From positions 9,454,398 to 9,518,397 of the forward strand of contig NC_049984.1 in assembly GCF_000003815.2 (NCBI RefSeq): a stretch of 64,000 nt of DNA, written 5' to 3'. Every line of letters starts with the position of its first letter. Position 1 is the stretch's first letter. The notes under the pieces were generated by a model, which was not told the origin of the DNA, did no database searches, and worked only from the letters and a program-made list of their open reading frames with translations. The stretch is from Branchiostoma floridae (Eukaryota; Chordata; Leptocardii; Amphioxiformes; Branchiostomatidae). The translations under genes and the position numbers were made by a program. This document shows positions 1-64,000 of this stretch, one piece after another.

Positions 1-107
1 ACGCTTTCGATCAGTCCTCTGATCCTTCTCAAGTTGAAATGACCCAGAGCCTAAGTCACGATGTGGAGAATTACCTCTATGAAATCCAGAATTGTGCAGA
101 GATCTGA
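1..107 (+). CDS. 3'-terminal coding exon of an unidentified upstream gene (partial)
   Basis: The third frame is open from base 3 to a TGA at 105-107 and encodes about 34 residues ending NYLYEIQNCAEI. The amphipathic, Glu/Gln-rich composition and clean stop look like the last coding exon of a plus-strand gene whose body lies left of the window. I do not recognise the family. In human the TONSL neighbour is VPS28, from memory, but this tail does not resemble the VPS28 C-terminus. It could also be chance open sequence. Sequence after the stop looks non-coding. Confidence 0.4.
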   Translation, partial: AFDQSSDPSQVEMTQSLSHDVENYLYEIQNCAEI

Positions 108-1132
108 CGTGGGGTGGGAGGCGGTTGCATGTGGAAAATTGCTTACTACTCGAAATTTCAAGGGATCTTCGTGGAAGAAACTTCAACAAAAGTGTATCCC
201 TCTTTGATATATGTAAAATACACTGACTAATATTTTATCTAATTGATTTCAAATGAGAAGATTCCAAGCTACCCCGATGGAGTGAGTTTGTGGCCCATAA
301 CCACTGACGTAATGAATCAAAATCTCAATAATTTTGCATTCCGAAAAGAAATGAAACGTTCCTTTCAACATACCACAATGAAACTGCATTTGCATTTTGA
401 AACTCATTAAGTACAATTTTATTAACAGACACAGACCTGACAAAAATCAGTAAACTGGATGCTGCACCAATTAGAAAATGAACACATTATATCAGCAGGC
501 ATCTATACGTTTAAGGGCTTACTGGTGCAATAAATTACGAGAACAAATTGAATAAACTTTGTACGTCAACGTACAGAACAAGTGTTGTTCACATGAACAT
601 AGGACTTTATAACACCAGTGGTAATCAGATACTCCACTAATTCCTTAGTAGCGAAATGGACAATTGTTTTGAGTATCGCCCCTTCAAAAGTTTGCACAGA
701 CCATCAAGTCCGGACCTGCACCTGATCCTTTGTACCTGTACCTGAATTTTCTGTTCCAGTACCCACCCCTAGTTCATACCATTGAAACTGTTCTGAAACT
801 CATCTGGTAAAAGTTTTACCTACACAATATAAGTAAGCGAAAGACCAGCTTTTTTTAAAAGCTCTTGTTTTTGTACCAAGGAGGTTTTGATAAAAGCTTT
901 ACTAAACGATATCCTGAAATCTAATCATAATGATTATCACAGCTTATCTATTACACATTTTTTCACAGGTATTTTTGTTTGTTTTGGTTCTAGCTTAATT
1001 AAAACTCTTGGGAATTCTTTGTTTTGAGAATAGGTAAATTCAGGTAAATTCTAGAATCTTACAACTCAGATTTCAGACTTTGTAGAACTATCAATACAAC
1101 AGTTTTGTACATGTTTTGTGGTGTATGTGCAG
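108..1132. other. Intergenic region and unresolved 5' end of TONSL
   Basis: This stretch has no convincing long coding exon. It should contain the TONSL promoter and the first few codons, because the first exon I can place starts at the ninth or tenth residue of the human protein. An in-frame ATG lies at 1105-1107, directly upstream of the exon, but the sequence there also reads as a splice acceptor, so I do not treat it as the certain start. A degenerate DNA-transposon remnant fills about 405-781. Confidence 0.5.
405..781. mobile_element. Remnant of a terminal-inverted-repeat DNA element (GGGTGGGTA family, copy 1)
   Basis: The right end reads CCAGTACCCACCCCTA, the complement of the GGGTGGGTATTGG left end seen intact at 9401. 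The interior shares phrases with the copies at 9401-9812 and 13525-13715, including GTCCGGACCT and the words around a minus-orientation GGACCAATTG-like segment. The left end here is degraded. It is a non-autonomous element with no coding capacity seen. Confidence 0.5.
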
Positions 1133-4100
1133 GTCTGCAGAAGGCCCGTGTGAAGGCTCAGTCTAACAACAACACCAAGGAGGAGGCAGAGATCTGTAAC
1201 CAGCTGGGGGAACTTCTCGCCAAACATGGTAAGAACCTGAGTAGTATTCTTTTCGATAACATTTATGCTAAACTCAATCACAAAAGAAACCCATCATGTA
1301 CAGTTATGTCAATCATACTATCTGTATGCTGAATGCAGACTGAAAAGATTCAGTCTTAATCATATAATCACCAGGTGTATTTTGCCAGCCAGTAGGTACC
1401 CATTATGAGTAATGAGGCTGATTAACGTGGTCGAGGCACCTCCTCGAGCACGGGACCCCCGTTTTACGTCCCTCCCGGAAGACGATTTCGTGGAAAGCTT
1501 CGTGAGGCTACAGCAATCCGGACGTCCTTGGTTGGTCTCCCATCCAAGCACTGTCCGGACCGTCGCGTTGCTTAACTTCCGAGATCGAGGGATCGGGTGT
1601 ACCAACGCGCCACGCGGCCGTAGCATACAATCGGAAAGTCAATTCAGATAAGTAAATTAAGGTTAGACGTCCAGGTAATGTTACTAATAAGATATGCAAG
1701 ATAACATAGTACATGTACATCATCGACCAGAGGTCGGGACCAGGCTGGTACATGTATATGCAAGATAACAGTTACTCAAGCAACAGTTAGTCAACCAATT
1801 GTTGTGCGAGCCTGGTTATGCTGCAAGTCATACAATTGGTTTTAGGAAGGACACCCATAGTATTAAAAATTATGTATGTTGAGTATGTCTTGTCAATTTG
1901 TATACCAGCATGTTTAAGGACTGCTTTTTCTAAAACCATCTGGGAAATAATCATGGCGTTGTAACCGTTGTTTTACTCAAAGTTATTGCATTCCTTTCCA
2001 GGTGAATATGAGGAGGCTATAGAAGAACATCGTAATGAGCTCCACTTGTCCGACTCCATCGGAGACATCTTGGGCACCGCCATCGCTCATCGTAAAATCG
2101 GAGAGTGCCTAAGCAGCCTGGATCGCTTCGAGGATGCGGTGAAACACCAGAAGTCTCATTTGCGGCTGGCGAGGTCCCTGGCCAATCACGTGGAGGAGCA
2201 GCGTGCCCTGGCGACCCTGGGCAGGACGTACCTGCTGCAGGCTGACAGTCTGATGGGGACAGAAGGGGCCACGGCCGCTCTGATTAAAGCTCAGCAGGCC
2301 TTCCTGAAGAGTCTGGACGTGTGTGATCTGCTGAGGGATGTGGTACCCATCAGGTCTGCTTATTTAAAGCATGTAGCTTACAAGTTATACTTATAACTCA
2401 GACATAGGATGAATCCAATGATAAATGCTAATTTACCAGCTAGTTTTTTGTGTGAATAGTCAAAGAACATATGTAGCTTGATACAACCAACACATTTGTA
2501 TCACTTAAGATACCAGACCAACCATGGGTTAAAGCGTCCAAAGGCTGAGGGCAATCCAAACCGCAAGATGGCTGAAGCTGAGGGTGATTCGAAATATACT
2601 ATTTCCGATCCTACCACGATGTGAAACACACATTTCAATTCCAATGTCTAAATTTGACAGTAGCGCATACGTGAAGGATTTTAAATTCTCAATCACCTGA
2701 TGTTCAAACGTTTATTTTTCAAGTGACTACAACGAGATGAGAGCTCGTCTGTTCCTGAACCTGGGAATTGTGCTGGACAACAAGGGAGATGACTCTGGGG
2801 AATGGAGGGCCTTCATCAAGAAGTGTATCTTCATCTGCGAGTAAGTTCTTATTGTTTTGTGCTACAGAAAGGTAACAGATATGGATTCATAAGTCTTTTA
2901 GCTCTATCCAAAACTGTTCAATGTAACTTTTGTATTCTAAACAATGTTCAAATACCGTAAATGTTAATTTAAGTTCTTGGGGAATTACTATCGCAGTAGC
3001 GGGAAAAAGGAGTGTTCTTGGTGGTTTTAAGTTCGCGGTAGCGCCATAGACTGTAGTCACATACTGTAATGGAAAAATGTTTGCAGTGGTTTTAAGTTCA
3101 CGGTGAAGTGGCTACCATGAAAACCGCAAACATAAAACATAAGAACATTTCTGCACTTACATTAGTTGGTGTAACATTTAAATTTAAATTCAGGAAGCAC
3201 AAGCTGCTAGAAGACCTGTATCGTGCCCACTACACTCTCGGTGATATCTACCAGCGCAGGGGTTACCCTGCACAGGCCCTGCGCTCCATAGAGGCAGCAC
3301 TGCAGTGTGCCAAGAAGATGAAAGACAAGTTCATAGAGAGTGAATGTCTGGCGAGCACAGCACAGATCCACCTCCATCTGGGAGACTGGTCGGCAGCCAA
3401 GCGGGCCCTCAGGAAGGCTTACAAGCTGGGCTCTCTGTTAGATAAGGACCGCCACAGGATCATTAGCTGTCTCAGGACAGGTTCGTCTGCTTAATAACTC
3501 AATGAGCCTCTTAAACGAGCTAACCAACCTGCTTTTCTTTAAATATGGAGAGTAAGAGCTTGATCATGAGTGATGATGGTAATTTTTAGTTTATACGTAA
3601 GTAGCTGTTTTAAAGTATGGGAACTCCTTCAACATAAGAGTTATTTTCTGTATTATGTTCACAGGGTGGTCAAGAAAATAAAGAAGGCATGTGAGGTCAT
3701 TGGACTTGAAATCTGAAGTTGTATGGCAATAATGATCATGGAAATATTCCAAGTGCCCACATCTTCTCTGTCACAGATGAGCCCATAGTTGTTTATGCTG
3801 GAATAATGCCTGTTGTTTCCATAGCCATCAAGGGCTGTCAGCTGTTGCGTGAGCTGGGTGAGTTGGGTGAGGAGGACCACCAGGGCAGGATGTGTGTGTA
3901 TGAGAAGCTAGGAGACACCAGTTCTGATCTGGGCCTGTACAGTAAGGCTGTGGAGTACTATAATAAACAGGTACTCATATCTTATGTTATGGTGTAAGGA
4001 AAATTAGTGGAAGTATCATGATCTACAGATGCAGGAGGAACTTGCAGGAAGAACTTAGTGATTAGATTCCAAGTGATATTGTGAGGCAAAACACCTACTG

Positions 4101-4779
4101 TAAATGGTTGACAATTATGAAAGAATCATTCAAATTGTCAGCTGTACAATTTATTTGGTAATACAAAGAAATGCACGACTTACTTACTTGACTTGTGTTG
4201 GGTGCTGTTATGTTCTTTCTCTGCTACCTGAACCACCATGGCTGCCCAGAAATGAAGGAGTAACAATACTGTAATTGAGGTGTGCCCACATGCCTTGTGT
4301 TTGATGATTTTCCCAGCTGTCCTGTGCACACAGCTCCAGAAGCCAGCCCGTCAGATGGCAGTTATTCACTACTCCCTGGCTGCCAGCTATGCAGACATGA
4401 AGGAGTTTGGCAAGGCAGTGGACCACTACAGACAGGAGCTTCAGTATAGGAAGGGCAATGATAAAGAGGTATTACAAACTAGTAAAGTAGTTATATCCCA
4501 GCCTTTTCTGTGTGGGCCACTGTTAGCACAAAATAATGTTTTTTACATCAGAAAAATATTGAATGTTTGCAAACTTTTGACATGCTCCTGAAGACTTTGA
4601 CCCTGACAATATTGATTGGAAAATAAAAGATAAAATTTTCTTTTCTCTTTTAGGAGTGTAAGACCTTGCTGCTATTGGCCCAGGCCCTAGAGGATGATGG
4701 GAGTGGGTACAGCCAGCTAGAAACTGTATACCAGCAAGCTTTGCAGGCAGCAAGGCAGACAGATTCTGTCAAACTCAAG
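1133..4779 (+). CDS. TONSL: TONSL exons 1-7: N-terminal TPR repeats
   Basis: These exons encode helical TPR pairs. Recognisable stretches are [28 protein letters not shown]-like [24 protein letters not shown] and [16 protein letters not shown], all in the same order as human TONSL. In the family this part contacts MMS22L. Between KQ (end of 3825-3970) and the next exon, a phase-0 acceptor fits at 4333/4334 ([14 protein letters not shown]). An earlier AG at 4315-4316 would give a different frame for the first residues, so six or so residues there are uncertain. A MITE copy overlaps the intron before the exon at 3194. Confidence 0.88.
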
Positions 4780-7700
4780 GTATTTATAAGTCTTTGAAAT
4801 TTGCTTACAAACCTTCTTTACTCTAATATTTAGACATGACATTGTGTGCTGATGTTTTGCTGATGTTTTGTATTTGTACGACAGATCCGTGTGTTGAAAC
4901 ACTTCTGCATCGTACAAGAACAGTTTGGCGTAGACAGCGCGGACCTGCGGGAGGAGTTGAGCTGTGTGCGTGATGAGAGCGGCGTGGCCTCGGGGGATGA
5001 GAGCAGTGATGAGGAAGCTGAGTCAGACAGAGGAGGCAGTGAGTCTGTGGAGGAAGTGGACTTGTCTGCATCAGGTACGTCAGCATCTGGCCCTAGAAAC
5101 TTTGATTTAGACATTAAGAAGAATGTTTGGCAGTCAAAGTAAAGATTTAAGTAATGTTCAAGGAAGCTTAGGTCTTCAGGATCCAGTATGGTTGTGTAAT
5201 TCAACCACACTATCTAACTTTCCATAGAACATCTGTTAGGAGAAGACATTACTGGATTGGGTGATTAAGTGACTAACTCTGTAGTTCCCAGTGTTTTGAT
5301 GTGTTCATTTTACCATGTCCTCTCCACCACAGATGACTCTGAGAATGAGGAGTATGATCGAGGCACCACAGGGAGGGCCAGGAAGGGTTGGGTGAGTACT
5401 ACTATCTAGCATGCATGTTTCTTTGAGGTTCTCATTTTCGTTATCTTTGTATAAACGTTTTATCCAACTTTATTTCTGTCATTTTTACCCAGGGTAGTCC
5501 ACTCAGTGCTTTAGATTGCTTTGCAGTGGAGCCCCGCATAAAACTTTCTGTGTTCCCAAGTCCTGGTTGCAATAATGTATGAAAAAAACACACTTTCTCC
5601 ATTCCAGATGAACCGTAAGAATGAGAAAGGGGAGTCCATGTTACACAGGGCCTGCATCGATGGGAACCTGAAGCTGGTGAAGTCGCTGGTGGAGCAGGGA
5701 CATCCTGTCAACCCTCGGGACTACTCCGGCTGGCTGCCACTGCACGAGGCCTGTAACCATGGATACCTAGGTACACAACCTGCCTGGTGATATTATTCCA
5801 TATATAGATACAGATGGCACTAGGTCATTTGGGGTCACAGTCTTCTATTGTGACTTTCTTTCACAGTATTTTTGCCCATCAGGATACCTTAGAATGCACC
5901 ATTTTAACTTAAAATTCACAAAAACTCAAGGCTTGTAAGTACCCATGGATACCTAGGTACGCAACCTGCCCACAGATATCATTCCAGCATGTTTGGGGAC
6001 AATACATTCTGCTTAACCATTAAGCTGCCAGAGGGACAGCTCAGGACATGATCTCAGTGGTACTGGGTTTGACCCATGACCTCCAACCTTAATCCTTGTA
6101 AGTTCCGTCGTAAGAATATGTTCTACTGCCAAGGAGGTTATGTCTTCTGAGATTTTACTTTTGTAGAAGGATAGCTCAAAAGTTTATAAATGCATTTTCA
6201 TTGTTTTTTATCTTGTTGGTACAGTTGCAGCCTTACAGATCCATATGTTTACTCATTTTTCTGTACAGACATAGTTGAGTATCTTGTAGACCACAGTGCA
6301 GCTATCAATGATACTTATTTCTCTGTACAGACATAGTGGAGTATCTGGTAGACCACAGTGCAGCTATGAATGACAGAGGAGGGGAACACTGCGAGGGGAT
6401 CACCCCCCTGCATGATGCAGCCATCTGTGGACATGGGGACATCGTGCAGCTGCTGGTCAGCAAAGGGGCCAATGTGCTGGCCAAGGACGATGAGGTGACC
6501 AACTCACGCTTGAAGTTAACATCCTAGAGTTATATTTTCACTCGTGTCAGTTTATTTGTCAATTTCTTGTTTTGTTTGCCTGTTAGTTTTTGGACAGGTT
6601 TTCTAGTCGTATTGCCTTTAGTCAAGCAAGAGGTGAAGAGCTTTCTGGAAAAATTCAAATATGGATCTGTGGATTTTGAAAGGACTTTTCCATGTCAAGT
6701 TGAATAAAAAGATGCTATGATGGTTTTATTGCAGGGCCGTACCCCCCTTGATGCCATGGTTAGTTGGAGACAGTCCTATGAGAAGGAGTTGGATGAAGAG
6801 GCTCTAAACCTCGCACTCAGGACTGAGAGGGTCCTGAGAACAGCCATGAAGGAAGGTTTGTGTATCCCATTGTGCACTTATGAAGAACTTGGCAGTTCAT
6901 GTGCAATGTTTCTACATGTGCAATGTTTCTACATGTGTATAGATATTCCTTGTACATTCCACAGAGTTTACTACAAAGGTGTGACGACTGGAGGATTTTC
7001 TAGTTGGTTGTATACTTCACACTGTGGGTTTTGTTTGTTTCAACATTAATGGCTTTATAATTCCATCCACAGGAAACCCCCCTGTAGCCCCTCTCCGGTC
7101 CAGAGCAGCCCTCCACGATGACCTCTTTGATGATGAAGACACAGAATCTGCCAACCCTGACCTTGCAGTACCACAACAGGTCTCTAGGAGGCAACCTCCA
7201 AGCAGGGAAGGAACCAACAGCAATAGGAGAAAGGAAACGGGTAGAACATTGCAGAGAAGTAGACCTCAGGGCCAAAAACAAAGGGTTGACAAAAGAAGCC
7301 ATGTCTTTGGCTGTGTTGAGTCAGATGACAGTGAAGCATCCAATGATGTTGACTCTTATTCAGGTAGAAGTTTAAGCCAAAGTCAGCCAGTATCTGACAT
7401 AGACACATTCCAGTCTTTCTCAGGAAACAGCACACCTACCTCAAGCCAGGTACCCAGGGAGGAAGAGTATGAGGATGATTTTGTCGAACTGAGACCGGCA
7501 AGAACTAAGCAGAGAAATAGGGTTGTTCGTACAAGAGCGGTCAATGATCATGGTTTGGAAGAAGAAAGATTTGGTTCTCGGTTAGAGCCAGAAGTACATT
7601 TAGGTCATAATCTCCAAGAGGAGACAGATACAGTATCGTTATTAGACGACCCAACAAACGTGTACCAACAGGCCATGGCTTCCGTAGGGCGTAGTGCTGT

Positions 7701-10700
7701 CAGGCGTGAACTCTCACAGATCTCGCAGCGACCGCAAGACCAGGAGGAAGCCGTGCCCAACCACACGCCGGCTCTTATCAATGAGGAGGACTACACGGGA
7801 GGGGATGATTGGTTAGTCGACGATGTCGTCCAGAGGCCGGCAAAGCGCCAGAAGCTGAGCTGTGATTTCAGTGAAGGAAACCAGACCAGAAGTGTCGGCA
7901 GTAGAAAACCGTCCACTGGGAGTGGTGGAGAAGGGGAGGTCAGTAGTGATGCAGGTGTTGCCAGTAGAACTCAGACTCGAGGGGGCTCAAGTAGCAGAAC
8001 CACTGGTAGAAACCGGCTGAGTCGCCCCAAGAGACAAACCCAGCTGACCCTGACCGGTATGGGGGTGAGACAACAGGACAGGAGACAGGATTCCAACATG
8101 GTGGATCTAACAGAAGGGTCGCAGGTGTTCCAAGGCTCTGTCTCACGAGAGGACACTGTTGTCCCAACTCCCCAGGTGCACAGTGCAGCGGCTGCACAGG
8201 TGCCCATGAGGTTGAGGGTGAAAGTTCAGGACAAGACCTTTCTCATACCCATTCCTAACAGGTACATGTTTCCACACTGTGTTACTTATGTGTAGATGCT
8301 GTAGTAGGCAGTTTCTACCTATAAAAGTGAATCCATGGTGATGTTCTGCAGTGCGGAGAACTGTTGATCGAAAATCCAAGTGAGAATATATTAATTCACT
8401 TGTATTTTAGCCATTTTTTCTATGCATAGTAGAAAGCCTTTCTACATTTCATAAAACATTTTGTATCTGCCAATTTTATTCAAGCAAGATGTCTTACTCA
8501 AGTAGATGCACAAAGAAAACAAACTTTACTGCCCCCAATTCCAATATATCGCAAGACTTGAAAGATTTTATTCTCCTGCACCCTTTAAACCTCACAGTGA
8601 CAGCAGTAAGTCCATAGGCTGGCTGGCTGAGCAGGCTTCTCAGCGCTACTACAACACGTGTGGCCTGCGCCCCAGGCTGGCGCTCCACACCAGGGAAGGG
8701 GCCATGCTGGAGGCTCATGATGCCATCTCTGACGTGCTCTCCACCAATGAAGAGGTGAGTTACATAGGAAGTAACCAATGAGCAGGCATATTACATACAT
8801 GCTGGAGGCGCATGATGCCATTTCTGACGTGCTCTCCACCAATGAGGAGGTGAGTTACATAGGAAGTAACCAATGAGCAGGCATATTACATACATGTAAA
8901 GCTCTATTTAAGGAAGTGTCTCGTGCAAAGGCTAATGTACTATGAGGCACACCAGTCAGTCAGAGATGCATAAAAGTGCTAGATACAAAGCAGGAAATTT
9001 TTTTTTAATACATGTACATGTATATGTCTCCTTCCCCAGGTTGTTGCTAGTGTCCAGTCCTGGGACTTACCCCCACTCCCAGAGAGGTACATCAAGGCCT
9101 GTGAGAACTCTAACTCAGGTGAGACACTGCACACCTGTCTTTCCCAATGCTTACATGGAGGTATTCAGAGTTATGTTGACATAGATACTACTACAACAAT
9201 CAGTTGGGAAGCTTTAGAATTGAATATTCTCATACAAAACAATGGGGAAAGTTTCATGTACAATGTATGCTGCCCCTTTGTTTTCAAGTTACATTTGTGA
9301 AATAAGAAAGAAGCAATCCCTTGGATATTTATGTTGTAAAGCCCAACACATTTGACTGGCCTGCTCTTGTGAAAGTTGAGTTGTTCAGCTCTTACACTTA
9401 GGGTGGGTATTGGTACTGGTACACCATACAGATACAAAACCTTTTTTTCTTGTTGGACCAGTCTAGAAACACTGGACCTGAAAAAATCATTATACCGGAT
9501 GTTCGACTGATTCCAAAATGAACAGATTATACCTGCAGCTGTTTAGGTCTTTTGGGGCTTACCAATTCAAAAAATTACAGATGTGAAGTAGGGGAGAGTT
9601 GAGTAATTTTTCCAAGCTTCTACAGTCGAACTTGATCTAAAACAGAGGATACTGCACCAAACAGAATCCAGAAATGGACCATTGTTTTGAATATTGCCCA
9701 TTCACAAGTTTTCACTGATAATTAGGTCCAGGTTTAGGTCCGGACCTAGACCTGATCTTCTGGGCCCGTACCATACCTGTACTTGAATTTTCTTCACTGT
9801 TACTCACCCCTACTTACACCTGTCCCCAGCTGTCCATCCCAGAGTGCGTGCCCTGTGTGAGTCCCAGCAGACTTCAGCCAGCCTGAGTGCCTCCAGTCTG
9901 GGCCTCCGTCTGCCCCATCTCTCCCCCCTGCTCAGTGCACTGCAGTGTCAGTACTGCATCAAAACTCTGGTCCTGGCTAGCAACAGGATTGGGGACAAAG
10001 GTAGGACAGATAATTAGGGACTTACCAGCTCATAGTGTTAAGGGGGCACACACCAGTTTATTTGGGGGTTCAAATGGAGGCGGCACACCCTCAAGTCTAG
10101 CGACCATCTCTTCCAGGGAATTATCCTGAAGGAAAATAACTGTATATGGGGTGAGAGGATATACCTTCAGCTTCAAGACCAACTGAGTTTCGATCCTTCA
10201 ACTTCTCTAATTTTGAAAAATTACAGGGAAAAAACATTATTTTCATGTCAAAAATGATGCACAAAATCGGGCATTTTCGCATTGGATAAAACAGATGAAG
10301 AAGATTTTTCCGGCAAGCACGACTGATACTGCCAGAAAGAGGAAAATCTAAAGACTAATCCAGCCAATTATAAAGAAAATTCTAGTACTACAGTTTTTTT
10401 AATCATCCACGGCGCGCGGCATTGCAACTTTGCTTGACACAGCGCTTCAGAGGTAAATCTAGGTCACCGGCCTCTTTACATTCAGGCGTAGGGATATCCC
10501 GGAAGCAACGCGCGGACCAAAACACAATTTGCACCAAAAACACACCATTTCCTACGCTTTTCAGCCATGTAACCGTTTAATGTCATTTCGCAGGAAATAA
10601 TGAGAAATGTCAACTCAAACATGGGCCCTCGGAAGCCTTTCGTCACTTTTTGGTCGCGGACTACCACGGACCCCGGTCGCGGAAGAACTGGGGTGTGCAC

Positions 10701-13700
10701 CGTTAATATATGCAAATTATGATTAATATCGTCAATGACTTTAAAAAGTTATACTCTATAATCATGCCAAGTTTGACTTGTCTGCGACTTTTCTTTCTCG
10801 AGTAACAGGTGGTTGAAAGTTGCGGTGTCGGAAGGCTGTTTTTGCGCCTCCAGGATGGTATACCATTCAATGCGCATAATAGCAATTACGTCACAATGAG
10901 CTTGTCCTATGGAAGAGGTTTTAGGCTATCAATACGTGCTAAATAAAGAGTTATGGCCATGAAAAGGAATGACAGAGGGGTGCTGGTGTGATGGAGCACA
11001 CTTTCCTCCTATTTCTGACTGGAACAAACGGTGTAAACCTCTTAGAGCATATTTGAGTTCGTGACGTCACAATACCTGCCGCTGGCCTATGTTCTGAAGT
11101 GACAACGATGCAGTTTTAAGTTCCGCGCTATAACGGAAAGCACTTGAAATGTTAATTTTTGGTCATATCGGGTAGAGAACAGACCTAGCTTTCCCGTCCA
11201 AGCGTTTCCGTTGGCAAGACGCCTTTTATTTCGTAGAAAAATGAAGTTAAATGTTGTACCTTTGGTAAAGATGGAGGTCTGTGCTGCACTTCTTGCGGCT
11301 ATGAAGGTATAAACGGGCATCTGCTAAGATAAGGCTGTACAGTTTGGTGTCGGTCTCGGTGAGATAAAGAAGCCTTGGGATGTGTCTTCGGATTAGTGCA
11401 ACTTATTTGTGTTAAGGCCGAGAACTAGCGCCACACCGAACTTGACACTTGATTCGGAAGGAAAGTGCGAAAGTGACGTCATCGGGGCCTTTTTTCATTG
11501 GAAAATGCCTGCTTCTCAATGTAGGAGCAATTGTGAACGCTCAAATGCGATTTCAAAGTGCCCAAGAGGTACTGTAGTTTAAACAACAATGTTTCGGTAG
11601 GTTTTATGCAATCTATGCTTAGCACACACACTTCGAAGGCTATGCGACCGTGTTTGGGGGGGGGGGGTGCGTGGGAGGGGGGCAAATCCACCCATTATAT
11701 GACAGTGTAGAATCATATCAAAACCTGCGAAATCCGGCTTTTTTTCAGTCAGATACGATCGGGGCTATACACTTTCATGGGAAAAATGCAATTTGTTGGC
11801 TATTATCACTAATACTTTTTTCAGGATGGGTGCTTTTAAGGGGGCACACACCAGTTTATTTGGGGGTTCAAATGGAGGCGGCACACCCTCAAGTCTAGCG
11901 ACCATCTCTTCCAGGGAATTATCCTGAAGGAAAATAACTGTATATGGGGTGAGAGGATATACCTTCAGCTTCAAGACCAACTGAGTTTCGATCCTTCAAC
12001 TTCTCTAATTTTGAAAAATTACAGGGAAAAAACATTATTTTCATGTCAAAAATGATGCACAAAATCGGGCATTTTCGCATTGGATAAAACAGATGAAGAA
12101 GATTTTTCCGGCAAGCACGACTGATACTGCCAGAAAGAGGAAAATCTAAAGACTAATCCAGCCAATTATAAAGAAAATTCTAGTACTACAGTTTTTTTAA
12201 TCATCCACGGCGCGCGGCATTGCAACTTTGCTTGACACAGCGCTTCAGAGGTAAATCTAGGTCACCGGCCTCTTTACATTCAGGCGTAGGGATATCCCGG
12301 AAGCAACGCGCGGACCAAAACACAATTTGCACCAAAAACACACCATTTCCTACGCTTTTCAGCCATGTAACCGTTTAATGTCATTTCGCAGGAAATAATG
12401 AGAAATGTCAACTCAAACATGGGCCCTCGGAAGCCTTTCGTCACTTTTTGGTCGCGGACTACCACGGACCCCGGTCGCGGAAGAACTGGGGTGTGCACCG
12501 TTAAGTAGTTCATCAGTGCTGCTGTTCCTAATGCTCTGTATTAGTAAGAACATTCAGCATCATGGATTCTTTCACAGGGCATATATTTACAACTGTATGG
12601 TACTTTCAATTATAATATCTTGTCTTCTACATTTCTTAACTGCTAAAAATGCAACATAAATGTCTTAAATGTAGCAAAATAAAATGTTGAACTGTTTGCC
12701 TATGTTATTTTATTGCACAAAACTCACTAGCACATATACAGGTATAGAGCATGTGTAGATTAACTGAAATGCAAGCTGTAAAGATTGATTCTTTCAGAGT
12801 CTTCATACTAGGCTAACCCAACCTTTGTTCCTCCCTTGACTTCCCCCAGGTGCCCATCTCCTGGCCTCAGCTGTAGTGACCCTGCCCAGCCTGGTCCAGC
12901 TGGACATCTCCTGTACCGGACTGACCCATGCCGGACTGACCACCATGGCAGAGGTGCTGGGAGGAGACCAGGGGACCACAGGGCAGCAGAACATGGCCCT
13001 GCAGTCTGGGAAACCTCTACAGGTATATATCAGTTGTATATAACATGGCTTAACACTGCTGACAGGAGGGATTTTTTTAATGTCAATTATCTTCAGTTCC
13101 TAAAGGAATGTTTGAATGATATTCAGCACCAAGGACAGGCAAAACGCCTAGAGTAGTACCATTGAAATGTGGGGTGACCTGTATTGTGTATTTAGTAAAT
13201 GCAGGCAATCAGCTACTAATTAACTTTTTAATTTTAGCATACCACACACTGCATTGTATTATACTTGTGTACAGTTAGGCCACGTTGATTTGATTATATG
13301 GATGACATCAGCGCTCGCACCAATTTTCGGCCATTTCCAAAAAAAAAAAAGTTTTCGACCACACAATAAATTGTGCAAAGCAGCTGTAAAATGAGCACAA
13401 ATATTCCGTAGATTGAAAAAAAAGTATCAGAAAACAGATAACTAATGTCATTGAATGCCAAAATGAATCTAAAGTCAAAGAATAAGATGTGAAAGGACAG
13501 AAAGGAAAAAAATCTATTCTTGGTTGGGGGAGGTACCAGTACAGAAAATTCAGGTCCAGAGGATCATTTCCAGGTCCGGACATGAACCTGGACCTGATTA
13601 TCTGTGGAAACTTGAGAACTGGCAATACTCAAAACAATGGTAATTGGTCAATTTTGCTACAAAGGAATCTGTTTGGTGGATTATTGGACTCCCACTGCAT

Positions 13701-16278
13701 TTTAAAATCCCATCTCCATGTAATAAAGGCTAACTGTCTCTGTACCTTTGACTGTAGAAACTTGGTTTAATTGACTATCAACACTACTTGACTTCGCTCT
13801 TGTTGTCTTCCTGGCCCCCCGGTTGACCCCAAATGGCTGCCGACATAGTGTGTCCATTTTGTAATTGGCGAAACCTGTTCCTCTGTTTTTTTTTCAGGTC
13901 TGTTTTTTCGGATTGGTCCAAGAAGAAAAAAAAATGTTTTGCACCCGTATGATGTACTGGTCCCTACACCTAACTGTTGGTATACCATACTATGTGTGTT
14001 TAGTCCTATGTTCAACCTTCCTGGCCACTTTGATTTCATACTGAAGGCAACTTTTTTTTTTGGCCAAACTTTTTTTTTATTCGCTCGCTCGCATCAGTTT
14101 TGGAGTTCCCGGAGGATGTCATCCATATAATCAAATCAACATGGCCTTACACATACTAGTATCAAAAGCTAGTAACCAGGGAAATCTGTGACCGAGTTAG
14201 AAGTTAAAATAAGTCAAGTTGCAAGGACATAAATTGCTTTGATATGAAACAAAACCATTACAAATGCATTAAAGAAGCTTTTCTTATCTCAGCACCTGGA
14301 AGATCTGAACCTTGGTTTCAACTCACTGGGAGACAGCTGCACTCTGCCCCTGGCCAGACTTGTGCAGGCATGCCCCCTACTGACGGTACTGCATCTCCAG
14401 TCCTGCTGCCTGAGTATGAAGGTTTTTCAGCAGCACCGCAGACAGCTCATGGATGGGCTGAAAGGTTGGGATTGTTGGCTGGTGTGTGTGTGTGTGTGCT
14501 AAGCTCTTTTTTTTTCTTTCTTTGATTTTGCAAAGGACATTTCATCACTGATTCTTAACTTTATTTCTTCTCCCTTTTCATTTGTCCCATTTTCTGTGTG
14601 TGTGTGTGTGTATGTGTGTGTGTGCGGAAGGAAACTAAGCTCTTTTTTCTTTGATTTCGCAAAAGACATGTTATCAACGATTTCTTCTCCATTTTCATTT
14701 GTCTCATATTCTTTTTGAACCAAACTTGTTCTGTTATCCTCCAGGAGCCCTGCACCTCCAGACCCTGGACATATCCCACAATCCCCTGGGCTCCACGGGG
14801 GTGGAGCTGCTGCTGAAGTGTCTGGCGCAGGATGTGGTGACCTCACTTGACCTCCGCGGAGTCATCGCCACCTCCAGTAACAACCACCTGGCCAGACATG
14901 TCTCCTTGTACCTCGCTCAGGTAAACTTGGAGTGGTCACCTTTCATCATGCATTGATTAATTCTGAATCTTACAGGACAGTTGTTTAGCCTTTTCCCTGC
15001 TGTCTAACCCTGTGGCCGATACAAATGTGGGGCCGAACAGCTACTGTAAAATAACTAAATGCAGAAATATTTGCGGTGGTTTTATGTTCGCTGTTATCGT
15101 GAGGCCGCTTCACCGCAAACTCCAACCATTGCGAACATTTTTCTTAACAGTATGTGACTACAGTGTATGGTACTACCGCAAACTCCAAACTACTGCGACA
15201 TTCCATATAATATCCGCAAACTTGAATGCATTTACAGTACCTAAGCAAGTTGAAGGTTGAGCGGTCAGTTGCAATTACATTCCAAATAACAGAAAAGGAC
15301 TAGTCCAAATGAAAAATAAAGAGCAAACTTGTTGAAAATATTTGTGTTGATGTGTAACCCATGGTGTTGTCTTTTACAGCCTGACTGTGTGCTGAAGCAC
15401 CTGAGTGTGGCTGATAACTACCTGTGTGATGACATGCTGGGGGAGATTACCAGGTCAGGAGTCAGATAGATAGATGGATGGATGGATAACTGTGAACTAT
15501 GAAAGTGGATAAAAGTGCTATTTTGTTTCACAATGTCAGTTCAGCAAAAGAAGATTAAGCTGCAATTTCAAAATGGTTTTGGTCTTTGCTATTTGATACC
15601 TTACTGGATGGTTCGGTATTGTATGCATTCTATGTGAAATGCCAACATGTTCTTGATGTAAGAATGAAGGAACTTGGTGTGAGAATGAAAGAACAAAAGA
15701 AACATTGCATTGGAAATGTCAATGAAGGTTAGACATCCAGGTAATAAGATACGCCAAAAAGCAGTTACTCATTGAATTGGATATGACTTTGGAAACAGTT
15801 AGACGTTTCAGACACCATCAGTGTCTTTTGTCAGTGAAAGTGACACTCTTTGAAAAGTACATGCTCGACAGTAACAGTTCTGGTTCTGTGCTAACACTGT
15901 TCACTGACAGCAGATTTTCCCCACTGTTCCTACAGAGCCCTGCAGTCCAACCCCACCCTACAGTCCCTACAAGTGTCCACCAACTGTAAGCTGGGGAACC
16001 AGACGCTCCAGACCATCCTTGAGACCGTCCAGTCAGGGGTACCTTTACAGGAGCTGGACATGTCAGGCTGCGGACTGACCGCTCCCCTCAGCAACACAAC
16101 CCTGGATCTGTTAGAACAAGCCACTGTAGGGCTCAGGAAGTTAAGGCTGTGTGGGAATAATCTGAAGAAAGGGGACAAGGACCAGGTTGTTGATCTGTGG
16201 CGTATGAAGTGGGGAGGGAAAGCTGTTGAGTATGTGGAGAGAAGCAGCTGCATGCTTGGTGTGGCAGAGGAGGGGTAG
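1133..16278 (+). CDS. TONSL: Tonsoku-like DNA repair protein TONSL (21 coding exons; first codons unresolved)
   Basis: TONSL partners MMS22L at stalled replication forks, binds new histone H3-H4 through its ankyrin domain and loads RAD51. The spliced product seen here is about 1495 residues plus a few missing N-terminal ones, against roughly 1378 in human. The domain order is the diagnostic family order: TPR repeats, acidic segment, three ankyrin repeats, disordered linker, ubiquitin-like domain, leucine-rich repeats. Exons: 1133-1228, 2002-2353, 2724-2840, 3194-3480, 3825-3970, 4334-4468, 4654-4779, 4885-5074, 5333-5391, 5608-5770, 6331-6494, 6735-6855, 7073-8261, 8598-8754, 9040-9118, 9830-10000, 12850-13022, 14293-14464, 14745-14920, 15380-15453, 15936-16278. 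Every junction has GT and AG and a consistent phase. The least certain acceptor is at 4334. The stop is TAG at 16276-16278. Three exon-edge duplications lie in its introns. Confidence 0.93.
1370..1624 (-). mobile_element. 5S rRNA-derived SINE
   Basis: Read on the minus strand, about 121 bp from 1624 to 1504 follow 5S rRNA end to end. It starts GCTACGGCCGCG, has GATCTCGGAAGTTAAGCA (internal A-box region), then CTTGGATGGGAGACC (C box), and ends GCTGTAGCCTC. Many positions differ from a true 5S gene, and the sequence continues past the 5S end into a non-5S body (about 1503-1370) with no T-run terminator. A SINE with a 5S-type Pol III promoter fits better than a 5S gene. It lies in TONSL intron 1. 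Confidence 0.72.
2953..3170. mobile_element. Palindromic MITE, TACTGTAAATG family (degenerate copy 1)
   Basis: It begins TACCGTAAATG and contains the family hallmark words GGTTTTAAGTTCGCGGTAG and GGTTTTAAGTTCACGGTGAAGTGG, then fades out at about 3167. The best preserved family member is at 32016-32234. It sits in TONSL intron 3 and ends only about 25 bp before the exon at 3194, so it probably supplies part of the intron 3' end. There is no coding capacity. Confidence 0.72.
4885..6855 (+). CDS. TONSL: TONSL exons 8-12: acidic segment and histone-reading ankyrin domain
   Basis: The exons at 4885-5074 and 5333-5391 encode a strongly acidic run ([20 protein letters not shown]). The next three exons encode ankyrin repeats: [47 protein letters not shown] and GRTPLDAM. 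Human TONSL reads histone H4 unmethylated at lysine 20 with this domain. The Asp-Tyr...Gly-Trp, His-Glu-Ala-Cys-Asn and Leu-His-Asp positions that I recall forming the pocket are all kept, so histone reading is probably conserved. Exon-edge repeats follow 5770 and precede 6331. Confidence 0.92.
5753..5989 (+). repeat. Direct duplication of a TONSL exon 3' edge and splice donor (186-bp offset)
   Basis: The end of the ankyrin exon plus its donor (CCATGGATACCTAG then GTAC, followed by CAACCTGCC and ATTCCA) recurs at 5942-5987 with a few mismatches. About 45-50 bp are shared and the offset is 186 bp. The second copy therefore carries a decoy splice donor downstream of the real one at 5771. Confidence 0.8.
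6262..6374 (+). repeat. Tandem duplication of a TONSL exon 5' edge and acceptor (62-bp period)
   Basis: CTGTACAG plus the first codons of the ankyrin exon (ACATAGT/GGAGTATCT...) occur at 6261 and again at 6323, with several differences. The downstream copy is the true exon start (6331). Splicing to the upstream AG (exon from 6269) would read about 17 residues, [15 protein letters not shown] and a short tail, and then hit TAG, so it would truncate the protein. Confidence 0.85.
7073..8261 (+). CDS. TONSL: TONSL exon 13: long disordered linker
   Basis: This single 1189-bp exon encodes about 396 residues rich in Ser, Arg, Gln, Asp and Glu with no folded domain that I can see. It includes acidic patches ([29 protein letters not shown]) and a short conserved-looking element, [18 protein letters not shown], which matches the human ALIPEEE..GDWLELD position. 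A Gln/Thr segment with a PIP-box-like flavour ([12 protein letters not shown]) lies near the C-terminal end. The last residues, [18 protein letters not shown], start the ubiquitin-like domain. Confidence 0.92.
8598..9118 (+). CDS. TONSL: TONSL exons 14-15: ubiquitin-like domain
   Basis: The exon at 8598-8754 encodes [19 protein letters not shown] and STNEE, and 9040-9118 encodes [19 protein letters not shown]. Both align to the human ubiquitin-like domain that follows the disordered linker. The exon at 8598-8754 has its 3' half and splice donor duplicated 95 bp downstream (8798-8892). The copy has no acceptor of its own, and reading through the first donor meets a TGA within nine codons, so only the first donor gives a functional protein. 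Confidence 0.92.
8703..8892 (+). repeat. Tandem duplication of a TONSL exon 3' edge and donor (95-bp period, 2 copies)
   Basis: The last 52 bases of the exon (CATGCTGGAGG...AATGAAGAG), the GTGAGT donor and about 38 bases of intron are repeated once with few changes. The second donor is at 8850. The second copy has Glu codon GAG in place of GAA, and other changes, so it is not brand new. Confidence 0.88.
9401..9812. mobile_element. Terminal-inverted-repeat DNA element (GGGTGGGTA family, copy 2)
   Basis: The left end GGGTGGGTATTGGTACTGG and right end TTACTCACCCCTA are inverted repeats of one another with mismatches. The interior shares several phrases with 405-781 and 13525-13715, such as GGTCCGGACCTAGACCTGAT. 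The length is about 412 bp, non-coding, inside the TONSL intron that precedes exon 9830-10000. Confidence 0.6.
9830..16278 (+). CDS. TONSL: TONSL exons 16-21: C-terminal leucine-rich repeats
   Basis: Six exons encode ribonuclease-inhibitor-type leucine-rich repeats: [78 protein letters not shown] and [15 protein letters not shown]. In human TONSL this region helps recruitment to chromatin. The protein ends CMLGVAEEG, with TAG at 16276-16278. The intron between 10000 and 12850 carries two identical TTAA-flanked 661-bp repeats. The intron after 13022 carries a Harbinger-like element. Confidence 0.92.
10038..10706. mobile_element. TTAA-flanked 661-bp repeat, copy 1
   Basis: The core runs from 10042 (GGGGGCACACACCAG) to 10702 (CTGGGGTGTGCACCG) and is bounded by TTAA on both sides. 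The ends form an imperfect 15-bp inverted repeat. I read no difference between this copy and the one at 11840-12500. TTAA duplications are typical of the piggyBac superfamily, but the GGGGG end is not the usual piggyBac CCC end and no transposase is present. Confidence 0.85.
10707..11835. other. 1.1-kb spacer between the identical TTAA repeats
   Basis: This stretch sits between the two identical repeats in a TONSL intron. I find no coding similarity in it; the short open frames are not conserved-looking. It includes a G-rich run at about 11653-11682. A phrase AGAGTTATGGCCAT also occurs in the TTAA element at 62.2-63.4 kb, suggesting that the spacer is transposon interior and not host intron. 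Confidence 0.4.
11836..12504. mobile_element. TTAA-flanked 661-bp repeat, copy 2
   Basis: This is the same orientation as copy 1 at a fixed offset of 1798 bp, with TTAA at 11836-11839 and 12501-12504. Either two insertions of one MITE hit the same intron, or the whole 10038-12504 block is one composite or LTR-like insertion with direct terminal repeats. Perfect identity points to a recent event or an assembly duplication. Confidence 0.85.
13278..14146. mobile_element. Harbinger-like non-autonomous element, copy 1
   Basis: The ends GGCCACGTTGATTTGATTAT and its complement ending ATCAACATGGCC are inverted repeats of about 27 bp. They are flanked by TTA on both sides (13275-13277 and 14147-14149). 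A 3-bp TWA target duplication is the hallmark of the PIF/Harbinger superfamily. The 869-bp interior has no transposase and contains a nested GGGTGGGTA-family fragment at about 13525-13715. Confidence 0.75.
13525..13715. mobile_element. Fragment of the GGGTGGGTA-family element (copy 3) nested in the Harbinger-like element
   Basis: The segment from TGGGGGAGGTACCAG through the GGTCCGGACATGAACCTGGACCTGAT block resembles the copies at 405-781 and 9401-9812, including the CTCAAAACAATGG/GTCCATTT-type phrase. Its ends are degraded. It lies wholly inside 13278-14146, which gives a relative insertion order: the Harbinger-like element was there first, or it captured this piece. Confidence 0.45.
14484..14720. 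repeat. TG microsatellite with local tandem duplication
   Basis: TG runs at 14481-14498 and 14596-14623 each lie beside a copy of a roughly 80-base T/C-rich block. The block includes AAGCTCTTTTTT, TTTGATTT(T/C)GCAAA and TTTCATTTGTC. The two copies lie about 130 bp apart in the intron between TONSL exons 18 and 19. They supply the polypyrimidine-rich intron 3' end before the exon at 14745. Confidence 0.75.
15042..15239. mobile_element. Palindromic MITE, TACTGTAAATG family (copy 2)
   Basis: It starts TACTGTAAA and ends ATGCATTTACAGTA, with the internal words GCGGTGGTTTTATGTTCGC and GAGGCCGCTTCACCGCAAAC that match the family. It is 198 bp, diverged, and lies in the TONSL intron after 14920. Confidence 0.82.
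15727..15860. mobile_element. Fold-back element relic (GAAGGTTAGACATCCAGG family)
   Basis: GAAGGTTAGACATCCAGG, AAGATACGCCAAAAAGCAGT and GTTAGACGTTTCAGA are shared with the fuller copy at 46827-47025. A shorter trace lies at about 1660-1790 (GGTTAGACGTCCAGGTAATG). It is non-coding, in the last TONSL intron. Confidence 0.6.
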
Positions 16279-16337
16279 GGAAGTGGAGTCTGTACTATAC
16301 TTGAAGACATCCAGGCCAGTCTTTGCATTAAAAGGAC

Positions 16338-16343
16338 AATAAA
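16338..16343 (+). terminator. Polyadenylation signal AATAAA of TONSL
   Basis: A canonical AATAAA lies 60 bp after the TONSL stop codon on the same strand, which would give a very short 3' UTR. It is the first such signal downstream of the stop. Confidence 0.6.
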
Positions 16344-18532
16344 GCAAATCACTGTTATTTCTTATAACCCCATCTTACAAAGTGTCTAATATGTTACAAA
16401 TTTGTCAAATGTGAATGGACAGTGTTTGCGATGCCAACTTCTTGCAAGCTCTCAATATCATGTTGATATTGAATGACAATGTGATATTACTATCACCAGA
16501 TGTTAAGTTCTGAAGTGTTCAGCTTGTAACACCAAAGAGGTTCATCATTGTATATTTTGAAAAAGTATGTGTATGTATATATATTAAGGTAAAGTATATA
16601 ATGCAGAAATGAGATGAATTTTGCAAGAACTTGCAACAGTTCTTTGGTAATCTCAAAAGTGTAGACTTTTTTCTTAGAATTGATTCTCATGAACTAAAGT
16701 GAAGGATATTTCTTTTACAACCATCCTCAGGCAGTGACACTGATTAAACAGGATCCATTTAACATGTTTGGAACTTCGGTGGAATAAGAGTTATAAATCT
16801 CATGGTTAGACATTTCATCCTATAAGTAACAGCTAAGCAAAAGATTCCTTTAATTTGTACATGACAAATGCATTAACAGTGGTATTCTTGGTTGATTTAA
16901 CGGAATCTAACATGAACATATGTTCTTATTGGATATTACACAAATAAATTTGTGTTTTGCCCACCTGTGCACCGTGTACTTTGTTGTCACATGAACTGCT
17001 AAGATAACGGCTTCCGTATTACTAAGGATCCTGTATGTCATTCTACAACTTAATTTTTTAAGAGGGGTTGCCCTGATTGTACCAACATTTCTGCCTCCAG
17101 TACAGATAAGAAAGAATCTGTGTGGTTATAAACATCATGCACTTGAAAAAAAAATACAATTAGAAATAAGTATTTGTTCTTGTTCAGTAGAAACAGCAAG
17201 TAGGTGGCATGGTTGGAGTGAACATTTGATGTCCATTATTGAGTAGTCTCTGGTCGTTCCTCTCTGCTGCAGCTTCTAACTTTGCCGCTTGATCCGACCA
17301 GTACTTCTCACGGTCCTGGCGAATAGCTATATTACGGATTCCGTTGAGCCGTCGATACTCCGTCAGGTCTCCACGTAAGCGTGCAGCACGGCGAGAGTCA
17401 ATGATGTCGAGGGCGCAAGAGGACGAGTGATTGATTGATTGGTAAGTAACGTTACAAGTCAAGTTTTTATAGTTTCAAACAAGTTCAGTGAATATCCAAA
17501 TAGCAATACATGACGATAATACTGTCTTTAGAGTCCAAATGGAGTGAAGAAGTAGCTTTCGCATGGTGATACTGTGGTAGGTAATGTGTGGCCAATTTTT
17601 CGTCTTCCACCTATACGTAACATGCAACATGCTGAAATATATGTAATGGTCTCAGCTCCGCTATCTGAGAAAGGAGCTGCTGCTCAAATACTTTTATTCA
17701 TCGGAATATCTGTTTTCAATACGCTCCCTTCCTCAATCTCAATGTCTCACATCCAGATTGACAGAAAAACAGTTTGCTTTAGGATTAACGTTACAATCGT
17801 GTCCAGTCACGCTCAATACGTTCATACAAGTCAAGTCAAAGTTTATTGCACAACATTTGTATAACGGGTACAATGTAAGGCAAACTTAGGTTACGTTATA
17901 CTACATTATATTGTACATGTATAAGACAACTAGCAGTATACAAGTAGTATAATTAAGCTAATAACTTAACAATAGATGACGGCTATGCACTATTCGAAGA
18001 AACACAATGTGCAATGTGAATCAAATCCAGAATGAAAGTTCATGCAACCAGTGCGCCTGTCCTTGGTGCTGAACGGTATATCCGACCACAATCCTGCTAT
18101 GTTGTGCCTCAATGAATATTGTGATAGGCATTATATTGAACAAACGAACTGGATTTCAGAAAAATAAGTCAACATACAGGCGTTTCCTTGGTTGGAAAAG
18201 TTATTTCGCCATCATGCGACGGTGCATACTGCACACAGTTCAGGAGCTCCGCCTAACGGCTAAAAATATAACTGCAGGAAAACCCCCACATCGAACAGCG
18301 GTAAATATAACATGAACCGCTAGGGGTCCTCATTGATACGCGCAGATGATTTTGGATACACTGCCCTGCGTACGAGGTCACTTCCGCCAAAACACCGGGT
18401 TGGCACCAGCTGGTCACACAGAAGCCACGGCTTACACAACAAAGCTGTCAACGGTTACATAACCGAGCTCTGTCTGAGAAGGGTACTATTTACAGTGACT
18501 GTCTGCATTTCCTCCTACAAGAAGGTGCAACC
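16344..18532. other. Intergenic region between TONSL and the CRTAC1-like gene
   Basis: The region is AT-rich and non-coding apart from a LINE fragment on the minus strand (about 17190-17445). At 17820-17890 there is an AAGTCAAAGTTTATTGCACAAC-type phrase that looks like a dispersed-repeat end. The promoter of the CRTAC1-like gene must lie in the right part, but I see no clear core element. Confidence 0.5.
17190..17445 (-). mobile_element. Fragment of a non-LTR retrotransposon ORF2 (linker between endonuclease and reverse transcriptase)
   Basis: The minus strand encodes a peptide with DSRRAARLRGDLTEYRRL, NGIRNIAIRQDREKYW and KLEAAAERNDQRLL. This basic, Arg/Glu-rich pattern is what I know from the linker between the endonuclease and reverse transcriptase domains of animal LINE ORF2 proteins. 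Only about 70 residues remain and neither catalytic domain is present, so it is a dead fragment. Confidence 0.55.
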
Positions 18533-20161
18533 ATGCCATGTACCTGTGTTACATCATGTACACCTGGTGCCACCTGTCCAGGTATTGTTCTGATGTTGGC
18601 TATGCTACTCACAGCTCCACAGTTTGTGTCCATGTCCAGTGGGATGTTCCGTTCTATCTCCAAAAAGTCCATTCATATTGATGCTAACCCCAAACAGCTG
18701 AACTATGGCATTGCTGTGTCTGATGTGGATGGGGATGGAGACTTTGAGTGGATTGTGGCAGGTTTCAGTGGCCCCAACCTGGTCCTGAAGTGGAACAGTG
18801 ACACCAAGAAGCTAGAGAATCTTGCCATCGATGATCCCCATTCCAAGTTTTACCATCTGCGGGACCCACAAGGGCAGGCCATCGGAGTGAGTGCCTGTGA
18901 TGTAGATGGGGATGGGAGAGAGGAAATCTATTTTCTCAATACCAACGATGCATTCGCTGGGAAGTCCTCCTACGGAGACAAGCTGTTCAAGTACAGGAAT
19001 GGGAGATATGAAGATGTTTTCTCTGACAAGATAAACGCAGATGTTAGCCTAAACTATGCTGGGCGATCGGTCGCCTGCGTGGACCGTGAAGGTACGGGAA
19101 AGTACGCCATCTATGTGGCCAACTATGCCAGGGGAAGAATCGGACCCCACCGTCTGATTGAATTGGATGAGGAGAAAAGCGAGGTCTCGAAAGGAATCTT
19201 GAAGTTAAAGGATGTCGCTACTGAGGCTGGTGTTGCCAAGTTAACCGGGGGTAGAGGTGTTGTAGTGGGTCCAATTCTCAGTAATGCGTCGGATGTCTTC
19301 TGTGTCAATGAGAACGGAGGAAACTTTCTCTACATCAACCAGGGTGACGGGACATTCCAGGATCTGGCCCAACCAGTGGGAGTCTTGGACCCAAGACAAC
19401 ACGGTCGAGGTCTGGCGCTGGCAGACTTCAACGGTGATGGAAAAATGGACATTGTGTATGGCAACTGGCTGGGTCCTCACAGGCTTTACATACAGAGGGG
19501 GGAGCCAGACAAACCAGAATTTCAGGACATAGCAACGGAGGAATTTTCCAAACCGTCACCTATCAGGACCATTCTAGCTGCTGACTTCGACAATGACGGT
19601 CACCTGGAAGTGTTCTTCAATAACATCGTGCTGGATGAGGAGGAGGCCCCCAACAGACTGTTCAGGGTGAAGAGAAAGGATGACGGGAGTCTGAAAGTAT
19701 CCGAGGTGGACATTGGGGATGCCCGGGAGCCGTATGGTTACGGGACAGGAGGGGCTGTAGCAGATGTAGATGGAGACGGTTCTCTAGAAGTTCTCCTGTC
19801 CCATGGTGAAGACACTGCCCAGCCCTTAACACTGTACAAGGTCAGGTCCTGGGTGGACCACAACTGGATTCGGGTCTTCCCGAGAACACAGCACGGCGGC
19901 CCGGCGAGAGGAGCAAAGGTGGTGGTGGAGACGAGCGATGGCAGGCGCCAGCTAAGGGTGATCGATGGAGGCTCCGGCTACCTGTGCCAGATGGAACCGG
20001 TCGCACACTTCGGACTCAGGCAGAGCGAGGTCTGGAAGCTGGAGGTCACCTGGCCTGATGGGACTAGGTTTGCCAGGAGGGTGGAGTCTGAGGAAAATAG
20101 AACAACTGTCACGGTGGACTATCCCACTGATGGGGATGCAGCACAGAAAGAAGAGTTGTAA
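18533..20161 (+). CDS. CRTAC1: CRTAC1-like secreted FG-GAP/ASPIC protein, intronless, no EGF domain
   Basis: The single open frame of 542 residues aligns along its length with vertebrate cartilage acidic protein 1. A hydrophobic segment at residues 15-33 (GIVLMLAMLLTAPQF) is a likely signal peptide. FG-GAP/VCBS calcium loops of the type DxDGDG occur near residues 64, 123, 299, 351 and 411 (VSDVDGDGDFEW, ACDVDGDGREE, ADFNGDGKMD, ADFDNDGHLEV, ADVDGDGSLEV). The ASPIC/UnbV domain spans about 444-510 (RVIDGGSGYLCQMEPVAHFG). Vertebrate CRTAC1 is about 661 residues over many exons and ends in a calcium-binding EGF module; here the protein stops right after ASPIC and has no intron. The start is the first ATG in frame before the signal peptide, and an additional upstream exon cannot be excluded. 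It would be extracellular. Confidence 0.9.
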   Translation: MPCTCVTSCTPGATCPGIVLMLAMLLTAPQFVSMSSGMFRSISKKSIHIDANPKQLNYGIAVSDVDGDGDFEWIVAGFSGPNLVLKWNSDTKKLENLAIDDPHSKFYHLRDPQGQAIGVSACDVDGDGREEIYFLNTNDAFAGKSSYGDKLFKYRNGRYEDVFSDKINADVSLNYAGRSVACVDREGTGKYAIYVANYARGRIGPHRLIELDEEKSEVSKGILKLKDVATEAGVAKLTGGRGVVVGPILSNASDVFCVNENGGNFLYINQGDGTFQDLAQPVGVLDPRQHGRGLALADFNGDGKMDIVYGNWLGPHRLYIQRGEPDKPEFQDIATEEFSKPSPIRTILAADFDNDGHLEVFFNNIVLDEEEAPNRLFRVKRKDDGSLKVSEVDIGDAREPYGYGTGGAVADVDGDGSLEVLLSHGEDTAQPLTLYKVRSWVDHNWIRVFPRTQHGGPARGAKVVVETSDGRRQLRVIDGGSGYLCQMEPVAHFGLRQSEVWKLEVTWPDGTRFARRVESEENRTTVTVDYPTDGDAAQKEEL

Positions 20162-20241
20162 CACCTTCAGGCAAGAGAAAGGGAAGATTTATTTATGGCT
20201 GTTTGTTATGTAAATATTCAGTTTCAAAGGTAATAGCATAA

Positions 20242-20615
20242 GGCCATGTTGATTTGATTATATGGATGATTCCTCTGGGAATCCAAAAAACGATGCGAGC
20301 GTGCGAAGGAAAAAAAAGTGGGACAAAAACAAGTTACCTTCATTATGAAATCTAAGTGGTCAGGAAGGTTGAATAAGGGACTGAACACACAGAATATAGT
20401 ATACCAAACAATAGATTCTTCATTTTTGTTCTTTTACATCTTTGACATTGGAATGTTCTTTGAAATTAGTATACATTTTCTGATACATATTTTTTCAATC
20501 CACAGCATATAATTGCTTGTTTTGAAGCTGCTATGTATGATTTGTAGTATGGTTGAAAACTTTTGGAAATTGATGCACGTGCGGATGTCATCCATATAAT
20601 CAAATCAACATGGCC
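20242..20615. mobile_element. Harbinger-like non-autonomous element, copy 2
   Basis: The termini GGCCATGTTGATTTGATTAT and the inverted copy ending TCAACATGGCC are flanked by TAA on each side (20239-20241 and 20616-20618). The 374-bp interior matches part of the copy at 13278-14146 in inverted orientation (words around TGGTCAGGAAGGTTGAA and TATAGTATACCA). No transposase is present. Confidence 0.8.
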
Positions 20616-20618
20616 TAA

Positions 20619-22650
20619 GTAAGAACAGAGATAGAAAACAAACCTCCACATAGTAAGAATAGGGAAAGGAATGTAATTCTAATGGAATATGAACATATTT
20701 TAAAAGACTTTTTCTGTGTGGTGATGGTAACTACAATTTACATATCATGTCACTTGATAGCACACAACAAAGTACAATGCAATACAAGTATTAAGTGTCA
20801 CAGTTTTTATTATTCACATTTTCTCAACTTGAGCATTGCAACAGTGCTGTACAAGTTTTCCTATCCACCTCTCACTATTACATTTGATCCAAAGTGGCCA
20901 TATGGTGAGTTATTGTATAATTATTCACAGTCTTCATTGGCCCTAAAGCAGCACTATACAACTCTGTGGTACTAGTACACATGTAAAGGTTGTCGAGTCT
21001 TAATTTAAAACTGGTCCAAATATTTTGTACACGTTGCCTGGTGTCACCACATTCCTTACATTGATTGCAAAAGTGCACCTAATAATGTGACGCCTGCTGC
21101 ACCAAGGCAGGTACAACGTACATTTGTACTTTAATACCAATCACTTAACTTTCCTTCTTCACAACTACTTCTAAAAATGACAACTTTCTGAAAGTTACTT
21201 TAATCAAATGTAGCATTCCTATATAATAACAGGATTTGAATTTGTCTGTTTACTTTGTACACTTTCTGCTGCTACATGACCTCTGAACACTAAACAGCCA
21301 TATTAGTGATGTCTCCTTCAAACCACTAGCAGCATCTAGTTACGTAGCTTTACAAAAAAAATCACTTCTACTAACAGATCTAATTGGTAACTTGACAGAT
21401 GTTTCAAACTGACAGATGTTTAAAGTATTGCTAATTGTTGTTCCTTAGAACATGTTTCTCATGTAGATATTAGATTATTGGTAATATTACTGTACATGTG
21501 CACAAATGGTCTAAGTTATGCTTAGCTGATTCAGTACTAGTAGTTACATGTTCGTTCAGTTGTAAATACTCTTCCATGAAAATATTGGTGCACTTATGAA
21601 ATAAAGAAGTATGGAAAAAATAGGTATGCAGAAATATTACTAGAAAGAAAACATTGTGACAACTGCAATGTATTGTTCTCGTTTTTCTTAATAGTCCTAA
21701 GTTCCTGTATCAAGGTGAACTCGAAACGAACACTTTATTTACAAGAAATGAACAATGGAATGTATTGGCTTGCTGTGATCCAATACAATAATTTCTGATA
21801 ATGTAAAACAATTTCTATCATACCAGTAATGCATAATCCCAAATAGCAGCAGAAAATAATCAACAGATGAATCAAATTATAATAACACAATAATATTAAA
21901 AACATCATAAATCAACAAACAGTTAATACAACTGTCACTTCACATAGAACACTAAGCACTGCAAGCATTGCATAGTAAAAAAAAGTATCAACAATCTTTA
22001 ACATTAAGGACAAACAGTCTCTCTGTATCAGTTTTCAATCTTCATAACAAGTAATGTACATTTTGTAGTTACGACAATTGTGATCATATAAATAGCTCAA
22101 AGCTTATTTAAGATATAAACTACAAAGCAACATTCTGAAATAGAATTTTAAAAACCATTTCTAAAGATTTCATGCATAGCATGTCCATACTCTGTGGGTA
22201 CAACACCTAGCTCAACATACTACAGTTCAAGAAGGATTTAGTACCTATTGAAATAGATTCCTACATTATCTTACAAATGTACACCACATAGTATCCTGTA
22301 CAGGTAACATATCTAACCATATACTAATCAATCAATAATAGTATTATCAGTCATCACAAGAAGTATGTGGTGTATGTATTCAGACAAGAAACCAGAAATG
22401 ACGTGACAACCTTAGATCCACATCTTCGTCATAAAAAGTCAACTGCAAAAATTGCTGTCTTCAGTGCTTTCTAATCCCTATTTTCACACTGAAAGGTACA
22501 GTTAAATTATGATTGCCATGCTTTGTCTAAATCACAACTGACACTATGTGCATCTATTCTAAATAATTATTTGTACTTCCATGTTAGGTTGGGAGAGAAA
22601 ATTTAGAGCAGCTCACAGGAAATATTGCACACAGTCTGTCCTTAGGCTAG
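20619..22650. other. AT-rich intergenic region or ATP9 3' UTR
   Basis: No coding exon is visible on either strand. The region is very AT-rich, with many short A/T runs. Part of it is probably the 3' UTR of the minus-strand ATP9 gene, whose stop is at 23005. No structured repeat was recognised apart from the array that begins at 22651. Confidence 0.45.
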
Positions 22651-23040
22651 TTCTCTAAGAGAGTTTGGAGGAGCTGGGTGGAGAGAACTTCTCTAAGAGA
22701 GTTTGGAGTAGCTGGGTGGAAATTAAAGAACTTCTTTCCTAAGACAGTTTGGAGTAGCTGGGTGGAGAGAACTTCTCTAAGACAGTTTGGAGTAGCTGGG
22801 TGGAGAGAACTTCTCTAAGAGAGTTTGGAGTAGCTGGGTGCAGAGAACTTCTCTAAGAGAGTTTGTAGTAGCTGGGTGGAGAGAAGTTCTCTAAGAGAGT
22901 TTGTAGTAGCTGGGTGGAGAGAACTTCTCTAAGACAGTTTGGAGTAGCTGGGTGAAGAGAACTTCTCTAAGACAGTTTGGAGTAGCTGGGTGGAGAGAAC
23001 TTCTCTAAGAGAGTTTGGAGTAGCTGGGTGGAGAGAACTT
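22651..23040 (-). repeat. 38-bp minisatellite copied from the last codons of ATP9 (about 10 units)
   Basis: On the minus strand the gene ends with codons for [11 protein letters not shown] and a TAG (23040-23005). The same 38-base unit then repeats about nine more times downstream, to 22651. Units from 22794 on are exactly 38 bp apart (AGCTGGGTG marks at 22794, 22832, 22870, 22908, 22946, 22984 and 23022 on the plus strand); the two most distal spacings are slightly irregular. The functional copy is the first in the coding direction. The array lies in the 3' UTR. Confidence 0.93.
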
Positions 23041-26000
23041 CTTGCGCAGGTACTTGAGGACGTAGAGCGGCAGACAGCTGACCAGTGTGATGACTGTCAC
23101 CTTCCAGAAGAACGTCAGCGACAGGATGAAGCTTTCATCTGCAAACAAAAAATAGAATTTTTTTTCATACTCATAGCAGATCTTATTGAATTTTATATGA
23201 ATTGGCTGATTTATTTCTTACACAATACCTACAGTATTATGTATGTCTTAATTATCACCTCCTCAGCCTACACAGTATTAACCCCAGGAACTGACACCTA
23301 CAGGGGTCTGTCATCAAGCCATGATAGACATCTATGTACAAATATGCTTTGATTCTACAAGTTGCTATATAGTGCCCATTCACATCGGTGTTGACAGACT
23401 ACTTGTACCAAACACTGCCCCATGAATACAATGGAACAGTCCAATGAGCCCCCAAGGAGGTTGAAAAGAGAGCACTGCAAGAACAAATTACACCTGTCAG
23501 ATAAAAGGAGGTATCTCTTCAAAAACTTAAAGAACTCAACAACATTGCTTTACCAACAGTTAAAGACTCACCAAAGTATTCCTTGAAGATGGCGAGAGAA
23601 GCCACGTATATCCCCAGACTGAAGACCTCCGCGATGACCATGGCCCAGTGCCAGGTGCGGACTGTCAGCGCCACCATCAGCAGCTCCGTCAGGATCAGGG
23701 ATGTGAAGGAGATGGCAACAATGTGCACAAAATCCGCATCAAACAACAGCAAGGCACCAAACATAATGATGCCACCTGGTGGAATGATGAGGAATAACAG
23801 CAATGATGATCAACATCTTAACCCAGGACAACAATGAAACTTTGCTTGAAGGAAATATATTGACAAAGAGCTCAGTTTAATACCCAACACTTGATATACT
23901 ACTGTAAATGCATCTAAGTTCATGGGGATTAATTTTGCGGTAGCGGGAAAAAGGACTTTTCGTTGTGGTTTTAAGTTTGCGGTAGCACCATGCACTGTTA
24001 CAGTAGTCTCTTACTGCAAAGAATACATTGTACATGTGAAAGTCCATTTCTTTGAAGGATTTCATTTTATTATGAATTCTTTTACTGCCATGGAAAAATG
24101 TTCGCGGTGGTTTTAAGTTCGCGGTTTTAAGTGGTCGCCGTAAAAAACGTGAACATTCAACCACACTACCAAAAAGGTAGGAAAGTTTTAGCTCGATAAT
24201 TAGATGAGTAGAGAGCCATCTTCATACCTTGGTAAATACTTATAAGAACCCAGATGAAGAATGTCTTGAAGGACAGCGATCTTCCCTGAAGAAACATGGA
24301 ATAAAGATCAGCCATCAAAATGATGAGGACAATTAAGTTAATACAATCAAAAGTCTCAACGGTGCATATCTACTTCTCTTCTTTAGTGCTTAAGTTCTTA
24401 AGTTGGAGAGGAATATTAGACATGCTTTCTCCCTAGACACTAATCAGCTCTCTTTGAGTAATACCAACTTTTCCCACACTTGGTAGGTGTATACAGAACA
24501 CAACATGATCTGAAGTCCGTGAGGGCCATTTCCCCAATTTCACAAATTACACCTCTATACTTACATTTACAATGATCAGAGAAAGAAGAACAGAGCAGTA
24601 GTGGAACAGAGAGTGTACTAACTTTGGTCAGCTCCTTGTACAGTTCTGGATAGGTGATGGCTATCTGAGGGGTGACATCCTGGTCTAGCACCAGGGAGAA
24701 CACAGGGAACATGGTGTACACTGTGGCATATCTGTAACAGGAAGGAGTAAGTTTGGGTTATACCTCAATGTGTGAAGAATTGTCCTATCAAAATTGTACT
24801 TCTAACATTTCTGTGGATAACGCCTAACCATTAAATCTGCTTCCAAATGAAGGTATCTACTACCATGGGTTCTATCTATAAGTAAGTTATTTCTGAAATA
24901 AAAAAAACTAAGCACTTTGCCAGACACCCCCTAATGTGCAGTGTGTCCAAAGTGGGCGGTCTCTACAGACTTGGGTGACATCACCAAAATTGTACGATTG
25001 GGACTAAAACAAAGTGCATGATGATCATGACTCCCAAGTGATGTTGTAGTGAGGACCGACAAACTAATGGAGAAAACATCCTCCCACGCAAGGACATTCA
25101 ACAGCGAAACCGACTGTCTAGATGTACCCTAACTGTCACTCTTAGTTCCTGTGGGCGTCGCCCCAAACCAGATGTCAGCCAAACAGAGAATAGGCCTTTC
25201 AGTTTTCAACAGGGATCTTGCATATATAAGAGTACATCAAGATAGGCGGTTTCGTCATTGGATGTCCCTGTGTAGGAAAATGAGAGGAAATTACATAATA
25301 TGGCCTAGACACAATCCTCTGTAGTCCAAATAGTACTGTCTTTTTAAAGTAAGAACTATACTCAGGCCAAGATTATGTGGGATTCGCTGCTTCTTGGAAG
25401 TTGTACTTTGTAAAACTTTCTCTGTGTAAACAGCAATTACATGAAAACTCAGATATTTGAACGTGCAGTATTATCTTTTGACTCCGAGCGAGCTCGCCGG
25501 AGTGAGTAAGTGAGTGAGTTATCTTTTGACTAAGCTGTGAAGATACACAATGACAACATGCTACGTCAGAATCATGGTAGACAAAATGAAGTTTTACATA
25601 CCCCACCATGAGGAAGCCCTGGTACAGAGCCACAGAGACAAAGTAGAACACAGATGAGAACACCGCCTGAAACAGAGGGAACCAACAGTTAGCACTCACA
25701 CATTCAACATTCTGCAAACTGTAAGGCTCTATATCTGATGTAGTCATTCTGACAAGTCATGTTTCCCCTCTCCCTCCCCCTCTCTATATTCCCTTTCTCT
25801 ACTATGCTTTTCCATCTCCAGCCAAGGCTGTCCCTATCCCAGGTACTGATAACCTGGGTGTTGCACGTTATTTCTTCAGTTGATTATCTTCGATTGTTGC
25901 CTCTTTATGAATTAAGTTTTTCTTTGAAAATCAAACAAATTTAAGCATTACAGGCATTTGGGGGTGGCTCTTTTTTTTTTTCACTTCCTATTATTTGGTT

Positions 26001-29000
26001 ATTTTTTTACCCATTAAATTTCCCCTTATCCCCATGACAGAAATTAAACGTTAGCTTTTTGTAGGGGAACCCAACAAAGATGCCACTATCTTATCCTACT
26101 TCCCCCCCCCCCCCCCCCCTGATCTCAGACATAAGCAATGTGCAGTTGGGTCAGTACGTGAATGGGAGACAGTCTGACTACCAAGAAAGGCTGGGTGCTG
26201 TAGCCAGTTCATACCAAAGTCTCTATAAAAAAATGGTACACACTTCTCTCTCTGCTAACAGAAAGTTTAAGGAAGTTAAACACACTACATGTATACTACC
26301 AGTGGACTGGCCCCCTGCTGTAGTGCTTAAACCTATGTGTGGTCACTGTGGCTTTGAAACGGAGATGGGCGCCGGGCCTGACGCATCTTACTGACGTATG
26401 GGCTTCCCTGCTACCAGAAAGTGCATGGGAGCTTAACATACTACACTACCAGTGAACTGGCCCCCTGATGTAGTATTTGCACCTATGTGTGGTCACTGTG
26501 GCTTTGAAACGGGCACCAGGCGCCAGGCCTGACGCATCTTACTGACGTATGGGCCTGACGCATCTCAAANNNNNNNNNNNNNNNNNNNNNNNNNNNNNNN
26601 NNNNNNNNNNNNNNNNNNNNNNNNNNNNNNNNNNNNNNNNNNNNNNNNNNNNNNNNNNNNNNNNNNNNNNNNGACGCATCTTACTGACGCATGGGCCTGA
26701 CGCATCTCACTGACGTATGGGCAACTTTAGCTTTTTTACTAAGATCCTAGTGGCCTTCATTCTCTGCCCACCCACCTGCATGGTGGAGATGATGAGTCCC
26801 CGATGGATGACGAACTGACTGAGGGAGGCCGAGCGCTTGTAGCTGTTACGCCCATGCACCACCAGCAGCTTCCCTACATGTTTAAACTGTGTGATGGAGA
26901 AATCAGCTGCCAACGATGCCTGCTTCCCTTCCTGAAACAATATAATGTTGAATGTGAATGTTAACTTTATTGAACCTTGAACGTGGACTTTATTGAGAAC
27001 TTCTATACTCTATGACTTTAACTTTGACATTATTGACAATAAGACAAGTCATTACATGGGTCTGCCTTGGCAGCTTTGGGCTGGTTTGAGAGAGAGGCTT
27101 TGAGAGGCTTTATTAGTCCATTAGCTGTGATACAAATTCTAAAAATTTGTACACTGCTATTCTTCCTGGACATATGTAAAAAATATACACATAACATAAC
27201 ATGTTAGTGGCAGACCCTACAGAAATGCGGATGAAGATACAAAGAATTCATCTTTGTATTTGCACAGGCTTTGATTGTAATGTGACATAAACTTTAAAAA
27301 ATTTTCTTTTCTTCTTTACGTTGTAATATCAGTTAGTTGGTATTACAGTACAGTATTTGTATAGGCCCCACATCATCTGTAATGATGCTAATACAGGCTC
27401 TGTTAGTAAAAAAATAGCAAAGTAAGTGAATGATGCATGCTGGAAAATAAGGAAACTGGCATAGAAAACCTTTTATCCATGGACACATTGACATTGTCTT
27501 TGTCTAGTAAGTTTAATCTGTCTGGTACATATAGTGTAGGCTGGAAATGACCATCTGAACAGACTAGACCGATAAAAGAGAAGCATAGACTGAGGTTAAT
27601 CAGCCAAATGAAGGGCTTTATGTGTGTTAAAAATTACAGAAGTAATACCATAATTATCATGAAAAGGTTGTATATGCTCTGTTATGTCATATTGAATGAG
27701 CAAAGTTGGAGAGTTTTTCCCTTTGTTTGAAAAAAATGACAGGAATCCACCTGTAGGCAATACAGGAAGTATATTCCAGCCACTGCACATATCAATCGGC
27801 CTTTGGGCAAAGATTCTTTTACATAATCAGTGTCTTCTTTCCTGGAAAAGAGTCTGATGGATGGTGTACATTATGAAAGACTATGGAGGATAGGGAAGGA
27901 TGGAGGAAGTCATGGCCATCTGTGCAACAGTGACGCCGGATGATGATGATGAAACAGGAGTTGTCAAGACACAGAAGAAGCAAAAGGTTAACTTCATATC
28001 GGGCAAATAACCTTGAAAAGTTACCCCATGGACAAAAAAACTAACAAACGACATTGAAAATTCCCCCATGGACAAAAAAACTAACAAACGACATTGAAAA
28101 GTTCCCACATGGACTGACAAAATGCAATTATGTAATGTTGTCTGAGGACTTTGTGGGATTTCAAGTCCATTACAAGTAATTCTAACCACTTATGGGTGTG
28201 AAGGCACATTAAGAAGTAATTCCAACCATTTATTATACACAGTCACGGGGGTGTCGGTACAGTTTTAAAGGGGATGAACATGGGAGGACATCACTTATTG
28301 TCAGAAAGTTTCACCAAGCTGCTATCTCATAAAGACACATCTACTCTACAATGTTATTGGGTGGGCCGACTACAATGGCTTATATCTGGATGCTGCTGCT
28401 ATGCTGCCTTGCTGCTACCCTTCCATACATTACAGGTTGGTCTGTTACATTGTGCGTTGTTAATGGGTCCATTCAATGCAAGGCCACTTGGCTAGAAAAG
28501 GCAACAACCAATATATAGACTCAAGTTAGACTCTTACATGTATGTTCTAATGCAAGGAAAAACATGTCAACGGTGTTTGCTGTATATGAAAATTAAAAGT
28601 TTCTTGCTTTTAGTTTATAGTACATTACCTGATAGAGCTACCTACTATAGACAGGAGTAGTCATCACTACACTAATTTTCTGAGCTGAGATAAAGCAGGG
28701 TGCATCTACAAGTAGATGTAGCTAGAAATGCAATTCTATGGGTAATTTTCAGCCAAACACCCTAATTCAGCTAAATTTTTTTTCATAAAAGTGTGATGAC
28801 TTCTTTTAGGTTCAGAGCATTGATGCATGAAGCCAGCATGGCATCACAATCCAAAGTGGAATGCAATCCCTCAAAACGTATCCAAGATTGGCCAATCCTA
28901 GGATGGAACCTTTAGCTCTTGAGTACACAGCGTTTGATCCATGTGGCAAAGCACCTCCTTCTCTTCCTAAAATGTTTAGCTAGCTGCACATCAGTGTCAC

Positions 29001-32000
29001 CAGTATCCCGGGGGTAAAAGTTAGCTGCAGGTTTTCCTTGTATGATAAGAGAGAACTGACGGGGATGTTCCTCTCTACAGCGGATTCAGCTGAGGATGAA
29101 TCTTGTCCCGAAGGTTCGTCCGAGGAAGGCGGCTTCACGGGTTGGTGTGTGAATGGTGGAACCTGTGTGTGGAACCATGATAGACCATCGTGTCGGTAAG
29201 ATCTCTGTGCCCCACCTCTCTTAGACATGTGGAAAGGTCAAAGAAAATTCCGCTCATGACTCGATGAATATTGATTGAATATTTTGATCTCTTGTTCATT
29301 GCAAATTGATGTGACATAGAGAAGAATACACTGCAGGCTTTGAAGTGAGACATTTGCGATCGATTAGATGGCTGAATTTCATCAAAGATGATATCCAAAA
29401 TCATTTCTACCTAAGGAGGCGTCACACTTGTGTGTATAAAGTCCATGGGTCTGTATTAACATTTTCTTCATATGGAGTTGTCCGCAATATTACATACTTC
29501 ATATACACAACTGAAGTATGAAATATGCTCAGAATGTGCAGCGTATATTACGTATTTATTTGAAAGAAGCAAACAGTGCTGTGCACTGTATATGTTCTTC
29601 ATATGTAATTGACTTGCTAAATTCGTTAATAGGCTAGATGTGTGTCAAGCATGAGTCAAGTCTTTTTTTGCCCTGTGGCTCCATTTTTTTTTCTGAAAAA
29701 ATCTAACAGCCAACAAATTAAATTGGTATGGTGCACACAAAAAAAAATAAAAAAAGTTAGTGTGTAACGCTTATTCACCTTTATCTGCGGGTTAACCTAT
29801 ATCCGTTGTTTAAAAAACAAGGGTATTTTGGGATATCAAGTCGACGGACGGTAGTTTCAAACCATAGTATTTTGAAAATTCAAATATACTGAAGAAACTA
29901 CCGGTACTGTCCGTCGACTTGATATCCCTAAATTCCCTGTTCATAATTACAACGGATATAGGCAACCCGGCGGATAAAGGTGAACTAGTGTTAGCATGTG
30001 TTGAGCAGAAAAATAGGTGTGTCGACTAGAAAAATAAGTGTGTTGATCAGGCAAAATAGGTGTGCTGCCCATTGTTTCTGTTGGCCATCAGGTACCCTGA
30101 AAGGTCATAATTGGACATACGTATAAGAGGGAATTCTATGCCTGGTTTGTTAAAAAAAGCCTTTTTCCATGGGAGATGTTGGCACGGTTACAGTAAGTAC
30201 AAAACAGTGTTAAGCATTTTGCTTGAATCAAAGAAATATATTGAACAGACTCTGAGTCCTACTTTTCTTTTCAGCTGTACAACGGAGTACTTTGGTCAAC
30301 GCTGTCAAAACCACAGGCTTAGTAAGAGGCTGTTCAGCTATATGTAACCCCACAAGACACAAGGTCTGCAGTAGCCTACAAGGACTCAAGTACACAAAGA
30401 TGTGAGGAACAAGAACAACTAGATCCAACACTATGTAACCAGAAAGTGTTAACTTCAGACAGGATAAAATATCTCATGTTCAGGTCAGTTTTCCATCAAT
30501 CCGAAACTTCAGACAATGGCTAATTACATATACTAAAGGCCTGGTGTTATAGGGAAAGCACTGTCTACATTCCAATGTTGTCACTGGTTGATAACTTTGT
30601 TTATGTTGGGAAAATGGAATTTAAGTTTCACTGGAAAGAAAGATAACATGGAACATGCTTTAACAATGGAATTTCATGATTTTATGGAAAATTATTCCTA
30701 TAGGAACATGTATAGGCCTTAATGCATATATAACCAGGCAAACAGAAATGTCTAGAGAAATTGTATGTATCATTCTATATTCTTGCAAGAGATTTGAAGA
30801 GAGTTCAAAGATGCCTTATTTTTGAACAGTGTTCATGAGTTGGAGCCAGGCCATCACAACTTTCCCATTAAAATGCTGTTTAAGACCATGGTTCTAATGG
30901 AGTGAAAACATGTAATGACAGGTTATAGAATGTGGTGTGTGGGGGCAACCGACATTTGACCTTTACGCAGTCTGTAATAATTTTCCGCAATTTTTTTTAA
31001 GTACAGTAGAAGCCGCTTAATTGCACGGCCTATTTGCCAGTGAATTTGGTGCAATTATCCGGCTCGTGCAATAATGCGAAGTTATCTAGCTGGACCGCAC
31101 CGGTTTGGAATTTGGGGGTTCCGTGCAGTTAACAGAAGTGTGCGTTAATCTGTTGTCCAATTAACTGGCTTCCACTGTAGTAGAGAAAAAAACCCAGCCT
31201 ATATTATTTTATAATCTATGAACTATTTGTTAGAGCCTGACAGTAGAAAGGAAAGCAGGGTATTTCAGAAACATTGTATGTTAAGATTATATGATTCAAG
31301 GTAAAATGTAGAAATATTAGCCAGTTTTCTTTTTTCAAGGTTTATGTGATATGAAGACGTTAGTGAAAAGTTTCAACTCATTCAGCACATGAAATTGTAA
31401 TACAGACGGGAATATCAAGTTTTTTTTTATCAACCTGTGAAAAGATCAGCTACCTGACACTGATGGAGATATGTATGCAAGTGACAAGTTACTTGATAGG
31501 CTTTTAATTTTTACATGTATGTGCAGGTCAATACATGTACATTTCATTGCGCATTCTTATCATTACTTCACATGAGAAAGATTTTCATATCTATCCTACT
31601 GTGTGTAATACTGTTGTCAAGGGAAGTTATGGTCGCTTAAAACTGTTGCAATTTAAGACCACGGTTTTAAGATATAAACAAGAAGTTACTGTAATCAGGA
31701 ATAGAAATTCGATTTAGGGCTCAGAAACTTTGATCCACATACACGTCTGAAACTTTGAATCTAGAATATCAACCTACCAAATACACAGTGGAGCTCATTT
31801 TTGTGTGATCATGAAATTCATGATTCAATAAGACAATATTGTATTGATTCCAGGAAGCTTTTAAAAAAGCAAACAAATTTTTAAGATAATTCAGCAGATT
31901 CCATCCTGTGAGACACACCTGAATACAGCTGTATCAGCACTATTAAATCACAATTTCAAACACAATTATCTGTTGACTCCTATGCTACTTACTTAAAAGA

Positions 32001-35000
32001 AGCCACATGTGCAAATACTGTAAATGCAGAAACTTTCGCGGTGGTATAATGTTCACGGTTTTCGCGGTGGCCACTTCACTGCGAACTTAAAACCACCGCG
32101 AACATTTTCCATGGCAGTAAGAGACTACAGTGCATGCATGGTGCTACCGCGAACTTAAAACCACTGCAAAAAGCCCTTTTAATTATCCCCTACCGCGAAA
32201 TTAAATCCCCGTGAACTTAAATGCATTTACAGTATAACTGAGTGTCCACCGCTTCATCTAGGAGGGAACATTTGGAACAAATCAGGAAGTCTGCCACGAC
32301 ATCCCTTTAATCACTTAATTCTTGGCTTTGATTCCTGCTGTGACAATTCCCAGAACCAAGTACCCAACCAGACTATCATACCAGATGAAAGACTCTTTCA
32401 CCTTTCCAAGACGCGGAACACTTGACACTTAGCCAGGGCTGAGCAAAATTTCAAGGGGGAAAACAACCAGATAGAAGTAATCATCATGGGTCAAACTTTG
32501 TCCTACATCTGTATATAACCTCCTTGTCTGGATCAATTGATTATCCCCTCTTTCATCACTAATGTCTTAGTCTGACTGTATCCAACACCTGGTCACTAAA
32601 AATCTCTCTTTATATACTACGATAATCATCAAAAAAGCTGTTATACATGTTAAAGGTTTTGATAATGCAAATTCCACATATCTTGAATCATACAGAAAGC
32701 AATAAGGGTGAACATCAAATTTTTCAAAGTTGAGTTAGAACATCCAGGGAATCCCCCACCTCCAACTATCCTCCAACTCTGTCCTTATACTCCTTCACAT
32801 TTCCTGGAATTTCTTAAGTAAGAAAAGGAAATCATAACATGCATTTTGTGAATTGACAATAGTCTCTGACTCATCTTGCTTCTTTATATCCCTTTTTTAT
32901 ATCCCTTTTGGCTATACTACTGGCCCCAGGGGACAGCTGTACCCAACTGTTGGGTGTGGTTAATTACATGCGGTGGGAATGGGCTCACTTATGCGCGGGG
33001 CACACCTGAATTAGCCAGCCCTCCGCCGTGTCATTTCTCCTTATACGGCAACATCAAACGGACTCATCTGCCTCGTGGCCCGCCTTTCCAACGTCTCCGT
33101 TACCATGGCAACAAGGCCATTATAACAGCACCGCCAAACACCTGCAGAGCCCCACAGAAAAGGTGTAACAATAGCACGAAACGCCTGGAGGGGCAGAGGG
33201 TTAACTAACTGGTTTGCAGGCATGCCAGGCATGGCAATTACAGGTGACGTAGGAGCAAGTGGAGACAATAGCAACTGAAGGTGGGAAACCTGAGAGGAGA
33301 CCCACTTCCGGAAGTATCTAGGCTAAAACGTCAAAACGACATCTTCAAATGTATCCTGTGGGCTTGGTAAATTCTCTGTAAAAGAAGAGGAAACAACGTC
33401 AGCGACTGACGTATCCTGTCGGTAGATTTTGACAGCTGGAGAGGTATTTAAATAGTGTGATAGGGCAGACGACTGACCAGTCTTCACAGGCCGCTGCTAA
33501 AGCCGAGACCACACACACCATGCGTCCCCAGAGTGTCTGGAATGTCCTGTTAGCTGTTGGATACTGGTGCCTTATTCAAGTGGCCAAGGCACAGATTCAA
33601 ACAGGTAAGAATGCACTTTTTACTACATATTCTAGAAAACATATTAGTCACTACAAGAACATTACATTACTAGTCAAAAACAAATATGGTAGCACTGTAT
33701 TTGAAACTCCTATACTGTCGTACTGCCTTATCATACCACAACAGAACACAGTTTCAGCCACACAAAAAGAAACCAAATTCTTACCAGTTTAACTTCAAGT
33801 TAAAGGCATTTATTTTTCTCACAGGTAACATTCTTGTATACTCGTTTGTAAATCGATAGACAGTGACAGACTACAATAGGGCAACTAGTCAAGACATAAT
33901 CCGAATGGCAACCCCAATATGTAATTTTCCAAGCCATTGAAGTGATTGAGTCGATACATTGTAAAGCAATATGTCCCCAATATGGGTACATGGCAGTGAA
34001 GGCTTACGATCAGTCAGACAGATTGGAACAATTTTCCCACAGGTAAACTTTACTTGTTACATGATGCTCGTTTTGTCAGGCCAAAAAGGGCATAATTCCA
34101 GAAATTCACATTTGAATCAATTGTCTTCATGGTAGTATAGAGTCTCAAGTTTATGAAGTCTAATTTTCCACACACCTGATGTGTGCATACCTAGAAATCT
34201 TTTTTTCTGTTACATTACTAGGTCACCCTACAAATAAAAAGGATTGATCAAACTTAAGAAAATCAATCAAACTCAAAACATAAATTGCTGAGTATAGTTC
34301 TCCCTATGAGTACAGAAACCCTGGTTGTAGACGTTTTCACACAGATCTATGCCCACACATGTGCTCCAAGGTCATGGGGCAAGCTGCTAGACAACTCACA
34401 GCGGAGCGCTCTTCCAGTGTTTGCTTTCACAACACGGGGTTTAAACCGCCATGGTCACATAGCGGTTGGCCTAGAGATTTCATCAGACACAGGTGTACCC
34501 ACCACTGTGTGCAGACAGATCAACCACATTAAACTCCTCACACAATCAACATTAACTTTTATAGGCAATAATCAGGGGGAGGAAATCAATGGGGATGGCG
34601 CTCTGGCCATTAGAGCCGAGCGGTAATCGTGACCTGTACTCGACTTGTGTCATATCATCCTTGTTCACAGAAGAAGAGAGGTTGGACAGTTCAACAGCGC
34701 CGACATCCCTAGGACTCATGAGGACAAAAATGCCAGGCATGTGTTTGAAGCTAAAGGGAGGGTGTGGGTCCTTCCTGAGTTGGATAATAAAAACCTCAAT
34801 CTTCCTGAAGCGTGTAATTACTTGTTGCGGTGGCTGGGTGGGCAGCTTACTCTCCTCTCGGCTGTACGTGCTTCACATACCTGGTGTGTCATGTGGCAGG
34901 ACCTGTTCATGTCTTTATGCCAGCTTCCTTTTTGGTGGGTGAATCGTGCAACTAATTATGAGGAAGTTGGGTGCATCTATTAGTATCTATCAAAAACTAT

Positions 35001-38000
35001 GCTGTACATTTAGCACAAATGGCAATTAAGAGTAAAAGGTTGGATAATCTCTTGGGACTTACTGGAAGGCAAGTTGCAATCAGCTGGACGGTACGTAAAT
35101 CAAAGCACACCTGTTTCACAAAATATGTCTGACAGCGTCTAAGTCTGACATATGACCTTCTATTCCCTCCTCTTGTTAACTCCATTCTACATATCGTGGG
35201 AAAGGTGAGAGCGAAAGTGGAAGGGCATTGCCATTAGCTTTCCTACTACTATGAGGGTCTGCATACTCTTTTCCGTAAGGCGTAGGCAGGCCTTTTTAAT
35301 TTCCCGTAATTCGTAGGGAAGCTGTCTTATTTTACATAATTCGTAGTGGTATAAAGCGTGAAGGGTTGGTAGCCTTTGTGAATTTAACGTAAAGCATTAA
35401 GTCAGGCATCCAGAATTTAGCGTAAATCGTTGTCAGGACCCCCCATGCAGACCCTCTACTATTGTAGCACCGTCTGTCAGATTCCTGCACTGAAATTGCA
35501 TAATTTGTCATTTTGAAGAGAGTAGAAGGGTGCTGTATATGAATCAAGATTTCAAAGTTTTACTATTAAAAATAAAACTGCAAAGTTTAAAATTCAACAC
35601 TGACAGAATTCAACAGATTTCTAAATTTTCGTAAAAAAAAGGAAGACAGGACAGCAGTTCTTTGTATCAAATAGACCTCAGATTGAGCCAAGAAAGCAGC
35701 ATACTCCCTATACTCCTATGCTACATGTATAGTTTGGACCCGTAAATTAATAAATTCCTGGAAAGACTTGAAATAACAGTACTTCAAAGGGTTTGACTTG
35801 GGGTCTGTTAGTCAGAAAGGTCGGCAGGATCAAACAGTTAGGGCAGCCATTTAGCGACGAGACTCCAATAGAAGTAACACTAATGTAGCACAATTAGCTT
35901 TAATTTGAAGACTTTCCGCAAAGACATAGATTAACCATAATTTTCAGAAGACAGTTTTTGCACTCCATTTTCACTAAGTCTGAGAAAATTTCAAGTGAGG
36001 TCCTCGCTGATAAATGATGAACAGTAATCTCCATTTTTAAATTCTTCCCACCAGACTTAAAATTAGAGGTTAGAGTAATGATACAATGCAGTTTGGAAAG
36101 CATTGAGAATGATGCTCCAGATTCCTATGATAGAAAGTTTAGGCATTTTTGGTTAACTTAAGATCTTGCTTTTAAACGATATCCCACCTGACATAATGTC
36201 AATGTTTGACTTCTTCAGTTGAGAGTCAGAATTCAATGTTGTAGAAACATCATGATCACGTAGCTTTAGAATGGAGCATGACATATTTCTGATAAACCCA
36301 GCACTTACGTTACTCCTGGATATGCTACAAGCAAGGCCTGAGAACATAACCAATCTTAGTTACTTATCGATCAATGGAATTTTTCAGGCAGTCACACTGT
36401 CACCTGTTTTGAGTACTTCTTTTCTAATCCTTTTATCTGGAACATTCTCCTGTCACTGCATTTATGCATGCTTGAGTTTTGTGGCATGTGCAATAATAAT
36501 GTCACTGTGTTCTGTTGTGGCCTTCCTTGCCAAAGTACAGTTAACATTGCTTAACGGGTAATGCACCTTTGAGGGCTAATGCTCTGTATGAGGTTTACAG
36601 GGCAAACATAACAAAAGACTGGTGGCGAGGTTAATTGTTTACTTAATGTCTGATGAGGAAGAGAGTGATTTTAAACTTGCTTCTACCATTTTCCACAGAA
36701 GACCGGTACACTACTACTCAGCTGCCATGTCCTTCTAGACGATACGATGGATTCTGTTTGAATGGTGGTGTGTGCCTTACCGTACAGGTTGGACATAATC
36801 ATCGAGAGCCAAGATGTGAGTAAGTATTATTTCAAGTCTCTTAGCTTGAATGTATTAGGTTTGTGACATGTTGTCTCTTGTCATATTCATTAGTTCCATG
36901 CTGAAGTTGACAGCTCCTTTAGTTCATGTTTTTTTATGCCCGGCATCAGAAAAGATTGATACTGACTGTGAACTCACTGTACATGTTTCCAACAGGTGTC
37001 CAATAGATTACATTGGTCGTCGCTGTGAAAGAAGTAACCCACTCTATCTGGAAACCCAAAGCGGTAAGCCAGAAGATAAGAACTATGTGATTGCTGGAGC
37101 TGTGTGTGGCGGCATCATTATACTTGCCTTGGTGGGGATCATCTGTATCCTTGTGAGGTGGGTTCATGTCTTATTCAGTTCAATTCAATTCTATTCAATT
37201 CAAGTCAATTTAATGCATTTACAACTATTTCAAGGTCTATATAGTGGTTCTGTTACTGCAAAATGGAAAACAAATAGATGACAACTCTACTAAAAATGAC
37301 AGTGGAAAAGCTTCAACAAAAAAGTGATTTGCTTCTTGGTCAGCTCTCTGACAATATTACCTTTTCTATACAGAATCTGATAAGGCAGACAGAAATTTTT
37401 TTCTGACTAGAGTTTGCACCAATTGTTTCTTGTTCTTGTGGAAATCTTTATAACAAAACCTAAATGTGTTTGATTAGTGACAATATAATTTGTCTATAGA
37501 TTTTTTCATGTAGACTTACCACATTAAATTATACCCCTGCACTACTACTCTGTAGGAAAAGACAAAGCCAGGAGCACAACTCCGAGTCCCTTGTGACTAG
37601 AGAGGCCCTAGTCTAACCCAGCTTCCCTCTGCTTCCTTGCAGTTGGAAAAGGGAACGCCAAGCCAGACAAAACTCCAGAGACCCAGAGAAGAACAGACCA
37701 GAAAATGGCCACTTAACTGAAGGTGACAACTGACAACATCAGAATCAAGAGACTTGTACTCTCAAGAAGCAGAACTCTTATAGTTCTGAAGCATATAATC
37801 TTGTACAATCCTGAGTTGTTTCTCCCATCTTTTATATATAAAGATACTATCTGGGCCAGTATTGATAACATGTTGTACAAGGCAGTATGCATGCAGAAAC
37901 TGAAGGCTAGCCTGAGAGCAGAAACAGGTACAATGTACATCAGGTGTATGTAGGGATTTGGGTTGGGTTGGGTGGGGTTGGGTTGGATCCAGCAGGAACT

Positions 38001-41000
38001 GAATAATATATGTATAGACTTAGATGTCTACTATTAGTAAGTGCATTTGTAGACAATCTCTCCAAACTCCTTTACAGTATGTACGTTAAAGAGGCATCAC
38101 AAATGCATTTCAAGAGGCAGCACTAAGTTCTTCTGAAGGATTCTAGTATGTTGAGAGCACTTTTTTTTAGACAGCACCTTTAACACACAGACTTTATTAC
38201 ATAACACTGTAACGTTAGTTCACCTTTATCCGCGGGGTAGCCTATATCCATTGTTTTTCAAAACAGGGTATTTAGGCACATGAAGTTGACGGGTGGTAGT
38301 CTTAAACTGCAATGTACAGAAAATATTGCAATTTTAAACCAACGTCCCTCAACGTGATATCCCCAAATACCCGGTTTTTAAAAGCAACGGATATAGGTTA
38401 CCCAACGGATAAAGGTGAACTAACGTTACTACAACCTGTGTGAATATGAAGACTGTCAAAACTAGAAATCCTGCTATAGGCGCTGATCGAAGAATGCAGC
38501 ACACAACACCATTTGTACAAAGCAGACTGGAGAATATCATTATCATCATGATCGTAAACAAACGTAGCAAGTATAGGTAAAAAGGCTTTCAAAAAAAAAT
38601 TGTTAGAATTCATGCTTATTATTAATAAGCTAAAGGTTAGAAACAATTTTGTAGAAGAATGTTGTTTGCATGCATGTCAGATTAAAAACAAAATTCAGCA
38701 CTGTAAACATTATGTACAAGTCAACCCAGTACATCTTTTCACGACATTGGGTTTGACAAGCAACTTTGTGACAAAGTCGCCAGTAAATTATGTAATATAA
38801 GTACATAATTTCAATGTGGGATGGATGGATGTATTATTACTGAGTAAATACAATTAAAGAAAAAATTGATACCTGAATGAATTGTTGCCGCTCATTTTCT
38901 GCTTATTTTCACCAGTAGCAAAGTTGACTACATTGACCTAAATGTGCTCTAAACCTCTAGACAAAGTTTGGACATAATTGTACTTATACGACTTGAGTTC
39001 CACGTACCTTTCCCACAATCCCAATGCCTGCATCCGCAGCTTGGATCATGCTGACATCATTCCCACCATCCCCTATAGAGGAGAAAACACAGCTGTGAAC
39101 CCGCTGGGTGGTAGTTAACACCACATGTAGGGCAACAGTACATAAAGTACAATATGCTGCAAGACAAAATTCACTCATAGCAACAGAAGCAAGATGATGG
39201 GTGATTGCAGCCTCCTCATGTCTTTCCTACTTAAGGGCCATGGAAGGGCCTAATAGTATTGTGTTATTGTGTTATTAGGTGAGCTGACTACTCTCTCTTC
39301 ATAGCCAGGGGCTGAATTGTGAGCAGCTTACAACACACGTAGATGAGGCTAAATAGCATGGGCCTGGAGCGTTTGCCAATAACTCGGGTGACCTAAATAT
39401 GACAGCAATTGCCCTACATTTTGTATGTGCAGCCAAAGGACTTTAGGTTTTGAACCACTCACACCGGGAAGGACCCCTACTCTTGTCAGTAAGAATGCTG
39501 GGATCTTTAACGTGCTTAAAGTGTAGCTCTCCTCAAACACGGGATCTCAATTTAATGTCCTATCTGAGGGACGGCCCTAACCCGAAGCTAGGTACATTTT
39601 GTACTCATTTTCACCTGAGTGAAGTGAGGAAAGTTGTGTTCCCAACATCAGAACAAATCAGCACTTTTGAACCTGTTACCTCTGGGGTCTGGGTCAAACA
39701 CCTAACCGATTGCGCCACACGATGCCACACGAATGTGGACTATAACATACGATGAATGTGGACTATAACATACTGTAAGATGAGGGTTGGTGACAAATGC
39801 TTGTAAATGATGAAATCGCAATGACAGCCCCCCATCTCCTGCCCACAGGCCATGGCAGTTAGATGTCATGATGAATGTGGACCACCGTAGACTATTATTA
39901 CACCCACTTGAGTATATCCCTCCGTACCTATAGCTGCACATCTCCTGCGAGTGTGCTGCTTGATGAGTCGCACCACCTCCGCTTTCTGTGTGGGAGAACA
40001 TCTGCAGATGATGACAGCTGGGCACTGGCAGGCCAGCTCCATGAACTCATGTTCATAGTACTTCAGACACACCTGCAGTCATCACAAACAACACACAAAG
40101 GCTTAAACTCATGTTCATAGTACTTCAGACACACCTGCAATCCACACAAACAGCACACAAAGGCTTAAACTCATGTTCATAGTACTTCAGACACACCTGC
40201 AGTCATCACAAACACCACACAAAGGCTTATGATTACAACACATGAAAGAAAGAAATATTGAAAGAGCACAGCTTGAATGAATTGTAACAAATTTATCTTA
40301 ATGTTTAAAGAAGGGTTTACATTTACTTACTTACACTACACTTAAACTAATTAAATTTAATTTTTGAATTTAATTTTTGTGTTGGATGACAGTTCAGAAT
40401 TTCAATATGGATTATACCAACACAGATGAGCTTTCATGCAAATCTTTATTTCTTATATCACAGGAGAGAGACATAAATATATAATTTGGTCCAAACTTCA
40501 GGTAATGTTGTACATGATCACCACAAGCTGCTTACTAGTCATAAACCTTACACAAAAACTTAAAAAGTACACTCAACAGACATCCATTTATTACCCTGTT
40601 CAGAGCCTATATCCCCCAGGGACCATATATCCTGGGTGGGGTCTCATGATCACAACAGTTGACAACAATAGATAGTGTCATGACCCTGGTAACAACACAC
40701 TGTCAGAATAAAAGCAAGCCCCACCTACTGACTGGGAATATTTTTAGCTACAACATACAGTGAATGTGTGTTAGGCAGGTAGCTGCCCTGATACTCATTA
40801 AAAGACTATTTTGCATAACCTTAAAGGAATGTCAAGACATACACATGTACTATAAATACTAATGCAATACCCACTATGGCACTTGAGAGTTAAGGGATGG
40901 AGCTAAAGAACTTGTGCTGATTTCTTGCCTTATCTATCCTGTGATCTACGAGGTAACTTGAGGTTAAATTCGGTGCCGTGAGGCAAATCGTGTTTTCCCT

Positions 41001-42180
41001 TGGGAGAGCTGCAGTTGTTTTTCAAGGCTCGCAAGTAGCCTAAAGGCTGTACCATTCATCAAAGATTATTATGTTTCTATACTGTTACAATGGGAAAATT
41101 CAGGTTCTTTACCTCCATGGAGTCACCTCTGATGACCAGGGCGGAGTCATTCTTTCTCCTGAAGGCGTTCAGCTCCAAGTGAGCCTCAGCTCGATTACTA
41201 ACCTGGAAACAAAGAAGGGAACACAACATTTCTCATCAAGGAAGCACAAGTAGTAAAAGGAAAGGAAAGTGATCTTGATCTAGTTTTAGATCACTGAAGA
41301 GCTAGTTTTCCACTGGTCATGACAGAGAAGACAGACGCTTTATACAGTATTTACAGGTTCATTGTACTGAGAAATTCCCCTTGCTCTTTTCGACAACCAC
41401 AATGAACAGTGGACCAGGGCTTAACGTCCCATCCTAGGGACTGCAACCATTTCTGGTAGTGTGCATGTCAAATAAGCGACACAGCCGGAATAAAACTCCA
41501 GGCTTCTAGTTCCAGAGGCAGGGCCGCTAACCACTGGACTACACACGCTACCTTAAGTTTACAGTTAGTAGTAGAGGAGACTGAAATGGTTGAAGAATCT
41601 GACTGTAAGAGATAAAGACACTTAAAAAATTCAAACAAAAGACATTAACATGACCTTAGACCGACCTGTTTGAAGACATGTATGGTCTGTGTTCTGGAAA
41701 CAAGTCGGGAACTCTTGGCGATACACTCAGCTGTCTCCAGTTTGTCTCCTGTTAACATCCACACCTACAAGACAGAGGAGTCTCAGCAAAGCTCACATCT
41801 TCATATCATAACTAAATGATTAGAGTGTACAATGTACATGAGCTACAACTACACAAGTTCTTCTGTCCCTGTAACTTTGAAATTTAGCTCTCACATGTAT
41901 ATAAGCGACATTATGATGCATATAAAACTTCAGTGCCCTAGACAGATGGTCCAAACAACATTCATCTCTCCTCTGATTGTGCCAATGGCATTCTCAAAGT
42001 AGACATACTTTCAAAAACTCCGACACTTATCAGTGTGTCAGTACCAAGTATACCTCACTGTACAGTAATTCTCATACTTCCCCACATAAGTATTCCAACA
42101 AAAAGCCTTAACATTGTGGCTAGGTTAATTACCTTGATGCCTGCATTTCTCAGCAGCTCCAGCGTTGGTCTAACATCAGC
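23005..42180 (-). CDS. ATP9B: ATP9 exons 20-30: hinge and M5-M10
   Basis: Exons: 42133-42180, 41666-41764 ([19 protein letters not shown]), 41113-41202, 39928-40072 ([20 protein letters not shown]), 39008-39072 ([20 protein letters not shown]), 26776-26931 ([19 protein letters not shown]), 25602-25666 (M6: [17 protein letters not shown]), 24623-24731 ([14 protein letters not shown]), 24228-24285 ([15 protein letters not shown]), 23572-23775 ([19 protein letters not shown]) and 23005-23138 ([19 protein letters not shown], ending [10 protein letters not shown]). The SPPSYSKL tail is the conserved ATP9 C-terminus. A 12-kb intron between the fifth and sixth of these exons hosts the EGF-ligand genes. 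Confidence 0.96.
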
Positions 42181-45100
42181 CTGTAGTGGAAGTAACAACA
42201 CCACCTAGTTTACAAGCTGAAAACTGCAGCTAAGTGAGGACATGGGGGTGTTTACACACCATGTAAGTTATGTTCCATTTTGGTGATCTTTCTGAAGAAA
42301 TAAGCCCTAACTTCATTCACTAGTTCAAGATTCTTAAAATGAAGCTTAAGATGAGCATACTTAGCAATACAAAAGTTGTCAATCATTTTGCTGATCTTTT
42401 TTTCATTTCTGAAGATCAGCGGACGGGTTGTCCTCTAATTGTAGTCATTCTAATGTCATTGTAAAAGTCATAAACTCACAATTGAGGAATCCTGTGCACA
42501 TGTCCATGCCCTTCCTTATCTTTAACTCAGGAGCTTGCTAACAGAACAGACATGTAAAACCTGTCCCTTCAGTGCCCCTGGACTCACCTGTAGTTTGTCC
42601 TCCACCCCAGTCAGGCACAAGAGTTCCATGTCTCGCTCCAGACTCTCCACCACTGCACTCACCTTCAGCGCTCGGTCCTGGACACTCAGCTTCGCACTGC
42701 TGTAACGGCTCTGTAATACATAATGTTTCAACAATCAGCTTTGCACTGCTGTAACGGCTTTGCAATACACAAGGTTTCAACAATCAGCTTTGCACTGCTG
42801 TAACGGCTTTGCAATACACAAGGTTTCAACAATCAGCTTTGCACTGTTGTACCGGATCTGCAATACACAAGGTTTGAAAAATCAGAGCACTGTTGTAATG
42901 GCTCTGCAAGACACAAGGTTTCAACAATCAGCTTTGAGCTGTTGTAACAGCTCTGCAATACACAAGGTTTCAACTATGAGCTTTGAGCTGTTGTAATGGC
43001 TCTGCAATACACAAGGTTTCAACAATCAACTTTGCACTGATGTGTATGCTTTGTACTGTTGTAACAGCTCTGAAATAAAAAGTCATCATGCAGGAATACA
43101 ACACCCAGTCTTCTCATAAAGTGCCTACCACTAGTAAAATCAGAAATGATGTGTTCAGAATTCAATACTTTATATTCTGAATCATGACTCATAGTTTTAA
43201 CATCCTACCTCAAAGTCCTGGTACTGCTCTTCTGTTAGAGTCTTCTTGGCCACCACCAGGGTCCTCAGCCCTTCCCTTGCCATGTTGCCACACTAAGGAT
43301 AACAAGACACGGTTCAATGTCAGTATTCCCTTCTGTTTGTAAGATTTAGTCTATCCAACCCTCTATAGCTAGATCTAGATCTCCAGACTACAACCCTATA
43401 GTATACAAACTTGGTTACAGAGATGGGCTGCAGCAAGGATAGAGAAAACTATCCAGTGGTCATTATAACTAAGAGTTGACAGTCACAATGGCAAGTTTTA
43501 AATTCTAACTGTACCTCCTCATCCAGCCAATCGTTGTACTGCACAATAGATGACATCACGACATCGGCACCCTTCATGTAGAAAGTGATCTCTCCTGTCA
43601 CCTCCTCCTGAGGAAACAAGTCAACAATAATAATGTCCAGTTAACACATCTTTATGTTATGAAATCTTAAGATGTAACTCTAGTTACCTCTGTTACCTGT
43701 TAGTAAGAGTACATCTCCTGCCACTGTTTAGTACACATGTGCAAAGTGAGTCCTTAGGGATGTGGTACACTTGAGCACTTGGTTAGTCTGGAAGTTTGAT
43801 TTAAATTTAACTATTTGCACATTTTTAAAAAACCACAATAAAACATAAAGCAAATCAACGGAAGCAAGAACATGTGAATTGTACATGCTCTTCCCCTGTC
43901 AAAATGTAAAAATCATAATACAATTCAACACCTCATAATGTAATAAAGATTGAATGGATATGTAGTGACTCAATCTGAAAACAAGCTGTTTCTGTTCAGT
44001 ACGTGTGTGTATGTAAGTTTATTTCCCTGTGTGAGGTGGGATACAGACCAGTGAACAATGCCTGGACTACCCCAGACTGGAGTCTATGACTTTTGAGTTG
44101 GCACATTACTTGGTTGTATTGTATCTTGTCTTGCTAATACAATTATTGCTTAGAACTTTCATAATATAATAAATATAATAAACTTTGCTTAATCCCCCTT
44201 TACACTGCAAATCTCTGGCAGCCTTCCTAGATCACACTTTAACAGTTAGTAGACTTTTGTGGCAATACAGATAATATATGCATGCCACCAGACAGAATTT
44301 AAGTGTAGCATGACAATAAAAAACATGTTCTATATTGTATATGACAGTCACTGAAAAGAATTACACAACATTTGAATTAAATATAAACATTGTGGAGATG
44401 AAGATGATGTGGAGAAATAGCAACTTGTGATATGGTTAACTAATGCTGGAGAAATGTGCCCAGAGAAAAAGTGCTGACCCTAACGATGATGCCCATCCTC
44501 TTGCTCTCGGAGGTGAAGGGGAACACCTGCAGGATGTCGTACGTCTGGATGGCTCCGCTGGGGGTCATGAGCTGCATGGACGTCAGGTCTCTCCTGATCA
44601 GCTTCAGACCGATCTCCTCTGTCCATGTCACCAGGGCAACCTGTCATCACAAAGGGAATATTCAGGTTTAGTTGGACCTGTGATAACTGATACCATTGCT
44701 GTCTTGGATTTTTTAAATAGACAGAATGTACAGAAGCCTGAACCCAAACAACCATTTCATTGAAAAAAAAAGTCAGAAGGGCAAAGATGGACCTGTGACA
44801 CTATTGTTCTGCAAATAAAAAGAAAGCAGAAGACATAAAAGCCCAAAACAAAACTCACTGAGAAAAGGTATATGGCTACAAGCAGTGATGGACCTAGAAA
44901 ATATTTGTAATAACAACACATAAGAGGATTATTTTCTGGTATCCTAAAAGTGCAAGAGGCATGGAAACTTGTCATAAACAAAGGATCAAACAAACTTTGA
45001 TCTGGAGTGAAATAAGGCAGTGCACACAAACACTGTGGGTACATGTAGCAGATTAACAGTGCCATCTGTTCAAGCCACTATGACTGTACAAACTAAGAAT

Positions 45101-48100
45101 CTATGATGAAGATTGTGTTGAAGAAGTGAATTCTGTTGAATTCTGACCTCATCAGGACTGGAGGCCTGGTATGTGATCGTCTTGTCCCCCTCCTGGTCTG
45201 CCTCCACTTGATCTGCCTCCACGGCTTCATTCTCCTCCTCCTCACTCTCATACACTGGTGTTACGTTGTGGCACAGGGCGAGTGCTTTCACTGCCTCCAG
45301 GACACGTGTCACCACGGTACGACGGATCTGTGGGGGTGGGGCATGTGTCAACTGTCAGTATGTAGGGCTGTATCAACCATACAATAATATACATATACCT
45401 TGCAACTTATATCCAGAACCTTTCTAGAGCTACTACAGTGTATGCTAGATAACTTCTATTTAGATGTAATACTACTCATTGATTTCACTTGAAGCTGCCA
45501 TTTATTTCAAACTTCAACAAAATTGAAACACACAACTCAGCCAAGATCTCAATTGTACTCCATATTAAAGATTAAAATGGCATCAGCAATATCAGAACCT
45601 ATGATAGACATGATAGCTTGTGGCATCCCTGATTTGCTTAAGACAGTCTTACCAAAATCAGCAATTTGTATGGTGCTGTGGATTTCTACCACATCTTGAT
45701 ACATATACTAAAACATACATATATTACATACATACAATGTACAAATGCTACCCAAAACTAAACCTTCTTGGCGAAGGTAAAAAGACATAAACCATACAAA
45801 ACAGAGGTAATTGATCGTAACGCACCATGGGCTGCTGTGGAGTAGATGACCCCTTCCTGCTGGGAGTGGACGTTGTGCTGGCTGGCTGGCCTGCTACCGT
45901 GGGGTGAGCATAAGCCGTCCGCAAGTGGCTCACAACCTTTGCATTTGAATGATTAAAAAATGAAAAAGGTCAGAATACATTTTATAATGTCAGAATATGG
46001 AATACAACAAGATTTAATACCAGAATTTTGAGTTATCTATTCAATGAAACGTTGAAAGAAAAAATAACAAATGCAGCTTTTTGCAATGCTTGTTCAAATG
46101 CAGCTTTTTGCAAAGCTTGTTCAAAAGCAAGGTCACAGAACAAAAGTGTACTTACCTCATCCATTGAATCTCCGCTGAAGGACACAGTCCCAAGGTGGAT
46201 CTTTTTGAAGACCTTCAGAAATAGACAAAAATAACAAACCTCTCAGTGATACATGTACTGACAGAGAGGCATAACAAAGAAATCAAAAGTAGAGCAATCA
46301 ACTTTTTTTACAATGACAGTGAGATGCTTTAAGGTCATGGGATAAATAGCATTTCTTAAATTTCAGTCTTTACCATAAAACACACTTCCTATTATAAAGG
46401 AACTTAACTAGAAAGTTTTCACAAAATAAGAAATACAAGGCAACATTTACAAAAGAAAATCTGATATAAAGGAAATAATGGCTCTCAAAGTTACAGTAAT
46501 AATACTAAGAAACATACATTTGTATTGAACATTATTTAGTATTGATGCCCAAAGATTGCAATGATAAACTTGAGACATTAAAGCTATGTAAAAAGACTTA
46601 ACAAGAACCAACCATTTCGTTCTGTGTGAGTGTGCCTGTCTTGTCTGACAGGAGGTACAGGATCCTGCCAAGGTCCTCGGTGATGGTACTGCTGCGGACC
46701 ACTGTTCCTGGGATCTCCTTGTCTCGCGAGATCATCCACGAGTACGCTGCCTTCCCCATGTCAAGGTTGACTCTCAAACTGTAAACACATCATTCAAAAC
46801 TTATCACATTGTACGTCTATGAAGGTTAGACATTGAGGTAGTAAGATACGCCAAAAAGCAGTTTCTCAAGCAACTGGATAATTATAGATTTGGAAATGGT
46901 CAGACGTTTCAGATAGCATCCACTATCTTTTGTCAGTGACACTGCAGTGACGAAAGATAGGAAATGTCTGACCGTTTCCAAATAATATTTATCCATTTGC
47001 TTGAGTAATACTGCTTTTTGTTATTTATTACATTGTACTTTCAACTCGTAAAAACCATATACTGCATGTGTGCATATATGGCAAACCGGGAAGCTTTAGC
47101 ACCACAGTAAGGCAGTCTCTGCATCAAATGTTTCAAACAAAAGTACTGTACACATAATTACTGCTGAATATGGAGAACACAAAGGCACAATCTTTAAAAA
47201 CAGTTGATATTGTAGCATCATTTATATCCACAGCACTAACATCAATATATGAAGCAGGAGAAGCCTTAGAATGTATCGGCTACTATGACATAGTACATTA
47301 TACAAATAGGAGCCTACATCAAATTTATTCTGAATAATGAAAGTTGAACTCACCTTATGGGAATGATGTAGGAGAACAAGAGGATAAACCTGAAGAAGTA
47401 TCTGTACCAAGGTCCTCCAAAACCCTGCAGAAAGCACATCAACATAAAAGTGGCACTTTTCATTTCAACAGCAACCTTTTTGCAAGACATCCAAAAAGTT
47501 GAACCAGACGTAAAGACGTTACATATTTGCCAAGGAGGTAGTTTTCAATCAAAATGATTTAGAGTTTTATAAACAAGGCATCGGGATACTGCAGATAGAC
47601 AAAACAGCATGAGTGGACCGACCTTGAGTATCATCATCACCAGGGACAGCACAACAACAGCAAAGAACAGCACTTTGGTCAGCCGATTAATCTCCAGGTC
47701 CAGCAAACCCACCTAGGGACAGAACAATTTAACACAGTTCTTGATAAGTGCATACAGTATAGTACCTATGTATAAACAACACAACAAAATTCATTGTTAC
47801 TAAATCCATCAAAAATTGAGGTATAGCTTGGGGTGTGTTGGTCTGTGCATCTGTGTTTCTAAATATTTGAAGTCAAAATTGTAATGACATTTGGTTTGTG
47901 GGTAGACAGAAAGGACCATCATCTAAAATGAGTATAGCCTTCTTGCATAATCAATGAAACAAAATAAAGATAAAAAACTACTCCAAATGTTTCATGGAGG
48001 TTTGAGGTCTCTGAAATTGTTTGGTTAGCAAGTGATCCAACCCAAACCTACAAATGCACTGTTTGTAAATCCTGTAATAACTGTCTAAAAGAAACAATAT

Positions 48101-51100
48101 AAAGAATGCATTATGGTACATGTAAAAAAACCATCATACTAGTTCTATCTTCTACCTTACAGTATGCTTCATATTCAAGTGTTGATTCCGAGTAATCTAA
48201 CCTTGGAGGGTGGATGAGAGGTGTTCATGACACTCCTAGTCTCTGCTCCGGTGTAGATAACCACTCCCAGGGCCGTCCCTGAGGCTACCACAGTGTTGGA
48301 CCACAGGGTGTTCTCCACACTCAGCGAGTCTTCAGCTTTATTTTCATCATTCTGGACACAGAAATTCATACATGTCGTCAGAGAGCAGTTACCAGAGGTT
48401 TCGCTCCACTCCCACTCAGCAAACAGATTCCACAGTAGGAAAGTTGAGCAAAGAGAAATCTCAAATAGTCCTTTTATTGAAAAGAGCATACGACTGGTCA
48501 TGAGTTTTCTCAAATACTTTAACACATAGCTTTGACAGAAGTAATATCTACAGAATGTTTATTGACACTACTCTCTGCATTTAGAAATATGTCTGGACTT
48601 ACCCTTGAGAAATTGCCAATGAAGCTGTGAATGTTCCTCTGTGGCTTTTCTGCATACACATTGGCCTCTATATGTAACAGGTCCTGTACAAGGATAAATA
48701 GGTTTATATTTGACAAATGTATATTGGCTTAGTTGGCAGTAAACGATTGATATTACTTCAATAGATGGTTTTCTCATTACGGATGATAACATCAGAATCT
48801 TGATTTTTATTTTGCACGCTAATAGAGGCTAACGTGTAGAAAAATTGGCCTTACTGAGTCTATAGCTAGTGCCTGTGTGCTGGGAATGGCCAGCCTTAGC
48901 TTCCAGTCTGTCTCCCCATCCAACTGGTCAGTGCGAATAAAACAGGCACCTGGAAAGCACACAGTGGACAGTACAGTCAAGTTACGCTGAGATCCATTAA
49001 AGGTGAATATAGAGTTCAAGTGATGCAGGTTAAATGGAGCTCAGTTTTTCATTTACACACATTCTCTGTAGATTGTGAATTCGTTATCCTTCCAAGCAAA
49101 ATCAGAAGCTTTTACAAATCATTCCTGTACAAGCAAAATTATAGGTAATAATACTTTGCACAGGAATGTACTGTGAGCACTGAAAATCATTGAGGATTAC
49201 ATTACAGAAACTTAACAAGTATCAAAAGTCATCCATTTTTCCCTACCATTTTTCTCTGTAGTCTTAAGAAAGACCATATCAGCTGGAACTCTCTGGTTCT
49301 TCTCTACATAGATCAAGTCGGACACCTGGATATCTGCACTGCTCACACGGACAACACCTGTAGCAATAACAGCCAAGTCAGCACCAAGGACAGGGACCAG
49401 AGGGCTATTCCATGTGTACATGTGCCAAACTCTTTCTCTTAAGTACTAGTACAAGCACAGAATACAGTATGTACCATTTCTCAAGTCCTTGGTATGTCAC
49501 AGCCAGGTTTTGAACCAAATAGAAAGCAATTTATCAACTGGGCTATCCCACCAGTTTGTCAGCACCAAGGACAGACCCCAGTCATTAGAACAAGACTCTT
49601 CTGGTTATTCTCTACTGCTGTCTCTTTTCCAGATAACTTAAAATAGATTTAGCCTCCTCACTTTAAAACATTAAACAGTGGGTATAATGTCATGCTCATT
49701 GCATATTCAATCTCTCTCTGCTGTAATAACTTCAGTTCAGTTCTGTTCGTCCTCATAATACGAGGTGCCACTAATAATATCGCTCCAGGCATCTCTATCT
49801 AGCATGGTGTAATAAGAACATTACAAAATGTCATGAATATGACAACTGTGACTGCATTACTGTTATAAGGGAGTTATAACTATTCCTGACCTCTGTTGGT
49901 GAGTTTCTTGTACTGCTGTGAGTTCACCTCCCTGTCTCTTCTCCACCTGTTTATCTCATCTACAGCTTCTCGGCACATGGTCACTGACAGCACAAAACCC
50001 TGCAAACAAACCACTAGAACTGAACACATGGTCACTGACAGCACAAAGCCCTGGAAACAGAACACTAGAACTGAACACATGGTCACAGACAGCACAAAAC
50101 CCTGCAAACAAACCACTAGAGCTGAACACATGGTCACAGACAGCACAAAACCCTGCAAGCAAACCACTAGAGCTGAACACATGGTCACAGACAGCACAAA
50201 ACCCTGGAAACAAAACACTAGAACTGAAAACATGGTCACAGATAGCACAAAACCCTGCAAGCAAACCACTAGAACTGAGCACAGCAGTGAAATACTTCAT
50301 GTGCACTAAGACAAATGGCATCCAGCCAGGTGAATGCTCAGCTCTAACAGCAGAAAATTGCCATGTAAATTTTTCAGTATAGATAAGGCAAAAATCAATA
50401 CATGTACAGAAAAACAGTTCCTAAATCTAAGTAACAACTCACATATGTAGTGGTTTTCTATGAGCAAAGTAGAACCCTAAATAGGACCTGTCAAGCTTTT
50501 TTCACCTTCCCACTCACTCATATATACATTTTACTGTACACATCAGAAGCATTAGGGTTGGAACAAGAAAAATCATCTTTGAAAACTCTTGGCAAGGATA
50601 TCATGTTTAACAATTTTTGCAGATTTTATTTCTTGTTTTCTATTTCTACCGTTGACATTCTTGAACAAGCTTTCACCTCCCTTCTGGTAAAAAATGTTTT
50701 CAGACTTTCACCTATCTCCTTATCCTTGCCTCAATCTCAAGCAATCTTTTATTTTCTACTTCATTAATATCTTGATGAATAATGTACAAACCAGAGGTGC
50801 CCAGTAGGTGTACAGGTAGCCGATCTTCAGGTCGGGAATGAACTGGGAGAGAGCTACAACCAGGAAGTACAGGTTCAGGAAGAACTTAAACTGGTCATAG
50901 AGTACCTGCAAACAGAAGAAAGACAAAAAGAACTTCTTCATGTATGTAAGATGTTTGCCAAACATGTATGTATCAGCCAAACTACAAGACTCAATTGTAA
51001 GTACTTTTGAGGAAATAAGAGGAAAACCATGACTTCCAAAGATTGTTATTTCTTGGAAAGGTTTTTTTTATAGAAATCTTACCCCTGGCACAAATGTGAT

Positions 51101-54100
51101 GATGTTAAACTTCTGGTTCCTGATCACGTTTGGCGGATATCTCTCCTCATTCCTGTCAGCTCGGTTGAACCAGACAGTTCTGGGTTTGGGCTCTGTCCTT
51201 CGCCGACATCTGGACAGCAGGCACTCACAGCAGCTAGGGAAGGGCATTGCACCCGTGTGATTTCAAGATCAATTGTGTTTCAAAATGTGATATCCTCCTT
51301 CAGCTTAACTTCTATCTACCTCAAAAATTGATAGGTATGACTGATTTGGTATGACTGGTGCATACTTGTACATGTATTTTTCACTCCCATAGCCTATACA
51401 TTTTCTATGTCTCTGCAATCTTTTCTTTTAAATCACCTAATTTATCTGCCATTTTCATGTCCTTCTTTTTCCTTCTCATCTACCAATTGCATCTCCTATG
51501 TCCTTTTTTCTTTTTCATCTCTCATTGAACTTATTCTTTATCAAATATTGAATGTGTAAATCACTAAGTCTTTCTTTAGAACTAGTTCACCAACCTGTCC
51601 CAGCAATTTTTCACACCATCTGAAAAGGCAGACAGGCCCTTCTTTTGGGGTTGCCTGCTCCTGGACAGCAGGGACTCGCCGTCCTCACTCTCAAACCCAT
51701 CCTCTGACAGCATCAGTGGCACCTCATCCATGCTGGACGACTCATCTTCTGAGTTGAACCTGTTGCATAAAATATAGTTTCACAGTAAAAAACATGATCT
51801 AAATACATGTAGAAATTTCTACACAGCCTCCATATCAATGATAATGTGATATTAGTTATGGACAAGAATACCTTCCAGTACATTGCTTAAAAAAACATTA
51901 TCATAGAGATACATACTTTAAGCCACATATGTATGATGATACATTTTCTTCTATGTTTTTGTGGGCTCTTTGATTGAGAATTTCATAAGTATGTTAGCCT
52001 GGGCCGGTGCTACAGTCGAATGGCATTTAGCCAGACATGCACGAGCATGCATTACCTGTAGTAATCAGATATTGACAGCTTTCTGCAATGTCATGGATCG
52101 GATACTTTATATACCATGTCTAAGCCTTGACAATATCTAAGTTGAGGATTTGTTAGAGGTTTAGAATGATAGGGATATTGGATGGCCAAGCTATAGTGGA
52201 GGGATTCTATATATATTCTCTCAGGGTCATTATATCACTACCATAACAAAGACTTTCATGAATAAGTCATTGATCAATGACAAGGTGACAAAAGATTTGA
52301 CAAAAGACTCGAGTTAGTGCAACCGGCAGTGAAAAGAAAAGTGGACAAATAAAGTGGATTTTGTGCACGATATGATGTAAATATTTCCTAATCCAATTTG
52401 TAAATCATACATGCAACTCCAGCAGGCACAACACCAACTGATGCTGACTGAAAGTATCACAATCATATTGCTTTGAGTGACATCTGACCTCAGGTAGTTA
52501 TTACTAGATGCCTCAAAACATGGTCATACCTGGACAAAGTGAATGTATTCCAGACTACATTCATGCAAAAATGTGGTTAGTGGGAAGCTAGACTCAAACA
52601 GACTATGGCATGATTCCCACCTTGTAACATGAAGAATTTTTCCTAGTCACACTGTTGAAAAGATGGTGTCACATTAGTTTGAAAAAATGTCCTCCAGACA
52701 CAGTTTGACACTTAAGTTTGTTTAATGCTGATAAATTTCACAGCAACTTGCCATTCATCTTTCTCATATCATATTACATCTTTACAAAAAAACAACTTGC
52801 TAGTTAATCACTGTAAGTAACACTACACTAGACCGCGTACAAGTACTACTAGTACTATGAAGAAAAAAATCTTCTCAAGAAAAAAAGTGCCGACATTTGC
52901 TGTACATTACATACTTGAAGCTGGTGATCATTACCAGTATTATCTTGGTTGTCCTGTATAAATATGGAGCATGTTATTGTCTTGTGAGACAGACATTTTA
53001 GCTCAAGTACAAAATGCATTGGAACAGGTCTAGAAACAGCTATATGTATACTCCTGTACTATAGTACAGGAGTATACATACAGTAATTAACAAGCTTGTT
53101 AAACTTTAAATTTCCACGGTCACCTTCTTCAGGATCACTACTGATGACTTATCACTTCAGAATATAAAATCGCATGGGTTACGGACAGGTGATCTTATTA
53201 ACGTGATCTGGCAGATGTGTGCTGTCATTTGGTCAAATGTGCCAGGAAGTTTATATAAACGCCCACCATCTCTGTTCAGTGATGGCTGGAGTGCCCTGAT
53301 GTAAAACTAAATGTCCTCCTTTATACTGCTTCCTGGCACGTTTGACCAATTTCTGGCGTCACGTATCTGCAACATCATGTGTTAATAATAATAAGATCAT
53401 ATGCGGCTAATTATTAATGCCCGGGTTTACGTTCTGAAGTGATTGGTCAGTATTGATCCTGAAGAAGACGGCAGTGGTCATAAAAAATTTGACCCATGTA
53501 ATTAGTGTTGCAAGAAAGTTTAGGCATTCTACTAAGATCACTACCAACACAGATGAACTTCCACGACAACAAGCTAAATGTTGTTTGGCTCAAATAGTGG
53601 GCTCAAATGAGGACCTTTCCTATTTATATTTGATTTTCCCACACATTTTCTTTCTGTAACTACATGTACAAGCAAGGACTCAGTACAGTGGTAGTGGGTG
53701 GTATTTAATTTGAACAGATCCTCCTTGGTATAACAACTTCTCAACAGGTAAATTTCAGTCGTCTGACTCTGATAGCATGTGATGATGATGTCATCACGGG
53801 TGGTCTCGACTCAAGATCGATCTCAAAACCATATCTTTTGTTAGAACTTGCTGACAAAAAAAGAAACATTGTTAATCTGAAATGGATCGCGAAAACTATA
53901 TTACAGACGTTGCGATAAGCGCATTAGCATTTTGGATATCAGAATTTAAGTACAGATTATGTCATCCTGATCATGAACGTAACGGGATCAATTTTAGTAC
54001 AGCTGTCTTGGTATTCCGCATTTAGTTCCGATGCTCATAGAAACTGCAGGCCACAAATGTCACTGTGGCTCTCGGAATTTATACAGAAGTGTCAGTGTTT

Positions 54101-54207
54101 TCTTATGTCAGTTATGTCGTAATTGATCGCACTCACCTGCTATATTTCAGACCCTTTCCCTTTCTATATTCAACAGACCGCAGAGGGATGTTTTCACCTG
54201 TCGCCAT
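23005..54207 (-). CDS. ATP9B: Probable phospholipid-transporting ATPase ATP9 (pro-orthologue of ATP9A/ATP9B)
   Basis: This is a class-5 P4-type ATPase of the trans-Golgi/endosome system, in the ATP9/Neo1 group, which acts without a CDC50 subunit. I can assemble all 30 coding exons with canonical splice sites. They sum to 3357 bp, exactly 1118 residues plus stop, against about 1147 for human ATP9B and 1047 for ATP9A. Hallmarks: DGET at 251-254 (actuator), [11 protein letters not shown] with phospho-Asp 448, KGAD at 640-643 (nucleotide domain), TGDK at 749-752 and GDGGND at 856-861. The N-terminal [16 protein letters not shown] motif and overall identity are closer to ATP9B than to ATP9A. Two EGF-ligand genes are nested in the intron 26932-39007. 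Four minisatellites sit on exon edges or the stop codon. The start ATG is at 54207-54205, 337 bp from the ZFP64-like start on the other strand. Confidence 0.96.
23900..24156. mobile_element. Palindromic MITE, TACTGTAAATG family (copy 3)
   Basis: It starts TACTGTAAATGCATCTAAG and carries GGTTTTAAGTTTGCGGTAGC and GCGGTGGTTTTAAGTTCGCGG. It is longer than the 32016 copy because of an inserted segment at about 24010-24090, and it lacks a clear right terminus. It lies in an ATP9 intron. Confidence 0.8.
26290..26570. repeat. Two-copy 146-bp direct repeat in an ATP9 intron
   Basis: A block starting CAGTGGACTGGCCCCCTG, running through CTATGTGTGGTCACTGTGG and ending at GACGCATCTTACTGACG, occurs at about 26299-26397 and again at about 26450-26548, with small differences. 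It leads directly into the 27-bp array that contains the assembly gap. Confidence 0.75.
26380..26720. repeat. Short tandem array interrupted by an assembly gap
   Basis: Units of about 27 bp (GCCTGACGCATCTTACTGACGTATGG) occur on both sides of a run of N at 26570-26672 (103 positions). The gap almost certainly reflects a collapsed or unresolved array, so the true copy number is unknown. It lies in the ATP9 intron between 25667 and 26775, near a two-copy 146-bp repeat (about 26290-26570). Confidence 0.85.
28375..30347 (+). CDS. Small secreted EGF-domain ligand, nested in an ATP9 intron
   Basis: Three exons join in phase: 28375-28435 (signal peptide [20 protein letters not shown]), 29081-29195 and 30275-30347 (TAA at 30345). 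The product is 82 residues: signal peptide, one six-cysteine EGF module (cysteine spacing 13, 5, 8, 1, 8) and a short basic tail ending RLFSYM. There is no membrane segment. An intron falls between cysteines 4 and 5 in phase 2, and the signal-peptide intron is phase 1. To my knowledge this split of the EGF module is characteristic of EGFR ligands and neuregulins. An alternative start at 28351 adds eight residues. It lies on the strand opposite its ATP9 host. The receptor is inferred, not shown. Confidence 0.75.
29765..29995. mobile_element. Palindromic MITE, TTCACCTTTATC family (copy 1)
   Basis: The left arm TTCACCTTTATCTGCGGGTT, with CCTATATCCGTTG, is inverted at the right (CAACGGATATAGG, GGATAAAGGTGAA). 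The centre is also palindromic (ATATCAAGTCGACGGAC against GTCCGTCGACTTGATAT). It lies in the second intron of the secreted EGF gene. A second copy is at 38209-38429. Confidence 0.85.
31004..31177. mobile_element. Pogo/Tc1-type MITE
   Basis: The termini CAGTAGAAGCCGCTTAAT and ATTAACTGGCTTCCACTG are inverted repeats flanked by TA (31002-31003 and 31178-31179). The 174-bp length, TA duplication and CAGT ends fit the Tc1/mariner (pogo-like) group. It is non-coding. Confidence 0.72.
32016..32234. mobile_element. Palindromic MITE, TACTGTAAATG family (best copy)
   Basis: It is bounded by TACTGTAAATGCA and TGCATTTACAGTA. The interior is a long hairpin: GTTCACGGTTTTCGCGGTGG, CCACCGCGAACATTTTCC and CGCGAACTTAAAACCACTG-like words pair with each other. 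At 219 bp it is the clearest of four copies (others at 2953, 15042 and 23900). It lies in the ATP9 intron between the two EGF genes. Confidence 0.88.
33445..33452 (+). promoter_or_regulatory. Putative TATA box of the membrane EGF-ligand gene
   Basis: TATTTAAA lies 75 bp before the ATG at 33520. A start site about 30 bp downstream, near GACCAGTCTTC, would give a short 5' UTR. No other core element is obvious. This is inference from position and sequence only. Confidence 0.4.
33520..37733 (+). CDS. Type I membrane EGF-ligand precursor, nested in an ATP9 intron, with two alternative tails
   Basis: Exons 33520-33604 (signal peptide, [18 protein letters not shown]), 36699-36819 (EGF cysteines 1-4), 36996-37157 (cysteines 5-6, juxtamembrane, and membrane segment [20 protein letters not shown]) and 37556-37616 (tail, stop TAA) give 142 residues. 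A further in-phase exon at 37643-37733 gives an alternative tail (152 residues in total). EGF cysteine spacing is 8, 5, 13, 1, 8, with the CxCx8C ending of EGFR ligands, and the intron between cysteines 4 and 5 is phase 2 as in the neighbour at 28375. The architecture matches TGF-alpha/HB-EGF-like precursors that are shed by proteases; shedding and the receptor are inferred. Tail A ends REALV, resembling a C-terminal PDZ ligand. Confidence 0.82.
37643..37733 (+). CDS. Alternative last exon of the membrane EGF-ligand gene
   Basis: A CTTCCTTGCAG acceptor precedes 37643, and the same phase (2,1) as the exon at 37556 is kept. The encoded tail begins (S)[14 protein letters not shown] and ends HLTEGDN before TGA at 37731. 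Both terminal exons start with a basic stop-transfer cluster after the membrane helix, so either could be used. A GT at the Glu-Gly codon (37721) could also be a donor to a further exon outside my view. Confidence 0.55.
37953..37986 (+). other. G-quadruplex-capable G-run
   Basis: Seven G-runs with short T loops (GGGTTGGGTTGGGTGGGG and on) lie on the plus strand about 220 bp after the alternative stop codon of the membrane EGF-ligand gene. Short TT loops and G3 runs satisfy the usual quadruplex pattern. The repeat resembles no array elsewhere in the window. Confidence 0.7.
38209..38429. mobile_element. Palindromic MITE, TTCACCTTTATC family (copy 2)
   Basis: The outer arms GTAACGTTAGTTCACCTTTA and its complement GGTGAACTAACGTTAC are a perfect inverted repeat over at least 22 bases. 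The inner arms are diverged. It lies in the ATP9 12-kb intron, just past the membrane EGF-ligand gene. Confidence 0.85.
39345..39725 (-). mobile_element. tRNA-derived SINE (copy 1)
   Basis: On the minus strand the head at about 39725-39655 has TGGCGCAATCGGTTAG (A-box like) and AGGTTCAAAAG (B-box like), so a Pol III promoter is implied. The body continues with the phrases GCACGTTAAAGATCCCAGC and CCTGAGTGAAGTGAGG-type words on the other strand. No tRNA cloverleaf is complete. It lies in the ATP9 intron between 39073 and 39927. Confidence 0.6.
40046..40230 (-). repeat. 62-bp repeat built on an ATP9 exon 5' edge and acceptor (3 units)
   Basis: The first 27 bases of the exon ending at 40072, with the CTGCAG acceptor and about 35 intron bases, are repeated at 40108 and 40170 (period 62). 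All three acceptor AGs are kept (two CTGCAG, one ATTGCAG). Because 62 is not a multiple of three, using an upstream acceptor shifts the frame and meets TGA a few codons into the next unit, so the product would lose the hinge and M5-M10. Confidence 0.9.
41390..41555 (-). mobile_element. tRNA-derived SINE (copy 2)
   Basis: The minus strand reads GTAGTCCAGTGGTTAGCGG (A box), then GGAGTTTTATTCCGG (degenerate B box), then a body with GGACGTTAAGCCCTGGTCC. That matches the general layout of tRNA-headed invertebrate SINEs. It lies in the ATP9 intron between 41203 and 41665. Confidence 0.6.
42588..46212 (-). CDS. ATP9B: ATP9 exons 13-19: nucleotide-binding domain
   Basis: Exons: 46156-46212 ([16 protein letters not shown]), 45826-45936 (a Ser/Thr/Pro-rich linker, [16 protein letters not shown]), 45148-45327 (acidic insert, [19 protein letters not shown] ... 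YQASSPDE), 44479-44640 ([16 protein letters not shown]), 43515-43607 ([13 protein letters not shown]), 43209-43292 ([17 protein letters not shown]) and 42588-42710 ([19 protein letters not shown], joined across the junction). The KGAD lysine for ATP binding is present. The acidic insert is longer than the equivalent in human ATP9A. A 49-bp array precedes exon 19. Confidence 0.95.
42690..43075 (-). repeat. 49-bp repeat built on an ATP9 exon 5' edge (about 8 units)
   Basis: The unit carries the exon start (GCCGTTACAGCAGTGC, AAGCTGA on the minus strand) fused to about 20 intron bases. Copies lie at intervals of 49 bp from the true exon edge at 42710 out to about 43075, becoming more diverged with distance. 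Upstream units read GCAAAG|CC instead of ACAG|AGCC, so the acceptor is displaced in the copies. The period is not a multiple of three. Confidence 0.9.
46613..48949 (-). CDS. ATP9B: ATP9 exons 7-12: actuator domain, M3-M4 and phosphorylation site
   Basis: Exons: 48855-48949 ([18 protein letters not shown]), 48603-48683 ([13 protein letters not shown]), 48202-48351 ([17 protein letters not shown]), 47623-47712 (M3: [17 protein letters not shown]), 47354-47424 (M4 start: [14 protein letters not shown]) and 46613-46778 ([15 protein letters not shown] ... [14 protein letters not shown]). The PISL stretch of M4 is the P4-ATPase signature that replaces the PEGL of cation pumps and marks a lipid flippase. 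DGET and DKTGT catalytic motifs are intact. Confidence 0.96.
46827..47025. mobile_element. Fold-back element (GAAGGTTAGACAT family, best copy)
   Basis: The left half (TTTCTCAAGCAACTGGATAA, GGAAATGGTCAGACGTTTC, CTATCTTTTGTCAGTGACA) is inverted in the right half (TGACGAAAGATAG, GAAATGTCTGACCGTTTCC, ATTTGCTTGAGTAA). The hairpin is about 200 bp with mismatches. Related traces are at 15727 and 1660. It lies in an ATP9 intron. Confidence 0.75.
49247..54207 (-). CDS. ATP9B: ATP9 exons 1-6: cytosolic N-terminus, M1-M2 and start of the actuator domain
   Basis: Exons in transcript order: 54137-54207 ([14 protein letters not shown]), 51595-51759 (acidic, [19 protein letters not shown]), 51083-51233 (Cys-rich CCECLLSRC, then RTVWF), 50792-50905 (M1 and the loop: [20 protein letters not shown]), 49891-49999 (M2 end and stalk: [19 protein letters not shown]) and 49247-49357 ([20 protein letters not shown]). 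The CCECLLSRC stretch could be palmitoylated, by inference. The 51-bp in-frame array lies directly upstream of exon 5. Confidence 0.95.
49976..50290 (-). repeat. 51-bp in-frame repeat built on an ATP9 exon 5' edge and acceptor (6 units)
   Basis: Each unit encodes GFVLSVTMC plus intron-derived bases and ends in a CAG|GG acceptor. Acceptors lie 51 bp apart from the annotated exon start at 49999 out to 50254. The period is exactly 17 codons, and the whole stretch is open in the ATP9 frame, so choosing any upstream acceptor adds 17, 34, 51, 68 or 85 hydrophobic residues next to M2 without a frameshift. Confidence 0.92.
53043..53080. repeat. Perfect 38-bp palindrome
   Basis: TATGTATACTCCTGTACTA is followed directly by its exact reverse complement, with no spacer and no mismatch. 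It lies in ATP9 intron 1, just left of a fold-back element. A perfect hairpin without loop suggests a recent inversion-duplication or a transposon centre. Confidence 0.9.
53115..53475. mobile_element. Fold-back MITE
   Basis: The left arm CTTCTTCAGGATCACTACTG with ATCACTTCAGAA is inverted on the right (GTTCTGAAGTGAT, CAGTATTGATCCTGAAGAAG). Inner words also pair (TTGGTCAAATGTGCCAGGAAG with CTTCCTGGCACGTTTGACCAA). The hairpin is about 350 bp and imperfect. It lies in ATP9 intron 1. Confidence 0.8.
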
Positions 54208-54544
54208 TTTTGTTCTCATCTGACCACGACGGGGTCAAAGGTTACAAGGAAAGCTACTAAGATTCCAGCAGATAAGGGATTTCCCTAAAATAATCTTGAT
54301 GAAAAAACACGTACAGACCAATTCTATGTGTTAATCTTGATGGAGAGGCGCGATGGAGAGATTTGTAAAAAAAAAAACTGTTGAAAGTTTCAGTATTTTT
54401 TAGTTCCCGTTCCCAGGGCAGTCTAAGGTCAAGAAGCCATGTTGGATTTGCGCCGCCAAACGCGCCCAGACGTACGGAGATTTCCTACCGAATATTCTGT
54501 CAAAACTTGTTCTTTTCTCAGCTCCTAGGGATTGGTGAGGAGCT
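54208..54544. promoter_or_regulatory. Shared head-to-head promoter region of ATP9 and the ZFP64-like gene
   Basis: The two start codons point away from each other and are only 337 bp apart, so both 5' UTRs and promoters must fit here or overlap. The region has no TATA box that I trust. It holds CCATGTTGG- and GCGCC-type words and moderate CpG content, which fits a bidirectional housekeeping promoter. An untranslated first exon for either gene cannot be ruled out. Confidence 0.6.
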
Positions 54545-56931
54545 ATGGCGGCTGTTCATCAACCCGAGATCATAACCAGAGAGATAGGTGCGTTACTACT
54601 CCTTGCTTGGCCTCAGGTCCGGTGGTGCTAAAATCTGATTGCATGCGTGGGAGGGGGGCGACCACATAAAATTTATTAAATTTATTGTGTATCAGAGTGT
54701 TTGCACCACCACGGTATTTTATATAGATTATTATGCTCAAGGTGATAGATGTAAGTAGACTCTAGACGTATTCTGCATTTAGAAGTCTCCCAAACGCTTT
54801 TCAGTGCCAATCTTAAGTTAAAACTGTATAATATTTTTGCATAAGTAACTTACAACTTGGCTTTATACATAATTATATAGTTTATGTACTGTTTCCGGGA
54901 CCTACTATCACCAGCTCCAAAATTTAGCTTGGAACTGGAAAGTGTGGCTTTTCCACCGAGAAATCATAGCAGACTGGTTTAAGTTTAACTGGTTTGCTGG
55001 GCTACAGCATGCCATTTTCAGTGCTGTGAAAATCTACAACATAACAATGCAGTTTTACCAACACACAAATTGATTCAAACTCAGAGCAGAGGAAATTAAG
55101 ATTATTCGCATAGAATCAAATGCAATGATATACCAGCTTATTTCTTACTCCTGTAACAACACAGATATCACAGCTCTGGCAGACACAGGAGCCACCACAG
55201 CCATTGTGATCGGCAATGATGACATCCTGATATGTGGGGTCTGCCACAGGCAATGGAACGATGTCAGTGACTACTTGGCACACAGAGCAGAGCGTAAGTC
55301 AACAGCTTTACATGTTATGTTACACGATACAATTTTTGGCTTGATTCTTTGTCACAGATTGTGGCAAGTATTGTCACAATAAAGCAGAAATAAAGATTGA
55401 GGTTCAGTACCCTTTTGAATCACTGAGACTTAGAAGGGTTATGTCGCAAAACATTTGTAACTGATACATGTTGTTGGAATGTTGGTTGAATTTTAACTTA
55501 GGAGCAATATTTGAATTCAATTGAAGGCCAAATCATTTCTTACATAGACTAATTGATAGCCAAAAAATATCTGCATTTTATTATCTGCTTTATGAATCTT
55601 TGATGTTATTCTTTCTTTCAGACCCTACAGCTACAGGTGTCCATCGATGTGAGCTTTGCAAGAAAACATTCAGCCACATTGCAGTCCTTCTGGACCACTA
55701 CAAGAGCAAGCACAGGGTGCCTGTTATACTAGAAGAACCTCAGCTGGTTCCAAACAATGGAATCGTGGTAAACCAGCCCATTGAAAGTCAAATGAAGGAT
55801 GAGAGAAACAACGTGGCAGAGGTGCTTCAGGAACCCACACAGGAACAGAAGGGTGATTTCAATTTCGTCCTGATCACAGAGACTATAAAAGGGTCAACAT
55901 TTGAGTATGGTAAAATAGCCTTCAAGTGCCTCTATTGTGACTTTAAGGGGTTCTCCAAGTCAGCTATCGTGCTTCACATGCAAGACAGGCACCAGGATGT
56001 GCTGAATGGAGACCAGAATGTTCAGCCTAAAGAAGTTGTCAACAGCAAAAATGCTAAAGTCACCAGCCTGTCTGCATATAACCAGTCCAGCAAGGAGTCC
56101 ACAAAGAGAACTAAGAAGTCCAGGAGGCGGAGAACGGGGGGTCCCAAGCCCAATGCAGAGGGACAGTTCCCTTGTGTGAAATGTAACAAAATGTTTCACC
56201 GCAGTAGATCATTACGTATCCACCTAGAAACACACAGGACAGAGAGGAACTTCCTGTGTGACACTTGTGGGAAAGCTTTCAAGTCTCGCACAAGACTCAC
56301 CGTACACAGGAAGGTCCATAAAGAGAAGATCTTTAAATGCATCCAGTGCGACTTCACCTCCACAGTTAATGCTGCTATCCATGCCCACAGGCAGGTGCAC
56401 TCCCAGGGTAGTGTACTGTGTGACATCTGTGGAAGTGCGTACACAGACAAGTCCACACTCAACAAGCACATGCGCGTACATTCCCGCGATCGGCCCTACG
56501 CGTGTACCATCCAGGGCTGCACGTGGAGGTTCAAGAGTGAAACGATGTGTAAGGCGCACATCCGCGGCCACACCACCCAGGGCCGCTTCAAGTGCAGCGT
56601 CTGCGGCTACGTGTTCCGACACAAGCACCACCTGCAGCGCCATGAGACCAAGATGCACGGCGTCCAGCTGTCCAAGAGCCGCCCCCAGCCTCGGCACGAG
56701 AAACAGACCATCACCACGCAGGTGGTGCAGCCTGACCTGACGTTACCCCCGCTCCCCGGGCACCTGCAGCAGGTGGTGGTGGCCACGGACAGCCAGGGAA
56801 ACGCCCTGACATACGAAGCCGCTGACTTGTCTGCTCTGAACATCTCTTACCAAACACTCATCTCCTCACAGGACACCAGGACTATTTTCACCACTAGTGC
56901 TCATGACCCACAAAACTTGTATGGCCAGTAG
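54545..56931 (+). CDS. ZFP64: ZFP64-like C2H2 zinc-finger transcription factor
   Basis: Three exons join in phase: 54545-54587 (MAAVHQPEIITREI), 55165-55293 and 55622-56931, for 493 residues with a stop at 56929-56931. Nine zinc-finger segments are visible: ICGVCHRQW (atypical, N-terminal), RCELCKKTF, KCLYCDFKG, PCVKCNKMF, LCDTCGKAF, KCIQCDFTS, LCDICGSAY, ACTIQGCTWRF and KCSVCGYVF, each followed by its His pair. The N-terminal TTAIVIGNDDILICGVC mirrors the human ZFP64 start, where a first lone finger precedes the main block. Nuclear DNA binding is expected; targets are unknown here. The last 300 coding bases are markedly GC-rich compared with the rest. It faces ATP9, which is also its near neighbour on human 20q13. 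Confidence 0.85.
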
Positions 56932-57086
56932 TTTGAGCTGTTGGCATCACATCAGACAGTAATAATTTGTTGTAAAGTGAGTGTTTTTCACTGATAATCT
57001 GGGATGGAATGCTAGTATCTCTGAGTATGATACTTCAATATGACTCTATGGGTATATAGAGTACATATAATTTGTATTAGATGAAC

Positions 57087-57092
57087 AATAAA
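57087..57092 (+). terminator. Polyadenylation signal AATAAA of the ZFP64-like gene
   Basis: A canonical AATAAA lies 155 bp after the stop codon on the coding strand. A second candidate lies at about 57691. Confidence 0.5.
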
Positions 57093-58041
57093 CTAACTAT
57101 TCCCTGAAATTTTTTAGCTTGACAAAAATGATTGGGCATGATAAAGATTATTTGAAGTTTAAGTACTAGTAAAAAAGTGTGCTAACATTGTTAGGGTCCC
57201 TGCCTATCATGTTCTGATAGAAATGCCATGAGTCATTAAGATAATGTTCAGTTCAGAATAAATTCATCGTTAGTCTTTGTACTGGGTGTGCCAGTTAAAT
57301 TTGGAAAGGCTGACAAAGATTTTTGGTAATTATAGTACCAAAACTTCAGCCACATCCAAAGAAGCATTCTAAGTTCAATTGTAATTGAAATAAATGGCCA
57401 GATTACTTATGAATAGGTTTATGGTTTAACCAATGAGTGTGTTAGCAAACTTAACACGGGGAATAAACTGATAAATAGCCTTGACACATTTGTGTTGTCG
57501 TTTTCTTATTGTGGCAGCTAGGTTTTTGTCATGTAGTACATTATGATTATGTAATAAGCAATAACTAACTGTCTAATACTATAGTAATAGATGGTTCTGT
57601 ACGATCAATTGTTGAGTGAAAACTCCTTGATCCCTGTATTTTGGGCTTTGGTGTTTTCATATTGTGGTAGTATAAATATTTGTTGATTCAAATAAATATA
57701 ATTTTCAGGCATGCAACAGCCCTTTTTGACTGCATCAAAACATTTTGCTTATGGTACTTTCTATATCCTGTACTTTACTGAGTGACCAATTACAGTTTGC
57801 TCTGTTTCTCATCCACCTTTCTGTCCAGCATGTTGATTGATTGCTTTGCCTGAATGCCTTCTGATGTGGTATAAAGCTTCTGTACTCCCTCGAAAACATT
57901 TCACTAGTCTAAGGAGTAATATTCATCAGGTATCATTGATCACAAAAATAACGGACTGCTTGTTTGTCAATGTTAAGAATGTCTTGAAGGCATCAACTCC
58001 AAGAAAAGAATGACATACAAATCCAAGTCTCTCTGAGCACC
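57093..58041. other. Convergent intergenic region
   Basis: This lies between the 3' ends of the ZFP64-like gene and NDUFS3. It is AT-rich with no coding exon, clear repeat or RNA gene that I can see. It may be 3' UTR of the ZFP64-like transcript if the second AATAAA at about 57691 is used. Confidence 0.5.
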
Positions 58042-58047
58042 TTTATT
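58042..58047 (-). terminator. Polyadenylation signal AATAAA of NDUFS3
   Basis: TTTATT on the plus strand (AATAAA on the minus strand) lies 287 bp past the NDUFS3 stop codon. It is a candidate only. Confidence 0.35.
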
Positions 58048-58333
58048 TACATGTCTTCTAAGTGTGATAGATCCAACTACAAAGTTACATGTGTCACTGC
58101 TTGGTTGGATCGGGAAACTTGTATGTGTAGTTCCTTTTGCAGGTACAGATATTTAGACATAATAGTATATCCCTTTGAAAATTTCTGTCCAAAATTTTGC
58201 TCCTCATCACATTTAGACGCAAGTTGAAGCACTGTTTAAGCAAGTATCCACACACATCAGAGAGTAGGTACTCAACATGGTAAAATTTTGCTCACACTAT
58301 AGTTGTGTTTAAAGTATGTGTATGCACTTGTCA

Positions 58334-59458
58334 TTATTTCTTTTCCTCTGTGGGATTTTCTTCTAGCGGTGCCTCGTGGCCCCTGCCCTGGGTGTCCATG
58401 AGCGGTTTGGAGCCCTGCCTGTGTGCTGGAAACGTCTCCCAGGTGCTGGACAGGTCAAACTTGCGGAACTCCTGTGCTAGCTCCACTGGCTCCTGGACAA
58501 TCCGCTTCAGCTCATTGTCATACCTTATCTGTGGGCAGAGACATGTTTGTGAGAGTCGTTCCCGATTTCCAACGTCACAAAAATCACAGAAAAGAATATT
58601 TCAGGATGTTTACATAAGTATGTTAACCAGAACAGAAAAGGGTACACATTACATGTGAATACTCTGAGGTCGATGATTTACCAAAATGCACATGATATTG
58701 ATCTGAGATTCATGAGAATTCACCCTGTGGAAATAATTAAAAACTGATTCAACAAGAAAGTATGCAAAGATATTTTTAAGACCATAGAAATTATAGACTC
58801 TGCAAACAAAATACATACAACTTCCAAGTTATGGAGTGTAACCAAGTTCTTTTTACCTCTACATAACCGCTGAGAGGAAAGTCCTTCCTGAATGGATGGC
58901 CCTCAAACCCGTAGTCTGTGAGAATCCGCCGCAGATCAGGGTGGTTGGAGAAGTACACCCCGTACATGTCCCATGCCTTGGTATAACACAAATCATCACA
59001 TCAAACACGTGCTACAGGATGGCATGTAACAGTAACTCCTGTAAAAGTGAATTTTGCTTTTGGTTCCATCTAGATTTCACCAAGACTGTACATCAGATCT
59101 TGAAGCATGGCTAGGCCACACAAATTGGCCACTCAGATTAGCCTGTGTAACACAAAATCTGCTGACCAGGCCTATAACTGCCCCTCCCCAGTTGAACATT
59201 GGGAGTACTGCTATAACTTAGAGAGACTTAATCAGGCTACTCTCAGATTAACTATAAAAGACTCTTTATTCTTTTTTTTTTCGGGTCAGAGAACATGTGC
59301 TTTGAGGCTGCAAGACTATCAATAGTTCTCACCTCTCTTTCGTACCAATCAGCTGCCTTGAAGACCGAGTAGCAGGACTCGATGGGGGTGATCTCGTCGG
59401 TGTAGGTGCGGACCCGGATGCGGGAGTTGTAGGTGAGGGACATGAGCATGTACACCAG
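58334..59458 (-). CDS. NDUFS3: NDUFS3, complex I 30-kDa iron-sulfur-protein subunit (last three coding exons only)
   Basis: The exons 59333-59458 ([16 protein letters not shown]...), 58857-58976 ([20 protein letters not shown]...) and 58334-58528 ([19 protein letters not shown]..., TAA) join in phase 0 and encode 146 residues. They match the C-terminal half of the matrix-arm subunit NDUFS3, including the complex I 30-kDa signature [22 protein letters not shown]. The tail ends EENPTEEKK. The human precursor is about 264 residues, so the mitochondrial targeting sequence and roughly the first 120 residues are absent. I searched the minus strand from 59459 to 64000 for the expected exon ending RFE and its predecessors and saw none. 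The gene is either split by a very long intron or broken by the assembly. Confidence 0.95.
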
Positions 59459-60761
59459 CTGGAGGGTACAGAAAACTCAGTGAGTGATAACTACATCATG
59501 CACACACAACAAATCATTCAAAAAAGGTTACATACATCATTCTGTTATATACTCTAAAGCATCAAGGTAAAGAACTTTTTTATACCAGTAATACCCTTGT
59601 CACCTAATCCACAATCTTTGGGCGTATGGATGAAAGATCAGCCATATTTAAGATCGACAGAGAGTTGCACGTATTTTTCAACTGAAAACCGCCCGTGTCA
59701 CATACAAGCCATACATTGTACCTTGTACAATTGTTGTGCAATAAAGTTATTATTGTAAGCGAGGCTCGGGAGATTGCAGCAGAATCGTCGTCCGATCGAT
59801 TTTCGCCAAATGTGATGGGCATAAGAAGCATATTGGGCATATGGCATCGAAATCAGATGCTGGGCAGTGTGTTCTAATCAGGCTTAACAATGCAGGGAGT
59901 ATCCTAAGGTTATAGAACACATGTAACTTGTGCCAGACATGGTTACATTCATGTGTTTATAGGGTTTTGTTTATGTGCTGTTGGTCTATTAGTTTGTTAT
60001 AGCAAATCAACTTTGGCCTGGGATAAACAACAAGTCAACATACTGAAGGCTATATATAGTGCCTTTGTTATGACGTCAGGCTGAAATAGCCAGAGGCACC
60101 AGTGTTGTTGTTTGAGTTGGTTTAAGGGATACAATACTGTGCAGCTGTATTTACTTTCAATGATACTTGCAGTAATGTACCATATGGTTATGATAATGTA
60201 TTACAGTAACAAATTCAGTCTTGGTTTTATAAACAACAACATCTTTCAAACAGTTGTGTGAGACAATAGTTTGACGTCTGACTTCTAGATATGGCATAGA
60301 TAAAATAAATTACAGACAATGATGCTAACTTTGGTATTCAACACCCTTTTGCTTCATGTGAATTCACCCCACGCATTGGGTGATACTGAGTGATAGCTAT
60401 TCTATCCAAGCTGTCTTCTACGCCATGCCTCGTGCCGAAAATATGAGAAAAGAATAGAATCACCATCTGTGGATGAAGAACACTTGCCATTTTCAGACTC
60501 AAAGTTTTGCTGAGTATATGCTGTTGGAGGTCATGGTGGATCAATGCAGGGTCACCAGTTATGACTGTTTTCAACTGGGTGGATCCCTTCATTCTCTAAA
60601 AATAATTATTGAAAGCCTGAAAGGCAGGTCACATTTCCGGTCACCAAGAAGCTGTAAGTTTGATTTTTCATTTTTGACTCCTCTTCATTGCTGTCATTGA
60701 TAAGATACAGCTGTTTATGATGTCAATTCTTTACTGTTACAGAATAGAGGAAACATCAGCT
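59459..60761. other. Region between NDUFS3 exons and the sulfotransferase gene
   Basis: This should be NDUFS3 intron followed by the sulfotransferase promoter, but I see no NDUFS3 exon here. A CTGTTACAG just before 60743 reads as a splice acceptor, so an untranslated first exon of the sulfotransferase probably lies upstream, possibly near 60650, where a GTAAG follows GAAGCT. Confidence 0.45.
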
Positions 60762-63700
60762 ATGCTCTTGAGAAAAGCGTTTTCCGGTGGACTTGTGGTG
60801 GGAGGTACCATGTTGTCACTTCTACTAATCATGGTTCACCAATTATATCAGCCAAGTACATTCTCTCAAGGCTACACATCGACACAGCCTGATACTCTAC
60901 AGGCTGGCGTAAGCAACATGATCCACAGGTGAGTAGAAATCACAGAGCCTGATTTAGCTGGATTAAATCCGTACCTTGTTGTACTTTTAGGTGACAAGTG
61001 CTGTGATTTGATTCATAAATGGAAGCTTAACATAGGGTCAGATGAGTCCATTGGCCCGATCCCCCAGGGAAGTGCACATCCAACCGTACTTGCCTGACCC
61101 GGTCAGTATGACTTTTCCATGGGTGCGATTCATGCGATTTCCATTCATATAGGTAGATATTGGTTCACTAGCCTGGCTAAATCATGCTTCCAGCGGCTCG
61201 CAAAACTGACCAGCCTTAGAAGCTTGTCAGACATGTAGTAAGATGAAGATTCATCTAGTTTCCTACAAGCACAAGACATCCACACAATGTATAGATTATG
61301 AAAGCAGGAACTGTTCTAATACCTTACATTATCAGTCTTACAAGTAGGGACAACATTATAACATGCTTTAAAGTGATTTTCTAAATGTAAAATGAGATGA
61401 TTTCCTTGTTGCAAATAAAAATGTACAGAAATACAAAATTAATTAAATTCTGCCCAGTTATAAATGTTCTTGGGAGCCAGTAAAATTTTATCTACAGGGG
61501 ATGGAAAGGATCTTTTAAAAAGGTTCCATTTCTGTAACAGCTTGTAAAATATTAAAGTCAAGTCATTTGCCTGAAGGGAATTTTGCAACATGTTCATCAA
61601 CTTATCACAGTTCACTGCCCAGGGAGTAAACAGACTGGATCCAGCTAAAAATAGCACAATTCGTTTTCAATTGCAAAGAGTACGTAGTAATACTACTGGC
61701 ACATGGACACGTACGGTATGCTTTTCAAACTTTGAGCATGTCACCGTATACATAAATGAATATTCTTTTTATCTATGTGCATATCAATATGTGTTCTACT
61801 CCTTTTCTTGCAGAGAGGAACAACAGTTGAGAATGAGTACAAGACAGGAGGAGGTCACTACCTCCAGGTTTTGTATCCCACAAAAGAAATTTGTCTTCAT
61901 AAAGACCCACAAGACAGGCACATGCACTACCATTAACATCTTCCAGAGGTATGCAATCTATAACAAACTGGAGGTGCTGATGCCTGTGAGCCAAGGTCCA
62001 CTCAGTTGGCCGTTCCCTCCTGAAGAAGCGGACTACATCCATACCCCTGATGGGACATACGATGCACTGATGCACCATTTTGTGTACAACAAAACATGGC
62101 TCCTAACAAAGTTTCCACCTGAAACACCTTACATATGTAAGTGACAATGTGCAACCTTTTCCCCCAATTCTGTAAGTACTAGTATTCTGCATTAATTTTA
62201 CAGACACAAGTACAGGCTTTAAGGTAGTATCTCAGGGTGGCTGAGCAAAATTTCAAAATGATATTTTCCAAAAAATTTACTATCAATGTTATTTTCTATG
62301 TAATTCTATTTTCATAATCTAACATACTTTCCCATCAAATGTTCCTTTTTGTCTGTCAAAATTCAAGGTCAAAGTAGCTGTCTAAAATTACGCAAAAATT
62401 TCAAACTCATCATAACTTTTAAAACTTGATATCATTGGATAGGTCTTAGTAAAACAAATAGAATGGTTTTATTTCAACAAAATCGGACATACCGTTAGAG
62501 AGTTATGGCCATTGAAAGGCCTGAAAATTATGCATAATTTCTCTTGATCAGCTAATTAAATATGCAAGATTACAATATCTCCGTACTCATACAAGATACA
62601 AGGAAAAAAATTGGTGGACAGGGGTTTTATAATATGTTCATTTGAATTATTGTCCTGAAATTTATACATCTAGTTCAGAAATGATGAATAATCCTGAATA
62701 ATTGAGTTCCAGGGGTAATAAAATCAGAGTCCACTAATTAAATATGCAAAATCACCATATTTTCCCTATCCTTGAAGATACAAGAAAAAAAATTAGTATA
62801 CAGGGGTTTTAGCACATGCTGAATTCAAATTTGACCTCAAACACTCAACATCACTTTGGTCTTTTTACAACCTGTAAAAGTGGATTACGTCACTACTACC
62901 ACAACAACTTGATTTTTACGGCCTAATTTTTGAAAAACTGTTCATCGAAAATGTGTAAAATTAGTTTTATTATGAAATTTACCCTGTAAGGAAAAACTTC
63001 GTGCGCTCCCGACGCAAAACAATGTTATTTAGTGCTCCCAAATGCTGTTAGCATAAGGGGTAATTAAGATTTCAGGAAAAAAATTAATAAAAAATCAGCA
63101 TGACAAGGTATGATAAAATCCACGCCCAGATCTATTCAAATCACTATTATGCACATTTCTGAAAAGTTTCAATAATAACAGACAAAATACAAGTCAAAAT
63201 TTAGGCTTTTTAGGCTTTTTTTTCTAAAAATGGGCGTGGCCTAAAAGTAGTTGATGACGTCATTGTGACATCATAGCAATTTGCATAAATTATCTTTATG
63301 CGTTAGGGTACTACCTTAGAAAAAATCAAGGTCCATACATTATCTAAGATGGTAATTTTAGAAGACCAAAAACACCCCCAAAACTCCTCAGCCACCCTGA
63401 AATCCTACCTTAAGGAGAGACTTGTGCTTGCCTAAGAAAGCAGGGGCTATTACCCATGAAATAACATTACATACTACTACTACAGACAGATTTGTTAATG
63501 AGGAAAGTTCCTTTGAAAATGATACTGTTTTATTTACCTATGTTATTTGCTTTATCCTTCAGCTATCATTAGAGACCCTTTCCATCATCTGAAGTCCCAG
63601 ATGAATTACTACCACCTTCCCATGATCCTAGGCATTGAGGATTCTAAAGATGCTGTAAAAACCTTCCTGAAAGACCCCTGGAGGTATAGGAACAAGTCTG

Positions 63701-63795
63701 AAGTTTTTTTCGACCACGTAAATGTGACTTGGGACGGTACCAGAAACCCCTTGAGCTTTGACCTGGGGTGGCCAGCTGAAAAGGCAGACAAAGAG
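60762..63795 (+). CDS. Galactose-3-O-sulfotransferase family protein (5' part, continues beyond window)
   Basis: Exons 60762-60928, 61814-62136 and 63563-63795 join in phase and encode about 241 residues. The protein starts with a type II Golgi anchor (VVGGTMLSLLLIMVH, residues 13-27). It then has the 5'-phosphosulfate loop KKFVFIKTHKTGTCTTINI, and SIIRDPFHHLKSQMNYY as the 3'-phosphate binding element. These are the PAPS-binding motifs of galactosylceramide/galactose-3-O-sulfotransferases, which sulfate galactose on glycolipids or glycans in the Golgi. I cannot tell which of the four vertebrate GAL3ST members is closest. The donor GTAAG at 63796 shows that more exons follow. The intron from 62137 to 63562 contains a large TTAA-flanked element. 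Confidence 0.88.
62219..63413. mobile_element. TTAA-flanked 1.19-kb non-autonomous element with inverted ends
   Basis: GGTAGTATCTCAGGGTGGCT at the left and AGCCACCCTGAAATCCTACC at the right are inverted repeats of about 25 bp with two mismatches. They are flanked by TTAA at 62219-62222 and 63410-63413. TTAA duplication suggests a piggyBac-type mobiliser. There is no transposase. AGAGTTATGGCCAT is shared with the 10.7-11.8 kb spacer. Confidence 0.8.
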
Positions 63796-64000
63796 GTAAG
63801 GAATGATCACTAATTTTTGTTTTAAAATTAACAGTATTATCTATATTTCATCAAATGTCCTTGACATTTCAAGAATAGATGGTACATGTAGTTAATTAAC
63901 ATACATTAATACATTGGATCTGATCATTTATGATTGTTGATGGTAAAATTTGAGCAGGTACTTTTCAGCTTCTGCTTTTAGCAACTGTTTATTTCTTTTC
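63796..64000. other. Start of the next sulfotransferase intron
   Basis: This AT-rich, non-coding stretch follows the splice donor at 63796. Nothing else is visible before the window ends. Confidence 0.5.

Follow-up and report, generated by a model that had tools for sequence, protein, structure and literature searches.

Why do short tandem arrays in this 64-kb stretch of amphioxus DNA (hereafter the window) lie across the exon edges of two unrelated genes, TONSL and ATP9, and does the pattern extend to other loci of the genome? The preliminary description listed seven such arrays. Comparison of the window with itself by blastn recovers all seven in place, and TRF lists six of them, missing the split pair at TONSL 5771. 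Direct reading of the sequence confirms that the units of six arrays contain splice sites (TONSL 5771, 6331, and 8755; ATP9 40072, 42710, and 49999) and that those of the seventh contain the ATP9 stop codon. The splice sites were also probed with a gene finder built for this analysis; its training set consisted of exons from kinesin, myosin, and CCT genes and one window ORF belonging to neither TONSL nor ATP9. In its predictions, each of the six named splice sites is an exon edge, a result repeated after retraining on other loci only. The three TONSL arrays are as follows:

5753..5800, + strand: TONSL donor mirage, working copy (exon end 5770); 48 bp, 85% identical to 5939-5986; predicted exon 5608-5770; 5ja4 match
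5801..5938, + strand: stretch of 138 bp splitting the 48-bp pair; its core, 5813-5927, is a dispersed element
5939..5986, + strand: decoy donor copy of the 5771 pair; donor score 6.17 vs 2.36 for the working site
6250..6311, + strand: TONSL acceptor mirage, decoy copy, period 62; acceptor score 9.8 vs 9.3 for the working site
6312..6373, + strand: TONSL acceptor mirage, working copy (exon start 6331); predicted exon 6331-6494; 5ja4 match
8703..8797, + strand: TONSL donor mirage, working copy (exon end 8754), period 95; TRF; gap-free 9wvh alignment over the junction
8798..8896, + strand: decoy donor copy, its donor site identical to the working one (both score 11.71)

The array at 5771 had been described as two copies at an offset of 186 bp. 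The two copies are present; the offset is the sum of the 48-bp unit and the 138-bp stretch carrying the dispersed element, and 186 bp was rejected as a period. The core of that stretch matches 39 further scored genomic places at 84-90% identity, and was aligned with seven copies. The two copies at 8755 differ at 3 of their 52 exonic positions and at none of the 47 intronic ones. In human TONSL, a single equal-length match in the match table (5ja4, residues 2-146 to 12-156) covers 5771 and 6331, and the alignment with 9wvh is gap-free over the 8755 junction. The splice arrays of ATP9 lie on the opposite strand:

40044..40105, - strand: ATP9 acceptor mirage, working copy (exon start 40072), period 62; TRF, gene finder, 9vdk gap-free
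40106..40229, - strand: two decoys of the 40072 acceptor; AG kept in 2/2; scores 6.11 and 6.44 vs 7.54 for the working site
42682..42730, - strand: ATP9 acceptor mirage, working copy (exon start 42710), period 49; TRF, gene finder, 9vdk gap-free
42731..43090, - strand: seven decoys of the 42710 acceptor, the outermost diverged; AG kept in 5/7, lost in 2/7
49974..50024, - strand: ATP9 acceptor mirage, working copy (exon start 49999), period 51; TRF, gene finder, ATP9A comparison
50025..50283, - strand: five decoys of the 49999 acceptor; AG kept in 5/5; scores 8.6-11.9 vs 9.62 for the working site

The earlier count of eight copies at 42710 is a fair one if a more diverged copy is added to the seven clear units, and all five AG-keeping decoys in this array outscore the working site (3.7-6.2 vs 3.06). 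The decoys at 49999 are in frame and stop-free within an open frame spanning 49880-50296. The alignment with human ATP9A (9vdk) is gap-free over 42710 and 40072, and the segment at 49999 is present once. Neither protein has lost or gained residues at the edges, and alignment to human TONSL and ATP9A identifies the exon-side copy of each splice array as the protein-coding copy, the other copies being intronic. The conserved protein suggests that TONSL and ATP9 mRNAs are spliced normally.

The seventh array lies at the end of ATP9:

22651..23042, - strand: ATP9 stop-codon array, 38 bp x 10; TRF, sequence reading, gene finder

The last codons and the stop are in the first copy (coding end 23005), and the remainder is in the 3' untranslated region; the predicted C-terminus matches human ATP9A up to residue 1013 of 1015. 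This array looks like a product of the mirage process, yet it is not a mirage by definition, as it spans the stop and extends into the 3' untranslated region rather than crossing an exon-intron edge. In all six splice arrays the repeat unit crosses an existing exon-intron edge, and AG or GT is kept in many, though not all, of the decoys (15/17), as in known mirages; 10 of the 17 decoys equal or exceed the working site in score. With edge-spanning units, a coding exon-side copy, and decoys carrying AG or GT in two unrelated genes, the assignment of these arrays to mirages of the amphioxus type is upheld.

The preliminary description further held that every unit straddles a functional boundary. 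This is true of the seven arrays that it listed but not of the whole set, as self-comparison of the window yields 11 arrays, 4 of which make no boundary contact:

14482..14717, no strand: array within an intron of TONSL, separated from the closest exon edge by 17 bp and not across it
26249-26722: array found by self-blastn
28004..28121, no strand: array of 41 bp x 2.9, clear of predicted exons
62552-62828: array found by self-blastn

How far this exceeds chance depends on the null. Exons had been called a small part of the locus, which understates the chance level because edges are dense (118 predicted exon edges in 64 kb). Array-span nulls were replaced with a seed-unit null, wherein one unit is dropped at random, because, in an array of many copies, the working edge can belong to an end copy only. 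Under the seed-unit null, the window does show an excess over random placement, with splice edges in 6 of 11 arrays compared to 0.91 expected (P 7.6e-5 in a post hoc test) and, for TRF arrays, in 5 of 10 compared to 0.66.

The generality of the pattern was probed outside the window in a further 242 kb, merged into 58 stretches. These loci are not a random sample, being the best matches of kinesin, myosin, and CCT families; many of them come from two myosin clusters, and most are pieces of 3 kb. Further mirage-type arrays are present in the kinesin, CCT, and myosin loci. With predicted exons, three cut-offs give 11, 8, and 7 of 29 arrays at edges compared to 4.4, 3.6, and 3.2 expected, which is about twofold (P 0.002-0.03; for 8/29 vs 3.55, P 0.018). 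Removing L081 and L074:3274 lowers 8/29 to 6/29 (Poisson P 0.15). No significant excess is found in these loci with profile-anchored exons only (2-4 of 29 vs 1.5-2.2 expected, P 0.15-0.44) or with TRF-called arrays (2 of 14 vs 1.65 expected). Per-base repeat coverage in the loci, a test that gives long arrays more weight, is lower at edges (11/669, 1.6%) than in other noncoding sequence (2.6%), with a ratio of 0.62 and a bootstrap interval of 0.16-1.53. Exon interiors are covered at 0.8% compared to the noncoding 2.6%, as purifying selection predicts. Edge arrays are more frequent in the window than in the other loci (6 of 118 edges vs 6, 7, or 11 of 669; Fisher P 0.004, 0.007, and 0.03, respectively). 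The suggestion that the phenomenon is general is thus borne out as recurrence in kinesin, CCT, and myosin loci and not, so far, as a general excess in the anchored-exon, TRF, and per-base tests; the excess outside the window is weak and general enrichment at exon edges is not established.

These results are best accounted for, with a probability of roughly 0.7, if the arrays are amphioxus mirages arising by ordinary tandem duplication across edges and tolerated since splicing continues to use the copy on the exon side. Where a short segment by chance included an exon edge or the stop codon, ordinary duplication or unequal exchange would have copied it in tandem, sometimes up to 3-10 copies. 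Such a duplication would disrupt the protein if it fell inside an exon; over an edge, it would be harmless while the exon-side copy remains in use, so spare copies could accumulate as decoys in the intron or the 3' untranslated region. We infer both the duplication mechanism and the tolerance by splicing, the latter by analogy with the Adh3 and globin mirages for which it has been reported (PMC3087553; PMC3902484).

The shape of the units fits ordinary tandem duplication, since the edge lies anywhere in the unit (13 arrays, mean position 0.50, uniform by KS with P 0.73), donors (6) and acceptors (7) are affected alike, and periods are indifferent to the codon frame (divisible by three in 4 of 13, matching chance). 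Decoy edges, L081 (where the unit contains an entire predicted exon), and L074:3274 (where the predicted exon lies within a minisatellite) were removed by hand from this list of 13. Furthermore, in four arrays the match extends just 0-4 bp past whole periods (0 at 6250 and 40044; 4 at 8703 and 49974), which argues against long flanking repeats as the driver. The splicing- or R-loop-linked mechanism raised earlier is not needed, as the stop array holds no splice site, edges fall anywhere in the unit, and donors equal acceptors. Against ordinary duplication stand the window excess, which is far above a 1.3-fold persistence effect, and the 8 of 29 arrays outside the window, which also lean positive. 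In the strong excess of the window, chance may have acted together with modest persistence or a local hot spot.

The alternative that survives best, possible but on balance doubtful, is a persistence bias, wherein edge arrays form no more often than others but stay recognizable longer because selection acts on one of the copies, perhaps aided by exchange between copies. In simulations, a one-copy-constrained array is detectable 1.31-1.32-fold longer, and 21 of 33 copy differences fall at third codon positions (a count that includes kinesin array L035 and omits two 42710 copies, the gapped D4 and the diverged outermost one). This effect is, however, too small for a sixfold window excess, and divergence is mixed over the six splice arrays, with exonic unit parts not clearly lower than intronic ones. 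It is improbable that exon edges are mutational hot spots, at which splicing, transcription, R-loops, or a change in base composition causes breaks or template switches, and marginally less probable that amphioxus edges are true hot spots of tandem-duplication birth, severalfold over introns, at least in some regions like the window. The window counts and the predicted-exon counts in the loci are as expected of hot spots, as is the higher G+C content of edge arrays than of other arrays (0.434 vs 0.382), although edge arrays include exon sequence. The anchored-exon and TRF counts are not significant, however, and per-base coverage points the opposite way. Non-straddling arrays in the loci are no closer to exons than random (median 161 bp vs 125 bp), and the uniform edge position, the equality of donors and acceptors, and the involvement of a stop codon do not fit a hot spot either.

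Selection could also keep the spare copies because exons use them as alternative boundaries or because they buffer or insure splicing, but such a function is quite unlikely. Intact and high-scoring decoy sites, the in-frame 51-bp ATP9 units, and a third-position bias (6 of 7 differences in two-copy arrays, P 0.06 vs one half; 9 of 17 among decoys, P 0.08 vs one third) would be in keeping with it, whereas young copies retain sites even without selection, AG is lost from two decoys at 42710, periods follow the codon frame no more than chance, and the human protein lacks an extra segment at the ATP9 sites. Amphioxus is highly polymorphic, which could favor wrongly joined haplotypes or repeats. 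Such an assembly artefact, reported for one globin array in an early draft (PMC3087553), is very improbable here given that array copies differ from each other, that the 5771 pair is split by an inserted element, and that lancelet PGBD5 arrays have been confirmed by re-sequencing data (PMC3902484).

Mirages matter as natural tests of splice choice among near-identical neighboring sites. If edges were mutational hot spots, intron biology would be tied to genome instability, and there would be a steady supply of spare splice sites and half-exons for the evolution of introns and alternative exons. In practice, decoy copies mislead gene finders. The one built here called false exons at 8799-8849, at 50114-50203, and in kinesin locus L035, and the published lancelet PGBD5 gene model includes a doubtful exon of the decoy type (PMC3902484).

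Mirages have already been described in several amphioxus genes, namely Adh3, the globins BflGb6 and BflGb9, troponin C, and PGBD5, and their generality was already suspected (PMC3087553; PMC3902484). In these accounts, minisatellite-like copies with units of tens to about 160 bp lie over donors and acceptors, the decoy AG or GT is mostly present, and the working copy is still used. A copy number that varies between haplotypes or in somatic tissue is also counted among the marks of a mirage. What is new here is the presence of mirages in TONSL and ATP9 and in kinesin, CCT, and myosin loci. It has been suggested that mirages supply material from which new introns could form, and intron gain by tandem genomic duplication likewise involves a tandem duplication carrying splice signals (PMC3443670; PMC3087553). 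Intron gain starts from duplication of an AGGT segment within an exon and yields a new intron (PMC3443670), whereas the window units span an existing edge, with each array adjoining one such edge and, judging from the human proteins, no new intron between exonic copies. Unlike the known amphioxus mirages, the window arrays come from the sequence of one assembly and include an array over a stop codon; like them, the TONSL and ATP9 arrays are tandem copies over an exon-intron edge, at donors and acceptors, with mostly intact decoys.

Self-blastn of the window at offsets below 1500 bp lists 11 arrays; TRF reports those that are strictly tandem, amid numerous minor entries. Of the 11, seven, each inspected in sequence, are those on which the preliminary description had based its claim that tandem duplications recur at exon edges in two unrelated genes:

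5771, 6331 and 8755, plus strand: TONSL splice edges
40072, 42710 and 49999, minus strand: ATP9 acceptors
22651..23042, minus strand: ATP9 stop codon, 38 bp x 10

The predicted minus-strand exons from 51.2 to 23.0 kb encode a protein matching human 'Probable phospholipid-transporting ATPase IIA' (9vdk; 1430 bits), which we take to be ATP9A. The plus-strand exons at 5608-6855 and 8598-9118 match human Tonsoku-like protein (5ja4 and 9wvh, respectively). Junctions 42710 and 40072 are gap-free in the printed alignment with 9vdk, and 8755 has no gap in that with 9wvh; the table row for 5ja4 gives 5771/6331 as a single equal-length stretch (2-146 / 12-156). The ATP9 query retained one predicted decoy exon (a copy other than the exon-side, coding "working" copy) at 49999, and decoy and working copy both align to a segment present once in human ATP9A (residues 77-85). 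The ATP9 C-terminus is aligned up to residue 1013/1015 of the human chain, and thus the 38-bp array starts in the true last codons and extends into the 3' untranslated region. Elsewhere in the window, the TONSL intron 14465-14744 is made up mostly of a TG tract and a diverged pair of direct repeats with offsets 117-128; these sequences stop 17-28 bp short of the exons on both sides and are possibly an old, decayed array. A stretch of N (26569-26671; gap or masked) lies within a direct-repeat cluster at 26249-26722, a long reading frame in one exon at 18350-20161 carries FG-GAP and UnbV_ASPIC domains, and a galactose-3-O-sulfotransferase profile matches a reading frame at 61575-62144.

Edge association was assessed with a null in which one seed unit, not wholly in exon, is placed randomly and counted when it spans a predicted edge by 8 bp or more. 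This null was preferred because many-copy arrays hold the working edge in an end copy only. In the window, 6 of 11 arrays straddle an edge against 0.91 expected (P = 7.6e-5 at exon score 12, in a test prompted by the noticed pattern). Post hoc, P is 3e-4 and 1e-5 at exon cut-offs 5 and 20, and 5 of 10 TRF arrays straddle (0.66 expected). Per base, arrays cover 7/118 edges (5.9%, one being a decoy edge) versus 3.1% of other noncoding positions.

Independent loci were chosen as the best matches of kinesin, myosin-head and CCT profiles; the 73 loci merged into 58 stretches (242,283 bp, 178 profile hits), in which the gene finder recovered 171 of the 178 hits. Of 29 arrays there, 11, 8 and 7 straddle at exon cut-offs 5, 12 and 20 (expected 4.37, 3.55 and 3.19; P = 0.0017, 0.018 and 0.031). 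Since arrays themselves can create predicted exons, the test was redone with profile-anchored edges only; at margins 3, 5, 8 and 12, 4, 4, 3 and 2 of the 29 arrays straddle (expected 2.23, 2.07, 1.82 and 1.48), with no significant excess (P = 0.18, 0.15, 0.27 and 0.44). TRF at three score cut-offs likewise gives 2/17, 2/14 and 2/10 in the loci (expected 1.74, 1.65 and 1.46), one of the two being doubtful, and per base, arrays cover 11/669 edges (1.6%) versus 2.6% of the remaining noncoding bases, a ratio of 0.62 (bootstrap interval 0.16-1.53). Window and loci differ in edge frequency (Fisher P = 0.004 to 0.03, by how many of the 11 loci edges are kept); for array counts, 6/11 against 3, 4, 6 or 8 of 29 gives P = 0.007, 0.014, 0.056 or 0.15. 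The edge arrays outside the window are:

CCT L074: donor
CCT L076: acceptor, with just 6 bp of exon
kinesin L035: acceptor, 151 bp in three copies, which also show up as three hits covering one and the same range of the profile
kinesins L018/L029: two donors
kinesin L031: acceptor; exon predicted, without its own profile hit
myosin L056/L043: donor

At L035 (1174-1588), the three copies carry the start of a kinesin motor exon, nucleotide-binding loop included; the acceptors of the extra copies are intact, and the gene finder called these copies exons. The proposal that the phenomenon is general is partly supported: such arrays recur in other loci and the window is rich in them, and any general edge excess lies somewhere from none to about fourfold on present data.

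Across 13 edge arrays (six in the window plus those of the other loci), the exonic fraction of the unit is evenly spread (mean 0.50, KS P = 0.73), 6 edges are donors and 7 acceptors, and the period is a multiple of three in 4. A splice site is not required, since the ATP9 stop codon also carries an array. Together these features point to ordinary tandem duplication, after which the copies would be tolerated. In a simple simulation, selection on one copy prolongs the detectable life of an array about 1.3-fold, which could be the source of a mild edge excess but does not explain that of the window.

Splice-site models, whose training set comprised 167 donors and 163 acceptors from other genes, score the decoy above the working site at donor 5771 (6.17 vs 2.36) and acceptor 6331 (9.8 vs 9.3), and equal to it at donor 8755. 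Among the acceptors, 2 of 5 decoys at 49999 exceed the working site and 3 fall below by at most 1.05, both decoys at 40072 fall below by at most 1.43, and 5 of 7 at 42710 score higher while 2 lack the AG. Overall, 10 of 17 decoys equal or exceed the working site, 5 are at most 1.5 bits lower and 2 are lost. Consequently, local site strength does not choose the copy used, and we infer that exon context must decide. Between the two 48-bp copies (at 5753 and 5939) lie 138 bp whose core, 5813-5927, is a short dispersed element. It has 710 first-look candidates in the genome and aligns with 39 further places among the 40 scored; in alignment with seven of these the flanks diverge on either side. 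The 48-bp duplication is thus the older event, and the element now sits between its copies.

Third codon positions hold 21 of 33 differences between copies across seven arrays, kinesin L035 among them (P = 3e-4 vs one third). This bias is partly expected because the working copy is free to change only there; the third-position share of working-decoy differences lies somewhat above the neutral-decoy expectation. The proportion is 6/7 in two-copy arrays (P = 0.06 vs one half) and 9/17 among decoys (P = 0.08 vs one third). The bias may reflect exchange between copies, decoy constraint or chance.

Minisatellite-like copies across exon-intron edges are known as mirages. In the open-access literature, as far as titles and abstract beginnings indicate, partly among top matches only, no genome-wide mirage test was recognised. 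Excerpts of PMC3087553 present mirages from a pair of globin genes, refer to Adh3 (Canestro 2002) and to two other papers whose titles name retinol dehydrogenase and a presenilin gene, and propose mirages as a route to intron gain. They also regard mirages as possibly general in cephalochordates, and excerpts of PMC3902484 add PGBD5 as a mirage gene and cite troponin C.
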